Below, piece by piece: positions 1 to 64,000 of a DNA stretch of 64,000 bases (its first letter is position 1; each line of letters begins with the position of its first letter). The DNA comes from Crossaster papposus (taxonomy: Eukaryota > Echinodermata > Asteroidea > Velatida > Solasteridae). Both the position numbers and the translations under genes were made by a program. The stretch is taken from the NCBI GenBank assembly GCA_037893245.1, contig JBAIAA010000317.1:620001-684000 (forward strand). The letters run 5' to 3'. The notes beneath the pieces were generated by a model that saw only the letters and a list, made by a program, of their open reading frames with translations, was not told the DNA's origin and ran no database searches.

Positions 1-342
1 CAATTTCTACCATATACCGTGGACCGGTCCCATTGATTGTTTTGTAAGTTAGTAGTAGGATTTTGTAGATGACACGTTGTTTGATTAGAAGCCAGTGGAA
101 AGATTGCAAGATTGGTAAGATGTGTTGACGACGAGGAGTACCAGTCACAAGTCGTGCGGCACTATTTTGCACGCGTTGAAGTTTATGGACTTCGGAGTCG
201 GAAAGACCGTAGAGTAGTGAATTGCAGAAGTCCAGTCTCGAAGTGACAAAGGCATGGGTGAGTCTGGCCGTGCAGCTGTCATCAAGGTATTCACGGATCT
301 GACTTATGCCCCGAAGTGCAGTCAATTTATAAGTCAATTTAT
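1..342 (-). pseudogene. CR1/L2-like LINE reverse transcriptase, C-terminal fragment
   Basis: The minus strand reads without a stop from about 342 to the window edge. It encodes the region after the RT palm of a CR1/L2-type LINE: TSRLDFCNSLLYGLSD, then LQRVQNSAARLV and a HWL(L/P)IKQR block. These blocks are typical of the L2/CR1 ORF2 tail. The fragment is truncated on its 5' side near 342, where the sequence becomes repeated AAGTCAATTTAT. The 3' part lies outside the window. It is a dead 5'-truncated copy and differs in sequence from the L2-like element at 59912-62690. Confidence 0.85.
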
Positions 343-1805
343 AAGTCAATTAAATAAGTTAAGGAAGCCTTAACTTAAAGGAAACATGCAGTCTAACATT
401 TTCATTACGCATTTGTTGTTTTAATTTAATAGATTTATGTGTATTAAATGTGAATAAAAAGCAAAACTGGTTCCAATGTATACGTTTAGTGCGGTAATTT
501 GCCGTCCCAAAATTGACCCTCCTTTTTAAAATGAGTGACGTAAACCGAGGCAGGACCCGGACAAACTTGTTCTCGATAGTCGGTACGCGACGTCTAGGTA
601 CGAGACGGGTTCGCGTGGCCACGTACGCACATTGTTGTGTGTGTATGCACCCACAGTGTACAAATCGCGTACGCTTTGTGCACGGTAACCGATTTTCACA
701 TGGACGATTGTGAAGTTCTGCTTAGGTTTTTGGTGAATCCGCTGAAAACAGTACTGATTCGTCTGTTTCGAATCACAGTATTTCTTATTCAGACACGGAC
801 TCGAGCGAGGATAAAATGGGGTCCCTCAAAATGTTCGCTGCAGAGGGCCGAAAATCACTAGGCCCGCCCGGACCACTTGGTAAGCTTTACTTTGGCTGTC
901 CAAATCCTCCGATATTTAGGATCAGCCGGAAACAAAAGAAGCCTTACTTCATCCTTAATAGTTTTGCTACACCTAGCAGCTCCACACCTAGTCGGCATGA
1001 CAAAAAACTGTTGTATTTTTACCCTGATTCAGAATGAAAAACCATGTAAAGACGGACACTTGTTGCAATGCGCGCGCAGTCAGTATACGATAGGTCGGGT
1101 AGCAGCGCGTCGAGTCTCTGCCTCGATTTTCGTCATACCCCTGAGGCTTCCCTTCGAGGGGCGAAGTGGTTTGACAAAACATTTCAACATTTATTTTCTC
1201 CCATTTTTCACAGAAAATAAACACAATCACACACATAATGTTGTTGTCAACAATATACTTTATTGATTTAAGCAAACAAAATCCTTATTACATGTTTCCT
1301 TTAATATGCATCATGATTGTATGCACCCATTTATATATTTGTTTCATGTACACAGCCATTTTGTCTCTGAAGAAGATCTTGTTACGTTAGAAAAATGACT
1401 TCAAAAGAGATAAGGAACATTACATAATATAATAATATACTGAAAGCTTTTGCTGTTGTGTTTTATCTGGGTGCAAATTAAATGAAACTGTTTGAAGTCG
1501 TTATGAAACTGTTCCTTATGTGAGAGTGTTGCCGAGTTGTATTCGAGTCGCTGCGAGTCCTTTCACAAGTCTAGTCACAAGTCCTTTCAAAAAGCCATGC
1601 AGTCGCATGTAACTGGTTAAACAGTGACAAAGGGATATTTGTGTTAACAGTTCATTTGAATAGCTAGCAACTTGACTTAAGACTGAATGACTTTTAAAAA
1701 AAAAGCATAACGCTATGTATGTTGAGATCTATGTAGAAACAAGGGAGAACAATAGAAGGTATGTAGGGTCCGATAATAGAGGTACCCCGTAACTACCCAT
1801 AATTA
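343..1805. other. Unassigned stretch
   Basis: No gene or known repeat is recognised. A plus frame at 877-1266 is open for 129 codons but has no domain, no codon signature and no splice context I can support. Imperfect CACAAGTC-type direct repeats occur near 1545-1590. Confidence 0.5.
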
Positions 1806-2110
1806 TGAGTTAGTCTTGCATACGCACTGTGGACCTCCGAACAATATAGGTCCACACGATGCGGGAAGAGGTTACGGTGTGTGGACTTGCACACGTCCAC
1901 AATCCGTTTTTCAGTTTCCGAAAAAGAGCGCTAGAGGAAAAACGGGTTAGGGTTATATATAGAAAAGATAGAAGGGACAGCTGAGAGGCCCATAATCCTA
2001 ATTTGAGGGTAAATTTGTTTTGGGGAAGCGAGAAAAATGAGTATTTAGTCAAAGTTTGTTAACTACACGAATACAAAGGAATGTCCACAGTGCGTATGTA
2101 AGGTAAAGCT
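1806..2110. mobile_element. Inverted-repeat MITE, copy 1 of 2
   Basis: Near-perfect 20-bp terminal inverted repeats lie at 1815-1834 (CTTGCATACGCACTGTGGAC) and 2083-2102 (its complement with one mismatch). The whole 305-bp block recurs at 37103-37407 with very few differences. Internal hairpins are present: GGACCT/AGGTCC, and GTGGAC/GTCCAC around TTGCACAC. The shared block reaches about 8 bases beyond the inverted repeats on both sides, so the true ends may be slightly outside them. No transposase is encoded. The superfamily is not assigned. Confidence 0.85.
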
Positions 2111-3194
2111 CTATGTGTGGCTGTGTGTGTTCATAGCGTTTTATAGTGTCCCAAGAAGGTGATTCCTGACCAGGTGTGCATCCAATGTATCAGTGGAAAG
2201 CTTAAACCCATGCACAGTTTATATACTCATCAAACTTAGTTTGGTTTCCTTCAATAATCCCTTTGTTTTGGGTCACCGTTTTTGTGGGGACACCTTGTAT
2301 TTTAGATAACTTTCAAGACCTGCTGTCTTGGTTGGTATTAATGATTTCCAAGGTTTTCTATTGAAGATATCAAACAACTCTTATCCAAACATATCCGAAA
2401 GAGTATCCATGACAAAACTCCAGCATTGTATTAGGTCTTGGGCGTAACCCCGTTCTCGTGTTGAATGAACAAGCACACATGACCGTATTATTAGCGAGCG
2501 CATTCAACAACTTGTCCCAATCGGTCGTCGGTCATTGGTTGAGTGTTTTGGCGACCTTGGTTCTGCTGTGATCACGTGACTGTTGCGACCAAAGTTGAAC
2601 CGATGTTTGGGGTTGGTTGGCGTTCGAAATTAAATGTTAGGTCTTAAATGTTAGCGCGCCGAAACTCATTACGGCAGAAACTCATTATGGAATAGCAGCG
2701 CGTGCATGGCACAAGGCCCCCGAGACAGTTATTCTCGTTTAATTCAGCCTTTTTTTAGGGGGGGGGGGTATAGCGCCGAATCTAATGCATTATTTCCAGG
2801 CGCATCTGTTTTTGCTGGTGAGTTTAAGGTTATTGTTGCTGTAATGATTTGTTGTTGGGTATTAGTATTTCCATTGTAATTTGATCTTCTTACCACGTTT
2901 GCAATCTCATCCAATCATAAACAAGATGGCGTTTATGGTCCATACAGTTTACAATGTCATTATGATCAGTGTACATTTTTCTGATTTCCACAATTATGGT
3001 AAATTAGATTGAGAAATTCACTACTACATGGAACCTAGATAGAGTGCTTTTGATACAAAAAAATTATGTTTAGAGCAGATATAATTTTGGCCCCAAAACT
3101 CCGATTCTCTACGTAATAATTTAGTTTGATATAGGCCTAAACTACATTTAAATTATTGTTGTATACATGTGCTCTGCTAACCTTTGTTTTAACC
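2111..3194. other. Unassigned stretch with an 11-G run
   Basis: No gene is recognised. An 11-base G run lies at 2758-2768. Two near-repeated phrases built on GAAACTCATTA occur around 2665-2690. Confidence 0.45.
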
Positions 3195-3397
3195 GTACAC
3201 GCCTACAACGAAAGTGTTAAATCAACCTTGTAAGGGTGCGGTCAGTGACTTTAGTCTTTGAAAGTTGGAATTCCATACATAAAACTGATAATTTCGACAT
3301 TCAATGTGTTGAATTCATCAGTTTAATGGTTGAAATCCCAACTTTAAAAGTGTACTCCCTGACCGCTCACTTATAATGTTATATACTTTACGTGTAC
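3195..3397. mobile_element. Palindromic MITE, copy A
   Basis: The two halves are inverted copies. The left arm reads AAAGTGTTAAATCAAC then AAGGGTGCGGTCAGTGAC. The right arm reads the complement in diverged form (CTGACCGCTCACTTATAA), and both ends carry GTACACG/CGTGTAC. The centre contains paired GAATTC-bearing segments. A second, one-armed copy lies at 25736-25880, and its intact arm confirms the terminal sequence. Confidence 0.75.
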
Positions 3398-3628
3398 TGT
3401 ATACGTAATTATTACCACAGGCTTGATAGTAGAATCAGTCTTGTGGTGGCGTAGTCACCTTTGATGAGTTTGATGGCTGTATTGGCTGTGAAATTGTCAT
3501 TCAAACTAAGCTTTAGATCGATGTTTAAACATTGTCTTTGACATCCCATGGTTAAATCAAAATTTACAAATTCAAAAAATGCGCCTAGGAGACGTATATT
3601 TAGACTTGTTTTATTATTATTTTTTTTA

Positions 3629-3755
3629 ATGACAGCATGCTAGAAGAAATAATTTTACAGGGAGTTTAATCAGTAATACCTTCACACCAGATAAGCTTTT
3701 GAACAATAATTAGTTGGGGACTTTGTGGATAGTTGCAAAAGATACACTATCCCAA
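3629..3755 (+). repeat. Diverged dispersed repeat (pair with 38099-38227)
   Basis: A block starting AATGACAGCATGC and containing TAAGCTTTT(G/A)AACAATAATT aligns with 38099-38227 along its length, with substitutions and small indels. It lies within the first intron of the receptor gene at 3794-4208. The family is unknown. Confidence 0.65.
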
Positions 3756-3793
3756 ACTAAAACAGATGGAGGTATTAAGGGTAAGACTCGTAC

Positions 3794-4208
3794 CTTGGAT
3801 GAAGGGGACGACTTTACAGATAACTTCGCCGAAGACAAATCGGCCCAGGATGTTCCCGACCACAGTGAAAGGCATGCAGAATATACCAAAGAGTAAATCA
3901 CTGGTGGACAGGCTCAGAAGAAACATGTTTGTCACTGTGCGCATGCGCTTGTCTTGAGCCAGGGTTACCAGGACTAGGATGTTGCCGACTATTGCGAGGA
4001 CGAATACGATAGCGTACAAGGTTGCCACCAGGTGGATGTTGAGGCTGAAGCCGATGCGGACGGTGTTGTTTCTGATGGGAAAGTCCTCGGTAGGCGAGAG
4101 GGCCGAGCCTGTAATGTTTGTGTAGTTAATACGGTCAGTTACCAGAAGTCCAGAGGACCAGACGTCCAACGGTAGGCCGGCGCCACGGGTCGGGGTTGCC
4201 GTCGCCAT
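3794..4208 (-). CDS. Cholecystokinin-receptor-like GPCR, first coding exon (N-terminus to start of TM3)
   Basis: This is a class A (rhodopsin) peptide receptor fragment of 138 codons plus one base. The start is placed at the ATG at 4208 because the frame upstream only offers GTG and is closed by a TAA. Residues 1-55 form an extracellular tail with NYT, NIT and NNT glycosylation sequons. TM1 carries VGNILVLVTL (Asn1.50). The first loop region KRMRTVTNMFLLSLSTSDLL matches the highly conserved CCK-receptor loop and TM2 (Asp2.50 in SDLL). GEVICKVV supplies the TM3 disulphide Cys. The exon ends at ...FIQG with CAAG|GTACGAGT, a strong donor in phase 1; CCK receptor genes are split after the equivalent glycine in phase 1. 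Later exons (TM3-TM7, the E/DRY and NPxxY motifs) should lie at lower coordinates but were not found in 1-3790. Gastrin/CCK is the best family. Another neuropeptide receptor of the same group cannot be excluded. Confidence 0.85.
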
Positions 4209-5249
4209 AACGTGGTCCTTTACACTGGCGATATGCGGCTCGTTTGGCACTTGTTAAATTTGATACACTATTGTATCCGTTTACAAGGCAAGCTGATTGG
4301 CACCCAATCATAAATCTCAACAGAAACTGCTTCAAACTCTCCTCGGTACTGACCGGCGTCAAGAACAATAATGTGTCGCAAAAATACGCTTATTTAAAAC
4401 ACGGGGCTTCCAAATCCTCACGCCCCCCAAAAAGGAAAAGCAACTCGAGGGTTACAAAATTAATGACGCACCCTTCTCATGTGTAAATTAGTAAATTGTG
4501 AATCATCATTGAGACACTAGCGTTTCCTAGAGGTCTCCTTGGCGCCTCTCGCTTTCCTTTTCTAGATTGAGTGAACATATCACTCAGGCCCCGCTAAAGT
4601 AGTATCGGCTACAACCTCTTGTCATTAATCCTGCAGATGTTGGCGCACAAATAATCCCATGGGAAATATGAAGTATAGACTTGATGAGAGTCGTATCCAT
4701 CGGTAGCTCTCGCATCTGATCGGTCAAAGAATGCCTCTCCTTTTACTTGCCAATATACTGGGCTTGTGTTGCCGATTTAATTTAATTTTCCAGCCGATGA
4801 TATCACATGGGTAATAATTTTCCAGCTTGGCATTAATTTTTCCTGGCGTTGCCTTTCTTGTGCGCCACCACCAGCAGAGTTCACTTTTGGTTATATGGCT
4901 GCTATAGTTGCAACCGCGCCGTGCCAGATCTCGCTTCACTAACATTTAGGGCATCGGTATTTGCGTGGCGGTGTTGGCTCGTGACGTTAACACGTGCAGT
5001 CTACCTCGCGTGCTATCTTTTTTCAAGAGTGCCTTGTCGTGAATTCAAAATAGTCGGATGTAACGGTGGTGCATTTCTTTCACATCTGGGGTGGGTGGGT
5101 ATCTGGTGTGCTTCTCAAATTTGATTGTGCAATGTGCTATAACATCTCGCCCCTTCATGGAAAGAAAAAAGAAACATCAGTTAAATAGCTCATTACATAC
5201 TTGATGTAAAGATAACAATGACTCTGACCTCCATGTGTAATTGTTAATT
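4209..5249. other. Upstream of the receptor exon; no gene seen
   Basis: This would hold the 5' leader and promoter of the minus-strand receptor, possibly across an untranslated exon. I see no convincing TATA box, CpG island or coding signature. Confidence 0.4.
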
Positions 5250-5430
5250 CTGATAGTTCAAAAATGCGTCCCAGTGACGCAATTTTGGAAATGTTCATTA
5301 GTAGTTGATTCAAAATTGAACTATATACAGCATTCACAGAGCTAAAACTGTGTCAGGTTAGTTGTCAAGCACCAGATTTGCTTCAAACAATACAAATGCA
5401 CAACTGAGAAATGATAACTTTAATGAAAAG
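5250..5430 (+). repeat. Diverged repeat, copy 1 (pair with 6820-7000)
   Basis: Shared landmarks in the same order are AATGCGTC(C)CAGTGACGC, TACAGCATTCACAGA, and ACAAATGCACAACTGA followed by ATAACTTTAA. Similarity is moderate with indels, indicating an old dispersed repeat. Confidence 0.6.
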
Positions 5431-6049
5431 AAATTGCTTATTTAAGTATCATGAATCTATATTTGAAGTCATAAAGTAAATAGTTACTAGTCATTTAAAC
5501 TCTTACATCTGTTGGTACCGATCGATGTATTCTTCTTTCCATGTGCCAACACGGGGAAGGCAGAGAAGACAAACATGTCAAGTATTTATTAAGTTCTATA
5601 ATATCACAATTAAATAGAAAATTGCTGTTTTAAGTTTGTCTTCTTCTTTTTCTCCTTGGCACTAACCTGGCATTAATTAAGCACTACAATGCCAACCTTC
5701 TCCTAATTTCAAATTTAACTACATAACTACAACTCAAACATTGTGTCAACAGAGAAATGACCAAAGCTTGCAGATATTATAAGACACGTCTTTTTTTCCA
5801 CAGCGAATGCTTTGTTTACCGTGCGGGATTTGAGCAATAGCCTAATCGATCATCGATCGATACAGGTTTCATTCTTAATTAAGGTAGGCTCAAATGGTTT
5901 ACAATGCCTCAGTCACGTTTTATGGGTTTGGGAGCGCGTTTGATAAGACAGACGGCAAACATGTTGATACGTTTATTCGGCGGTAATGCTCGAAAATAGT
6001 ACTTAAATAATTAAGTACAGTGGAATTGAAAGTTAACAGTGCGAATGGG

Positions 6050-6350
6050 AATGAACATTTTGTGAAAAAGTGTAAAAACTGTTTTCTACTTTGTAAAACG
6101 ACGTAAAAATTGATTCCCAGTTGCGTGTGAAAAGGTGTTAATGGATTTCCCCACTTGTGTGAAAAAGTGTTAGCCATAGTGTGAAAAAAGTGTGGAAATC
6201 GGTTCCCCGCTTGCTTGAAAAGATATGAAAATTGTGTGAAAAAGCGTGAAACGGTTTCCAACTTGTGCGAAAAAGGTATGAACATTGTGTCAAAAGTGTG
6301 AAAACGATTTCCCACTAAAAACTGTGAAAACGGTTTCCCACTTTGTGAAA
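6050..6350 (+). repeat. Degenerate GTGAAAA/GGTTTCC minisatellite
   Basis: About nine diverged units of roughly 30 bases carry GTGTGAAAA and GG(T/A)TTCCCACTT in alternation. The 200-codon minus frame across 5920-6522 arises from this repetition (recurrent F-H-T/F-S-H) and is not a gene. Confidence 0.75.
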
Positions 6351-6414
6351 ATGTGTGATTTGAAAGAAACCTCTCGAGTTTATCAATGTTTGTGTGACTA
6401 AACGTTGAATCCCT

Positions 6415-6490
6415 TTTCGGGGAATCCCTTTTCGGGGATTTCCTTTCGGGGAATTCCTTCAGGGGAATTCCTTTAGGGGAATTTTCGGGA
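6415..6490 (+). repeat. Short tandem repeat, GGGGAATYCCTTT units
   Basis: About five imperfect copies of a 13-16 base unit (CTTTTCGGGGAATC, CTTTCGGGGAATTC, CTTTAGGGGAATTT) lie directly after the GTGAAAA minisatellite. Confidence 0.8.
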
Positions 6491-6819
6491 ACACAAAATA
6501 GAAAACAGTACACTGTCGTCATCGGTCAAACAGTGCAAGACATAACAGCTGTTATATAGAGGGCATTTGCCACCGATTCTGCGCGTCAAATACCAGCACT
6601 TGCAGCTGGTGTTTTCCTCTCACGTGTGGACACGCATACACGGGCAGGTTTGACCATGGACCAATGCCTAAAGGGACAATATACCGCTGGCATCTGTCCA
6701 ACAAGTAACCAACCAAATTATTGTTCGAAAGTTTACTTGATGTAGAGATATTAAAGCCCCTTATTCTCTGTGCCATTTTGTCCTACTGTTATGCTGTCAT
6801 TTAAAAAAATATAACAAAT

Positions 6820-7000
6820 AAGTCTTAAAAGGTGTCTCAGAGACGCATTTTTTTAAATATTTCATTACGTAGATGGTTCTAAAGTAAAACCATGTACAGC
6901 ATTCACAGAACTGAAACTGTTGTCAAACTGTTTCTGTTTCAACATTATTAACAAATGCACAACTGACAAAATGGTATATTGTATAACTTTAACTACAACT
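6820..7000 (+). repeat. Diverged repeat, copy 2 (pair with 5250-5430)
   Basis: This is the second copy of the repeat at 5250-5430 and shares the CAGCATTCACAGA and AAATGCACAACTGA landmarks. A minus frame at 6865-7080 is incidental. Confidence 0.6.
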
Positions 7001-7374
7001 ATTGACTGTTTTTTGTAAACCAAGCGCATAGACACTTGATATGAAGTGTGAACGACGGTAGTCGATATATTAACGACCATTCGAAGAAAATGCGCTGAAC
7101 ATCAGACACATGAAGTATACATTTACATAAACCGCCGATTTATCGTACAATGGTAACAAAAGTCGTAAACGAACGTGGACACAAAAATGTGCAAATAAAT
7201 GTCTTGCTAAGCATTACAAAACCCAAAAAAGGCATGCTAAGCATTTTGTTCGGCTTAGTAGTTGCATGAAATTGACCCCAGCCGCGATAGGCTTGTCCTG
7301 AATAGTCAACTGGACCATTGCCCAACCATCGTTTACTAGCTTACGTTCAATCACATTAGTTAGACAAACTATGG

Positions 7375-7740
7375 TTAAAGGTAGCGTACACCATTTGCAG
7401 ATAAAGAAACATTTACAACTGAATTATTAAGATTACTTATTTGAAAGTAAATAATGATTGTAGGCATCCAGCAAAATGATTGCGCTAGATATTCTGTAAT
7501 TGTTTCGAAAAAATGAAAGAAAAAAATCACGATAGCCGGACGGTGATCGCGAAAACAAAACACGAACAACATAAGCACGACTGCCTGACGGCGGTTGAAA
7601 ACGAACGTCGTTGTTTTTTTTTCCGCAGCAACCATGATTGTAAAACATCGGAGAGGTTAGTCAAACGGTATTTACTATAACCCCAAATCCATCCATTCCT
7701 AGTAATTTAAGCAATTACTAATGGTGTATTTTACCTTTAA
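7375..7740 (+). mobile_element. TTAA-type MITE, most complete copy
   Basis: This 366-bp element is bounded by TTAA on both sides (7375-7378, 7737-7740). Its inverted termini read TTAAAGGTAGCGTACACCAT and, on the other strand, TTAAAGGTAAAATACACCAT. The TTAA target suggests mobilisation by a piggyBac- or Kolobok-type transposase; no transposase is encoded. Diagnostic interior phrases (GTAAATAATGATTGTAGGC, ATCCAGCAAAATGATTGC, GATCGCGAAAAC) identify related copies at 16615, 17873, 19750, 25556, 29340, 40174 and 46888. The overlapping 71- and 86-codon minus frames are shadows. Confidence 0.85.
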
Positions 7741-8486
7741 AGGGCTAGGCAATTTTAGCCCTAAAATTCACAAAATTCTAGTGTTTTGAATTGTCTACTT
7801 ACGCTATGTTAAAGGCCTAGTTATAAGGAAACCAACCTATATTGGCCTACTGTTTTCGAAAACAAGACAAAAAGAAGCCCCTTGTTTACAACGGCTAAAT
7901 TTTTTAGTCACAATTTTGACATAAGAAATAACACAAACAAGTGCCACTTGTTTAAGAGTGGTTGTTTGAGGTTCCGACCCAACGTTTAAATGTTCTTTTC
8001 AGATAAGACTTCGTCCTGGAAGCCCAATTAGTCGCTTTCAGATCAGAGCGCCTTTTTTAACTACGGTCCTTGTTCGCACCTTAATGGTATACCTTACGCA
8101 CGCGCCTACCTGGGTTCGCCTCACCTTTCCAAGCTGCGTTATACTTGAGTCGGACAAACTTTACTCTCCACAGTTCTAGCAAAAACAAAACTCACAGAAG
8201 TTCACCTTAGTGTTATCCGGACAAGAAGAGGAACGGCTCGGCGCCCGAGGTTCGTCCTGTATCACTGTTGGTCCAAGTCTCGTCATTGGCAGCACAGACT
8301 TGTATTTCTGAATTCATCAAGCCCCGCATACAAGTCAAGGAGCAGCTGAAAACAGTCAAACATTTTCTTCCCTCTTCAGTCTCTGCTGATTTCTGTTCCT
8401 ATCTACACAAAACTTATTACCTACAGAAAACATAAGGCTCAAAAGGGCAATTCATATAGCAAAGCCAAAGGCGCACGGGCTGGATA
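7741..8486. other. Unassigned stretch
   Basis: No gene, repeat partner or strong motif is seen. Confidence 0.4.
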
Positions 8487-8503
8487 GGGGGGGGGGGGGG
8501 GGG
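8487..8503 (+). repeat. 17-base G homopolymer
   Basis: An uninterrupted G run is followed by GGTTAGGGT. It is one of eleven G/C runs of 11-22 bases in this window. Confidence 0.9.
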
Positions 8504-9016
8504 TTAGGGTAATTCTACTTCGCTATTTCAATTTACGATGTCCGGGAGGTGTTGGCGGGCAACGCAAATGCCTTGTTTACGCAAACCGAAAGGATGTCCT
8601 GAGCAAGAGGGGAATAGAAATTCAGCAAGAGGTCAAGGGAACTTTAATTGCGGTATTTACGAATGACTGAAAAATGACGCCAGCTCGGTGAGCCTTTCTT
8701 TGTTAGGTGTATTCAAACGGCCAACAAGAACACCTTTCCAGCCTCTGTAATCTGGAGGCAAGGCTAACCTCGGGCAGCATTGCGCGGTGTATAATGTGCA
8801 ATGGACAATGTACGGTGTCCGCAAGGTTTGGCCGGGTGTCGAAGTGAATTTACCTCGTTGAATGGCTTGGCAGGTGGTAGACCTGTCGCTCGGCGGCAAA
8901 TCGAAGACATCTTCCCCGCAGGCGGGGGATATGTGTGTTGACGCGTATACAAATAGATTTGCCGGCCAATGTAACGCACGCCAACATAATCTCCACGATA
9001 CATTTCTTTCCCCCGA
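8504..9016. other. Unassigned stretch
   Basis: No gene is seen. Several overlapping minus frames across 8657-9233 exist only because the C run at 9017 reads through as glycine. Confidence 0.45.
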
Positions 9017-9038
9017 CCCCCCCCCCCCCCCCCCCCCC
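9017..9038 (+). repeat. 22-base C homopolymer
   Basis: This is the longest G/C homopolymer in the window. Confidence 0.9.
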
Positions 9039-10549
9039 AACACGCAAAAACAAAAACAGCTTGAGGTCGAAACATATACATTTGCTTTGATTAATTCCAC
9101 TTTTACTCTTTGCAAGAATTAACTTCAATTTGATTTCCTCCAACTCCCAACTCCCTTTCTTTCTAGCAAAGCCAATATCCCTGTGCCGATTGAAGTTACT
9201 GGAGCTTACGTGTGGGATTTGGAGACTATGCACGCGCGGGAGGCACTGTCAAATTTCTAAAATGTGGAAATCAATCCAATATCATACACTGTTTTCAATC
9301 TTTATTTACGACTGATCGTTTCGCCAAGGACTTTTCTTTTTAAGGTGTGGACTGTTTTTCTGTTGCTGTAGTTGTTGTATTAATGGATGGGTTAGGAGAT
9401 TCGCATTTTCCAGTAAATGTTGTGGCGCTGATCTGTGTTGTGTTTATAGATGCTAGAAAAACCCAAACAAAGTGCTGTTCCAGTAGTTTGGTTTCTTGAC
9501 TTCCTTAGACGAAACAGAGCAATTTGTAGAAATTATGCACCCATTCACGAATGTGTAACCATATAATTATTGCAAATCGTTGAAAAACGTAGCTTGTTTT
9601 TCTCCAAATGAGGTCGTCGAACTGGTTTGGCGGCTCATTGTTGACCTTTCGGCGGCATATCGTCAGAGTTAATAGTCCTAAAACCTAAGACGTCACGCTT
9701 TGTTTGAACTTTCCTATGTCCCTACTTCGTCAGGCGTCCAGACTTCGCTCCCATAAGCAAAACCACTTTAGGTCTACTGAGCTACATAAATAAATTTGGA
9801 AATTTAGAAAGTTAACAAGTCGTTGGTACAATAACTTGAAAAAGCCAAAGGTGGGGGTTATTCCTCGTTATGCCATGGCATGTCACTTAAGCTGCCGTCT
9901 TTTTTTCAGTTCATGTTAATGTGAGGATCTGCCCCAGGCCCTTACACACTGTACACGTACTGTCAGCTTTGTTTACTTTGTTGCGTAGCAAAAGTATGCT
10001 TGTTCACTTTATAATCGGTAGTACATGTATGTCGGAGCCTGTATGGGAAGTAGTCCCTCCCATTTTTCCAGCAATGGTGTAGTTCGTATTATTCACATGA
10101 GAATGACCTTTTAATAATGTCTTTATAAATTATTTTGAATCTTTTAATAAGAGATTTGATGCTGATTAAGTAATTTTTAGATGCTTATATCATTTTACCG
10201 CGCACGGATATCTGAACTAGTTTTTCGTGTAATTTGGTTACGCGGGGAAGCGTCCTTTTTGTTTTGATGGCCGACTGCCGTTGACGCGGAGCATTTTCGC
10301 GAGCCAACAAACAACAAACAACAAACTATTGGTGTTGTCTCCACAACCAACCGGCTCTATGGGCCACTGATTGTATTGACGCTCCTTGGTGTCCAATAGT
10401 TCTAAACTATCCTTGCGACGGTATTTTGATGTGTTTCTTTGCAACTTTTGTACATGCACTATAGCACGTACGGTATTGTGCGCCCTGTCACATGGTACAG
10501 TACCGCCCAGAATAAACTACTTGCGTGTAAAGGTATAGTACTATGTACA
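9039..10549. other. Unassigned stretch
   Basis: No gene or repeat partner is identified. The open frames are short and carry no recognisable domain. ACAACAAAC-type short repeats occur at about 10305-10325. Confidence 0.4.
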
Positions 10550-10625
10550 GAATCGCGCGATTGTAGCGAATGTTCGCGATCGCAGCGATTGTTCGCGATC
10601 GCGACACATTTTCGCGATCGTTAAA
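10550..10625 (+). repeat. TCGCGATCGC-rich cluster
   Basis: Three imperfect units (GCGAATGTTCGCGATCGCA, GCGATTGTTCGCGATCGC, ACATTTTCGCGATCG) give overlapping palindromes and a dense local CpG patch in AT-rich surroundings. Confidence 0.75.
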
Positions 10626-11169
10626 CGCTTGCGCGCTTAATATGCGCTTAATATAAATTCACACGGTGTGGCCCGTGGTTTTAAATGAAATTGGTTATTC
10701 TTTTATTATTATTGTATAATGATAATTGTATCCATATATTAATGAGGGCCTACATTTCTCCCTTGATTTGTAGGGTGTTTAATTTCCCCGAGGTGATGCT
10801 TTTTGTTATAACCCTTGATGGCATAGGGCGGGTGTAATAAAATACAAGTAATTACACACAACAACTGTCTGTCAGTCCAGTCCTTCCCTTACCAGGAGTT
10901 TATTCTCCACCCTACGGAGGTCCAGACCCCGTCTCCAGCCAGCGTGCAAGCGCTGCCGCTACATTAATAAATAATAATAATAGGCAATTTACAATGCGCC
11001 ATTATCCACTTTAATGAGAAGCTCAAGGCGCAGATGATCTGAAACGTGGACATTACAACACAACTTGACAATCAAATAAATGAATGATCTACAGGAATGC
11101 AACTTGCCTACATTGCTCAAGAGATCTACGATTGTACTTCCAGCTGAAGAGTGCAGCACAGGTACATTT
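10626..11169. other. Unassigned AT-rich stretch
   Basis: Nothing coding is seen. TTATTATTATTG and AATAATAATAATAG short repeats are present. Confidence 0.4.
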
Positions 11170-11179
11170 AACCCTAACC

Positions 11180-11565
11180 CTCCCCAATCCTCCAAAATCT
11201 TCATTGCAGTTTTGCATGGAGGATTTGAGGATTGAGGATGAATAGCAAAAAGTGACAGTTGATTTTGGAGGATCAATGGGTCGAGGTCGTAGGCTGTACC
11301 CAGCATTCTTTATGTTCAGCCATGCACAATGCAACCCCTCATTATGCTCAATACTACCCACACTGCTTATAATTGTCATTGGCACAGACTCAACCCATAG
11401 CATTGATTGAATGAGGATTTTGGAGGATTGAGGCAATGGTCACCCCTCCGGTCCACTAAACAAAATGAGAGAAAATAACCGGTGATTTTGGAGGATTGAG
11501 GATGAATCTAATTTTCACATACTGGTACTATGAGGATTTTAAGGATTGAAGATGGTTCCTAGCGT
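11180..11565 (+). repeat. GATTTTGGAGGATTGAGG repeat block, copy 1
   Basis: The word TTTTGGAGGATTGAGG recurs at irregular spacing. The whole block aligns in order with 11925-12412, through shared landmarks TAGGCTGTACCCAG, AATTGTCATYRGC and GAGGCAATGGTCACCCCTC. This copy lacks the hairpin insertion found in copy 2. Confidence 0.75.
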
Positions 11566-11924
11566 AAAACCAACACACACAAATTGCGATTGTTGCATCC
11601 CTGTGATTCCATAAACGCTACCCTGTGGAGACCTGAACACAACGAAGACAGGGAGAGAATAGGTTTCCACAGGGCAATGTCTAAAGGTAAACAAGGTTTC
11701 TCAAAATACTTGTAGTTTTAATACAGAACTAGGAACTTGCAAGGTATGGTTATATCGTTGCAAATTTAAATACGAGGTCTAAAGAATAGTGGTGTGCTAG
11801 GGTTACAGCCCAGGAAATTGATTCCAGTCGAAATAAAAATAAACAAAACTTTGAAAAAAGCCCCTGAGCCTCTGAAAATGTTGTACACGAGAACAAATAA
11901 AGCGGTCTCCAAAGGGATACACAT

Positions 11925-12412
11925 TTAGGGAGATTGAAGATGAATGGCAAAACAAGTGTCGGTTGATTTTGGAGAATGCGTGGTGTCGAGATTGTAGGCT
12001 GTACCCAGTATTACTATTATATGCCGTGTTCGAATTGCTGGCTTTGGCTGTGACTTCGGCCGTTGCTACGTTGTTACTATAGGTGGTCATTGTCTACCCT
12101 TAGCAACAGCATAGCAACGGGGGAAATCCCAGCCAAAGCCAACAATTCGAACATGGCCTTCAGTCATGCATAACTCAGCACTACATTATGCTTGATATCA
12201 TCCGCATAGCTACTAAAATTGTCATCAGCGCTGCCTAAACCCATATTACAGTAATAGGTTGATTTTGGAAAATTGAGGCAATGGTCACCCCTCTTCTAGA
12301 CAAATTTAGGAAAAACGGATGATTTTGGTGGAGTGAGGACGAATCAAATGTTTACATGGAGATAATAATTATGAAGATTTTGCAGGGTTGAGGATGGTTT
12401 CTAGCCACATGG
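11925..12412 (+). repeat. GATTTTGGAGGATTGAGG repeat block, copy 2
   Basis: This is the second copy of the block at 11180-11565, in the same orientation, interrupted by a hairpin MITE at 12023-12157. Further isolated words of the same kind continue to about 12790. Confidence 0.75.
12023..12157. mobile_element. Hairpin MITE inserted in repeat copy 2
   Basis: This 135-bp inverted repeat has a left arm GCCGTGTTCGAATTGCTGGC continuing TTTGGCTG, and a right arm that is its complement with few mismatches (GCCAACAATTCGAACATGGC). Further inward, CGTTGCTACGTTGTTACTA pairs with the complement of TAGCAACAGCATAGCAACG. The aligned copy at 11180-11565 has no such sequence at the same place, so it is an insertion after the duplication. 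Confidence 0.85.
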
Positions 12413-12539
12413 TTAAAGGGATACGTGCTGAAAAACTCAAACATGTTTATGTTTTGGATTGTTTACTTTAATATTCTACATGTATTTCAAACATCTGGTT
12501 GAATGGAAACAAACCTAATGTTTCGTTAAGCCTAACCAT

Positions 12540-12790
12540 CCAAAATCCTTCTTGCAAAATGCAGGAATTTACAGGATTGAGGGCACTTAGAAGTTGATAC
12601 ATCAGAGGATTTTGTAGGATTTAGACCATTTGAGGTTTTTGCCAGGATCCAGGTCATAACTAATGCTTGATGATTTAGATCGAGATTATTACTTGGATAT
12701 TTATCCAGATGAGGAATTTTGAGAATTGAGGTTATTTTGTTACTTTGTACTTTCACAAAAGAGATCCAGTCAAGGTGTAATAAGTTATAG
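12540..12790 (+). repeat. Scattered AGGATTTTG/GGATTGAGG words
   Basis: This is a degenerate continuation of the preceding word-repeat (AGGATTGAGGGCAC, GAGGATTTTGTAGGATT, TTTTGAGAATTGAGG). It carries no coding signal. Confidence 0.5.
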
Positions 12791-12929
12791 GGAACGTTTG
12801 CATGTACCAACGATCATGTGTGCAGACCCTTGTTGTAATACGGCACTTATATATAGCAGCTGCGTGTACCATGTTTATTAGCTTAGTGGTACAATTTTGT
12901 AAACTGACTGCAAGATTTGCAGGATTCAG

Positions 12930-13413
12930 GCAGTGGTCTCCAGTAACAAATACAAAACATGTTAAGCGTCATGCCTTTTTTTAAAGGAAGGAGAGGGCCT
13001 TTGTATTTTTTTATTTGTTTTCTTCAAAATGGCCGCCCGACACATTTTAATGCGAGTCATGTAGTGAACATGTCACATCCTATCTTCCTATTTGAAATTA
13101 AAACATGGCTCACCAATCACGATTGAAAACCAAAGTTCATGTGGGTCGATCATGTATGCACCACACACGTCACACCCTAGCCTTCCCATTATAAACAATA
13201 TATTTCCACAGCATTTACACAGTGATGCTAAAGTCTAAAATACGACCTTTACATTTTATTATCTTTTTAATAAAACAAATAATAAAAAATAAAAAAATCG
13301 AAAAGATAATTCAATTTATAATTTGTTTTAAAAGAAAGAAAGAAAGAAAAAAGGGCGGCCTCCAAAAAGGAAGCGGGCGGTGAGGCTAAACATGTTTAGT
13401 TTTATTTGGCCTA
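12930..13413 (+). mobile_element. Inverted-repeat element, copy 1 (pair with 48322-49730)
   Basis: The left end (AAACATGTTAAGC...GGCC) and right end (GGCGGCCTCC...AAACATGTTTAG, then TTGGCCTA) are inverted. The body shares long near-identical runs with 48400-48640, such as CATGTGGGTCGATCATGTATGCACC and CACACCCTAGCCTTCCCATTA in matching order. This copy is about 480 bp; the other is about 1.4 kb. No transposase is present. Confidence 0.75.
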
Positions 13414-13425
13414 ATATAGTAATAA

Positions 13426-13561
13426 GGCCGGTTCATAGTTCACGCGAAAGTAAATGCGAAGCGAATTACATGGCGTCAACAATTTAAGTTTCATTGGGGC
13501 GTTCTCTGTTACATTAACGAAATCGCTTCGCAGTGACATTCGCGTGAAGTATAGGGCGGCC
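13426..13561. mobile_element. Short inverted-repeat MITE (136 bp)
   Basis: The left terminus GGCCGGTTCATAGTTCACGC and the right terminus, read on the other strand, GGCCGCCCTATACTTCACGC are inverted copies. The similarity continues through CGAA and TGCGAAGCGA. TAA/TTA lies outside both ends. The CACGCGAA word is shared with the larger element at 27012-27790. Confidence 0.8.
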
Positions 13562-14782
13562 TTTATTGTGCTAATTATTTTAAGTCGCGCAACTGTCGCG
13601 TACTATTTCGTTTGTTTACATGCGCGCACGTGTAGAAAACAAACGTTGAATTGGATGGTGCAATACTATTTATGCATTCCAATCCTCGATTTCCAATCCT
13701 CGCTTTTATTTTTTTTTTAATGTGGCTTAAAAGTTAATTTTGTTAAGCGTTTCATTAATCGCAAATTTTCAACAGATCAGACTAGTATTAATTTGTAATT
13801 AACTTTATTTCATTAATTTCATTTCTATTTGCCAGCTTCCAAAATGAAGATTTTACTTCACTTTCAATTTAAGATGGCCGTCAAGTGACTAAGGCGTATT
13901 GGGTGAGGAGCATAGGAAGTGTTATCAACAAAATCCAGAAGCAGCATGAAGAATTTACAATGCTTTACCAACATTTAAGTAGGTGTTCCTGAATTTCTAG
14001 AAAAAAACAACAAAACAATTATAAAACACCTGAACTTCAACAAATGTTACTGGCAGGCCACACCATGACCTTGCCTCAATAACCTTGTGGCAATGGATTG
14101 ATGAACGATTTTTCATAAATGGACGCAGTTGTGTTTCTCCTGTGAACGGCCTCCGTGACAAATGCGTGTTACGAAATCATTAAATAACTCATTATTTTCT
14201 CCAACCTCGCTGAATCTTTGTGCATGCATATGACAGGCGTAGGTAGCTAAAGCTAGTGATCCATGGTCTCAAAGAAACATGTACAAACTAAAGATCTGCA
14301 TATACGTGTATGTGAGGGGTTCTGGCAAAATGAGACGAAACTGGGTGCTCGGCATAGTGGAGAAAACCGCAACATAATAAATAATGGGTAATTTGTTAAG
14401 AAATAGTACGAAAGTAGTGTAACAATGTGTTTTTAAGGAAAACAAATTGCCATTTTTCATAATCACATGTACAAAACTCGAAACTTCAAAGGCCTTTTTC
14501 TTAACAATTTACTTTTGCAACATGTTGATAACTGTTTAACGGAATGTCCGATGGAAGTTCAAAAAATGGCATTGTAAGGAGAACTTTATCTTTTTTTCTA
14601 ATACCTAAGAACCCTCATTTCAACCTCTGCCTATTTTCGTCTCATTTCGCCAGAACCACTCACATTTGCGAGTGCCTAACATTGATTTACTAAAAGTAAT
14701 AGCGTTGCAAACAATAACCAACAAAAGTTACCAAATTACCAAATACCTAAATAGTCTCAATCATCATGTGAAATCATAGCAC
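13562..14782. other. Unassigned AT-rich stretch
   Basis: No gene is seen. The short open frames (for example minus 14269-14466) have no recognisable content. Confidence 0.4.
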
Positions 14783-14996
14783 CTGGGGTCAAATTCATAA
14801 AACATGTAAGCAAACAAATTAGCTTAGCACAAAGCAAGTCTTGCTCAGTCTTGTTCTTTTCATGCTAAGCAAAAACCAGCTGAATACCAGGTGAACATCA
14901 CCTGAACATTTGGTTTGTTGTCCTGTGTTTTGCCAACGAAGAATTTTCAGGCTAAGTAAATGTTTGTGCTTACATGTTTTATGAAATCGGCCCCTG
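14783..14996. mobile_element. Inverted-repeat MITE with CTGGGG/CCCCTG ends
   Basis: The 5' end reads CTGGGGTCAAATTCATAAAA then CATGTAAGCA. The 3' end, read on the other strand, is CAGGGGCCGATTTCATAAAA then CATGTAAGCA. CAGGG termini are common in hAT elements, but I find no clear 8-bp target duplication. The interior has GCTTAGC and GGTGA/TCACC pairs. A related fragment lies near 28010-28210. Confidence 0.75.
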
Positions 14997-15589
14997 GTGT
15001 GTGTTGTTATTTTCAGAAGCATATTTCTGTATCAATTTCCAACGATTTTTCAAATAAAAAATACTATTGTCCGGAATTTACCAACTTTATTTTGTTCACA
15101 TTTTGTTCGCATTTTGTTTGTGTCCTGAGCAATATAACACATTTGTTCTTCTCTGTCTCAGTATCAGATATTATGAGTTCTTGAACAATATAAATGCAGT
15201 TTCACCATTAAGGGTGAAACTGCAATTCCATTGTTCATTAACTCATAGTTTTATACCTATACGGGATAACGTATGATATACATACAGTGTATATGTTTTT
15301 TTTTAGACATGTCAATTTTATGCGACCCCGTTTGCCAGCCAATCGGAGTCGACTGACGTTATTTCGTGCAGAAATGTGGACAAAGCTACTGATTGGCGAA
15401 TTTGCCCTGTCTTTGTAACGTAGCAATTGAAAATAAAAGAAGCGATATAAAGGGCGTGCTGAATGGACAGAATATTAAGGTCAAGATGCAGTCTTGTTTG
15501 CATAATCAATCCCCGAATCTGTCCTTATATCATAGACGCTCGTCCAATGAGAAGATATTTCATATACTATGCCCGGTCCTAGAAATAAT
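14997..15589. other. Unassigned stretch
   Basis: No gene is seen. A small perfect inverted repeat, GCAGTTTCACC/GGTGAAACTGC, lies at about 15194-15223 with an 8-base loop. Confidence 0.5.
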
Positions 15590-15597
15590 TGAAATGT

Positions 15598-15662
15598 GGA
15601 CAGACAGACACCAAGACACAGTGACAGACAGCCTGACAGACAGCGCGACAGACACAAACAGA
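15598..15662 (+). repeat. GACA-rich simple repeat
   Basis: Low-complexity CAGACAGACAC and GACAGACAGC units cover about 60 bases. Confidence 0.8.
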
Positions 15663-15761
15663 AACACTTAGATTCATGAACTTATAGATTATTGTGATAG
15701 ATGAAACAATTATCTACAAACCCCCTAGTATGTGTGAAAATAGATGTGTTTCATATACTAC

Positions 15762-16174
15762 CAGAGTTGTAACGAGTCACTGATTTGTGCGACTCGAGCT
15801 GAGTCGAGTCATTTCAAAGAAGTGAGTCGAGTTGAGTTATTGGTCAAGAAGCTTGAGTCGAGTCGATTCACAGTGTCAGTAATGAGTCAAGTCAAGTAAA
15901 TAGCTCAAGTCAATTAGAGTCACAACTGGCAGTCAATGCAAATAATTTTCGCAAATATTTTTTGCATTGTTTTGCTCCTATTTTTGGGACTCAGGCATTA
16001 GCCTTCACTCGAGTCGTTCTGATGAGGGACTCGAGTCGAGTTGAGTCATTTGCCTGTATGAGTCGAGTCGAGTCATTTTAATACTCATAGGGACTCGAAT
16101 CGAGTCAAGTTGCTATAAATTGTGACTCGAGTCGGACTTGAGTCGAGTCATTGACCCAAGTCATTACAACTCTA
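15762..16174. mobile_element. hAT-like non-autonomous element with iterated GAGTCGAGTC
   Basis: This 413-bp element starts CAGAGTTGTAACGAGTCA and ends with the complement (TCATTACAACTCTA). It is flanked by an 8-bp duplication with one mismatch (TATACTAC at 15754-15761, TCTACTAC at 16175-16182). A CAGAG terminus with 8-bp duplication is the hAT pattern. The interior consists of GAGTC/GACTC words in both orientations at irregular spacing. There is no coding sequence. Confidence 0.85.
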
Positions 16175-16350
16175 TCTACTACACACTAAAATATGATTTT
16201 CTTTAAACATTTGTGGACGGTATGTTGTAATACTGAAAAGAATCAATGGTTTGTCGCAGTTTTACTATAAAAATCAGTGTGTACATTTGTTTTTATAACA
16301 CGTTCCATTTGAATTATCATCGGTGATTTCAATGTTCTTATTTTGCACAG

Positions 16351-16472
16351 GCTGGGAGCGTAAACTCCACAATGCCATGTATAAGCACCTGCTAAACTAA
16401 CCAAAACGACCTTACCCCAACACACCACCAGACCAGGCCAAGGAGCCCCTAGCCTACATCAGAATGGCACAG
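16351..16472 (+). other. Candidate 5' leader exon with start codon
   Basis: A good splice acceptor (TTATTTTGCACAG|GCTGGG) and a consensus donor (GCACAG|GTGAGTG) bracket 122 bases. All three frames contain stops early, but the last nine bases are ATG-GCA-CAG with A at -3 and G at +4. It could therefore be an untranslated exon beginning a coding sequence with Met-Ala-Gln. No partner exon is recognised. This is a splice-signal inference only. Confidence 0.3.
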
Positions 16473-16614
16473 GTGAGTGAAATACCGACAGTACAGACTC
16501 TGAAATTCCACACAAACTCATATACACTTGATGCAGAATTGTTTATGTCGATATTAGGCAAGTCTAGACCGAACACTTGGGGCATATATATCGTGCAAAA
16601 GTTTGATTACAAGA

Positions 16615-16735
16615 AATATCTTACTTATTTGAAAGTAAAATAAGAGTGTAGGCATCCAGCAAAATGAAGGTGCTAGATATCCTGTAATTGTGCCGACAAA
16701 TTTAATCTTATAAAAGAAAAAAATCACGATCGATG
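16615..16735 (+). mobile_element. TTAA-type MITE fragment
   Basis: This matches the 5' third of the 7375-7740 element (CTTACTTATTTGAAAGTAAA, GTGTAGGCATCCAGCAAAAT, GCTAGATATCCTGTAATTG). Both ends are lost. Confidence 0.8.
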
Positions 16736-17872
16736 TATCTTTTTTACTTGTTTTGATTTGTTGACCGAAAGGTATTTATCAATAGGAATACAAATTGTGG
16801 TTGGCCGGTATGAAAAAAGGATGTTTCATCCCGGCTCATAGATCATGGGCCTGAAAATTTCACTCGCGTTGTAATTAAAGGTCATTACAGCATTAGTATA
16901 TCTATTTGTTTAAATAGGTGTGTTATTTGCACTTGAAAAGTAAAATCCTCTTCTAACGTGTCGTGCTGTTACCATAGAATTTGCACGTATGTGGCATTTT
17001 GGTTATAAACTATTCACAAAAATGGTTTTACATAACCCCATGCAAAGTTGAAAGACTTGAATTGTAAAACTTGTCTCATTTAAAAACTCGTTTGAGTCAT
17101 TTTGGTCAAAACGTACTTGATATGTAAGTGTCCATTTGATATATGTATATAATATAGATACAATGTACATAACCCCTCCCATTGACCCTCGATAGAGTTT
17201 GCACACAACCAAAGAAGCGGCAGGCAGGATACTACATTATATTTTCACACTAGCAAACATGTAGGAAAATGAAAGAAAAGAAGACGACACAGACACGACT
17301 CATGTCTTGCTGTGATTCCCTGCAGAGAGGAAAATCCATCTTAAGAATGTGACATTTGTCAGCCACTGTCAAAACACCCCCACATCGATCCCATCCTTAT
17401 TTTTATCACAGCATGTTCTCTATTAAACTGATACACTTTCTTCCTCAGTAAGTGGCTTCCGAATAAAAGTGATCACAGATCTCTCGCTTCTGAAATAGAT
17501 TTTATCCGAGGAGATCTTTCCTGGCAAACTGCAAGGGCTTACATATAACACTCGACACGTGGAGTGTTGTCACTCCTCGTTACCTTTTGAGGCCGGTGTT
17601 ATTAAACCAAAATAAATATGTTGTTGCTGCCAGACACAAAGTGCATTTAACCGAGATTTTTGTTTTTTAGAATTATAACTTGAAACGTTGATGTGTTGTT
17701 TCACCTTCAGAACATGTGGGAGCGTTTTGTATAAATTAAAGGGTTGTTTATAAAGTATATGAAAGAGGCTAGTCATTGCGTGGTTGTTATTGGTAGACTC
17801 CCGGGCTGAAAGATGACGTGTTGTGTACCTTTTTTCTAAAATTTAGATCGCCAAATGATCATTATTTCTTTG
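16736..17872. other. Unassigned stretch
   Basis: No gene is identified. The short open frames show no domain. Confidence 0.4.
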
Positions 17873-18250
17873 TATACACCATTTACAGATATTGACAAAT
17901 TGTACTACCGAATTATTAGGAAATATGTTACTTATTTAAAAGTAAATAATGATTGTAGGCATCCAGACAAATGATTGCACTAGATATTCTATAATTGTTC
18001 CGAAAAATTGATTTTTATTTAAAAACAGAAGAGATCGTCAGACGGCGATCGCACAAGAAACACCCTAGATCAACATAAGAACAACTGCCCGGCGCCAGTT
18101 GAAAATGAACGCCGCTTTTCTTTTCTTTTTCCTCGGTATCCATGATTTTAAAACTTCGAACACGTCAGTTAAACAATATTTACTATAAAATACAACCCCC
18201 TAAATCCACCTGATCATGACAATTCAAGCAATTATATATTATTTTTAAAT
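17873..18250 (+). mobile_element. TTAA-type MITE, near full-length diverged copy
   Basis: This aligns to 7375-7740 from ATACACCATTTACAGATATT through GTAAATAATGATTGTAGGC and the ACGGCGATCGC segment to CAAGCAATTATATATTA. The terminal TTAA motifs are eroded. Confidence 0.8.
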
Positions 18251-18989
18251 ATAAAATACAACAATACAAACAAATTGCTTGACTTTTGATAAGCCACATC
18301 GTTTGGTTGGCATTTACAAATTTTTACCGGATTTTAGTTGTGTGTGCTGCAAAATGGGCACCACGGTTTTAAATATGTTTAGCGATCATCCTAGATGGTC
18401 TAACTTAATCAAAAGGCACGCCTGTATAAAGCTGGTTAGGTTTTACCTGGAGTCTAAATGTATAAATAATTTTTAAACGAGCATCGCAGCGACCAACACA
18501 ATTTAAAAATCCTCCAGAGGCTTGTACGCAACGTAGATATGCCAATTCGACATTGGGCACATTTTAAGCATTGCATGTATCCTAGACAAAGTAACGTTTA
18601 AAATGTCAATTTATACTGTTATTTCTACCATTATGAAGTCGTTAATGGCACCAAATGCAGCGCACAGCTGTGCCGGGAATTGGCGTTTGTCCAGGGGTGC
18701 AAATGATGTGTGTATTGGCACAACCGGCGAGGGAGGTGCTGGCGCGAATGTAATCAGGTGCTGCTCGACAATAAAGACGGAAATTAGTAGCCTTCGAATG
18801 TTTGTCCAGAGCGTTGAACCAGTGACAGCTTTCATAAAAAAGGCATTAGTTGGAGATATTCTTCGTATTGTGTGTGTCTCTGTAAGGTTTGGGATTTCAG
18901 CCAGAATGGAGTACAGTTGAGTTTATAAATTGATTCGGTTTTGCCTGGGAGTGTGAATGCTTACTGCTGGATCCAAGCCCATGATGTAA
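18251..18989. other. Unassigned stretch with a 105-codon plus frame
   Basis: A plus frame at 18603-18920 is open for 105 codons, and the antisense frame is also open. The translation contains GTTGEGGAGANV but matches no family I know. Without splice or conservation evidence I do not call it a gene. Confidence 0.3.
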
Positions 18990-19170
18990 TTGGTGGAATG
19001 GGTGGCTTGTGCGTAAAGTGCTCGTCTCTCACCAATGTGGCCCGGGTTTAATTCCCGGCCCGGACTATTGTGTGAGTAGAGTTGTGAGACATCTGGTTGT
19101 GCTCCATAGTATACAATTTGATGTGGCCGGCTGCCAGAAGCGCCTTTATGTGCCAGCGGCTCGACCACCT
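18990..19170 (+). mobile_element. Probable tRNA-derived SINE
   Basis: A tRNA-like head has a box A-like GGTGGCTTGTGCGTAAAG and a box B-like GGGTTTAATTCCCGG at 19044-19058, spaced as in a tRNA. A non-tRNA body follows, ending near GCGCCTTTATGTGCC. It is strongly diverged from a functional tRNA. Confidence 0.5.
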
Positions 19171-19209
19171 TTTAGCCGCGTTCTTAACATTCAGCACCCC
19201 AATGATTAG

Positions 19210-19749
19210 CCTCCCAAATTGTTAGTCATTATTAATTCAGTATTGCCTGTGAAAGTTGTGTACTCTCCAAAGTCAATTTTTCGCCTGCAACTAGATCTGA
19301 ACGTGCTCCCGACAGTAGGGAATCAATCGCAGATAACCTATGTGAAGTAATTCGCGCATCCGGGTTATTCATTTCATGAAGATTGGAACAAAGTGTGACA
19401 TTTTGGTATAATTCTAGTTACATGCCATCTACATTTTTGTACCGGTATTGATCAACTAAATTATTTGAATTGTAGTCCTGATGTTTGTTTTGGATGTTGG
19501 ACAGATTTGGGCAAGTTTTGTATCATTCCAACATTGGTTTCCTTAGAAATTTGATATTTTATACAAAATGTAGGACTCGGGTGTATCAGGAATGCCGCGT
19601 CTCTATTATATCTTGTTGTCATTAAGCAAGATTTATTGTACAACCGTTTATGCTTACTATTAACTAATTAAAAACATCTGGTAAAGATGATTATTCTTAA
19701 CCTGCAAAGCAAGATATACCATAATAAATGAGATATCATCTCGGAAATT
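19210..19749. other. Unassigned stretch
   Basis: Nothing is recognised. Confidence 0.4.
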
Positions 19750-20030
19750 CCATGGATGCCGCAGAAAGCAAGAATGCCGGCGTTCGTTGTTAACTGGCGT
19801 CGGTCAGTTGTTCTCAAGTTGTTCTTGAGTTGTTCTTGTTTTTCTCTTGCGATCGCGATCGGGACTTCTTTTAATATAATTCAATCTTTTGGAACAATTA
19901 TAGGATATATAGCGCAATTATTTTACAGGATGCCTACAATCATTATTTACTTTCAATTAAGTAAGATACATTTCTTTATAATTCGGTAGTAACAAATTCC
20001 AATATCTGCAAATTGTGTATCCTACACTAA
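19750..20030 (-). mobile_element. TTAA-type MITE, inverted copy
   Basis: Read on the minus strand it starts GTGTAGGATACACAATTTGC and runs through the family landmarks to the CCGCAG...CATGG end. It abuts the element at 20031. The 77-codon plus frame here is an antisense shadow. Confidence 0.8.
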
Positions 20031-20909
20031 AGCTATGGTCACATTACCCAAAAGTAAACTGCTCGGCGGCCGAGCGGCGAGTTTTTAACCAATTCTGCCC
20101 GGCCACCGAGCGGCGGCCGCCCAGGCACCGCTTGTTTTTAGGGCATCGCTCGGTCGCCGCTGAAGTTTTAGCGCGGAGTTAAAATTTGGGCGGCGCCTGC
20201 TCACTTTCCACTCGCCGCCCAAAATACGCTCGGTGCCTGGGCGGTCGCTGCCCGGGCACCGACCTAATCGAGCGTTCGCCGCTGAGCGATTTAAGTCAAA
20301 AATCGAAGCCGCTAGGTCAGAGGCTGCCGAGCGGTCGCCGCCCGGTCGCCGCTGGGGGATCAATCGGTCACTGGGAGGCGAGTTCAAAATCGGTCGGCGT
20401 CCAGCAGCGCCAGCTCCATTCACCGCGACGTCTAGCCGATAATGGCTGACAATTACAATGACAATGGCAATGACAAAGCAAAAGCGGTTTTGATGATGAC
20501 CAGTCTGGGGAAGTCACATCCCAGGTTGCCCGTGAGAAATTTTCGGCAGAGCTTGGTGGGCCGCCGCCAGTACGCCTACGAGACACCCGCCGATGCCCCG
20601 TCGATTACCGTCCGGCCGCCGGGCAATTTCTTAAAAATCAGCCGGTGGCTGGTGGGAGACAGCCCGGCAATCGGAGGGTCACCGGTCGGTCACTGCCGGG
20701 ACACCGCGCGAAAAAGCTCCGATTTCGCCCAGTTTTGACCTAAAATCGACCAGCGACCGAGGGGAAATCGACAGGTCACCGCCCAGGCATCGCTGGGGCT
20801 CTACAGCCTGCTCGACTTTTCCAAAAATCGCTGGGCGATGCCTAAATTCCAGCAGCGACCGAGCAGGCTACTGATCGGTCGGTCGCTGCTCTGATTTGTG
20901 ACCATAGCT
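20031..20909. mobile_element. GC-rich inverted-repeat element built from CGGTCGCCGCTGGG words
   Basis: Perfect 13-base inverted ends (AGCTATGGTCACA at 20031-20043, complement at 20897-20909) enclose about 880 bp of very GC-rich sequence. The interior consists of GAGCGGCGACCG, CGGTCGCCGCTGGG and GCCCAGGCACCG variants in both orientations. All frames across it are open but encode only composition-driven arginine/proline/serine strings, so 20085-20738 is not coding. The target duplication is ambiguous; TA lies inside both ends. The superfamily is unassigned. Confidence 0.8.
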
Positions 20910-21204
20910 GTATATTTATGTAAATCTGAAAATCATAAAACAAAAATCATCTATTCAGTTTTGTGTGTACATTTCTTTCGATGGCCTGTTCCCAGTTCCG
21001 TCAAATTTTGTCAGAACACCTCGGATTATATTACAGGGATAGATATCACAGGTCTAGATATCACATTATTAAACATAAATCATCAGTTTAACTATTTGGT
21101 GTCCCACTAGTTATGTTGGTTTTTCTCATTTATTTTGCACCATTTGTTGCAAATATGGACATTCTTAAGTGATAGAAGCTCATTATTTTGATCAAGCTCT
21201 ATCG

Positions 21205-21874
21205 CGTTACCCACACGCTGGAACACGCTGTCACACGCTGGGGCAAAAATACATTGTTCAAAATACCTAAAATGTTCAGCGTTTGCCAGCGTGTGACAAC
21301 ATGTGACTGCACACGCTGGCGGCGCGCAGGAAGGTCGTTACTCACGCGTCGAACGCGCTAGACGATCGTTACCAACCCACTACTCACATTTCACTATAAA
21401 TCACTGATGCGTTCCTCACACGCTGAGCGCGTTCCTCACACGCTACTCACGGTTCCACTTGACTTTTTTTCTGTGAAAGTTCAGCGATTACCAGCGTATC
21501 AACTATTTTTAACGCGCTACTCATGCATTGGCCTAAAACTTTCTAGGGCCATAACCAGCGTGTCGCCAGCGTACACCAGCGTGTGAGTAGCGGGTTGATA
21601 ACGATCGTCTAGCGTGTTCGACGCGTGAGTAACGAACCTCCAACGCGCCGCCAGCGTGTGCAGTCACACGCTGGCAAACGCTGGAAATTGTAGGTATGTT
21701 GAAAAAAATATGTTTTACTCAGCGTGTGACAGCGTGTCCCAGCGTGTGAGTAACGCGCTCAGCGTGTTTCTTACGCTGGCCTAGCGTTGGTCAGCGTTTG
21801 CCAGCGTGTTGCCAAAATTACAACACGTTACTCACGCGTTGGCCTAAAATGTTCTGGTGTGACAGGGCCATTAT
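21205..21874. mobile_element. Fold-back element of CAGCGTGTGAGTAACGCG words, copy 1
   Basis: Two roughly 330-bp arms are inverted copies: 21205-21400 reads as the complement of 21580-21760 (ACGATCGTCTAGCG, GTGTGCAGTCACACGCTGG, GGCAAACGCTG). The right end, CTGGTGTGACAGGGCCATTA, is the family terminus. The left terminus is lost. The interior is dominated by CGCTGG/CCAGCG and GCGTTACTC words. Confidence 0.8.
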
Positions 21875-22650
21875 TAGATTAGATTAGATTAGATTTATTT
21901 ATTTGTCCACGTTAAAAACATAGAAACTTGGCATCCACTGGCCAAATACAAGTATACACAATAAATATAAAAACTATATAAATTACAAAATAAGTTAAGT
22001 TAGAAATACAAAGCAACAAAAGACAAAAGACCCACACACTAACAAAAATGCACCAGCCTTACAACACCAACCGGTCACATAAGGACATCAAGACAACAAC
22101 AGGCTGGGAATTTTTCCAACCCCCGTGTAGCCACCCGTGACCGGCTAACGCTGCCCCGACCAATCCATTCCAACAGTGCGGACAGTACATTAAAAAAACG
22201 GACCATGGCAAAAAGTGCTAACAACCCTTAGTAACCCTGCTAGCATTGTTGTTGAACATGTGAATAGCATTAGGAACAAATGATCGTCTAGTGCGGCATA
22301 GTGAGGTCCTAGGAACAGAGAGACGAATACCCGACCTATTGAATGTAAAACAATTGTTAAGTGGATGAGAGATGTCTTGCATTATTTTGTGCACTTTAAG
22401 CATTAGTCTTTTTACATACAGTGAACCAATTGAATCCAGATCAGTACCAATTAAACGCTGAGCGATTTTCCTTGGTCTCTCTAGTTTCTTAACATTTTGT
22501 TTAGACAGATTACCAAAATTACAAATCAAACAAAAAGTGAGAATACTTTGAATCAGTGACTGGTAAAAAAGATTTAAAATCCTATTGTCAACATGGAACT
22601 CTTTGAGTTTTCTCAAGAAGTACAACCTTTGATTAGCTTTACTAGAATGT
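21875..22650 (-). mobile_element. Rex1/Babar-like LINE, 5'-truncated
   Basis: The minus strand carries an RT C-terminal remnant followed by a 3' UTR and a tail of AATCT repeats (TAGATTAGATTAGATT on the plus strand at 21876-21892). It sits between two blocks of the CAGCGTGTG fold-back family. Only about 780 bp remain. Confidence 0.75.
22218..22649 (-). pseudogene. Rex1-like reverse transcriptase C-terminal remnant
   Basis: The minus frame encodes QRLYFLRKLKEFHV near its truncated start. Then come a FYQSLIQSILTFC block, the long helical thumb region, and SHPLNNCF with RRSFVPNAIHMFNN before the stop. This order (YFLRKL, FYQS, HPL, RRSF.P.AI..FN) is the C-terminus of Rex1/Babar-type CR1-group LINEs. 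The catalytic palm, including the FADD/YADD box, is missing, so the copy is inactive. It was truncated on insertion rather than internally disrupted. Confidence 0.75.
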
Positions 22651-22654
22651 AATT

Positions 22655-23180
22655 ATGGGTTGGTAACGATCGTCTAGCGCGTTCGACGCGTGAGTAACGA
22701 ACCTCCAACGCGCCGCCAGTGTGTGCAGTCACACGCTGGCAAACGCTGAACATTTTAGGTATGTTGAAAAATGTATTTTTGCCTCAGCGTGTTCCAGCGT
22801 GTGGGTAACGCGCTCAGCGCGTTGCGAACGCTGGCCTAGCGTTGGACAACGTTTACCCGCGTGTTGCCGAAATTCCAACACGTTGGCCTACAACGTTCTG
22901 GTGTGACAGGGCCATTACTGTAGTAGCGCGTCATATTTTTGTACAACTAATCATGTGGTCGTTGCCGTACGCTGGTGCGCGTTGGACCGCGCTACTCACG
23001 CGCTGGGCAGTCGTTAATCAGTCATCGAGCGCGTTACTAACGCGTTATGGACACGCTGAAATCACGGTTCCACTTGACTTTTTCTGAGGAAGTTCTGCGT
23101 TTGCCAGCGTATCAACTATTTGTAACGCGCTACTCACGCGTTTGCCTAAAACGTTCTGGTGTGACAGGACCATTACTTTC
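22655..23180. mobile_element. Fold-back element of CAGCGTGTGAGTAACGCG words, copy 2
   Basis: This contains two successive right-type termini (GTTCTGGTGTGACAGGGCC at 22895-22913; GACAGGACC near 23172) separated by the same TGTAGTAGCGCGTC segment found at 36247. The composite order is therefore shared with 35396-36556. Frames at 22721-23087 are incidental. Confidence 0.75.
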
Positions 23181-23951
23181 TTGTGAACGTTTTGATTTCC
23201 TCCGCCCTGACCGGACTAAGTTAAATTCAACCCCAAATCTACATTCTTTTGATAGAATATGAAATTATCTTTAACAGCAGTGTGAAATTGGGTTGTGGCC
23301 ACCGCCAGAAAATAGAAAAATCTAGTCATTTTTTAAAGGTCAATTTGTTGGTTCGGAAGCTTTTTTTACGTTATAAATTTCACCTTCTAAATGTCATATA
23401 ATTTCGAATATGATTTTATAATATACCAGAATGTTTCCTTATCCAAAAGAAAATATACATAATATTGACAGTCGGTGAATAAAACGGATGTTTTGGACCA
23501 AATTCCAGGCGTCGTCGCCAGCTCATTAAGTATTCAAAAACGAGGTCACGCACAAAGTGCCATGAATAAAGCGCACATAAAATGAACGGCTTTTCAGTGC
23601 GCTGCGGACTGACTGACCTGCAGTATACGTCATGATCATTTGTTTTTGTCGCTGGGCTTTAATTTACACATTGTCAGTTATTGTCAGGTCAGGGAACCAT
23701 ACACGCTTTTGAACAGTATTATGCAATGGTGGGTTATACTTTTTGAATAGCTGCAAAAAGTATACTTTAGCTTTTAAGATATCAGCAATAAGCGGACAAA
23801 ATAATTATAAAGTATTTCAGTATCAAGAATGTTTCAACTGCACACTTCGAGCAGTCTTTTCTCTATCGAGCAACTGAATTGATACAGCAAAGTGCAACAT
23901 GACTTTTACAAGATGCTCGTCTTGTTTTCACTCACTACGTTGGACTTCTGT
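23181..23951. other. Unassigned stretch
   Basis: No gene or repeat partner is recognised. Confidence 0.4.
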
Positions 23952-24470
23952 GATGATTGAGTACTAAGTCTGGGGGATTTGATGGTTGTCAGTGGCCAAG
24001 ATGTTTACCCGTTCTCGAAGAAGATGGCAATTAAAATGTTTCAACTTTAAACCGTGTTGTCTCAGACATGAAAATACTTTCTCTAAGCGTTGTACGTGCT
24101 CTTCAAATGTTGAGGGAAATACAATGATATCGTCAAGGTACAGTAGCACAGTGGAATAGTTGAGGTTTCATAAACAGGTTTGCATCAGCCGCTGGAACTT
24201 AGCCGGAGCGTTCGGGAGAACAAAGAGCACCCGGTTGCACTCATAAGAGACCCATTGCAGTGGTGAATGTTGTTTTTAACTCGACTTGCCAATACCCCGA
24301 TGTTAAATTCAGCGTTGTGAAATATTGTGACAAATGTGACACATGTGACACCGGGATGACGGCGTCAAAGAAGCGAACAATAAAACGGTCCTGGATACGG
24401 CGCTGTCTCTCTAGGAAAGAAATTGTTACGATGTTGTCTTCTTGAAATGAGTATAACAATAAAAACAATA
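23952..24470 (-). pseudogene. Ty3/gypsy-type reverse transcriptase remnant
   Basis: The minus strand holds pieces of an LTR-retrotransposon RT in order: LNLTSGYWQVE (24300s), then in another frame LPNAPAKFQRLMQ, then after an in-frame stop YLDDIIVF with FEEHVQRLEKVFSCLRQHGL (24060-24150). YLDD is the catalytic box. At least one frameshift, one stop and a short deletion after GYWQVE break the frame. No LTRs, protease, RNase H or integrase are recognised nearby. It is a decayed internal fragment. Confidence 0.85.
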
Positions 24471-25555
24471 TTTAAAGTAAAATAAATATAGTTACTATAA
24501 ACTTGTTAACCAACAACTATTAAAGTCTTAAGTCTTAACTATTAAAGTATTACCTATTACAATCAAAGCTATTGAATTGACTGAAAGCAAGTTATTAATC
24601 TAGAAACGTAACAAAAATGGCAATTTGCGTCGAAACCTTAGCGAAGGCCGCCATTTTGCGGATAACAAAATATCAGAATTTGTTTATTTCTCGGGCATTT
24701 TTACCATATGAAACTACAACATATATATACAATATATTGCCAAGAGGATTGACGCAAAATTAGAAGTAAACGAAAATGAATAAATGTAACTTATCAAACT
24801 GCGTCATCAAAATTGCCCAGAAAACAAAATATTACTTCTCAGGAAAAACAACAAACAGGGATTAAATAATACGATCATTTTAATTATTGGTAAAAACTAC
24901 TGATTAAACGAGAAAACGATTTACCTGAAATAGGAGGAAAGGAGAGGAGACGATTTGAATTTTGTTTCCGTATAGGTGGGTGAGTCATAATTCGTGAATT
25001 ACTAAGTAGTTGCATTGATCATTGTACAACACTTAGGTTGTAGGTCTCTTTTTCCCCTTAAATTAAAAATACTCCATAGCCCATCCCACTATCCACTACA
25101 CTACGTATATAGCAACTCGACATAAGCTGTTCTTTAAAGTGATTTAATGTAACTAGTTAACTAAATAACAACAATGCTGTGACGCCATGTTTTATTCCGA
25201 TGAACAAACATAACTTCTTATCCAAACTACAGAATAATTTTAGACCCCCCCCCCCCCTTCGCGCGAAGGGGTGTCAATAATTTTAAACCCTCCCATATTT
25301 TATCAGGTTAGGAAACCAGACTAGTTGCCTTGCACCCATTCACTGTTGTGTAACCGAATTGCATTTTTTAAATAGTCTGGAGTTTTTCAAAGATTGCCGG
25401 TAATTCATTTAAAATCCATTTTTCTTGCAAATCACAGCACACAGATGCTGTGATTTAACGGGATGCTTGAGACTTTTATTAACTTAAGTAAGATACTGGT
25501 ATTTCATGAGAATACCGTAGTTTTGTTTTTTGATGTTTGTAAATATATACTGCCT
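24471..25555. other. Unassigned stretch with a 13-C run
   Basis: AT-rich sequence with no gene. A C run lies at 25245-25257 and is followed by TTCGCGCGAAGG, a small palindrome. Confidence 0.45.
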
Positions 25556-25735
25556 TTAAATATATGATACGCCATTGGTATTTGTATTTGTATGAGTTAT
25601 CATGAATGATTGGATTTGGGGGGTTGTATTTTATAGTAAATAGCGTTTCACTGATCTGTCCAAAGTTTTACAATCTTGGTTACCGAGAAACAACCGTCGT
25701 CGGGCCGTTGTTCTTGTTGTTCTTTTGGCGTTGGG
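25556..25735 (-). mobile_element. TTAA-type MITE, truncated inverted copy
   Basis: This holds the 3' portion of the family in reverse (GATACGCCATTGGTA end, TTGTATTTTATAGTAAATA, GTTACCGAGAAACAACCGTC). It stops where the palindromic MITE at 25736 begins. Confidence 0.7.
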
Positions 25736-25880
25736 ATTCCATACATATATACAACTAACGAATTCAACACTCGATGTGCTGAATTCATCTGTTTAATGTT
25801 TAAAATCTAAACTGTTAAAGAGTAGTCACTGACAGCACACTTATAATGTTGATTTAACACTTTAGTTTTTAAGCGTGTAC
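25736..25880. mobile_element. Palindromic MITE, copy B (partial)
   Basis: This matches 3272-3397: GATTCCATACAT, TGTGCTGAATTCATC, GTCACTGACAGCACACTTAT, then GTTGATTTAACACTTT. One arm is missing at the junction with the TTAA MITE fragment. Confidence 0.7.
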
Positions 25881-27008
25881 CAACCGAGCTATGTTGCCCT
25901 ATGTTTGGGGTTCTAAGCGATTTTACAGTTTCGGGTACAGAGATAAACAGTCTTTTCAGGAAATTAAAACAAACATTCTGCATTTAAGAATTTGCGATCT
26001 TAATCGAATTCGTCCCGAAATTGAATCCAGCACATAATTTTCACCCACCAGTGTCATTCGAGCTCAAATCAACTCCGCTGTAACCTTGTCGCGCCGTGGC
26101 AAAATAATTCGCTGGGGAACACTCACCCAAGACGTGGAGAGTAGATTATTGCCTTTCTCGTTCACTAACTCTTTCTGGCAAAACAAATTCCGTTCTGCAT
26201 ATCTTCGTATATGTAATTAATTTAGGTTATCTCCAAGTTGTTGACACAAATAATGTATAACTTCTACATACTTTCATAGATTTTGATGAAACTTGAATGC
26301 AGTGACCCTTGGGTAAAGACAATTCTTCATCGAATTACTGAGGTCAAATGCCATGTAGGAGTCATTTTGAAGTCGTCGTTTAAACATGCCCAAAAATTAT
26401 ACATATACACATGTAGGAACCGATCACAGAAAGGGGGACACACGTGATCCGATGATTATTATTAGTATTATTATGATTAGTATTATATTACTAAATGTAC
26501 CAAGAAGGAGGACTTTGGGGCATATAATTTGGTAATAGTGAGACTATTCCAAATAGGAAGACTTTATAGAGTGTATCTTTGTTTGTTTATCTGTGTAAGG
26601 ACCACGTTTAACTGTTTTAATCACTATTTTAAGTAGGGCCCCAAATGTATAAATGCCAAATTTCGTGGAAAAGGCACTAGGTAAAAACGGGTTAGGTGAC
26701 AGTAACAATTGTGTGCATGTGTCTATGGGAAGGTATCTCTATTTACCTATTTCCGGGTATTATTATTACTATTATTATGTATTCAGCCATCACAAACATT
26801 AACAACAACAATTAATACAGAACACTACTTTGAGGGAGCAAAAGCAAATTAATTACTGTGATCCGTGGAACTGCTACCCTGCATCTGCTTGTAAAAACAA
26901 AAACATTCAATTTGTTTACTTAATCAAACATCAGAAGTATTGTGGTAATCACGACATGTGCATTTTGTTCCGAGGAAGCTGTGATTAATAATTTCGTGTC
27001 AAGCCGGG
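25881..27008. other. Unassigned stretch
   Basis: No gene is seen. A TATTAGTATTATTATGATTAG simple stretch lies near 26460. Confidence 0.4.
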
Positions 27009-27011
27009 TTA

Positions 27012-27790
27012 GGGTGGGATTTCACGGGGCACGCGAACGATTCGCGCAGGATGCGAAAGTCCAACATCGGAGAGGTTTTTTTCCGAATGTGTCGCGACAA
27101 TGCGGTTTCTCACAACGTATGTGCGAATGTCGTGTGTAGATTTGCCGAACTATGGCCAGTCCACATACACGAAGAACATGCGACTAAAATGCGAATAACA
27201 CGAATGTTGCACGAATCTCGGACAACATTCGTGCGGACATTTCGCGACACATGCGACACATGCGAACTGTTCGCGCATATTTCGCGAATAATGAACGTCG
27301 TGCGACATTCATGCGACATTCGTACATATGTCGCGCGATTATCTTGCGAAAGGCTCGCGTTTGCTTCGTTGGCGAAGTCACCTGTTCTCAAGAAATACGC
27401 GAACAGTTCCTGAACAGCTCGAGAAATTATCGGACAAACTTCGCTGCTTTCGCGAGACATGCGCGATACATTCTTCCAACTGTCGGAATATGTTTCGGGT
27501 TTCACGACGATTTTGCGAAACATCACGCACGTCGTGAGTAGGTCTTGCGCATATGACGAAACTTTTATGACATTTTTGAGGGCAAATCACGAGCAAATCA
27601 CGACCCGGAGTGCTGGAAACGTTTGCAAGAAATTGTAAAAACAACTCCCGCGAACAATTAACGGCGCTTCTGAACCCCCGCGCATGTTTGGCAAACTGTT
27701 GAAGCCGAAAATACGAATGTTGGACTTTGCCATTTTCCCCGGAATTTTAATCCTTCGCAATTTGTTCGCGTGCCCCGTGAAAACCCACCC
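27012..27790. mobile_element. Inverted-repeat element of TGCGACA/TTCGCG words with TTA duplication
   Basis: The ends are inverted: GGGTGGGATTTCACGGGGCA then CGCGAAC at the left, and the complement of GGGTGGGTTTTCACGGGGCA then CGCGAAC at the right. Both sides are flanked by TTA (27009-27011, 27791-27793), a 3-bp duplication as in PIF/Harbinger-like insertions. The 779-bp interior is a mosaic of CGAA/TTCG, TGCGACA/TGTCGCA and GCGCG words. Many overlapping frames (27051-27644) are composition artefacts. Confidence 0.85.
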
Positions 27791-29289
27791 TTACTAGGGG
27801 CTGGCTCGTCAGTAACCACAACTTGGAATTCATCTCGAGGATTTATAGAGTTAATCGTAACCTTTCCGACTCCATCAACATTTGTCTTGTTTCGGTAGAT
27901 TTTAGGGACTTGGTCTTAAAGGCCTAGCTTGACTATTGATGCAATGGCAAACTTGCAACGGGCTGGAGGCCCGAACCACTTTTGGGGGAATCAAATTGAT
28001 GGTGTATTTACAAGTCTTGCTTAGTAAATACAGGTTATTTTACCAGCCAAAACGCCATTGGCTTTTTATGCTAAGCAACAAATCAACTGAATATCACCAG
28101 TCACAAACAATATACAATCAACTAAAAATCTGATTTGTAACCCTGTTTTGTCAAGAAAGAACTAGTTCTACTACCGCGAACAATTTGCCAACGAAGGTGA
28201 ATGGAACAGATTGTGCGCCAGCAAGATAGGCCTACATGTTTAGCAATATAAAGCGAACGCTGTCCGTTTCGCTAATGTTAACAAAATTACCGACACAACT
28301 GTAAACGTTTACACTTCAGTCGGGGCTACAAACCTGCCCTGACAACAACAGAAGATGTTACTCAAAGATATGTTACCGGAAAAGAAGTTTACTATAAATG
28401 TTTTACAAAAAATATCGCTATAATTTTGACTGAACAAAAAAACATACTATTTTAGTGATTCCCATCTGCTATTTCCAATGTTTGCAACATTGCTAATGTT
28501 GTATTTAGGTGTGATCCTTGGCCAAATGGCATATTATATGGTATTCAACCAAGTTGGAACACGGCATCCCTGTTACGTCTACGTATCACTATGTTTAAGT
28601 GTTACACACAATTGACCCCATATTATGTAGTAACAAACGGATATTGTTATACCAAAGTATTAAATTGTGAGATCCGACATTGTGTCAATAAATAGTCACA
28701 ATCATAGTTTGTTGCAAACGTTCATGTGCTACTCCAAAAGTGATGTTCCCGGGGAGTACATTACCTTGATCCTTCTCAGCGTTTGGTCCCTTCTGCAATA
28801 ACAAAACCAAGTTTAATAGAAGCAATCGTGGAAAAGCGGTTTTATTTTCGCTGGTACTATGTGAACCACTAATACGCACGCATCGCATGGAACAGTAATG
28901 GCAAACAAGTTTGGAAGACCTTTCGTTGCCGGCATTCTTCTGCCCTTTTTTCTGCCCCAGTGTTATTATTACCCGAACTTTAAGACCAAACTAGCTAACC
29001 ACTGATGGCCACCGTGCAAAAGCAACGCGCTAGCGTTAACATACGACACGCGCATTTTGAAATATGCCGCGCGTATAGATACAAACGTTCTACGCGTACA
29101 TTTATAGCGCGCAGTATCAAGATTTGGTGCGTCCTTTACAAGTTATAAGTTACCGTAGAGCTGTGGAATTCTGCTAATTATTGGCTTACATGATACTTGA
29201 TTAATGCTGGTTCAGGGGACATGTATTCACTTATTCTTGAAAGCCGGGGACATTACCACAGAATAATGCCATCCACGTGATCGAGTCTC
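27791..29289. other. Mostly unassigned; contains a fragment related to the 14783 MITE
   Basis: 28010-28210 shares AAGTCTTGCTTAG, ATGCTAAGCAA and TTGCCAACGAAG landmarks with 14783-14996, in part. I see nothing else of note. Confidence 0.4.
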
Positions 29290-29339
29290 GACTTATCAGA
29301 AGCTATCAACTCTCATAGGTATTTATTAATATTGTTTTT

Positions 29340-29475
29340 TTTTTTACTCATTTTTGTCAAACCAATTACAGGATATCTAGCACAACCATTTTGCTGGATG
29401 CCTAGAATCACTATTTAGTGTAAAATAAGTAATATATTGTTTTAATAATTATGTAGTAAAATTGGTGTATAATAC
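29340..29475 (-). mobile_element. TTAA-type MITE fragment, inverted
   Basis: On the minus strand it reads from TATACACCAATTTTAC through TAGGCATCCAGCAAAATGG to AATTGGTTTGAC, the first third of the family. Confidence 0.75.
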
Positions 29476-29810
29476 TCGTACTCTTGTTTGTTTGTTTGTT
29501 TGTTTATTTCCACAGCATTAATCCAACAAAGTTAATCATAATATAGTATAGTATAATAAGTAATATATAAATAAATAAATAAATAGATATATTAAGATAC
29601 AATTAATGAACAAGTGATACTGCAGAGGGATCCATTAAGAAGCAAAGCTTGTAAGCAATGGTCCCTATATAAAGCAAACACGTGCACTGAGCCTACAGGA
29701 AAGATAAAAGAGAAAAGAGAAAAGAGAAGGCATGAGATTGGGAAACAAAAATACCAACAGGGCTCAGTGCACATGTTGCTTACAAAAGCTAAATTTAACT
29801 TACAAATATG

Positions 29811-29860
<50 letters not shown>
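29811..29860 (+). repeat. 50-base A homopolymer
   Basis: This lies within the 3' UTR of the minus-strand LINE, where it is poly-T on the element's sense strand. It is therefore not the element's own poly-A tail. It could mark a separate insertion or slippage expansion. Frames at 29592-29935 translate it as F or K runs and are not genes. Confidence 0.9.
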
Positions 29861-29862
<2 letters not shown>

Positions 29863-29961
29863 ACCCAAAAAAACAAACAAGTACCTAAGGGCACGGGCTA
29901 TATACAATGTAGGCTCGCTAATTGGATTTAAATGAACAATGAACAATTGCATTACAGAGAT

Positions 29962-32959
29962 TCAGCTATAAGCTTCTAACAAGATAGATTTGTAGATACG
30001 TTTAAAGGTCGAAATGTTTTTAGAGGCTTTGAGATTATCAGGAACTGAATTCCAAAGCATGGGTCCCTTATGTTTAACCGTTTTATGGGCAAAGGAAGTA
30101 CGGGTATATGGAATGTGGAAATTAGAGGCTTGACGAGTAAAGTAAGAATGAATTTCAAGATTCCGAGAAAAAATACTTTTTATGGCAGAAGGTATATTGT
30201 TAATGGTAACCTTGTACATGAGGGACCCAAGTTTATAATGATAAATATCATCTAGTTTTAAAGTTTTATGTTTTAAGAACAGGGGATCTGTATGTGCATT
30301 AAAATCTGAGAAGTTTATTATTCGAAGGGCCCGTTTCTGCAAAAGAAGAAGTCTGTTCAAATATTTGCCAGCGGCACCTCCCCATGCGATTATCCCATAA
30401 TTAATGTATGATAGAACCATGGTATTGTACAGAGAATCAAGAACAGGTTCGGGAAAGAAATGTTTGATCTTATTAATAACACCAATATTCCTAGCAATAA
30501 TTTTACAAATATGATCGATATGACTTTTCCATGTTAGCCCACAATCAATAAATAATCCCAAAAATTTACAGCAAACAGTTTGTTTAATACTGGAGTCATT
30601 TATCTTGACTTCACATGGAAGTTCACTAGCAGAATTACTAAATAACATGTAGTTAGATTTGGCAGTATTAAGGGATAGCCCATTGATTGCGAACCAATTC
30701 GCAGCAGACTTAAGTTCCATGTTAACTGTGCGCACAAGGTGACTAGTGTCACTATGTGAAAAAAGTAAATTGGAGTCATCAGCAAACAATATAAATGATA
30801 GCACACTAGAGGAATTTGTAAAGTCGTTAATATATAATAAAAAAAGCAATGGCCCAAGGATGGATCCTTGAGGTACACCATGGGTAAGAATACCAGAACT
30901 TGAATTTATACCATTAATTGATACATACTGCGATCTGTTCGAAAGATAGCTCCTAAACCATTCAAGGGGAATTCCTCTGATACCATAAAATGACAGTTTA
31001 TGCAATAAAATGTTATGGTCAATAGTGTCAAATGCCTTAGAGAGGTCAAGAAATATTCCTATAGTGTGTTTCGAGTCATCAATCGCCTTAGAAACTTTAT
31101 CAATAAAATCAAGGAGTGCATGACTGGTAGAATGTTTACTACGAAAACCAAATTGTGATTTAGACAAAATGTTATGTTTGTCCAGAAATGTAATGGTACG
31201 GGCGTAGACACATTTTTCGAAAATCTTCGAGAAACAGGGCAGGATAGAGATGGGTCTATAATTTTCAATACAATTTGGATCACCCTTTTTAAAAACAGGA
31301 ATAACTTTGGCAATTTTTAATTGGGATGGGACTATGCCCGTCGTAAAGGATGAATTGATAATATGCGCAAGAGGTTTACATATAGATAAAATTGACTTTT
31401 TAATAATAGAAATGTTTATTGTGTCGTGGCCAGAACTCGTTTTGTTTTGCAAATCTTTAACAATATTCACAATCTCATATTCATTAACTGGGGTAAGAAA
31501 GAATGAATTTGTATTAGGATTGGAAAGGTAGTCAGTAAAATTAAGAGGTGGTTGGATGGGTTGAATGTTGCTGGCAAGATTAGGTCCAATGTTGATAAAG
31601 TAATCATTAAAATAATTTACAATGTGCTCAGTATTATTAATTACTTTGCCATCAAAAATAATGCTACCAATACTTGGAGAGGATTTTTTATTATTCAAGA
31701 CGGAATTAATTACTTTCCAAGTATTACGGATATTATTTTTTTCCTGTTCGAACTGGCGAGCATAATACGTTTTTTTGGATGAACGTAGCAGATTGGTAAG
31801 GATATTTTTATACTTAGTGTATTTAAATTTATGAGATATGGAAGGATTGGACAAATATTGACGATATAGTTTGTTTTTCTTGTTGATGGATTTGAGGAGG
31901 GAATGCGTAATCCAAGGGGTTTTCGAGCTGTGGCTAATTTTGGTTTTATGGTTATGTCGAACTAAAGGAATATTTTTATCATATAGATAATTAAAATTAT
32001 CCATAAATGTATTATATGCTGATTCGGGGTTATTACAGCAAAATACATCCGTCCAATCAAACGATTGCAAGTTATCGATAAAATGATGAAGATTGTCATT
32101 AGCAAAATCACGAGTATAGGAAACATTATTTTTGTGGCTAGGTTCAGTATTTGAGTTAGAGGATTGTATGAACGTAAAAATAGGCAAATGATCGGAGATA
32201 TCGGAGAGTAAAATACCGGATTCGGGGGGGGGGGGGGGAAATATTTGACCAAAGATTATCAATAAGAGTTGTAGAAGTATCGGTAATGCGTGTTGGTTTA
32301 TCTATTGAAGGAAGGAATGAATAAGATGTAAGTAGATCGATAAATGTTTGAGTACTAGGATTAGCATAGTTGAGTAAATTAATATTAAAATCACCAGAAA
32401 TAATACAACGTTTGCTACCGTAGGCTATGCGGGAGCATACTACTTGAAAGGAGGTCATGAACTCACTGTGAACAACAGAGGGAGCTTTATATACAACACC
32501 TGTAACAATGTTTTTAGATTTAGGGACAGTAATTTCGATAAATAGTGACTCAAGGGTTTCATCTGAGAAATTTAGGTCTTCCCTAGGGCTAACATCCAGA
32601 TCCTTAGAAACATAAAGAGCGACTCCACCTCCAGCCTTATTACCATCTCTATTGTTCACAATGAGCTCATAACCAGGCAGGACAAAATAACTATGGGGAT
32701 CACTTTTAAGCCAGGTTTCAGACAGCGCAATGATTGAAAAGTTATGATTGATCGACTGGAGGAAGACTTGAAGTTTATCAAAATTTTTCTGTAAACTTCT
32801 GATATTAACATGTAACAAAGAAACGAAATTGTTATTAGTCGGTTTAGGAAATTGCTCTGTTGAATAATACTGAGAATTATTAGATAAATAAAACTGCGAG
32901 CTGGCATCAACACCATCATCATCAATATCCATCACAAAATCATTAATAGTACCAGCCAT
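29962..32959 (-). pseudogene. LINE ORF2: AP-endonuclease plus reverse transcriptase, one frameshift
   Basis: About 999 codons encode the enzyme that nicks target DNA and copies the LINE RNA. The endonuclease (first ~270 residues) has HVNIRSL, SETWL, ISGDFNIN and SDHLPIF. The RT follows with SSGHDTI, KVIPVFKKGDP, ENYRPISIL, GIFLDLSKAFDTIDH, HGVPQGSILGPLLF and the catalytic FADD (FILFADDSN). The thumb region and a C-terminal FTRQASNFHIP block precede the stop. The frame breaks at 32224-32238, where 15 G on the plus strand (proline codons in the sense) replace part of the EN between LIDNLWSNI and ESGILLSDISDHL. The two readable pieces are 32959 to ~32238 and ~32224 to 29962. Otherwise the ORF is intact, so the break looks recent. 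It could also be an assembly error in the homopolymer. Confidence 0.9.
32224..32238 (+). repeat. 15-base G homopolymer inside LINE coding region
   Basis: This is the site of the frame break in the LINE endonuclease domain. Frames on both sides are long and open. Confidence 0.9.
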
Positions 32960-33295
32960 GATCAGTACAGGTTAACGGTGCATAGCACAACCTTAAAGAC
33001 TCTGTAATTAATGCAAATTGGGTAGCCCAAAGAAGTAAATTATTCAGGTGTAACATGACCAGAGTCAGGAATGTTATTGTGAGTTGCCAGGATGATATTA
33101 AGCAAGCCCTTAGGTACATGTATACAAGGTACAAGAACATTAAGAATACCATTATAAATACAAAACATAAGTTTAAAGCTATACAAAATATGAGATTATG
33201 TGTTTAATTGAGAGGGGATTGATGAATGTGAACCAGGGAAATCAATGAAGTTGTCGTGATGCAGTCAGACATAATAGGACACAGTTTTGGTGAAC

Positions 33296-33613
33296 TTAGC
33301 TGGCTTGAGGGGCTGCGTACTTCTTACCCTGGATATAAAGCTCACCATTGCGGAAGACGGGGTGTTGTCCGGAGTCATATGCTCGCTTCATGACTTCTCG
33401 GAGCGATCTTTTCTTGGCCACGTCTGAAGCAGGTAAGTCGGGTAGAATGAATAACCCAGAGTTGGTGAGAGCCTCCTTGGCACCTTTCAGGATACTATAG
33501 CGATCGGAGCGGTACAAGAATCTGGCTATATTCTCGCGAAAGGCGAGTGAATCAAAAGCTGTCAACATTTGAACGTGGTTCACCCTAGTGGGGCATTTGT
33601 TACGTCTGAACAT
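33296..33613 (-). pseudogene. LINE ORF1 C-terminal part (nucleic-acid-binding protein)
   Basis: 105 codons on the minus strand precede ORF2 by about 340 bases. The segment SILKGAKEALTNSGLFILPD, with DVAKKRSLREVMKRA and NGELYIQGKKY, has the layout of the LINE ORF1p C-terminal domain (ILK.AK...G.FI..D, KRR.L, LYI.GK.Y). This domain binds RNA next to the RRM. The usual coiled coil, RRM or CCHC knuckles are missing because the copy is 5'-truncated; an upstream TGA closes the frame. The identity comes from domain pattern and position. Confidence 0.65.
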
Positions 33614-33620
33614 AATTTTT

Positions 33621-34864
33621 TTAAATATCCCTTGTCATGTATTTACAATAACCTTATAAAACGCGTGTGTTTCATTTTGTGGTCAGTTTAATATGCAGAG
33701 AAGTGTTGTACAATCAATATTGCAACATGACAAACAAATGTTATTCGGATCCTCTATTTTTCATAAAATGTTCAATTTCTCAGGTACAAAACTTAATTGC
33801 CCAATTCTTGGTCCAACATCTAGGACAAATATCGGGAGTAAATATTCAAATCATTCGGTCTATACATGTACAATGTAAGTTCACTTCCCACACCCCAAAA
33901 CATTGGGACCATGTGCACGTATAAACACTGTATAATAAATAACCATGTATACACACTAGACTAAAATACATAATTGACAATAACGGTAATTAATTGTGTT
34001 AGCTCAGTCATGCTCAGTCTTAGCAGGAGAACATAATAGTCCCGAAATGCTCTCGTCAATAAGGTAACCGTATCCCAAAAGTTACGCAAGTACGTGATAT
34101 TTGCCGCGTATAAATTACCTTTCTTTAACTAGCCCAGATCATTCCAATATAGCCAAGGCAATGTGTGCATCTGCATGTGTGACACGTGCAGTACTCGCTT
34201 CACTTCGTAATAAAGAGGCATCCGCCGTTTGATTGATGACATTTCTTGGCGAAGGTTCGTGGCGTGCTCGCAGTACCGTGCCGGGCCCCAGCTAGTTGGT
34301 GTTTACATTTGCGAGCTCCCTGTGTTCTGTGGCACTTCTACTTGGCTTTCCTGTATATTTCCTAAATTGACTGCTTAGTGTTATCATCGCTTGATCTGCC
34401 TCTGCCAAGAGTACTGTTATGTGCAAATAGCAAAACGATGATTGGGGGTTACTCGTAGTACGTCGTATAATGGGTAGCACCGTTGATTGTCACCATTAAT
34501 CGCTTTGTGGCGACTGTGGCGGATTGCAATTGTCACCCCGGGTTGCGAAAATAAACTGATTGATTGTAAACCAAGTCACTTTTTTTCTGTGTAAATAAAC
34601 TACAATCGGGAATTATTCACAAATTACAATAAATTGACGGCCAATTATATTTTGGACTTTATGGGTTGAAAAACCGTTAAGTTTATTATATGAGGAAATG
34701 CTAAAATGAATGTATTGTTTGGTTAAGTTGGTCTACAAATTATAAAGCATTACTGTGCCATTCTTATTCTTGGTGATTATTAAATTGACAGTTATAGGTT
34801 CTTGGGTTATTCAGAACAAATGTGCTTAATTTTCTTACAACAAATACACTTTATTCGCATGAAC
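33621..34864. other. Unassigned stretch
   Basis: No gene is seen. The two overlapping plus frames at 33667-33924 are short and carry no domain. Confidence 0.4.
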
Positions 34865-35000
34865 CGTGTTTCATTTGCACGCGCGTGTGACGTTGCACTC
34901 ATAATTATGTGACGTAACATAAATTTGGCCAATGAGTCAGCGATTATTAATGTTACGTCACGCGATTATACACGCAACGTCACACGCGCATGCAAATACG
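34865..35000. mobile_element. Hairpin MITE carrying TGACGTAA-type motifs
   Basis: The left arm (CGTGTTTCATTTGCACGCGC then GTGTGACGTTGC...GTGACGTAACATAAA) is inverted in the right arm (TTATTAATGTTACGTCAC...GCAACGTCACACGCGCATGC then AAATACG). The loop is TTTGGCCAATGAGTCAGCG. Each arm holds two TGACGT cores like cAMP-response elements, and the loop has a TGAGTCA AP-1-like site. These motifs are a property of the repeat; function is untested. Confidence 0.8.
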
Positions 35001-35104
35001 ACACAATCCTGCTCGGAATTTTTGCTCGGAGCGATTATGTCAGTTAGCCAATACGTCCTATTCGAAGGTCATGGCGTGATTTACGGCGTACGTTATGGCC
35101 CTGT

Positions 35105-35395
35105 GGAGTGTCGTGGTCGGGCGGTTAAGAACTCGGTTGTCTGTTCCGCAGAGCGTGGGTTCGAGTCCCGGTGTCGACACGTGTGTCCTTAAGCAAGGCA
35201 ATTAAACCACTATTGCTTCGTCTTTCGGATGGGACGTAAAGCTGTAGGTCCCGTGCGTTGTGTAATGCACGTAAAAGAACCCAGTAACACTCTTCGCTAA
35301 GAGAAGGGGTTTGCCCCGGTGTTCCTGGCAGCGCCTCGGAATAGGCAACTAGATAGATGGCGCTTTACAAATACATGATCATCATCATCATCACA
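35105..35395 (+). mobile_element. tRNA-derived SINE with ATC tail
   Basis: The tRNA-like head at 35108-35180 has a paired GTGTCG/CGACAC acceptor, box A TGGTCGGGCGGTTAAGA and box B GGTTCGAGTCCCG. A conserved-type body follows (AAGCAAGGCAATTAAACCAC, TTTCGGATGGGACGTAAAG, CCGGTGTTCCTGGCAGCG). The 3' end is GGCGCTTTACAAATACATGA and (TCA)n. The body resembles the central domains of widespread invertebrate SINEs, and the tail resembles an L2-type LINE 3' end (compare 59912-59960). It abuts the fold-back element at 35396. Confidence 0.85.
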
Positions 35396-36556
35396 CCAGA
35401 CCATTTTAGGCCAACGCGTGAGTAACGTGTTGTAATTTTGGCAACACGCTGGCAAACGCTGACCAACGCTAGGCCAGCGTTAGCAACACGCTGAGCGCGT
35501 TACTCACGCGCTGAGACATGCTGTCACACGCTGAGGAAAACATATTTGTTTCAACATACATACAATTTCCAGCGTTTGCCAGCGTGTGACTGTACACGCT
35601 GGCGGAGCGTTGGAGGTTTGTTACTCACGCGTCGAACACGCTAAACGATCGTTATCAACCCGCTACTCACACGCTGGCGCACGCTGGCGTACGCTGGCGT
35701 ACTCCGGCGACACCTTGGTTATGGCCCTGTCACCCCAGAACGTTTTAGGCCAATGCATGAGTAGCGCGTTAAAAATAGTTGATACGCTGGCAATCGCTGA
35801 ACTTTCACACAAAAAGTCAAGTGGAACCGTGATTTCAGCGTGTCTATACAGGTTGATAACAGGTTTATAGCGTATGCCAGCGCATGAGTATCGTGTGAAG
35901 AACGCGCTCAGCGTGTGAGGAACGTATCGCTGATTTAAAGTAAAAATACGACAGTGGGTCGCCAGCGTGTGAGTAGTGGGTTAGTAACGATCGTCTAGCG
36001 CGTTCGACGCATGATTAACGACCACCCTGCGCGCCCCCAGCGTGTGCAGGCACACGCTGGCAAACGCTGAAAATTTTAGGTATGTTGAAAAATGTATTTT
36101 TGCCTCAGCGTGTGACAGCGTGTTCCAGCGTGTGGGTAACGCGCTTAGCGTGTTGCGAACGCTGGCCTAGCGTTGGTCAACGTTTACCCGCGTGTTACCG
36201 AAATTCCAACACGTTGGTCTAAAACGTTCTGGTGTGACAGGGCCATTAGTGTAGTAGCGCGTCGGCTTTTTATACAACTAACTATGTGGTCGTTGCAGTA
36301 CGCTGGCGCGCGTTGGAACGCGCTACTCACGCGCTGGGCAGTCGTTCATCAGTCGTCCAGCGCGTTACTAACGCCTTTCTCACCCGCTGGCGAACGCATT
36401 GAACCCGTTAACAACGCGTTATGGACACGCTGTAATCACGGTTCCACTTGACTTTTTCTGTGGAAGTTCAGCGTTTGCCAGCGTATCAACTATTTTTAAC
36501 GCGCTACTCACGCGTTGGCCTAAAACGTTCTAGTATGACAGGGCCATTAGAGGGCG
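35396..36556. mobile_element. Fold-back element of CAGCGTGTGAGTAACGCG words, composite copy 3
   Basis: Left-type termini occur at 35396 (truncated ACCAGACCATTTTAGGCC) and 35720 (ATGGCCCTGTCACCCCAGAA). Right-type termini occur at about 36220-36246 (GTTCTGGTGTGACAGGGCC) and 36527-36549. The order is thus L, L, R, R. Long inverted arms (ACGATCGTCTAGCG, GTGCAGTCACACGCTGG and relatives) alternate orientation. The R-R segment with TGTAGTAGCGCGTC is shared with 22918-23178. There is no coding sequence; frames at 35586-36633 are incidental. Confidence 0.8.
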
Positions 36557-37102
36557 CCCGCATCGACGGCCTACGCGCGCTGCATACCACGATCAGGACG
36601 ATTGCTATTCCAAGCAATCAGCGTGACACTTGAGAATTTCATATTACGAGTGCAAATACATGTAACATTCACATGTTTGTGATTGTTGTCCTGTTATTTA
36701 CTACCCGGTACCATGTGAAGACATGAAAACAACGGAAACTAGACAATGTTAAGGGTTAGGATTAGGCTTTGGTGGTTTCAAAATGTATGGAGCCGGTTCC
36801 GGTTCTCTAAAAAGAACAAGTTCCGAGTCAGTACCGGCTCCAAGAAAATTTATTGAAAAACACAACCCCTTTAAATTCCATGTAAAGTAAATGTGTGGTC
36901 CATGTTCCGTGGATACACATTATTTCACTATGCATTTGGTTTCAAATGTGTCCTTTTTCGCTTTTTTAAGTGTAAAAAAGGAGAAGAAATTGGTGAGGGT
37001 TTCTGGTACAAGTGAAGAAAAATGAGGGGGGTGGGGTATACATGGATAATGTCGCGCACAAGTGTGTGATGACTGATGTGTGTGATGACAAGTGTGTGAC
37101 GG
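36557..37102. other. Unassigned stretch
   Basis: No gene is seen. An alternation of CCGGTTCCGG-type words lies at 36790-36840. Confidence 0.4.
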
Positions 37103-37407
37103 TGAGTTAGTCTTGCATACGCACTGTGGACCTCCGAACAATATAGGTCCACACGATGCGGGAAGAGGTTACGGTGTGTGGACTTGCACACGTCCACAAT
37201 CCGTTTTTCAGTTTCCGAAAAAGAGCGCTAGAGGAAAAACGGGTTAGGGTTATATATAGAAAAGATAGAAGGGACAGCTGAGAGGCCCATAATCCTAATT
37301 TGAGGGTAAATTTGTTTTGGGAAAGCGAGAAAAATGAGTATTTAGTCAAAGTTTGTTAACTACACGAATACAAAGGAATGTCCACAGTGCGTATGTAAGG
37401 TAAAGCT
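37103..37407. mobile_element. Inverted-repeat MITE, copy 2 of 2
   Basis: This is nearly identical to 1806-2110; the clear difference is GGGAAAGCG for GGGGAAGCG. Terminal inverted repeats lie at 37112-37131 and 37380-37399. The high identity of two copies 35 kb apart implies recent movement or duplication. Confidence 0.85.
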
Positions 37408-38098
37408 GGGTGGTGTTTCGCCCGTAAATCACCGTGGTTATTTAATCCTTGGAATTCATGTGAGCACTCATATAATTATGGGCCATTCTTTAAAACTTAA
37501 AACAAAAATGAAGTTTATAATATTAACATTATGTAGTTTGTGTTTATTAAAGCGATGCCAGAAGATACTTAAGCCACATTTGTTTCTCTAAATTTACAAA
37601 CAGACATCCTTATTTTGCATAAATTAACATAAAGTTAATTTGAATGTTAAAAATATAATGGTTGTCCCTACATTTACTATCAGGATTGTTTAGCATGCAC
37701 TTTTATTATAAACATTAACATGTTTTGATGAGTACATTTAGCTTGCATGCTATACATTTCAAACCAAATACAAGACATTCAATGTCAGAATTAATCAGTA
37801 ATTAACAACGACATTAACGACTTGTCCATGTCGCACACGTAACTGAAATATGGAAACAGTTTGTACTACTAATTAACAATTAACAATAATGTTCAAACTT
37901 TCTGTCAACAGCTAGTTTAGTAAGGCCTTACTGGATACAACAAATAATGCACATTATGTTGTCACATTATTAATAAATGGTCTTAATTAATGTGACACAC
38001 ACGTAACCGATCGGTTACGTGGGTGACATTTCTGGTTTATATGTGTGTGACATGTATTGTTTAATATGCATGCAATATATTTTGTTATATTCTTCATA
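37408..38098. other. Unassigned AT-rich stretch with a 22-bp perfect palindrome
   Basis: 38000-38021 is CACGTAACCGA followed by its exact complement. No gene is seen. Confidence 0.55.
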
Positions 38099-38227
38099 AT
38101 GACAGCATGCCAAAAGGAATAATGTCACAGGAAGTTTGGAGAGGTTAATATCTTTACATCAAAATAAGCTTTTAAACAATAATTTAGTGGGTTACTTTTT
38201 CGATAGTTACACAAGGTATACTGTTAT
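38099..38227 (+). repeat. Diverged dispersed repeat (pair with 3629-3755)
   Basis: This shares AATGACAGCATGC and ATAAGCTTTTAAACAATAATT with the block next to the receptor exon. Confidence 0.65.
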
Positions 38228-38341
38228 TTTACTATTTCATCTCTCTCATTAGAGATGTAAGGCATCAAAGATTGTGTCATGATTGAAAATGTAATTAGAA
38301 AAACATAAACAATTAGACCTTAATTTATAGACTGATATATT

Positions 38342-38782
38342 TAGTCCTGCAGATTAATATTGTTGTTCACCACAATATTTCATTTAATGATACAAGCACC
38401 AAAATTGGAATAACTACTCTTTTGGGGTCACTTTACACAAAAACCCCGTTAGCCAAATTAAAATCTAATATGGCGGCAATTTTTTCAAGATGGCCGCCAC
38501 TAAATTGTAACACTTAATGTTACATTGGATTAATTAGTCATATAAGCACCAACAGTTGCAACTATCCACCAAATGTACCCCTTATCAATTCAAAAATAGA
38601 AACAACTTAAACATTCAAGATGGCGGCCATTTTTTCAAGATGGCGGCCATGTTTTCCAAGATTGCTTCATTGAATGACACACATTGGTTATTTTACAAAA
38701 GAAACCAAATGGTCATGCAATAAAGCTGCAATTTACCTCTCGTTGGTCATTTAAAATTAACAAATCATAAATCACTGGTAAT
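38342..38782 (+). repeat. AAGATGGCGGC-bearing dispersed repeat, plus copy
   Basis: This block starts TAGTCCTGCAGATTAATA and contains four AAGATGGCGGC/GCCGCCATCTT-type motifs in clustered pairs. It matches 57739-58177 on the opposite strand almost base for base, and 50736-51065 more distantly. The word resembles the YY1 binding site. The nature of the element (terminal repeats, target duplications) is unclear. Confidence 0.8.
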
Positions 38783-39329
38783 TAAAACCCAATATCTGGG
38801 TAAGAAAATGACACAACACATGGGTAAAATCAGGGTTGGGTACAGTTTACACAAGTAATCAGTAAAAGGGGAACATGGTCGTCACATGGGTAAACTTCTT
38901 ACACAACTTTGTTGTGCAAATATGTAACACAATAATGGGTAAAACGTTACGCCGAAATTAGTACTTTTTACACTCTAGCTGTTGTGTAAACCGTTTACAC
39001 AAATGGACGACCATTAGGCCGCAGGATGGTCTCACAAATTCGTTGATTTTGTGACCCCCCTCAAGAAGCTTTGACATTTTGGGCGTAAAATTCGTGTAAA
39101 TTTCGTCTTTTATCACCCTAAAACTCGCCAAGCCTAAAACATTCGCATTATCAAGTAATAGTAAATTTGAGTTGGAAAAATACTCAAGAAATAAAGCCAT
39201 GGTTTTCCCAAACCGTGTAAAGATAAATCGATGACTTTTACTGCTAACCAATCACAACGAGTTTCTCATACAACGGTGACCAATGTCACGGCTCATTTAA
39301 GCGGAGTCGGTGCGATCACGTTGTGCAAG
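38783..39329. promoter_or_regulatory. Candidate promoter region of the 39330 gene
   Basis: 38810-38995 has repeated GGGTAAA and GTGTAAAC words. Two CCAAT boxes (AACCAATCACAACG near 39247, GACCAATGTCACGG near 39278) lie 50-80 bases before the ATG, with no TATA box. The sequence CAAGATGGCGTC over the start codon resembles a YY1 site, as in many TATA-less animal promoters. A minus frame at 38958-39251 could be a divergent product but has no recognisable domain. Confidence 0.4.
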
Positions 39330-40810
39330 ATGGCGTCTTCATCGGACGCGAATTTTGCTGAAGATGAAGGCGAAAAAAACCTTTGTATTGCTGTATGCAC
39401 ACAACGTATGCCAAATCTAAAGTAATACAATTCAGCGTAAAGAGCTAGGCTAAATTCAGAGAGTGTTTTACGCGATGGCAAAGCTTTAAATTGCCCCGAA
39501 CTGCCACTACGTTGTCGTTCATTGATATAGACCACGCACGAGGGTATTCGGCATTATATTGGTAAGCCGGGTAAGCATAGAGGCCAAGCCGTTCCTCTTG
39601 GAAGTGAAGGCGCCAGCCACCCCATTGCTCTCTCAAGTGCTTTCCAGGACCGTGGACGTACCCAAAGAAGGTAAGATTTTGTATTTGGCCACCGCATTTT
39701 ATTTCATAAATTAAAACTCCCCAAATGTTTTTTAAACTAATAAAAGGCTAAAGAAATGATCGTCGCCCCAAAAATTAATGTCACCACTTTTTAAGCCTTT
39801 TTAGGAATTTATTATTTATTGTTTATAAAATGTGGCGGTGGCCGAGTATGAAACTAATTCCAGTATTTGGTGTTTTAATTTACTGTTGCGTTGAGCATTG
39901 GGCTAAGTTTGTACTAACAGTTTTAAATTATTATTCTGCAGAAGACACATCGACAATCCGAGGTATAATCTCCACCACTTCTGCAAGTCGAACGGGCTGA
40001 AGTGAAGACAGACAAAAAAATGGCAGACCAGAGAGAAATAGAACAAGGTAGTAAAATCCCTTATATAAATAAAACAGCACAAAAGAGCATCTGACATCTG
40101 CTTAATGTAATTTGTATGTAAATATAAATAGATTAAAATATAAATATAAATATAGGACTTGATGAATTCTGTGTTAAAGGTAGGATACACCATTTGCAGA
40201 TATCAAAAATATTTACTACTGAATTATTAGGAAAATATCTTACTTGGAAAGTAAATAATGATACTATTTACTAGGCATCCAGCAAAATGATTGCACTAGA
40301 TATCCCATAATTGTTCAAAAAATGATCGCGAAAAAAATACAACTGCCCCCCCCCCCCCTATTTTTGTTACAAATTTCTGATAATTCAAACAATTGCCAAT
40401 GATGTATTCTAACTTTAAATGAACTGATGATTCATAAAAAAAAATGGGGGAAATATTAAAATAGTATAAAATAATAGAAAAACATGCATACTACTTTGTA
40501 GTTAAAGGCCACAAAAATGTATTCTTAACCACTTCCAGTAGAGGTTCTAGATGAAGTACATGTAAGTGTTTTTTTTGTGGGAGTAGATAAATGGATAACA
40601 AGTTAAAATTAGATCTTGTTGTAGTTTATGTATGTTATGTTGTTATTTTTCAGCTGCTGAAGAAGAAAACTGCAGACAAACAAGATGGGGAGCCTTTGTT
40701 CAAGCTGGTCGGCATTCCTCAACTTCTGGTGACCAACACGTGCAACCTCTTTTAGGCTGAAAACATGTCTTGCCTGTTCAGTGTATCATTTGTACAGATA
40801 TACTAATAAA
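39330..40810 (+). CDS. Candidate small multi-exon gene of unknown function
   Basis: The ATG at 39330 (CAAGATGG) opens MASSSDANFAEDEGEKNLCI. A weak donor at 39393 (GCT|GTATGC) would lead to exon 2 (39531-39670, acceptor GATATAG, consensus donor AAG|GTAAGA). Exon 3 is 39942-40047 (acceptor TTATTCTGCAG, donor CAAG|GTAGTA). Exon 4 starts at 40654 (acceptor TTATTTTTCAG) and has AATAAA at 40805-40810. Read this way the frame stops at 40003 in exon 3, giving about 88 residues. Unspliced, exon 1 stops after 31 codons. A second ATG at 40020 could read from exon 3 into exon 4 to a TGA at 40760, giving about 44 residues. The splice sites are good, but the frame choice is uncertain and no family is recognised. 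Intron 3 carries a TTAA MITE (40174-40418). A noncoding transcript is possible. Confidence 0.4.
40174..40418 (+). mobile_element. TTAA-type MITE, internally deleted copy
   Basis: TTAA lies at both ends (40174-40177, 40415-40418), with termini TTAAAGGTAGGATACACCAT and, on the other strand, TTAAAGTTAGAATACATCAT. It is 245 bp against 366 bp for 7375-7740, with the middle lost around a 13-C run at 40346-40358. Confidence 0.85.
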
Positions 40811-40825
40811 GAAAAACGCACGCAC

Positions 40826-42183
40826 AAGCGTAAGGTGCAACGGCTAGTTAATTGCGAAACAATGCAGGATGGGAAATTGCTTAAAGCAGCAAATATTAGG
40901 CAGGATGAGCTACTGTTACTTGGTATTCAGATAGGGATCTACATGTAGTAGCAATAGAGGTAAAATACCAAGTAGCCATAAGTACAAGTCAAAAGCAAAT
41001 GTTGACACTGTGCAGCAAGATTATCAACTGTCATTTCAGAAATGGAGAAGCTCATCCAAGGGAAATGGGGTTTAATTTACCTGCCTTTTTTTTCTTCTGT
41101 TCTTGTATTTTTTTGTTGGGGGGGGGGGGGGGGGGAGTCCCAAAATCAACAAGAAACACACGCAAGATACAAACATTCGGTTGATAAAATGAAAAGAAAC
41201 TATAGGCCTACAAACAAAAACTGAACTGTTGATAACATGAAAAAAAATGACAATCTTGGTTTAGGAATATTTCTTTATATACAGAATATACAAGAAATCG
41301 GGAAGACAAAAACAGAGCAGTCATTTCTGTCCAGACGAACTCAAATCGCCCCCTGCAATTTGTTTGTGTACATTTCAATTCCTCATAGGGTTTGTACACA
41401 CCTCTCCTGAAGTGACCAACAGAGGGCGCTATTTTCAAGCTTGAAATTTTAATTGGTTAAGCCTAATTAATGTGCAATTTTTTCCTCTGGCGAACTTGAT
41501 ATTCTAAATCAATAGGATCATATTTGTATTTCTGGAAAATATCAGGTAGTTTCTTGAGGGGGGTCACAATTCTTAAAATGTGAATGCCTATTTCATGTTC
41601 ATCCCATGGTCTACATGTTCCCTTTTTACTCTCAAAAAGGTAGTAATTTTACTACATATTGGGCAATTTATCACTGCTAGCATATGATATCTTTAAATAC
41701 TTTATCATTTGAAGGGGGGAAGTCCATACAATTATATTGACTCAAGTTCGTTAAAGTGACAATCGATGAATCGAGGAACATATTTTGTACACCTCTTGAA
41801 TGCATGAAAACAATTTAACTTTCCGTTTTTGTTAATTGTATTGTAAAGTGCAGTTTTTTGGTGCTTCAAAATTCCGCGCTGTTGCTGTTATTTCGGGAAG
41901 ACAAATTGTGAACTATTAATTGAAAGTATTTTGTGAAAAAGTTGATTCTTGTTTTACTGCCGTGTACTGACACAACAAGAAGTCCCCCCCCCCCCCCCCC
42001 ACACAAAAAAAAAAATGAGGCATTTTACAATAGCCAAATAATTATATTCATAATTGAAGCAATTTTGTGTGTACTGAAATTACTATAGTTCACATTGGGT
42101 TTCTACAAGAAAAAATATGTTTTGTTCATGACTATATTATGTGTTATAAATTTGCATAATCATACTTCTAACGGCTTATGTAG
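40826..42183. other. Unassigned stretch with G18 and C17 runs and a CTCF-like motif
   Basis: No gene is seen. G runs at 41118-41135 and C runs at 41984-42000. GACCAACAGAGGGCGCTA at 41414-41431 resembles the CTCF core motif. Confidence 0.45.
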
Positions 42184-42256
42184 ACCTCTCACGGTAGCTT
42201 AGTTGATAATGGGTTAGGTTATAGATCGTTCGACTGGGGTTCAATTTCGGTCTCTG
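42184..42256 (+). other. tRNA-like sequence (pseudogene or SINE head)
   Basis: A box A-like GGTAGCTTAGTTGATAATG and box B-like GGGGTTCAATTTCGG at tRNA spacing, but the arms pair poorly and no credible anticodon loop is seen. It is probably a degenerate tRNA-derived repeat. Confidence 0.45.
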
Positions 42257-42956
42257 CTAATTTTTCAATGACTATTTTTGGTCTGACTTTGGACTATTGT
42301 TGGAGTGAGTTAAATTTAATTGTGATGTAGATACGCCCATTTGTGATAATTACCCCTAACCCTCATCTGAAAAAAATACGCAGACCGTCAGGTCCTATTG
42401 AAAACTGCATGGTGATTTCGGGATTCGCGCGGCGCCCTACTAAAATACCAACTTGGGGCAAATATAGAAAATGTGTACACACCCGAAGAGTTCCAGTCAA
42501 ATAATTATATGAAAGCATTAATCGATTTAAAAGAAAATTACATAATGTTATATCATATATGACATGTATATTAAGCATATTCAGTGTCAATCTTGATACT
42601 TTCAAATGAAGACTTGTAGGTCCATTTGTGTGTAAACGCATTGCCCAGTATGCGCACAAAATGTAAAAAGCGCCCAGTGCGTTGCCCGTCGAATGAAAGA
42701 TACTGTACACAATTAGACGAACGCGCACCCGAAGGCGTTGAGCAATAGGCGCGTAGAACTCGCGCGGTAACGGTTACGCGCAACCATTCATCAACTCGTC
42801 GTTTTGCGCATACTTTGTTTCTAATCACGTGTTTTGCACACGACTGACGGTCTATGCGTTTATATGTCTGTGGGTAAAGTATGTTGTATTTACCCAAACC
42901 AAACAGCGCCATCATATTGTGTCAGCCATACCTTAAAAAGGATAATGGGTTATTGT
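42257..42956. other. Unassigned stretch
   Basis: Two overlapping minus frames (42363-42728, 42571-42915) of 114-121 codons have no domain, and I treat them as chance. GCGCGTA-type words increase toward the hAT element. Confidence 0.35.
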
Positions 42957-43439
42957 CATAGAGCTATATTAAATTACTAGAGCGCTAACTCCTCATTCTT
43001 ACGCGCGGAAACGCTTTAAAGCCATCCTGCGCGCCGATATTTTGAATTCATGTGCGTGTTGCAGAACATAAAAAAAAATAGATGGATTTAATTTTGAAAG
43101 TGTACTCTAAATGCAACGCGCGTGCAAGTAGAACAGACGCGAACAACTTTACGCGCGTCATGTCAGTTAAAAAAAGTCACGGCAAAATCAACTGCAGCGC
43201 GCGAATACGCACGCGCATTTGCGATGTTTGCGCTCATTTGCTGATCATGCGTTTCGGTTTTGGGCGTGTCGGCTATGGTAACGCGTTGTATAGAATACAA
43301 ACGCAGGTATGCAAATAGCCGTACAAAAGCCGTACACAAGTTTGAGGTTTCCATAGGTTTGTGCACAAACATGGATGCGCCCAGCTCGCATCACTTTGTA
43401 CATCCAGTCAGCGCTCTAGTAATTTAATATAGCTCTACG
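42957..43439. mobile_element. hAT-like MITE with exact 8-bp duplication
   Basis: This 483-bp element has long inverted termini: CATAGAGCTATATTAAATTA then CTAGAGCGCT at the left, and the complement, differing only in the second base, at the right. An exact 8-bp target duplication GTTATTGT lies at 42949-42956 and 43440-43447. The duplication length fits hAT. The interior is rich in ACGCGC/GCGCGT words; the frames inside (43082-43372) are not recognised. Confidence 0.9.
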
Positions 43440-43447
43440 GTTATTGT

Positions 43448-46400
43448 ACAAGTCACTGCCAATTTGCACTCTGCACACAATTCACACGCCTTGTTTGATG
43501 TTGATGTGCATGAACGGTGACACGCGTGCTTTTAGTGTCAAGATGGTACGCCTACATGCACTCGTCTATCGTGCGTCTCGCATACTTTCTCTTGAACAGC
43601 ACTTTTGATGATTTAAATTTCTCGTATATTTGACAACGAGGATGTCTTCTCTTTATCGTTAAAAACTAAAGCTTTCTAGAATTCCTAGATTGACCTTTAA
43701 TAAAATTGTAAAGGAAATTGAACATTATTGTAACATTTGGACGTACATACATGTGTTGTACTAACTCCCATACTGCTTATCCTAGGTAGTAAACCAAATC
43801 TGCCAAAATCTTTCAGTCAGTTTTATTGTTATAGATGGGCTAATGTAACCACCACCGAACTGGATCCTAAACAATAGTCATACATTGCACCGGCAGTGCA
43901 GTCCTTGAGAACCAAGTTCACCAAAATCCAACGAAGTGGAGGAATACATTTTGGCAAATTTGTGACAGTTAGGGCATGACGGAATATGAGCTACTGTTGG
44001 AAAAGTGAGTGTGATGGGCCAGTTCATTATGAGAAGCGAATATGACGTCGTAAACTATTTGCTGCAAAAGTCACCGTTGGTTGAAAACGAGTCCGGATTT
44101 TCTGTTCAGCTATACACCGGTCTATTATTTTCTACTGTTCCTACTTGTTTCCCCTCAACTCCAAACAAAATGAAATCTCACTGAATATTTCCCATAACAG
44201 TGTTATACACTGCCATACATGTATGTAAATAATACAACGACAGGCTTGGGCAAAGGAGTATACTGCAGCTGTACAAGTTTCTAAGAGCTTAGTTGAGGAT
44301 GATTCACAAATGTTGCGAGTACAACACATGTCAAATGAACCTTCTGTAGACACGGGTGGGTGCCAGTATCTACACAAACTGCTTCTGAAAGCTAGCAAAA
44401 ATCTAACATTGTACATTATCCAGATTTGTTTCCTACAAAGTTCAACGTTGTTTCTTGCATTGTTGAAAATTTGGTTCCTACTTTTCTCCTACATTATTTT
44501 ACCTGGGTCTGCTTGAAAGCCTGTAAAGGAATGTTTAAAATGGGTCACTTCTCTATTGAGAACAATGAAGCCTTGAGAACATTAGAGCCGATAACTGCCA
44601 AATACTGAAGATTCTTCTACCCTAACGTCACCCAATACTGCAAAGCCTAAACTTCAGTATGCAGTACTCTTACACTGGCCTATGATAATTGAGTAGTATG
44701 TTGTAGTACTGTGTACTGTACCCCAAATGAATGCCAAGGGTGTTATGTTCAGAAGATTTCGGATGAACAATGCGCGGCAATACAGAGGTCTGGCCTATTT
44801 CAGTGTCTTTTGGTCTCGTTTGTTCAATGAAACAATGGCAATGACACAATGAACCTTTACCAAATGGACAAAGGACTTTCTACTTTTCCACAGACATTTG
44901 TCTTTTTCTGAAATATTTAGTAGTTTTGCGATAATATATTTTAAAATGTTGTATACCTAAGGATTGTCGTTCAAGTGCTCTACCAACGTAGCTATTCATC
45001 CCTGTGTTGGCTGTTCCGCAAATGTGTCAATATCTTCTTTTTTTCTCAAGGGGCGCTAGTCATCAGAAGCCATAAAACCCACTATTCCATGTGGCAGGGG
45101 ACACGCCCAAAGTCACAATTCTGGCAACATTAGCAATGTTGCAAGCTCGGAAAATGGCAACTGTTTTATACTTTTCTTGAGAGTCTTAAAATAAATAACT
45201 AAGACTGAACTAGCATTATTAGCTGTAGGTGCGTAACTCAAGAAATCACCATGCATGTCCCTATGTTACTGTGTTAGTTGGTTAAAAGTCAGTACAGAGT
45301 GCAAGAGAGTCGCTCAAAAGCCGTGCTTACTGCAGCAGTTTGTAGACAAACTCTAAATCATCTCTCGGCGAAATCAATTTTTCAAGCATTTCAACTGTAT
45401 AGGTTTAACATTCGAACTAGTATTTTACCTATTTTGTTTGTTGAAAGCTACCCGTTTCACTTAAGAATTGAGCAAAAAAAAAAAAAACATTTTTGTATAA
45501 AAGGTACCACCACGGCAAACATCTATTATCCATTGAACAAACATTGAAGGCTGCCCAAAGCGAGGATACGAAATTTTGTAATTTCGTTGACTTGCAGCTT
45601 TCGTGATCCAATCAAGCTTGTTTTCAGTTCATATACATTGTGTAGCACCACCAAAAAATGAAATAAACAAAAGGTGGAAAAAGTTGTCTTACTTTTTGGG
45701 GGAAGAAAGTCCAACACAGTCCAGTCACCGAGACACCAGTCTGTAAATCACACCAGGTTGAAATATTACATTTCACTTGCAGTTTTCTTTCCCAGACGCC
45801 TCTCTCCCGTCACGATCAGTCCACACTTGGCGTATAAATCGACCAAAGCCCAAAGCAAAACAGACTGTCTTCACCCTAATCCGACGTGAGACGATTTATA
45901 TAATACGCGTGTGTCGTAGCATGCCAGAGCAGAGCGGAACCTGTTATGCCACCCTCTCAGGAGTGTGCCGCACTCAACAGTGATGGTCTCATCACCACAC
46001 ACACTGACCCCAAGGCATGACATCGCTTTCCCTGCTTCCCTCACTCAACGATACAGGTATACTACCCGAGCTAGCTATCCGCGCAGGGTCTCTCCTGCGT
46101 GTGAGTAGATTGGATTATCACCAGTTGAGGGAAACCATTACCTCACCTTTTCTTGTCTTTTTCCCTTGCGGGCAACTCCGTTCCACACAGCATACGGTGT
46201 AGCTTAGCCAATAAGCCGTCTCTTCCTAGACTGACACTGGCTGCCAACGTATCATGTACAGGGAGGCTGGTTTTTAATGAAAATCTGGTGGTGGTATTGG
46301 AAAGGGGGGGGGGGGGGGGAGGGGTTGCCGCGCAGCAGCGCAACATTGGGGCCCACGGTGATCGATAGCAATAGCTTCGTGCGTGGAGAAACGCTCCGTT

Positions 46401-46887
46401 TGGCTTCTGGCAACGTTAAATCAGGCGAGATTGTTACGAACAGGTGCGTGGCAAGAGAAGGGGAAAACAAAAAAGGGAACCAAAGGGAGAACAAACAAAT
46501 GAAGCTGAAACAGAAAAAAGGATGAGATTTGTTTGATTTGGTTTGGAGTCAGGACTTGTCCAAATTGAGTGAAGTTTTACAGTTCATCTGATAACGATAA
46601 AGAAGAAAAGTGCGTTTTGTTTTGTTTTCGGATGCAGTGATATGTCTAAACGATTCGACGCAACGTTGCCACCTGCTGTACTAGCGTTTATGAGGTATCT
46701 GGAAGTGCCGTTGTTTGGCTCAGCGATCTAATGCCAATATACTTTATCGACTGGACAGACTGAACTGTCGCCCTCCGTTTCATTTGAAATTTAAAAAGTT
46801 GATATTGTTCTTGGAAACACTTTTTCAGTGTAGGCCTATAAACCAGACGCTTAAAACTCGTTCTTTAAAACAACAAATTGAATGTAA
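43448..46887. other. Unassigned 3.4-kb stretch
   Basis: No gene, repeat partner or strong motif could be supported. A 16-base G run lies at 46304-46319, and frames crossing it are artefacts. Short open frames at 44141-44608, 45278-45547 and 46017-46525 have no domain. Confidence 0.35.
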
Positions 46888-46990
46888 TGTACCACATTTG
46901 CAAACATCAAAAACCAGAACTACTAAATTATTATGAAATACCTTACTTGAGAGTAAGTACATAATAGTCTCAAGCATCCTGTGAAATCCT
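46888..46990 (+). mobile_element. TTAA-type MITE fragment
   Basis: GTACCACATTTGCAAACATC, ACTACTAAATTATTATGAAA and ACTTGAGAGTAAGTACATAA match the first third of the family. It passes directly into the 46965 duplicated segment. A sub-fragment recurs at 48035-48095. Confidence 0.65.
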
Positions 46991-47469
46991 GGCACCTTGT
47001 CTGCCATTTCAAGAAGTTGTTGTATTACTAGTATCACCATGGCAAACTATGCACACAGACTGTTTGTGAGTGGAGGCATGCCTAACCCAATGTGTTAAAA
47101 TACATCCAATTTAAAGGTATCTAGTGGTATCATCCCGACAAACATGTTGTTGGGTTCTGGTTGGTTAACTTCGGTTAGGGTTAATTAAGTAAAGGTAGAC
47201 CTTGCTCAAATAAGTAGATTGTGTGAATTGGGAAAACGGTATAGTTGATTTGTTTTAGTAATAGGCTAAAGTGAGCACACTAATGAACAATCTGTTGGGG
47301 CAAGGCAGCTCTTTTTTTTTCTTTTTCTTTTTTTTTTTTTGGGGGGGGGGGGGGCGGGGTGGTTAGGTAGAGGAACTGTTTATAATTTTCAAATGATATT
47401 GCATTTTAAAATATCCTTCGGATCAAAGTAATCACAGTCTGCAAAATCTATCACGTCCTGTAACAATCT
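46965..47469 (+). repeat. Duplicated segment A, copy 1 (pair with 49940-50404)
   Basis: This aligns nearly base for base with 49940-50404, from AGTCTCAAGCATCCTGTGAA to CACGTCCTGTAACAATCT. Copy 1 carries a T-run plus G14 (47341-47354) where copy 2 has only T9. Both contain GTTAACTTCGGTTAGGGTTA. Confidence 0.9.
47341..47354 (+). repeat. 14-base G homopolymer absent from the paralog
   Basis: It follows a long T-rich run. The paralog at 50275 lacks it, so it arose after duplication. Confidence 0.85.
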
Positions 47470-47484
47470 CGCAGGTTCTGTGTT

Positions 47485-48032
47485 CAGTTACATTCTCCCT
47501 GGTAATATTGCATAAATGGGGTAATATCGGGTGACCTCGATTTACATGTTGACCCCAAGTGGGCGTGATAAACCTTGGTGAAACATTATTGTCACTTTTT
47601 CTACATGAACGTTATGTTTTGCGTAATAGCGATACGTTTAGGGTGTTTTCGTAGAGATAATTGTGTAATATTTATTTACCCCAAGTCTCAAATAAACAAA
47701 TTTTCCAAAAAGCCAACACACAAATAAATTAACAACAAATTATTTGCAAACTGTGATTACAGACGGCGGTGATATTGGGCACGTATATAGCGTTTAAGTA
47801 CACACTAAGATTGTAGCACTGGCAAGCTCAGAAGAGTGAATGTTTATGTTTATATGTGTATACATTGTAGTATTGTAGTATTGTTCCGGTAGTATCGTAA
47901 TACTATAATTAACCAATTAACCAATTGGGTAAACAGGGTAATATCGGGTAGTAATAACGATGCAATGCTAAAAATATCGGTAATATTCTCCCTGGTAATA
48001 TTGGGTAATATCGGTTGGTAATAACAATCAAA
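47485..48032 (+). repeat. Duplicated segment B, copy 1 (pair with 56357-57425)
   Basis: This starts in GGTAATATTG/GGGTAATATCGGG words, then unique-looking sequence (GACCTCGATTTACATGTTGA, AGACGGCGGTGATATTGGGC), and ends in the same words. It is nearly identical to 56357-56885, which resumes at 57401 after an insertion. This copy has the uninterrupted site GGGTAATATCGG at 48003-48014. Confidence 0.9.
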
Positions 48033-48129
48033 TCAACATAAAAAACCAGAACTACTAAATTATTATGAAATACCTTAATTGAGAGTAAGTACATATTAAA
48101 CCATTGCTATGACGTCACGCTATTGTTAA

Positions 48130-48265
48130 AAGTGTGGATTCGTATCTAAGAATCAACGCTTTGGACAATAACAGTGGATTCGTATCTACGAATCTTTAGT
48201 TAAGTGTGGATTCGGAACGGTTTTTATCTTGCCTACATTTATAACAATTACGAATCCACGGTTAT
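48130..48265 (+). repeat. GTGTGGATTCGTA repeat cluster
   Basis: Three GTGGATTCGTA(T/A) units and one inverted TACGAATCCACG occur within about 135 bases, related to the hairpin at 49831-49931. Confidence 0.7.
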
Positions 48266-48321
48266 TCAATTCCTCAACCCTAATCCAACCCTGATTACGT
48301 AAGAGCCTCGAGAACCTCCTT

Positions 48322-49730
48322 TAGGCCAAATAAAAAAACAACATGTTTGTCTTTTTTTTAGAAGGAAGGAGGAGGCCTGGTTTTCTTTCTTTTTTAATAG
48401 CCGCTCGACACATTTTAATATGGGTCATGTAGTGAACATGTCACGCCCTATCTTTCTATTTGAAATTAAAACAAGTCTCACCCACGAATAAAAATCAAAA
48501 TTCATGTGGGTCGATCATGTATGCACCATACACGTCACACCCTAGCCTTCCCATTAGAAACAAATATATGTTCACAGCATGTACACAGTGATGCTAAAGT
48601 CCAAATTACGATCTTAAAATTGTATTATCTTTTTTAATTGGCAATTTTGCGAAAAAGCCTTTGTTTTTGTTCTGATTTTTGTTTTACTTCTTTTTTCTTT
48701 TTCTTTTTTGGGACCAAAATGCAATAGACTTTGTACACGTTCTTTCGTACAAGCACTTTTCATAACAAGTCGTATCCAAACAAAACTTTACCCAAGTGAA
48801 GACCCTATAGTGAGCTCGTGTCTAGCAGACAGACATCATGGTGACGTCATCAGGGGGTAACGTGACGTCATATTACATTTATTTAATCTTTGAAAATCAA
48901 TAACAAATCACGCGCAAAAGACCGGGACTTTAGGTTTGTGGCAATTGATAGGATAATCCAGGATCTTCATTTTATCTCGTGTGTGAGAAATCACGTGACC
49001 CTTCCTTTCGGTCCAAACCGAAAGTGCCTTATAATTTGAAAGTGAAAATGATATGAACTTACTTTAAACGATGTTAGTGTTTGGCTAGATGTACTTTTCA
49101 AAAAAAATTACCGACGACGTCATGACATGTTATAGCACCCTCTGGCGGCAGGTTCTAAATTAATATTTAGTTGATGTGTGTGGCGAAGTTTGCTGAAATC
49201 ACTTTATAATTGATGTATATAATAGCTTCATGTTAGAAACAATTTGACCGGGAGAAAAAAATATGACGTCACCAGACCGGAAGTTAGAATGAAAAGACTT
49301 GAAGCCCTCATTCAATAATTGTATGTGATTTATTACGTTTTAAGACCTTGAAGCCATATCTCAGCAACGGATCATGCTAAAATAAAAATAATTGTGTATT
49401 GGGTTGGTTAGGTAGTTCACAAAAAGTTTACAAATGTGTGACGTTATCGTTTTAATCACTTTAAATTACCTTTAATCTGTTTGAATAACCTAAATTCGTT
49501 TTGATTACTTTTAATGTGTTTAAAATTCCTTTTGAATGGTTTTTACGGGGAAAAAAATGCGAAAAGGCACTATGTTCTGTTCCTCGAACAGACGTAGTTT
49601 TAGTTAATATTATTTATTTTTTTAAAGATAATACAATTTATTATTTTTGTGAAAAAAAAGAAAAGGAGGCGGCCTCTAAAAAAAGGAGCGGGCGGTGACG
49701 TTAAACATATTTTTTGTTTAGTTAGCCTTA
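48322..49730 (+). mobile_element. Inverted-repeat element, long copy 2 (pair with 12930-13413)
   Basis: The left end TAGGCCAAATAAA...CATGTTTGTC and right end GGAGCGGGCGGTGACGTTAA...GTTTAGTTAGCCT are inverted. The 48400-48640 body matches 13030-13270, and 49600-49730 matches 13260-13413. The extra ~950 bp in the middle (48640-49600) is absent from copy 1 and encodes nothing recognisable. A CTCF-like motif lies at 49133-49152 (minus). Confidence 0.7.
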
Positions 49731-49830
49731 TGTAAATTACGTCTATGGCCACGATACATGCATGCCTTTTCATCTCCACTCAACTGGTTAGTTAATAACA
49801 ATACTTCTTTTGACGCAATGGTTTAAGTCA

Positions 49831-49931
49831 GAGAATACACTCGCAAGTGTGGATTCGTATTTAAGAATCCACTCGGCGCTTCGCGCCTCGTGAATTCGTA
49901 ATTACGAATCCACACTTTCTCGTGTATTCTC
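49831..49931. mobile_element. Small hairpin MITE, GAGAATACAC ends
   Basis: GAGAATACACTCGCAAGTGT then GGATTCGTA at the left pairs with the complement at the right (TACGAATCCACACTTTCTCG then TGTATTCTC). The centre GGCGCTTCGCGCC is itself a stem-loop. It lies just before duplicated segment A copy 2. Confidence 0.85.
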
Positions 49932-49939
49932 CTATACAT

Positions 49940-50404
49940 AGTCTCAAGCATCCTGTGAAATCCTGGCACCTTGTCTGCCTTTTCAAGAAGTTGTTTTATT
50001 AGTATCACCATGGCAAACTATGCGCTGTTTGTGAGTGGAGGCATGCCTAACGCAATGTGTTAAAATACATCCAATTTAAAGGTACCTTCTGGTATCATCC
50101 CGACAAATATGTTGTTGGGTTCTGGTTGGTTAACTTCGGTTAGGGTTAATTAAGTAAAGGTAGACCTTGCTCAAATAAGTAGATTGTGTGAATGGGGAAA
50201 ACGGTATAGTTGATTTGTTTTAGTAATAGGCTAAAGTGAGCACAGTAATGAACAATCTGTTGAGGCAAGGCCTCTTTTTTTTTAGGTAGAGGAACTGTTA
50301 GGTAGAGGAACTGTTTATAATTTCCAAATAATATTGCATTAAAAAATATCCTTCGGATCAAAGTAATCACAGTCTACAAGATCTATCACGTCCTGTAACA
50401 ATCT
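49940..50404 (+). repeat. Duplicated segment A, copy 2
   Basis: This is the paralog of 46965-47469. It has its own small tandem duplication of TAGGTAGAGGAACTGT at about 50283-50316. Confidence 0.9.
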
Positions 50405-50735
50405 TTGTCTGTGTTTTTAATCAAGGTTAAACAAAATTAGTGCATCACCTTGAGAATGTTACAGCTCGTTACATTCAGCGGTTGCACTTAAAATGAAACC
50501 ACTCTGTGGTTTGAATGTAGGGAACACACCCCGTTAGTGAGCGGTCTGATCGACACATTGAGCGTACATCGCTCTATTTATGTTACCACCAGCTCGATCA
50601 ATGAGTGATACAAATCACATTTCCTTGATAAATCTGTCCCACTAGGCCTGTTTAGACTGAAGAAGATCTGTAAACAAAATGCCAAAGCTATAGGTGTTTT
50701 TTCTTCTTCTTCTCTGTTTTCTTCTAAAGCTGTAC
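50405..50735. other. Unassigned stretch
   Basis: No gene is seen. A TTCTTCTTCTTCTCT pyrimidine run lies near 50700. Confidence 0.4.
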
Positions 50736-51065
50736 TAGTCCTGCAGATTACTACAATAATATTGCATTTAGTGATACAAGCACCAAAATTAGCACACATG
50801 TTCATTTTGGGTCACTTTACACAAAAAAACCGTTAGCCAAATTAAAATCCAAGATGGCCGCCATTTTTGAAGATGGCCACCATTGAAGGCCAAATATCAC
50901 CGAAATATTGATGTACGGGTGGTTAGATTGGCAATACAAGCACAACAATTGGCATTTAACATCTGTTTGGTCTCCCTGTTGTTGGCATATCCAAAACAGG
51001 ATATTAGGCACTTGAACATTCAAGATGGCCGCCATTTTCCAAACTGGTCGCCACTGAATGGCTAG
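50736..51065 (+). repeat. AAGATGGCCGCC-bearing repeat, diverged copy
   Basis: This starts TAGTCCTGCAGATTA like 38342 and has AAGATGGCCGCCATTTTTGA and CAAGATGGCCGCCATTTTCC. It ends where the LINE tail begins at 51067; related sequence with AAGATGGCTACC continues beyond the LINE at 54690-54735. Confidence 0.75.
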
Positions 51066-54000
51066 TATGGTTTATGGTTTATGGTTTATTTTAAAACATG
51101 ACATATAGCAGTTAAAACTGAATTGCATGCCATTTACACCAAGAACATCTATAATGATTAGAAAAACACAAATAATTTAAACAAAAACATACATATGTGA
51201 AAAAATATAACCTTACGTAAAATACATTAAATTTGTATATACACAAAAAGACTAAAATTGTATTGTTTACATAAAAATCACTGGGCAAGACATAGTATAT
51301 ATAGTATGCATTTATGTACTATTCATTATTATGCATTAATCATTTAGAAGAGTTGTCAAATAGGGTAGGGGACTACATTTGAATCGTTTGGTTTTGCACT
51401 TATATGTCCCAAATGCATTTTTCTTTCTCAAGGTCATGGATGAGCTATACCCAGAGGCAGGATACCAGGTTGAGAATCTATCAGAGCGGCTAGACTTTTG
51501 GGCAAAGTCCTTGCATATTTGTTCTCTGCGATGTTCAAGAGTGATTAGCTGCAGAGTAGCCAAGGCTTCATCATAAGATGTATACTTATTAGAAAGAATA
51601 TAGCGACATACTCTTTCCGAATCTTCTTAACTCGAGATACCTGCCCCTGGGTAAGGCCTCCATTCCAGAGTGGAGCTGCATACTCAACAACTGGTCGGAT
51701 ATACCCTTTGTATACAGTTAACAATTCTTCGGCATTAAGACCTGCTTCTTTTAATTTTCGGAGCATAAACAATTTTCTGCCGGATTTGGTAATTATTGTG
51801 TCCACTTGCCCATCCCATTTCAAATCTTGTTGGATAGTAACTCCGAGCAACTTAACCTTCTCTACTACAACCAGTTTTTGGCCAGAAATACTTAAATCCA
51901 ACATAGGAGTGTTTTTTTTGCCATAATAAACCTGCATGGCTTGACATTTTGTTGGGTTCAATTTAAGTTTGTTATTTTTAGTCCAGTCATGCAGGGAGTC
52001 CAGACTATTCTGGATCTGGCCAGCATTTTCATACGGCCTAGTTTCACTTAGCGTCAAATCATCTACATATTTCCAAACATTGATTCCAGTATCTCTGTCC
52101 TCCTCCTGTGCACTGTTGATAGTTGCAAGGAAAATGATAGGAGCCATTTTCGTTCCTTGGGGGACACCCCCTGAGAGGTAGGCCCAATCAGAATATTCCG
52201 ATTTATATTTCACTCTCTGTTTCCGTTCAGAAAGGAAGTCCACCACCCACTGTATGATAGCTGGAGAAACACCCATTTTCAGCAAGTTGTCAAAAGCAAT
52301 TTTATGATCTATGACATCAAATGCTTTTGAGAAGTCTGTCAAGACCAGAGTACTGATGTTGTTAGGTTTTTCCGCACCCGAGACTAGATGGTGATACACG
52401 TCAATCAGGCAATGGGTGGTGGACATACCCCTCTGATTTCCATATTGGCGATCATCAATATGGGGCTGAATGGAGTCAACAATAAACTTAGAAATTCTCC
52501 CTTCGGCTACTTTGGCTATACACGAGGTGAGAGATATTGGTCTCAATTTATCGATTGAAGGAGGTGTCTGTTTCGGGATGGGAACGACATTAGCCTCCTT
52601 CCATTGAGTAGGGACTATACCTTGAGTCAGAGAAGTATTAATAATCTCTGTAATTGGCTTGCTCAGCTCGTAAGCAAATTCTCTAAGTAATTTAGTAGGC
52701 ACATTGTCGGGACCACCAGCTTTATAAACAGACAGCTTCTTCAAATCATTGTAAATTTCCCATGGTTCAAACTGAGCATGCGGTTCGCAACTAGGAAGAT
52801 AGGCCGGAAGATCACCAACATGCAATGGTTGTTGAACCTGTGAGAAACTAGCAAGATGCATGTTAATGGCATTTGCTACACCAACATAATCACAAGGATC
52901 AATATTTGGTACATGTATGGTTGCGTCGTTTTTCTGCATGTTGGCCAAATTCCGAATCTCCCTGTGCCATTTCCTCGGCTCAAATTGTTGTAGCTTTCTC
53001 ACCCTGTTCACATTGTGAGAGATCTTCGCCTTCTTTATCTCACTAATAATTGTATTTCTAAGTTTCTTTCTCGCGAGTATGTTACCCTCTGCAAACGCCT
53101 TCTGTCTAAGCCCAATGAGGTTTTTAATTTTATCTATCATCCACGGTTTATCACCAGGGTGGAGATGAACCACTTTGGTTGGGAAAAACTGAATAATTCC
53201 CTCATTGAGTGTATGATAGAAGGCGTCTGCCTTGGTTTGGGTTTCAGTGACATCATATATGGAAACCCAAGTTTGATTCTGGATCCATCTACCAAACTCT
53301 CTTTGTTTTGATTCAGTCATCGGTCGAACCACTTTCCTTTTAATTTCATTCACAACCAATGGTTGTTTAGGCACAAGGTTGACACAATTGTGGTCACTGC
53401 AACCAATGGGTGATTTCATAATCGGCGCACAATATTGCTCAGCCATGTTAGTAATTATAAGGTCTAATACAGCGTCGTCTCTTGTAGGTGCTTTGATCAC
53501 TTGTGTCAACCCATTGCCCAAACAGAGAGTCCTGATGTCAGTTCTATTAAAATCGCCTAAGACAATAATACCAGCTTGGTCTTTAGAAGTCCTTAGCGAG
53601 TCGATGGTAGTTGTCAGGTGCCATATCAACAGTTCTTGGTGTGGTGACTCAGGTGGAATGTATACAGCACACACAATCAGGTAGGGAACTCGTCTAGGAA
53701 GTTTTGGATGTGAAACCAGCAGCCAGCATACTTCCAGTTCAGGAGGAGCTGTTACGTCCTTGATTTGTTCAGCCTTCATGTTGTCATTCACATACACCAA
53801 TATACCTCCACCACGCTTGTCAGTACGGCAGTTGTTGAAGACCTCAAAGCCTGGTATGTGATACTGCTCTGGTGAAGTGTTAGGGTTCACCCAGGATTCC
53901 GTTATTACTGCTATATCAGACTCATCTTGCTTGAGGGATTCTTCCAATTCATCTCGTTTATTGAGGACTGAACGCGCATTGGTTAGGAAGAAGCGTGGAA

Positions 54001-54590
54001 GGAAGTTCTTACTGCTAGGCTTGAGAATGTCGATTTTAGGTACATCAACCAGAACTCTTAGTTTGGACATCCCATAATAACGAGTTGCTGGTTGTCTAGC
54101 TCTCGTAATAATTGAGATTATTTGTCTCTGTTTATTCTTACCACCACGGCTGCCTCTTGTAGACTTGATGACACCTAACTGTTTCAGTTTGATCCACGCG
54201 TTGGTTTCCAATGGGTTATTCTTTTCCTTGCAATTTCTACCTATTGCTCGCAATTTTGCCGTAGAATACCATATTTGTGTCATTGCGTGAAACTCCGGCT
54301 AGAAGAAAATAGGACGTCATCAGCGCCCTCAAGAGTCGTAAACATGCATCTCCACACCGTGGTTGGTCTTCGCCGCCGGTAAATCACTCTTGTCCAGTGT
54401 TAAAACCCCATCAAAACGTAAATAATTGCGCAAACAAACTCACCACTAGTTAAACAAAATTCACTCAAAAGTAATATAGGCACAGATTACAGTTGACATC
54501 AACGGTAACAAAATATAAATCAAAAAGATGTCACACAAAATCAGAGCTGACAAAAATACGTGTGGCTGCTGTTATAGCGCCCTCTCTCAA
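51066..54590 (-). mobile_element. Near full-length CR1-group LINE, single EN-RT ORF
   Basis: This minus-strand element has a 5' leader (54590-54284), one long ORF (54283 to ~51336 with a frameshift) and a 3' UTR ending in AAACCAT repeats (plus ATGGTTT at 51067-51088). It interrupts the AAGATGGCCGCC repeat family. No separate ORF1 is seen, although the first ~95 residues before the endonuclease are basic. The clade is not firmly assigned; Rex1- or CR1-like is plausible. Confidence 0.8.
51336..54283 (-). pseudogene. LINE EN-RT polyprotein with C-terminal frameshift
   Basis: Residues ~95-310 are an AP-type endonuclease: FLTNARSVLNKRDEL, ITESWV, IVLGDFNRTD and GCSDHNCV. RT motifs follow: YKAGGPDNVPTKLL, NVVPIPK, LRPISLTS, VLTDFSKAFDVIDH, GGVPQGTKMAP and the catalytic KYVDDLTLSE (YVDD). 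The thumb includes KLLGVTIQQDLKWD. After VSRVKKI near 51612-51622 the long frame turns into unrelated residues and stops at 51545, while the adjacent frame continues with conserved-looking LATLQLITLEHRREQICKDF to a stop at 51336. One single-base indel therefore separates the copy from an intact ~980-codon ORF. The rest is undamaged, so the insertion is young. Confidence 0.9.
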
Positions 54591-54599
54591 GTAGTAGTG

Positions 54600-54782
54600 T
54601 TACCAAGGATCAAACAGTAATACACGGACCAAAATGGGCATTTAATCTCCATTTGAATCCAATATTATGCTAAAATTGTCAACCACTTGGTAATTCAAGA
54701 TGGCTACCATTTTTAAAGATGGTCGCCACAAGATGACTCTATCAGCCTATATGTTACAAAAAGTGACACATAAATCGTAACA
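54600..54782 (+). repeat. Continuation of AAGATGGC-bearing repeat beyond the LINE
   Basis: CAAGATGGCTACCATTTTTA and AGATGGTCGCCACAAGATG resemble the pair of motifs before the LINE, consistent with the LINE sitting in such a repeat. Confidence 0.5.
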
Positions 54783-55185
54783 TATCTGGTACAAAGACAT
54801 ACAACACACTCTAAAAACAAATTGGTTGAAAATAACCAATATATTGGTCGATTTCAACCAATCCAGTTGGTAGATATGTGGATAACCAAAATATTGGTTA
54901 AAATAACCAATCTGATATTGGTTACCTAGTTAATCCATATTGGTTATAACACCAACCAATGCAATGTTGGTTAATTTAACCAATCCACAAAGGACTCCAA
55001 CCAATTTGTATTGGTAATTTGTATTGGTTATAGCACCAATACATAATAGTAGGGCTGCATATTCATATTGGTTAACACGCAACCAATTTGCATAACACCA
55101 ACCAAACCAATTTGCATTACACCAACCAATACAATATTTAATTCGAAGGTTCCCACGCAACCAATCACATAACGTGGACAAATTA
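54783..55185. repeat. Array of AACCAAT/ATTGGTT inverted words, cluster 1
   Basis: About 25 ACCAA or TTGGT words in both orientations form palindromes such as AACCAATATATTGGT and CCAAAATATTGG. Spacing is irregular and there is no coding potential; the minus 54930-55246 frames are artefacts. Confidence 0.8.
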
Positions 55186-55587
55186 CGTAATGAAATAATA
55201 CCAATGGAATTAACTTATTACACATTGAAATTACGCATACATACAATAATAACCTATTCCTATTAGATATCAGCTACTGAACACTTACTACACACTCAGC
55301 TATTGCCGTTGTTAGTTTTATAGTTCGCTTTTTTGTCAACGACGAAGTCACAGCTATTTTTTTCATGAATAATGTCAAAAGTTAAATACGGGTGAAATTT
55401 AATGTCAATTTTTCACTATGTTTGCACAAACATCTAAATTCAATCATGGAATCGTTTGAATAATTACATATTATGGTCAACTAAAAAAAGTGCATTTTTG
55501 ACTAAATACCACAATTTAACATCGACTATTGTCAAAACAAATTTTCTCACTTCTGATTGGTCAGTTGCTGTAGGTACATTTCCTACA
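55186..55587. other. Spacer between CCAAT arrays
   Basis: AT-rich, with nothing recognised. It may be the middle of one element bounded by the two arrays. Confidence 0.4.
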
Positions 55588-55775
55588 TTATGAATAACCA
55601 ATAGATTGGTAGATACCTTGGTTGCAAGCTCAACCAATATGACTGGTTGAAGGACAACCAACATTGGTTATGAATGACCAATATATTGGTTGGTACCTTG
55701 GTTGCAAGCTCAACCAATAAAACTGGTTAAAAGATAACCAATATATTGGTTATTACCTTGGTTACAAGCTCAACC
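55588..55775 (+). repeat. AACCAAT/ATTGGTT array, cluster 2 (tandem units)
   Basis: Three units of about 60-65 bases share ACCAATAKATTGGTWG, TACCTTGGTTGCAAGCTCAA and CCAATAWRACTGGTT. More regular than cluster 1. Confidence 0.8.
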
Positions 55776-55919
55776 AGGACTGATGAGATTGATTTGCTCT
55801 ATGCATGGGATGTTAAAACACAGACTGTAAGCATTAAAGGCACGCTAAGTATGTCTTCAAATGTTCAGTAACGCAAATACAAAATAAAGAGTTAAATCTT
55901 GGAAAGCAATTACAAACCA

Positions 55920-56356
55920 CTGGGCAATTTGTTACCGGTTACCGATATTACCGGTAATATCACCCCACAATTTGACTAAGTCTAAATATTACCAATATTA
56001 CCATGTTATTACCCAAATGATATTACCTGTGTGATAATGAAATTGTTATAAATTAATATTTGTTTTTTTAATATAAGGATTGGATATAATTGATCCTTGA
56101 GACCGACAGGATCTGTTTCTGATGAGAACAATTCTTGAAAAATGGTTCACCGATCTACCAAAGTTCAAATATTACTGTTATTACCCTGTTGAAACCAACA
56201 TTTTAGCAAGTTATAACAGGGTACTAAGAAGTAATGGTTAACATTTTACCGAGTTAATAACATGGAAATGCCAGAAATATCGGTTACATTCTCCTTGGTA
56301 ATATTTGGTAAATAGGGTAATATCAGGTGGTAATAACACAGCAATGCCAGGAATAT
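55920..56356. repeat. GGTAATATTACC word cluster
   Basis: Words GGTAATAT, ATATTACC and TAATAACA occur in both orientations; leads into duplicated segment B copy 2. Confidence 0.7.
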
Positions 56357-57425
56357 CAGTTACATTCTTCCTGGTAATATTGGGTAAATGGGGTAATATC
56401 GGGTGACCTCGATTTACATGTTGACCCCAAGTGGGCGTGATAAACCTTGGTGAAACATTATTGTCACTTTTTCTACATGAACGTTATGTTTTGCGTAATA
56501 GCGTAATAGCGATACGTTTAGGGTGTTTTCGTAGAGATAATTGTGTAATATTTATTTACCCCAAGTCTCAAATAAACAAATTTGCCAAAAAGCCAACACA
56601 CAAATAAATTAACAACAAATTATTTGCAAACTGTGATTACAGACGGCGGTGATATTGGGCACGTATATAGCGTTTAAGTACACACTAAGAATGTAGCACT
56701 GGCAAGCTCAGAAGAGTGAATGTTTATGTTTATATATACGTTGTAGTATTGTAGTATTGTTCCGGTAGTATCGTAATACTACAATTAATCAATTAACCAA
56801 TATTGGGTAAACAGGGTAATATCGGGTAGTAATAACGATGCAATGCTAAACATATCGGTAATATTCTCCCTGGTAATATTGGGTATTATAACACCTCACT
56901 CACAGATTCTGTGTCTTGATTGGCCGAGAGCGCGTCACGTGTCACTTGCTATTTTTACTATTTTTTACTTGCGCTAATCAAAAAGACTATACCACGCAAA
57001 AAGGACTATGCGCATAGCAACACACGAACTATGCGCATAGCAACGAAAGCGTGACTGAAACCCAGACGTGTGTTTCGGTGCATTGCGTAAACATTGCTCT
57101 ATCACCTTCGCACCCGTTCATCAAGGCAACAAAGTACACGTATGATTGAGAGACGTATAATTCGGAGTTTTTTTGTCATTACTATACTTTCAGGAAGCTT
57201 AAGTTGTGCAGAATCTGTGAGTGAGGTGTTATAAAACAAATATTGACTGTTTTATTTCGCGGTATAGTAAAACTAGCCTCCCTCGGTGATCCATGGAACA
57301 TTATATTTTCCCTCGGCTTCGCCTCGGGAAAATAGAATGCTCCATGGATCACCTCGGGAGGCTAGTTTTACTATACCACTCAAAGCAGTCAATATTTGTA
57401 TAATATCGGTTGGTAATAACAATGT
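56357..57425 (+). repeat. Duplicated segment B, copy 2, interrupted
   Basis: This is the paralog of 47485-48032, broken by a 515-bp insertion at 56886-57400. Outside the insertion the copies differ by only a few substitutions and small indels (for example a second GCGTAATA unit near 56499). Confidence 0.9.
56886..57400. mobile_element. Composite inverted-repeat insertion
   Basis: Part 1 (56887-57233) has perfect 25-base inverted ends beginning TATAACACCTCACTCACAGA. Part 2 (57237-57398) is an almost perfect 160-bp hairpin whose arms begin CAAATATTGACTG and GGTATAGTAAAACTAGCC and whose centre is CCTCGGCTTCGCCTCGG. The unfilled paralog at 48003 reads GGGTAATATCGG; here it is GGGTA, insertion, TAATATCGG, so TA appears duplicated. 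There is no coding sequence. It may be one element or two adjacent insertions. Confidence 0.85.
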
Positions 57426-57610
57426 AAATAACGGTTACATTTTCTCTGGTAATATTGGGTAAATGGGGTAATATCAGGTGGTAATAACAGGGAAATATTG
57501 GTCTACTATCTTCCCGTTATTACCCAGTAATAACCACGAGTTATTACTCGTTATAACTCGTTACAACCAGGGTAATATCGGGTAAAATGCCCAGTGGGAA
57601 CAGTAATGGT
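57426..57610. repeat. GGTAATATTGGG/TTATTACCC word cluster
   Basis: This continues the word cluster after duplicated segment B copy 2, with GTTATTACCCAGTAATAACC and CGAGTTATTACTCGTTATAA palindromic stretches. Confidence 0.7.
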
Positions 57611-57738
57611 AAGAATCTCAAGTCAGGTCGCAATTATTTTAACCATTTTCTTCTTTACTGACACCCGCTATTGTTATAAATTGGTATTGTACGTACGTGT
57701 TGCCAGCCATTTTAAAAAATGGCGGCCATCTTTGATTT

Positions 57739-58177
57739 CCAGTGATTTATGATTTGTTAATTATAAATGACCAACGAGAGGTAAATTGCAGCTTTATTGT
57801 ATGACCATTTGGTTTCTTTTGTAAAATAACCAATGTATGTCATTCAATGAAGCAATCTTGGAAAACATGGCCGCCATCTTGACAAAATGGCCGCCATCTT
57901 GAATGTTTAAGTTGTTTCTATTTTTGAATTGATAAGGGGTACATTTGGTGGATAGTTGCAACTGTTGGTGCTTGTATGAGCAATTAATCCAATGTAACAT
58001 TAAGTGTTACCATTTAGTGGCGGCCATCTTGAAAAAATGGCGGCCATATTGGATTTTAATTTGGCTAACGGGTTTTTTGTGTAAAGTGACCCCAAAAGAG
58101 TAGTTATGCCAATTTGGGTGCTTGTATCATCAAATGCAATATTGTGGTGAACAAAAGTTATTAATCTGCAGGACTAT
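57739..58177 (-). repeat. AAGATGGCGGC-bearing repeat, inverted copy
   Basis: This is the reverse complement of 38342-38782 with small differences. It holds GGCCGCCATCTTG twice and GGCGGCCATCTTG/GGCGGCCATATTG once each. Both borders match those of the plus copy (CCAGTGATTTATGATTTGTT; CTGCAGGACTA). Confidence 0.85.
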
Positions 58178-58199
58178 ACAGCATTAGAACATGTATGTA

Positions 58200-58966
58200 A
58201 AGTCGAAGCACGTATTAAGAGTGGGTCCACGTAAATATGTGTCCTCGGCATTTTTTTCTTCATTTTAATCGGTTTGAACTGAACTCAAACGGATTTCCCT
58301 CGGTTTTTCAACGCTATATACTCGTGTACGTTCGGTGATGCACTTAGAAACTCGGAGAAATTATTGAACCTGTTTAATAATTATCCGAATTGTCGCGGCA
58401 ACCTCAATACGGACGGTATCCGGTATACACACGGAATATGCACTGTACTCATTCGTTGCCATTCGTTGCAATGTGGAATAGGTACGGAAGAGTACGGAAA
58501 AGGTCTCCGATTCCGATCGATAACCGTATGTATTAAGATTTCATTCCGAACCCACATCATTGTAATGCCGATCAAAAAAACGGACGCACCGACTTTGATG
58601 TCACTAAATCCGACGATATACCACATTACCACGATGTAATACCATATATATAACGATCATATAACGAATACATTCCGGTTCAGCGGGAGATCCGGGGACG
58701 GCAAAATTGCTATAACAGCGGTCGGTCTTGAGATCAATAAATTTTTCAAAGTGGCATGTCCGGTGATGATCGGAGAGGTTTTGAATATAGACGGATTGCA
58801 ATCGGAATAGCAACTTATTAGATCCGGAATAAGACCGGATTATGATCGGTGTATTTTCATTTCTGGCTGGTTTTGTGACATTTCTCTCCGAACGTGTTCG
58901 AATTAATAATATTTCAGATCGGTTTATGAATGGAATTATAGATTCGGACAAGTGTGACAGGGGCCT
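58200..58966. mobile_element. Possible TCGGA/TCCGA word-rich inverted-repeat element
   Basis: CGGA/TCCG words (ACGGAATATGC, TCCGATTCCGATCGA, GATTCGGACA) recur in both orientations. The right end, GGACAAGTGTGACAGGGGCC, resembles the TGTGACAGGGCC terminus of the fold-back family. A matching left end (GGGTCCACGTAAATATGTGT) is only weakly similar. The minus frame at 58604-58951 has no domain. Confidence 0.45.
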
Positions 58967-59911
58967 AAGAAAGGTTTAGGGGATTGAATCTTCTTTAGGC
59001 AGTACTGCATCAATGGTAATTTCCCAAGAAATCTGGGAAAATGAAATTTGAGCTTTTCCTTCAGTTTAAAGTAATAATACACACAGCAATTGTACTTTTA
59101 TGAATCTGGCTCCTTTTTCAAATTATAAGAGTGAGTTGTAGGCCTGTGAATTACTCCTACTGAATAAGCTGCATTTGTTATGGCGAAAAACTAGACTAAC
59201 TCCCTCCACAGCATTTCTTATATTCTATTTTCTGATAACATTTTATTAGTGGTATATATAAAGACAAAACAATACTTGTTGTGAACTAAAACATTATTAC
59301 TACAGAACCCAACTAAAGCATTATTTAAAAAAACAAACCAACAGCCCCTTTAAGCACGTCACCTCTCAAAAACAAAACTGTATTGCCTGCTAGTGTATTC
59401 AAAGTGTTACATTATAGCGCTCCCTTAGAGCTATGTCAGTTCGAAGAACAAAACATAGGGCTTTTTTGCACTTGTATTTTTTTATATTTGAACTATTATA
59501 CCATATAACAACTTTTTTAAACCAATCAAAACAAAAAAATGTATGTGGTTTATTTGTGTAGTATAAGATAAAAAGCTGTATCCTCATTGAGTGATCCCCA
59601 CAATGTCGCTTCCCAGGTTGTATCGTAAAATCGAATGTGATCACATGGCCACACGGCATTATGGTGTTTGTGACTTCCGACTGGCGTCCTCGAACAAAGA
59701 TACTGACAATTTGGGAGACTGCCAACATAGTTGAATGGTAGTTGAATGGTAGTTGACTGCGTGAAGAAGCTCTGCCTATGTTCGAATGGTCGAATTTGTA
59801 TTAAAAAGTCACACCCCATTTAAGCAATTTGCAAAGACCATTGCGTGATCGAGGGAGCTGATGGGAATATAAATCGTGTGCGGTTGCACTGTCGAATACA
59901 GTGGTCGTTAT
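58967..59911. other. Unassigned stretch
   Basis: No gene is seen. A tandem TTGAATGGTAG duplication lies at 59731-59752. Confidence 0.4.
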
Positions 59912-62690
59912 AATAATAATAATAATAATGGAGCATTTATATAGCGCCTTTAACAATGATCAAAGCGCTGTACAACTATAGCATAGAAATAACACAAATA
60001 ATAAGTACATAACAAAATCCGGAAATCAAGGGGCAGTGAACAGTACATGATGAGCTAAGATGATTTAAGGAACAGATGGGTCTTGAGCAGTTTCTTGAAA
60101 ACAGACAAAGAAGGTGAAATACGGATGAGATGAGGAATTTTGTTCCACTCCCTGGGGCCAGCAATAGAGAAGGCTTTGTCACCAGTGGATTTTGTGTTTA
60201 TAGCTATGTGTAGGCGAGATGTGTCTGTTGAAGACCTAAGCCCCGCCCTACCTGACTGATACAAAGAGAGCAAGTCAGTCAGGTAAGGAGGAGCCATGTC
60301 ATGCTGTGATTTGTAAACACAAAGAAGTAATTTGAACAGAATACGAGGTTCCATCGGTAGCCAATGTAGTTGTTGAAAGAGGACTGATGCGTCAGCAGAG
60401 CGACTAGCACTGAAAATGAGTCTGGCTGCGCGGTTCTGGAGTTTTTGTAACCTGTTTCTCTCGCCCTGACTTATACCGTATAAGAGAGAATTGCAGTAGT
60501 CTAGGCGAGATGTGATAAGACAGCGCACTGCATGGTCACAGGTGTTCTGGTCTATAAATTTACGAATGCGGTGTATATTGCGAAGGTGAAAGTTGACGGA
60601 TCTGCATATTGATGTGACATGCTTTGACATAGACATAGTGGAGTCAAATACCACACCAAGGTTTCTAATGAAAGGTGAGGGTTTGATTGTGGAGGAACCT
60701 ACTTTAAGTGTCAGGTCAGATAACGCATTAATGCTACGAGGAGAAGCGGCTATAAAAAATTCAGTTTTGTCGTCATTCAACTGTAGTTTGTTAGCACACA
60801 TCCAGGATTTGATGTCAGTGATACAAGCGGATAATTTGTCAAGTGCTATTTGGGAATCACCAGGAACCGAAGGGTTGAAACAAGTATAAATCTGTGTATC
60901 ATCAGCGTATATGTGGTGGTTAAGATGATGCTGATCAATGATGTCCGAGACCGGTTTGGTATAGAAAATAAAGAGTGTAGGCCCAACGACTGACCCCTGG
61001 GGAACGCCGAAATCGACAGGCTGTTCGTCTGAATATTCACCAGCAACACATACACGATTTCGGCGTCCACCAAGGTAGCTGTTGAACCAATTCAAAGCTG
61101 GGCCATGAAGACCAAAAGATGTTTCAAGTCTCGCTATCAAGATATCGTGGTCAATGGTATCAAATGCGGACGAAAGATCTAACATGACAAGTAAAACAGC
61201 CATCTTGTTGTCGATGGCACGCAAAATGTCATTTTTCACCCGCAGCAAAGCAGTCTCAGTACTGTGGTTGCTTTTATATGCAGATTGGAAAGGTTGGTGT
61301 AAGCAGTTGTCACTGACATGAACTTTGACACGATTTAAAGCAATTTTCTCAATGAGCTTGGATAAGAAAGGAATATTGGAGACAGGGCGATAATTCTTCA
61401 GCTCATCAATATCTAAATTAGGTTTTTTGAGTACAGGGGTGACAACTGCCTGAGCCAAGTCGTGTGGAAAGGTACCAGTAGAAAAGGACGAGTTGATCAT
61501 ATGTTTAATGAATGGTGCAATAACATGGACATTTGCTTTGAGCAACCAAGTAGGCATGGAATCAAGTGAACAAGATTTGTTAGGAGAACCAGTGATGCAT
61601 TTGATGATCTCTTGTTCATCAACATGATCAAACTCACTGAGTGGGTGGGTGATAACATTAGACACATCGTCAGGAATAACTGGCATGGGAACTGCATGTA
61701 AATTAATATCAAGGCCACATCTAATATTAACAACTTTGTCACTGAAAAACAGGGCAAAACGATCACACAAATTCTTTATAGAATTACAAGTAGGAAACTT
61801 ATTAGTATTTTTGTTCAGGAGTTTTTGAAGAGTCCGATGAATATCTTTGACATTGCAAGTGGCCAGTTTGTCCTTGAAGTATGATGCCTTGGCAGACTGG
61901 ATAAGATGAGTGAGCAGTGACAGTTGCGCCAGGTACGCACCACGGTCTCTGTCAAGTTTGGTTTTCCGCCATCTTCGTTCCAGTCGACGACGAGCGCATC
62001 TTGCTTTGTGGATGTCACAGTTGTACCAGGGAGATCTCGGCCGTACAACGCGGCTGAGTTGTCTAAGGGGGCAATGGTCATCCAGGATCTGTCGAATAGT
62101 TTCATTATAAAAATGAACCTGATCATTGACGTTGCTAAGGGCGAGCAAAGGTCCGAGTCTCACATTGAAGTCGCGGGATAGTGCGTCGGTGTCCACAGAC
62201 TGAAAGTCACGCATTTCCGAGTGTGTTACCATTGCATCCGGTTTGGTGCGATTAAGTTGAAAGTGAACTGCAAAATGATCGGACATCAAGTTCTCATGTA
62301 CAAAACAGTTTTGGACCAAATTTTCATCCAAGCGGCCAATAACCAGATCTAGAGTGTGGCCATATTTATGTGTGGGGCCCGACACAAACTGGTGAAGGTC
62401 TACACTAGAGAGTGTAGCGAGGAATTTAGAAGATTCGGATTTAGTGGGCTCATCTATGTGGACGTTGAAATCACCAAGCATGAGCATCTTGCCAGGCATA
62501 ATGAAAAGTTCATTAACAAAGTTGTCAAATTCAGTCAAAAAGTCAGAAGATTTAAACTTGTTAGACTGTGATGGTGGAGGTCTGTATATGACGACAAACA
62601 GTAATGAATTTGTTTGATCAGTCAGCAAGACATACTCAAACGTTTTACATGTAGCAGCAATGGGTCCGGGAACAGTCGTGGCAAAGACTA
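59912..62690 (-). mobile_element. L2-like LINE, 5'-truncated, otherwise intact
   Basis: This minus-strand element ends in an L2-type 3' UTR (TTGTACAGCGCTTTGATCAT, then AAAGGCGCTATATAAATGCT and (ATT)n at 59912-59932). The ORF spans from the 5' truncation near 62690 to about 60055. No ORF1 is present. The junction at 62690 meets a tRNA-like sequence. Confidence 0.85.
60055..62690 (-). CDS. L2-like LINE endonuclease (partial) and reverse transcriptase
   Basis: About 878 codons are read without interruption. The endonuclease lacks its first part; it retains VVIYRPPPSQS, MLGDFNVHID, GHTLDLVIG and NLMSDHFAVHF. RT motifs are in order: KNYRPVSNIPFLSKL, FQSAYKSNHSTETALL, MLDLSSAFDTIDHDIL, FGVPQGSVVGPTLF and the catalytic YADD (HHIYADDTQIY). 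The C-terminus has TSRLDYCNSLLYGISQ, LQKLQNRAARLI and FQQLHWLP, then REWNKIPHLIR. The RT palm and thumb look complete, but loss of the N-terminal endonuclease residues (including the first catalytic Asn and Glu blocks) makes the copy non-autonomous. The displayed 13 residues upstream of the junction come from the flanking tRNA-like sequence. It is diverged from the fragment at 1-342. Confidence 0.9.
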
Positions 62691-62732
62691 TAAGATAGCT
62701 CAGTTGGTAGAGCGCCGGTCCGTTATGCATTT
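62691..62732 (+). other. tRNA-like 5' half at the LINE junction
   Basis: GATAGCTCAGTTGGTAGAGC is a perfect tRNA D-arm/box A, followed by GCCGGTCCG. The anticodon stem does not close and no T-arm follows, so this is a half tRNA or SINE head cut by the junction, not a gene. Confidence 0.5.
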
Positions 62733-63369
62733 ATCACATTCCCTGACCTTCAAAACATAGGTATAGACACTTTATTTGTCATTTTTACCTCCCTGGTTAC
62801 AGAGTTGTTGCAGAAAATGATTCAAAAAGTGTCCAAAATTGGCAATTTGGCGGTTATGCAAATTATGCAAATTAGACGGTTAAAAACTCAAAATTTTGCT
62901 TGAAAACCGGGTTTATCGGATTTAGCATACCTGAATTGTTCTAAAAAGTCCCAAAATGATCGGATTCAGCATACCTGAATTATTCTAAAAAGTCCCAAAA
63001 TACCCCTTGATCCTTATGCAAGGCATTTTTTTTAGAAATCCCACTAGACTATTAGAGTGACATACCGTTCCTCCCTATCATCAACATTCAATAATAAATT
63101 CACCACATATTTCAGATTCAGAGTACGCTGGAAACATATTTCCCGTGCATGAAAATATTACCTTGGTACGGCCTAATTACTAAATGCCTGTCTAAACAAT
63201 TCAATATCATTACTTACTGTTTACTTTAAATTCTGCCTCCACGCTCTAGCCAATCGTAATCAGTAAACATGGATTTCCATCAAGGGTTCCCGAAAAATCA
63301 CAAATGATGTCGTGTGCACGAGATCATTTTTGTTTTTAATGTCCCTTCAGAGACTCCGTACTTTCGGGA
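62733..63369. other. Unassigned stretch with a 43-bp tandem duplication
   Basis: 62917-62959 and 62960-63002 are near-identical units containing CGGATTTAGCATACCTGAAT and TTCTAAAAAGTCCCAAAAT. No gene is seen. Confidence 0.7.
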
Positions 63370-63600
63370 CTCCCGAAAAAAAAATGTGACGCCCAAAAAA
63401 AAATTCTACGCCGAAAAAAAAAAATTCTACGCCAAAAAAAAAAAATTCTACGCCGAAAAAAAAAAAAAAAAAAAAAAAAAAATGCGACGCCGAAAAAAAA
63501 AGAAATGCGACGCCAAAAAAAAAATAAAAAAATAAAAAAAATGCGACGCCGTAAACAAAAAATGGAAAACAAAATTAAAAAATACACTAAAAAACAAAAA
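63370..63600 (+). repeat. ACGCC(A)n tandem array
   Basis: Units of TTCTACGCCG or TGCGACGCC separated by 8-28 A residues repeat about eight times. The plus frame (KKKFYAEKKK) and minus frames (FFFWRRI) across it are artefacts. Confidence 0.85.
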
Positions 63601-63661
63601 CAAAGACACTAACATTAACAATTCGTTGGCACATATAAAACACCATACAATCCACATATTG

Positions 63662-63735
63662 GCCCAGGCGGGATTCAAACCCGGGTCACAGCGATGGAAG
63701 GTGAGAAAAGAACCGCTACGGTCAGCCTGAGTCAC
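63662..63735 (-). other. tRNA-like sequence (pseudogene or SINE head)
   Basis: On the minus strand there is a good T-arm (CCCGGGTTTGAATCCCGCC), a box A-like CTGACCGTAGCGGTTC, and ends that partly pair (GACTCAG with CTGGGCC). Mismatches in the D-arm and acceptor stem argue against a functional tRNA. Confidence 0.5.
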
Positions 63736-64000
63736 ATAATCACATGATCACACACCATCTATCCGCGAGTTTTCCGTGTCAAGTAGAGACCTTCCGTAGA
63801 TGGTGTTGATATTACTCCCCACTTCCCCTTTTCTTTCCGCCGAGGGGGTACTTGTGCACAGATACCTACAGGTCAGTGTACATTTTAAATTAAATTAAAC
63901 TAATCTAAACCAAGCTTTAGTAAACAAATGTTGCCCAAGTATAAATATGTGTTGTCCAAATACATGCCTTGTGACCAAAACTGCAATTGTTGCTGTTCTG
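63736..64000. other. Unassigned right edge
   Basis: Nothing is recognised. Confidence 0.4.

Follow-up and report, generated by a model that had tools for sequence, protein, structure and literature searches.

The elements E2, E3, E4 and E5 of Crossaster papposus are probably four non-autonomous cut-and-paste families of the PIF/Harbinger type (PHIS), the reading that best explains their common features, and the unequal TWA triplets flanking about half of the paired ends may be a clue to the manner in which they insert. They lie, together with E1 and E6, in a window of 64,000 nt, the whole stretch of DNA analysed (assembly GCA_037893245.1, contig JBAIAA010000317.1, positions 620,001–684,000, forward strand). 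The boundaries proposed in an earlier sequence-only reading were corrected for E1, E2 and E4 to those of Table 1, and GAGTGGGTCCACG, which it had taken for a terminus at 58200, proved not to be one. The E5 copy in the window is without its left end; copies having that end begin about 67 bp outside the homologue of 58264.

Table 1. Word-bearing elements of the window, with their termini and flanks.
Feature	Position	Strand	Terminus	Flanks and remarks	Evidence
E1, GAGTCGAGTC (GAGTC) word element	15762..16174	+	TIR CAGAGTTGTAA		sequence, copies L001-L008, word test
E1 flanks	15754-15761; 16175-16182			TATACTAC; TCTACTAC; 8-bp duplication, one mismatch
E2, CGGTCGC/GGCACCG words	20031..20909	+	TIR AGCTATGGTCACA
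E2 window copy flanks	20028-20030 (left)			left TAA, right GTA
E3 copy, start internal to element	21204..21870	+	right TIR GGTGTGACAGGGCCA	then TTA
E3 fragment	22656..23172	+		inner right half to 22914 + TTA, then outer right arm to 23172 + TTA
E3 composite	35391..36546	+	outer right end 36546; left TIR without first 8 nt	TTA 36547-36549; left end adjoins CAT microsatellite
Inner E3 unit, inverted	35722..36245	-		TTA 35719-35721 and 36246-36248	inverted arms I1, I2; other composites' flanks alike
E4, TGCGACA/TTCGCG words	27012..27790	+	TIR GGGTGGGWTTTCACGGGGC	TTA 27009-27011, TTA 27791-27793
E5, TCGGA words, left end absent here	58264..58965	+	right TIR GGCCCCTGTCACACTTGTCC (inward)	then TAA 58966-58968
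E6, AACCAATATTGGTT words	54807..55776	+	left end CACTCTAAAAA	tandem copies inside	word test

The assignment is based on termini and flanks. The core TCACA stands at base 9 of the terminal inverted repeat (TIR; N8-TCACA) in E2, E3 and E5, and TCACG at base 11 in E4, bearing out the suggestion that four termini have a TCACA/TCACG core in common. The same core at base 9 occurs in two further families, met by chance and not selected for it: a word family in the interior of L091 (TGGAGCTCTCACAC) and a family in the flank of L075/L089 (TACCCCAGTCACA; a single end seen). TWA target flanks are common to E2, E3, E4 and E5, and TWA is the target given for PIF/Harbinger in a section of PMC4482050. The same section describes Harbinger TIRs as mostly starting with A or G; the first base is A in E2, G in E4, A or G in E5, and T in E3, which departs from this. 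A conserved motif at a fixed distance is also found in PIF/Harbinger TIRs, the plant form being G(N)5GTT according to an excerpt of PMC2213677.

Tourist-type MITEs of this superfamily, such as mPing, resemble E2–E5 in the TWA target, the 3-bp duplication (E2 and E3) and the many non-autonomous copies, whereas E2–E5 are unlike the mPing type in their word-filled interiors, the frequent mismatch of the middle base and the initial T of the E3 TIR. A parallel to the interiors is Medicago truncatula MtPH-A6-4, a PIF/Harbinger element whose interior can consist almost wholly of one recurring motif, in some cases oriented oppositely at its two ends; however, its repeats are 60-bp tandems, while the words of E2–E5 are short, irregularly spaced and family-specific (PMC2213677, in the part describing this element). 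For NuwaII (PHIS) the target is C-TNA-G in the relevant part of PMC4482050, and several E2 flanks likewise read C-TWA-G; in contrast to the N of NuwaII, of 100 E4 ends among the matches listed, 96 have A or T as the free middle base.

The sequence-only reading had hinted at one superfamily. This is supported for E2–E5, given the TWA flanks, the fixed-distance core and the two extra families, but not for the set as a whole. E1 appears hAT-like by its ends and by an 8-bp duplication at one insertion site: the ends CAGAGTTG...CAACTCTA lie between TATACTAC and TCTACTAC (7 of 8 bases equal), and both TWA and the TCACA core are absent. Eight loci share that single insertion site; in one of them, L004, another sequence stands in place of the left flank. 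E1 is presumably akin to hAT non-autonomous elements of the Ds, Tol2 and Herves type, which it matches in the CAGAG... ends, the 8-bp duplication (with one mismatch in E1) and the both-strand motifs. Since E1 is hAT-like, the six elements very probably do not form one superfamily. The widest reading, in which all of them belong to a single new one, is extremely improbable in spite of their common architecture and of some word enrichment in each, as the E6 end CACTCTAAAAA also has no core.

E2–E5 are small, gene-less mobile DNAs with many copies, each family having its own word on both strands. Word content was measured as the fraction of 8-mers that recur on one strand or the other, against 100 dinucleotide shuffles per element. 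Recurrence was 0.254 in E1 (shuffle mean 0.028), 0.217 in E2 (0.044), 0.286 in a single E3 unit (0.043), 0.184 in E4 (0.051) and 0.296 in E6 (0.097), with none of the 100 shuffles reaching the observed value in any of the five, nor for inverted matches alone. E5 showed no enrichment at k=8 (0.052 vs 0.041, reached by 23 of 100 shuffles, and by 79 of 100 for inverted matches alone), but was enriched at k=6 (0/100). Its short word CGGA occurs 24 times against a shuffle mean of 8.6 (0/300), and TTCGGA, the word proposed previously, four times against 0.9 (2/300). In three stretches of the window taken as controls, 82, 3 and 76 of 100 shuffles attained the observed value. The shuffle comparison suggested in the earlier reading thus upholds word density, in five of six elements at k=8 and in the element at 58200 at k=6. 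Its claim that the words are not tandem holds in part. A listing of tandem arrays (TRF) contains none in E1, E2, E4 or E5 and only short ones in E3, and on this listing an origin as tandem satellite was rejected for E1–E5. E6 carries arrays with periods of 24, 60 and 80, about two copies each; part of its enrichment is therefore tandem, and the rejection is partial there.

In the E3 composite, the inverted arms 35424-35679/35960-36215 and 35721-35848/36420-36547 give the order A-B-A'-B', and TTA stands on both sides of the inner unit in all 24 inner rows (among 29 rows listed, some with overlapping loci). In this large inverted structure, one E3 element has landed in reverse orientation within another E3, and the unit carrying this insertion of itself was amplified. 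The palindrome therefore stems in part from self-insertion and not, as the earlier reading had it, from iteration of the word.

The target site was read from paralogous empty sites for three insertions of E3 and three of E2, which indicate a 3-bp TWA target; E4 and E5 have TWA flanks. Twenty empty sites were read, 19 with one TWA and one with GTA; the reading of L147 was made by eye. Because the empty sites of these six insertions hold one TWA, filling adds three bases. Joined flanks blasted against the fetched loci gave no empty site. Duplication outside the TWA was in no clear excess when 15 E3 flank pairs were scanned, and a target-site duplication (TSD) located there was discarded. The same 15 pairs, along with a middle base that appears independent between the two ends, would suit a reading in which the triplet is part of the element and the target is not duplicated, as in Spy, an element without target duplication, or through a 3-bp deletion on insertion. 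This is very unlikely, however, as the empty sites of E2 and E3 already hold their single TWA (GTA in one of the 20).

Matching TSDs are the usual feature, and identical copies are a PIF/Harbinger criterion; about half of the E2–E5 pairs depart from it. The middle base of TWA is non-matching in 35 of 64 flank pairs and direct in 29, a count partly including duplicates of one event. By family, it is non-matching in 21 of 35 E2 pairs (among the matches listed), 9 of 14 E3 pairs, 4 of 10 E4 pairs (by eye, among the matches listed) and 1 of 5 E5 pairs (by eye, the other four being direct). For E2 and E4 the pairs were drawn from the first 100 places listed of 215, 208 and 258 matches, and the patterns used for E2 demand a TWA on each side. 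On C152 the E2 copies at 123649 and 285304 have the same flanks and represent one event, as 198742 and 401459 may too. The E3 pairs leave out L028 (right flank not TWA) and, as lying beyond the 1050–1300 bp range, the direct copies L010 and L034 and the non-matching copy L012; L011, L014 and L030 share one host site. Also left out were L079/L080 for E4 (right flank not TWA) and, for E5, C285 (one flank CAA) and C389, C147 and C401 (one end unmatched). Inward TAA is found at 63 of 100 E2 ends among the matches listed (32/47 of one end type, 31/53 of the other) and at 23 of 29 E3 ends; a faithful duplication predicts half in complete pairs, and segmental copies inflate both figures. Point decay was rejected as the cause of mismatch because 29 of 30 outer E3 ends keep TWA.

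At four mismatched insertions with empty sites, the target base is kept on one flank and not on the other. This pattern fits, without proving it, a carry-over of donor TWA overhangs. On excision the element would retain 5' TWA overhangs of its own, which travel with it and can be ligated at the new site, leaving a W:W mismatch that is fixed either way. Insertion duplicates TWA, but the middle base on either side often differs from that of the target; under this proposal, one end or both would owe it to the donor. This tentative proposal, held with less than even confidence, accords with the staggered-cleavage mechanism proposed for mPing in yeast. Gene conversion between the TIRs, by which a faithful TSD forms first and the inverted arms later convert, copying the TWA of one end to the other, is rather unlikely. 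The arms are indeed inverted repeats, and non-matching pairs are by definition inward-identical (TAA/TTA or TTA/TAA), as conversion predicts, but in roughly half of the copies the converted tract would have to take in a mismatch lying two bases away from where homology stops. Moreover, two E4 copies are inward-unlike (TCA vs TAA and TGA vs TTA, which point mutation also explains), and an E3 within E2 (L090) has TAA on one side and TTA on the other, at a place that reads TGG in two further E2 copies (the host copy may have differed).

Mobilization of E2–E5 would depend on Harbinger-type proteins acting in trans, namely a DDE transposase and a Myb/SANT-type ORF1 protein. It is plausible that the words are putative transposase-binding sites, and we infer the Myb/ORF1 protein as their candidate ligand; a section of PMC2836001 describes ORF1 as binding TIRs and being required. 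The family-specific word on both strands would then serve a DNA-binding partner for which rapid diversification is expected. The number of internal copies would rise as more sites recruit more protein, and inverted self-insertion, by doubling the arms, would add further ones. The words could instead have arisen merely because the elements duplicated, inverted and inserted into themselves, and play no part in binding, an alternative that is somewhat doubtful yet deserves serious weight. The growth of E3 by inverted self-insertion and the tandem copies in E6 speak for it. Against it, one E3 arm alone is still enriched (0.272 vs 0.026, 0/100 shuffles), E2 and E4 contribute to the window's 25 longest inverted pairs no more than one 39-nt pair (E2) and the 45-nt TIR pair (E4), and TRF arrays are absent from E1, E2, E4 and E5.

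DDE_Tnp_4 transposase genes are present in the genome: all 150 scored candidates, among 1818 first-look candidates, match. Autonomous relatives sharing termini, which the sequence-only reading had proposed to seek, did not emerge from the loci covered. No E2–E5 terminus was found near the gene in 30 of the 150 placed loci, which were read to about 1.5 kb per side and include only a few distinct families, and the long TIR pairs of L089–L092 and L012 proved to be nested or fragmentary word elements, the longest frame inspected being 175 aa. An end considered for a 468-aa family (L044 and others) was rejected, belonging instead to a word element nested next to it (TIR GGTTCCCACTATCACGATT, flanks TTAA/TTAA). 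A 537-aa family has an E4-like end with GGTTTTCACG, of which a single right end was seen.

One PIF/Harbinger survey tolerated no TSD mismatch, as stated in a portion of PMC2213677. If the proposed mechanism is true, the TSD-identity filters applied when mining for MITEs would lose roughly half of these elements, and tools demanding identical TSDs would miss many such copies. The TSD mismatch would be a heritable, genome-wide record of a staggered-cleavage mechanism, so that MITE copies read out transposition chemistry, the middle base telling a gap-filled flank from a ligated, carried overhang. The common TIR core with diverging words would likewise offer a natural set for the co-evolution of a DNA-binding partner and its sites.

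Each of the six repeat elements examined (E1–E6) is filled with its own short word, repeated on both strands. This vocabulary, proposed in the sequence-only reading, was assessed as the fraction of 8-mers recurring on either strand, each element being set against 100 dinucleotide shuffles of itself. The recurrent share was 0.254 in E1 (shuffle mean 0.028), 0.217 in E2 (0.044), 0.286 in one E3 unit (0.043), 0.184 in E4 (0.051) and 0.296 in E6 (0.097), with none of the 100 shuffles as high in any of them. The proposed enrichment holds for these five at k=8, while E5 shows none at that length (23/100 dinucleotide shuffles equalled the observed share) and is enriched at k=6 (0/100 as high), with 24 CGGA occurrences against a shuffle mean of 8.6 (0/300 as high). 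Of 100 shuffles for each of three control stretches, 82, 3 and 76 matched the observed share; one control is therefore mildly repetitive as well. The words were also described as non-tandem, which is correct for E1, E2, E4 and E5 (no TRF array) and for E3 (short arrays only), but only in part for E6, which has arrays of period 24, 60 and 80 of about two copies each. The CpG observed/expected ratio ranges from 1.05 to 1.79 in E1–E5 and is 0.55 in E6, with 0.92 for the whole window and 0.74, 1.20 and 0.61 for the controls. A tandem repeat rich in poly-A (window 63376-63600) contains ATGCGACGCC units, a CpG word inside an A tract. Of the window's three LINE-type elements, two have a single stop-to-stop frame each (917 and 891 aa). 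The LINE reverse transcriptases and an exon for a rhodopsin-type receptor are consistent with animal DNA.

Word-filled elements and other features, in window positions
Feature	Position	Strand	Word or domain
E1	15762		GAGTC
E2	20031		CGGTCGC
E3	21204, 22656, 35391		CAGCGTGTG
E4	27012		TGCGACA
E5	58264		TCGGA
E6	54807		AACCAAT
LINE-type element	29962-32971	-	RVT_1 + endonuclease domains
LINE-type element	51545-54298	-	RVT_1 + endonuclease domains
LINE-type element	60055-62730	-	RVT_1 + endonuclease domains
Rhodopsin-type receptor exon	3747-4253	-	7tm_1, E 7.8e-18 (domain scan of six window frames)

The ends of E2–E5 are mostly bordered by TTA or TAA (TWA, W = A/T). TWA lies outside the E2 TIR in seven of eight ends read at loci L069–L076 (TCA in the other), the window copy being flanked by TAA and GTA, and exact TWA-AGCTATGGTCACA sites number 215 in the searched genome (1.02 Gb; window at C317:620001-684000) against one for the reversed sequence. 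E3 TIR sites with at most two mismatches number 6,580 genome-wide (reversed control, 0), and the outer ends are TWA in 29/30 (15 flank pairs). For E4, 258 TNA-TIR sites were found genome-wide, the middle base being A or T in 96 of the 100 listed; for E5, 18 of 19 end rows carry TWA, six of these being one site. In E2, E3 and E5 the core TCACA begins at TIR base 9; E4 has TCACG, at base 11. A base-9 TCACA is shared by two further families, met by nesting in or adjoining other copies and without selection for the core. One is the insert in L091 (TGGAGCTCTCACAC), where TGA is duplicated relative to the E2 sequence; the other flanks L075 and L089 (TACCCCAGTCACA), its position counted from the outer TTA of the single end seen. 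The core suggested earlier for four termini is thus confirmed, with two unselected families as well. A different word element (AATCGTGG/GATCGTA; L052:90-490, contig C908), with TIR TGCTAGGTTCCCACTATCACG and TTAA on both sides, adjoins a 468-aa family with the transposase domain DDE_Tnp_4; it is inverted in L044 and mostly lost in L053.

The hint of one superfamily fits E2–E5, by TWA flanks and shared core, but not E1, with hAT-like ends, or E6, which differs. The E1 termini (CAGAGTTG...CAACTCTA) have outside flanks TATACTAC and TCTACTAC, which resemble an 8-bp duplication of the hAT type, one base being mismatched. The evidence is a single event: all eight E1 loci represent the same insertion in contigs that are duplicates, L004 having its left flank replaced. 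For E6 one end was recognised (CACTCTAAAAA), and a search for the second found none. E1, E2 and E4 recur near-identical on contigs C956 and C440, in the order of C317 and with similar spacing; the assembly therefore contains haplotigs or large duplications.

Four TIRs lie in the 1.15-kb E3 unit, two left ones followed by two right ones. Arm A (35424-35679) pairs with A' (35960-36215) and B (35721-35848) with B' (36420-36547), hence a composite order A-B-A'-B', which is the outcome expected of an element A-B' taking an inverted copy of its own, B-A', at TTA. TTA borders the inner copy at either end in 24/24 inner rows (29 rows listed, some loci overlapping). Self-insertion thus accounts for the large inverted repeats of E3, and amplification of the composite followed. 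Words are enriched already within a single arm (0.272 against 0.026). E3 also inserted into other sequences that look word-like, seen in the flanks of L026 and L031 (CCCCTATTTCAC..., containing GACGCG words; GATACGTTCCG words). Window 21874-22655, next to an E3 copy's right end, is a LINE-like 3' fragment that contains an ATTAG repeat (by eye). Its ORF 22218-22652 (minus strand) matches ALKBH8_N; such matches are common in LINE C-termini.

The two flanks of a copy often differ in the middle base of TWA. Across E2–E5, 29 pairs are direct (same base) and 35 non-matching (TAA/TTA or TTA/TAA), respectively 14 and 21 in E2, 5 and 9 in E3, 6 and 4 in E4, and 4 and 1 in E5. At least two of the E2 copies on contig C152 go back to one event, and L011, L014 and L030 share a single site, so independent events are fewer than these pairs; ten of the 21 non-matching E2 copies were read and have ten different flanks. 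E5 speaks against a general rule, since 4/5 of its pairs are direct. Empty sites were sought by querying the joined flanks of 14 + 15 E3/E2 sites against the genome, scoring the best 40 matches per search and then reading those spanning the junction. Two insertions filled as TTA/TTA have empty sites with TTA in 4/5 (GTA in 1/5; L022) and 3/3 (L023). For non-matching insertions, the empty site reads TTA at L011 (TAA/TTA; 4/4) and L121 (TTA/TAA; 1/1), and TAA at L123 (TAA/TTA; 5/5) and L125 (TTA/TAA; 2/2, L148 by script and L147 by eye). Thus, 3 bp are gained at TWA upon insertion, and each of the four mismatched insertions retains the target base on one flank and has the other W on the opposite flank.

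Simple decay does not account for the non-matching flanks, since E3 retains its outer T and A. TAA exceeds TTA when read inward in E2 (63 of 100 ends listed, p 0.012) and E3 (23/29 ends, p 0.002), copies of one event included in both; faithful duplication cannot produce this excess in complete pairs. It may be instead that the element brings the donor's own overhangs into the new site. PIF/Harbinger MITEs excise precisely, and the model derived from mPing in yeast has the TSDs cut with a 5' overhang (PMC4561436). From this staggered-cut geometry we infer that the excised element bears 5'-TWA at both ends. The carried TWA would be ligated opposite the target TWA without gap filling, often leaving a W:W mismatch, which would give the flank pattern of E2–E5.

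The main rival attributes non-matching flanks to gene conversion between the inverted arms of the element; against it, an E3 copy inside E2 (L090) has TAA and TTA where two other E2 copies read TGG, which leans towards carried overhangs, though the host E2 copy may have differed. Among E4 copies flanked at one end by TCA or TGA, four were tried and two yielded the partner end, TAA opposite TCA and TTA opposite TGA; neither pair is identical read inward, but a point mutation would explain both as well. In the mPing work, flanks were engineered deliberately, some matching and others not (TTA/TAA, TAA/TTA), and mPing with TCA flanks entered TTA or TAA targets in 45/46 insertions, which is no test of overhang carriage because the section describing it is silent on both junctions being sequenced (PMC4561436). 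In a search of mostly open papers for natural non-matching Harbinger TSDs, the one relevant paper among those listed was PMC4561436, whose flanks are engineered. For mJing, about one third of TSD triplets deviate from TAA/TTA, left and right being uncompared in the part seen (PMC6850418).

No autonomous partner was found, the E2–E5 TIRs being absent at the 30 of 150 DDE_Tnp_4 places read (about 1.5 kb of flank). A precedent for the word-filled architecture is a Medicago family whose interior is nearly all one repeat, sometimes in opposite orientation (PMC2213677). A Myb-like ORF1 protein of PIF/Harbinger binds the TIRs and recruits the transposase (PMC2836001), and divergence is greater in Myb-like proteins than in transposases (PMC9179366). 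Words that differ per family beside a constant TIR core would fit a putative role as ORF1/Myb binding sites.
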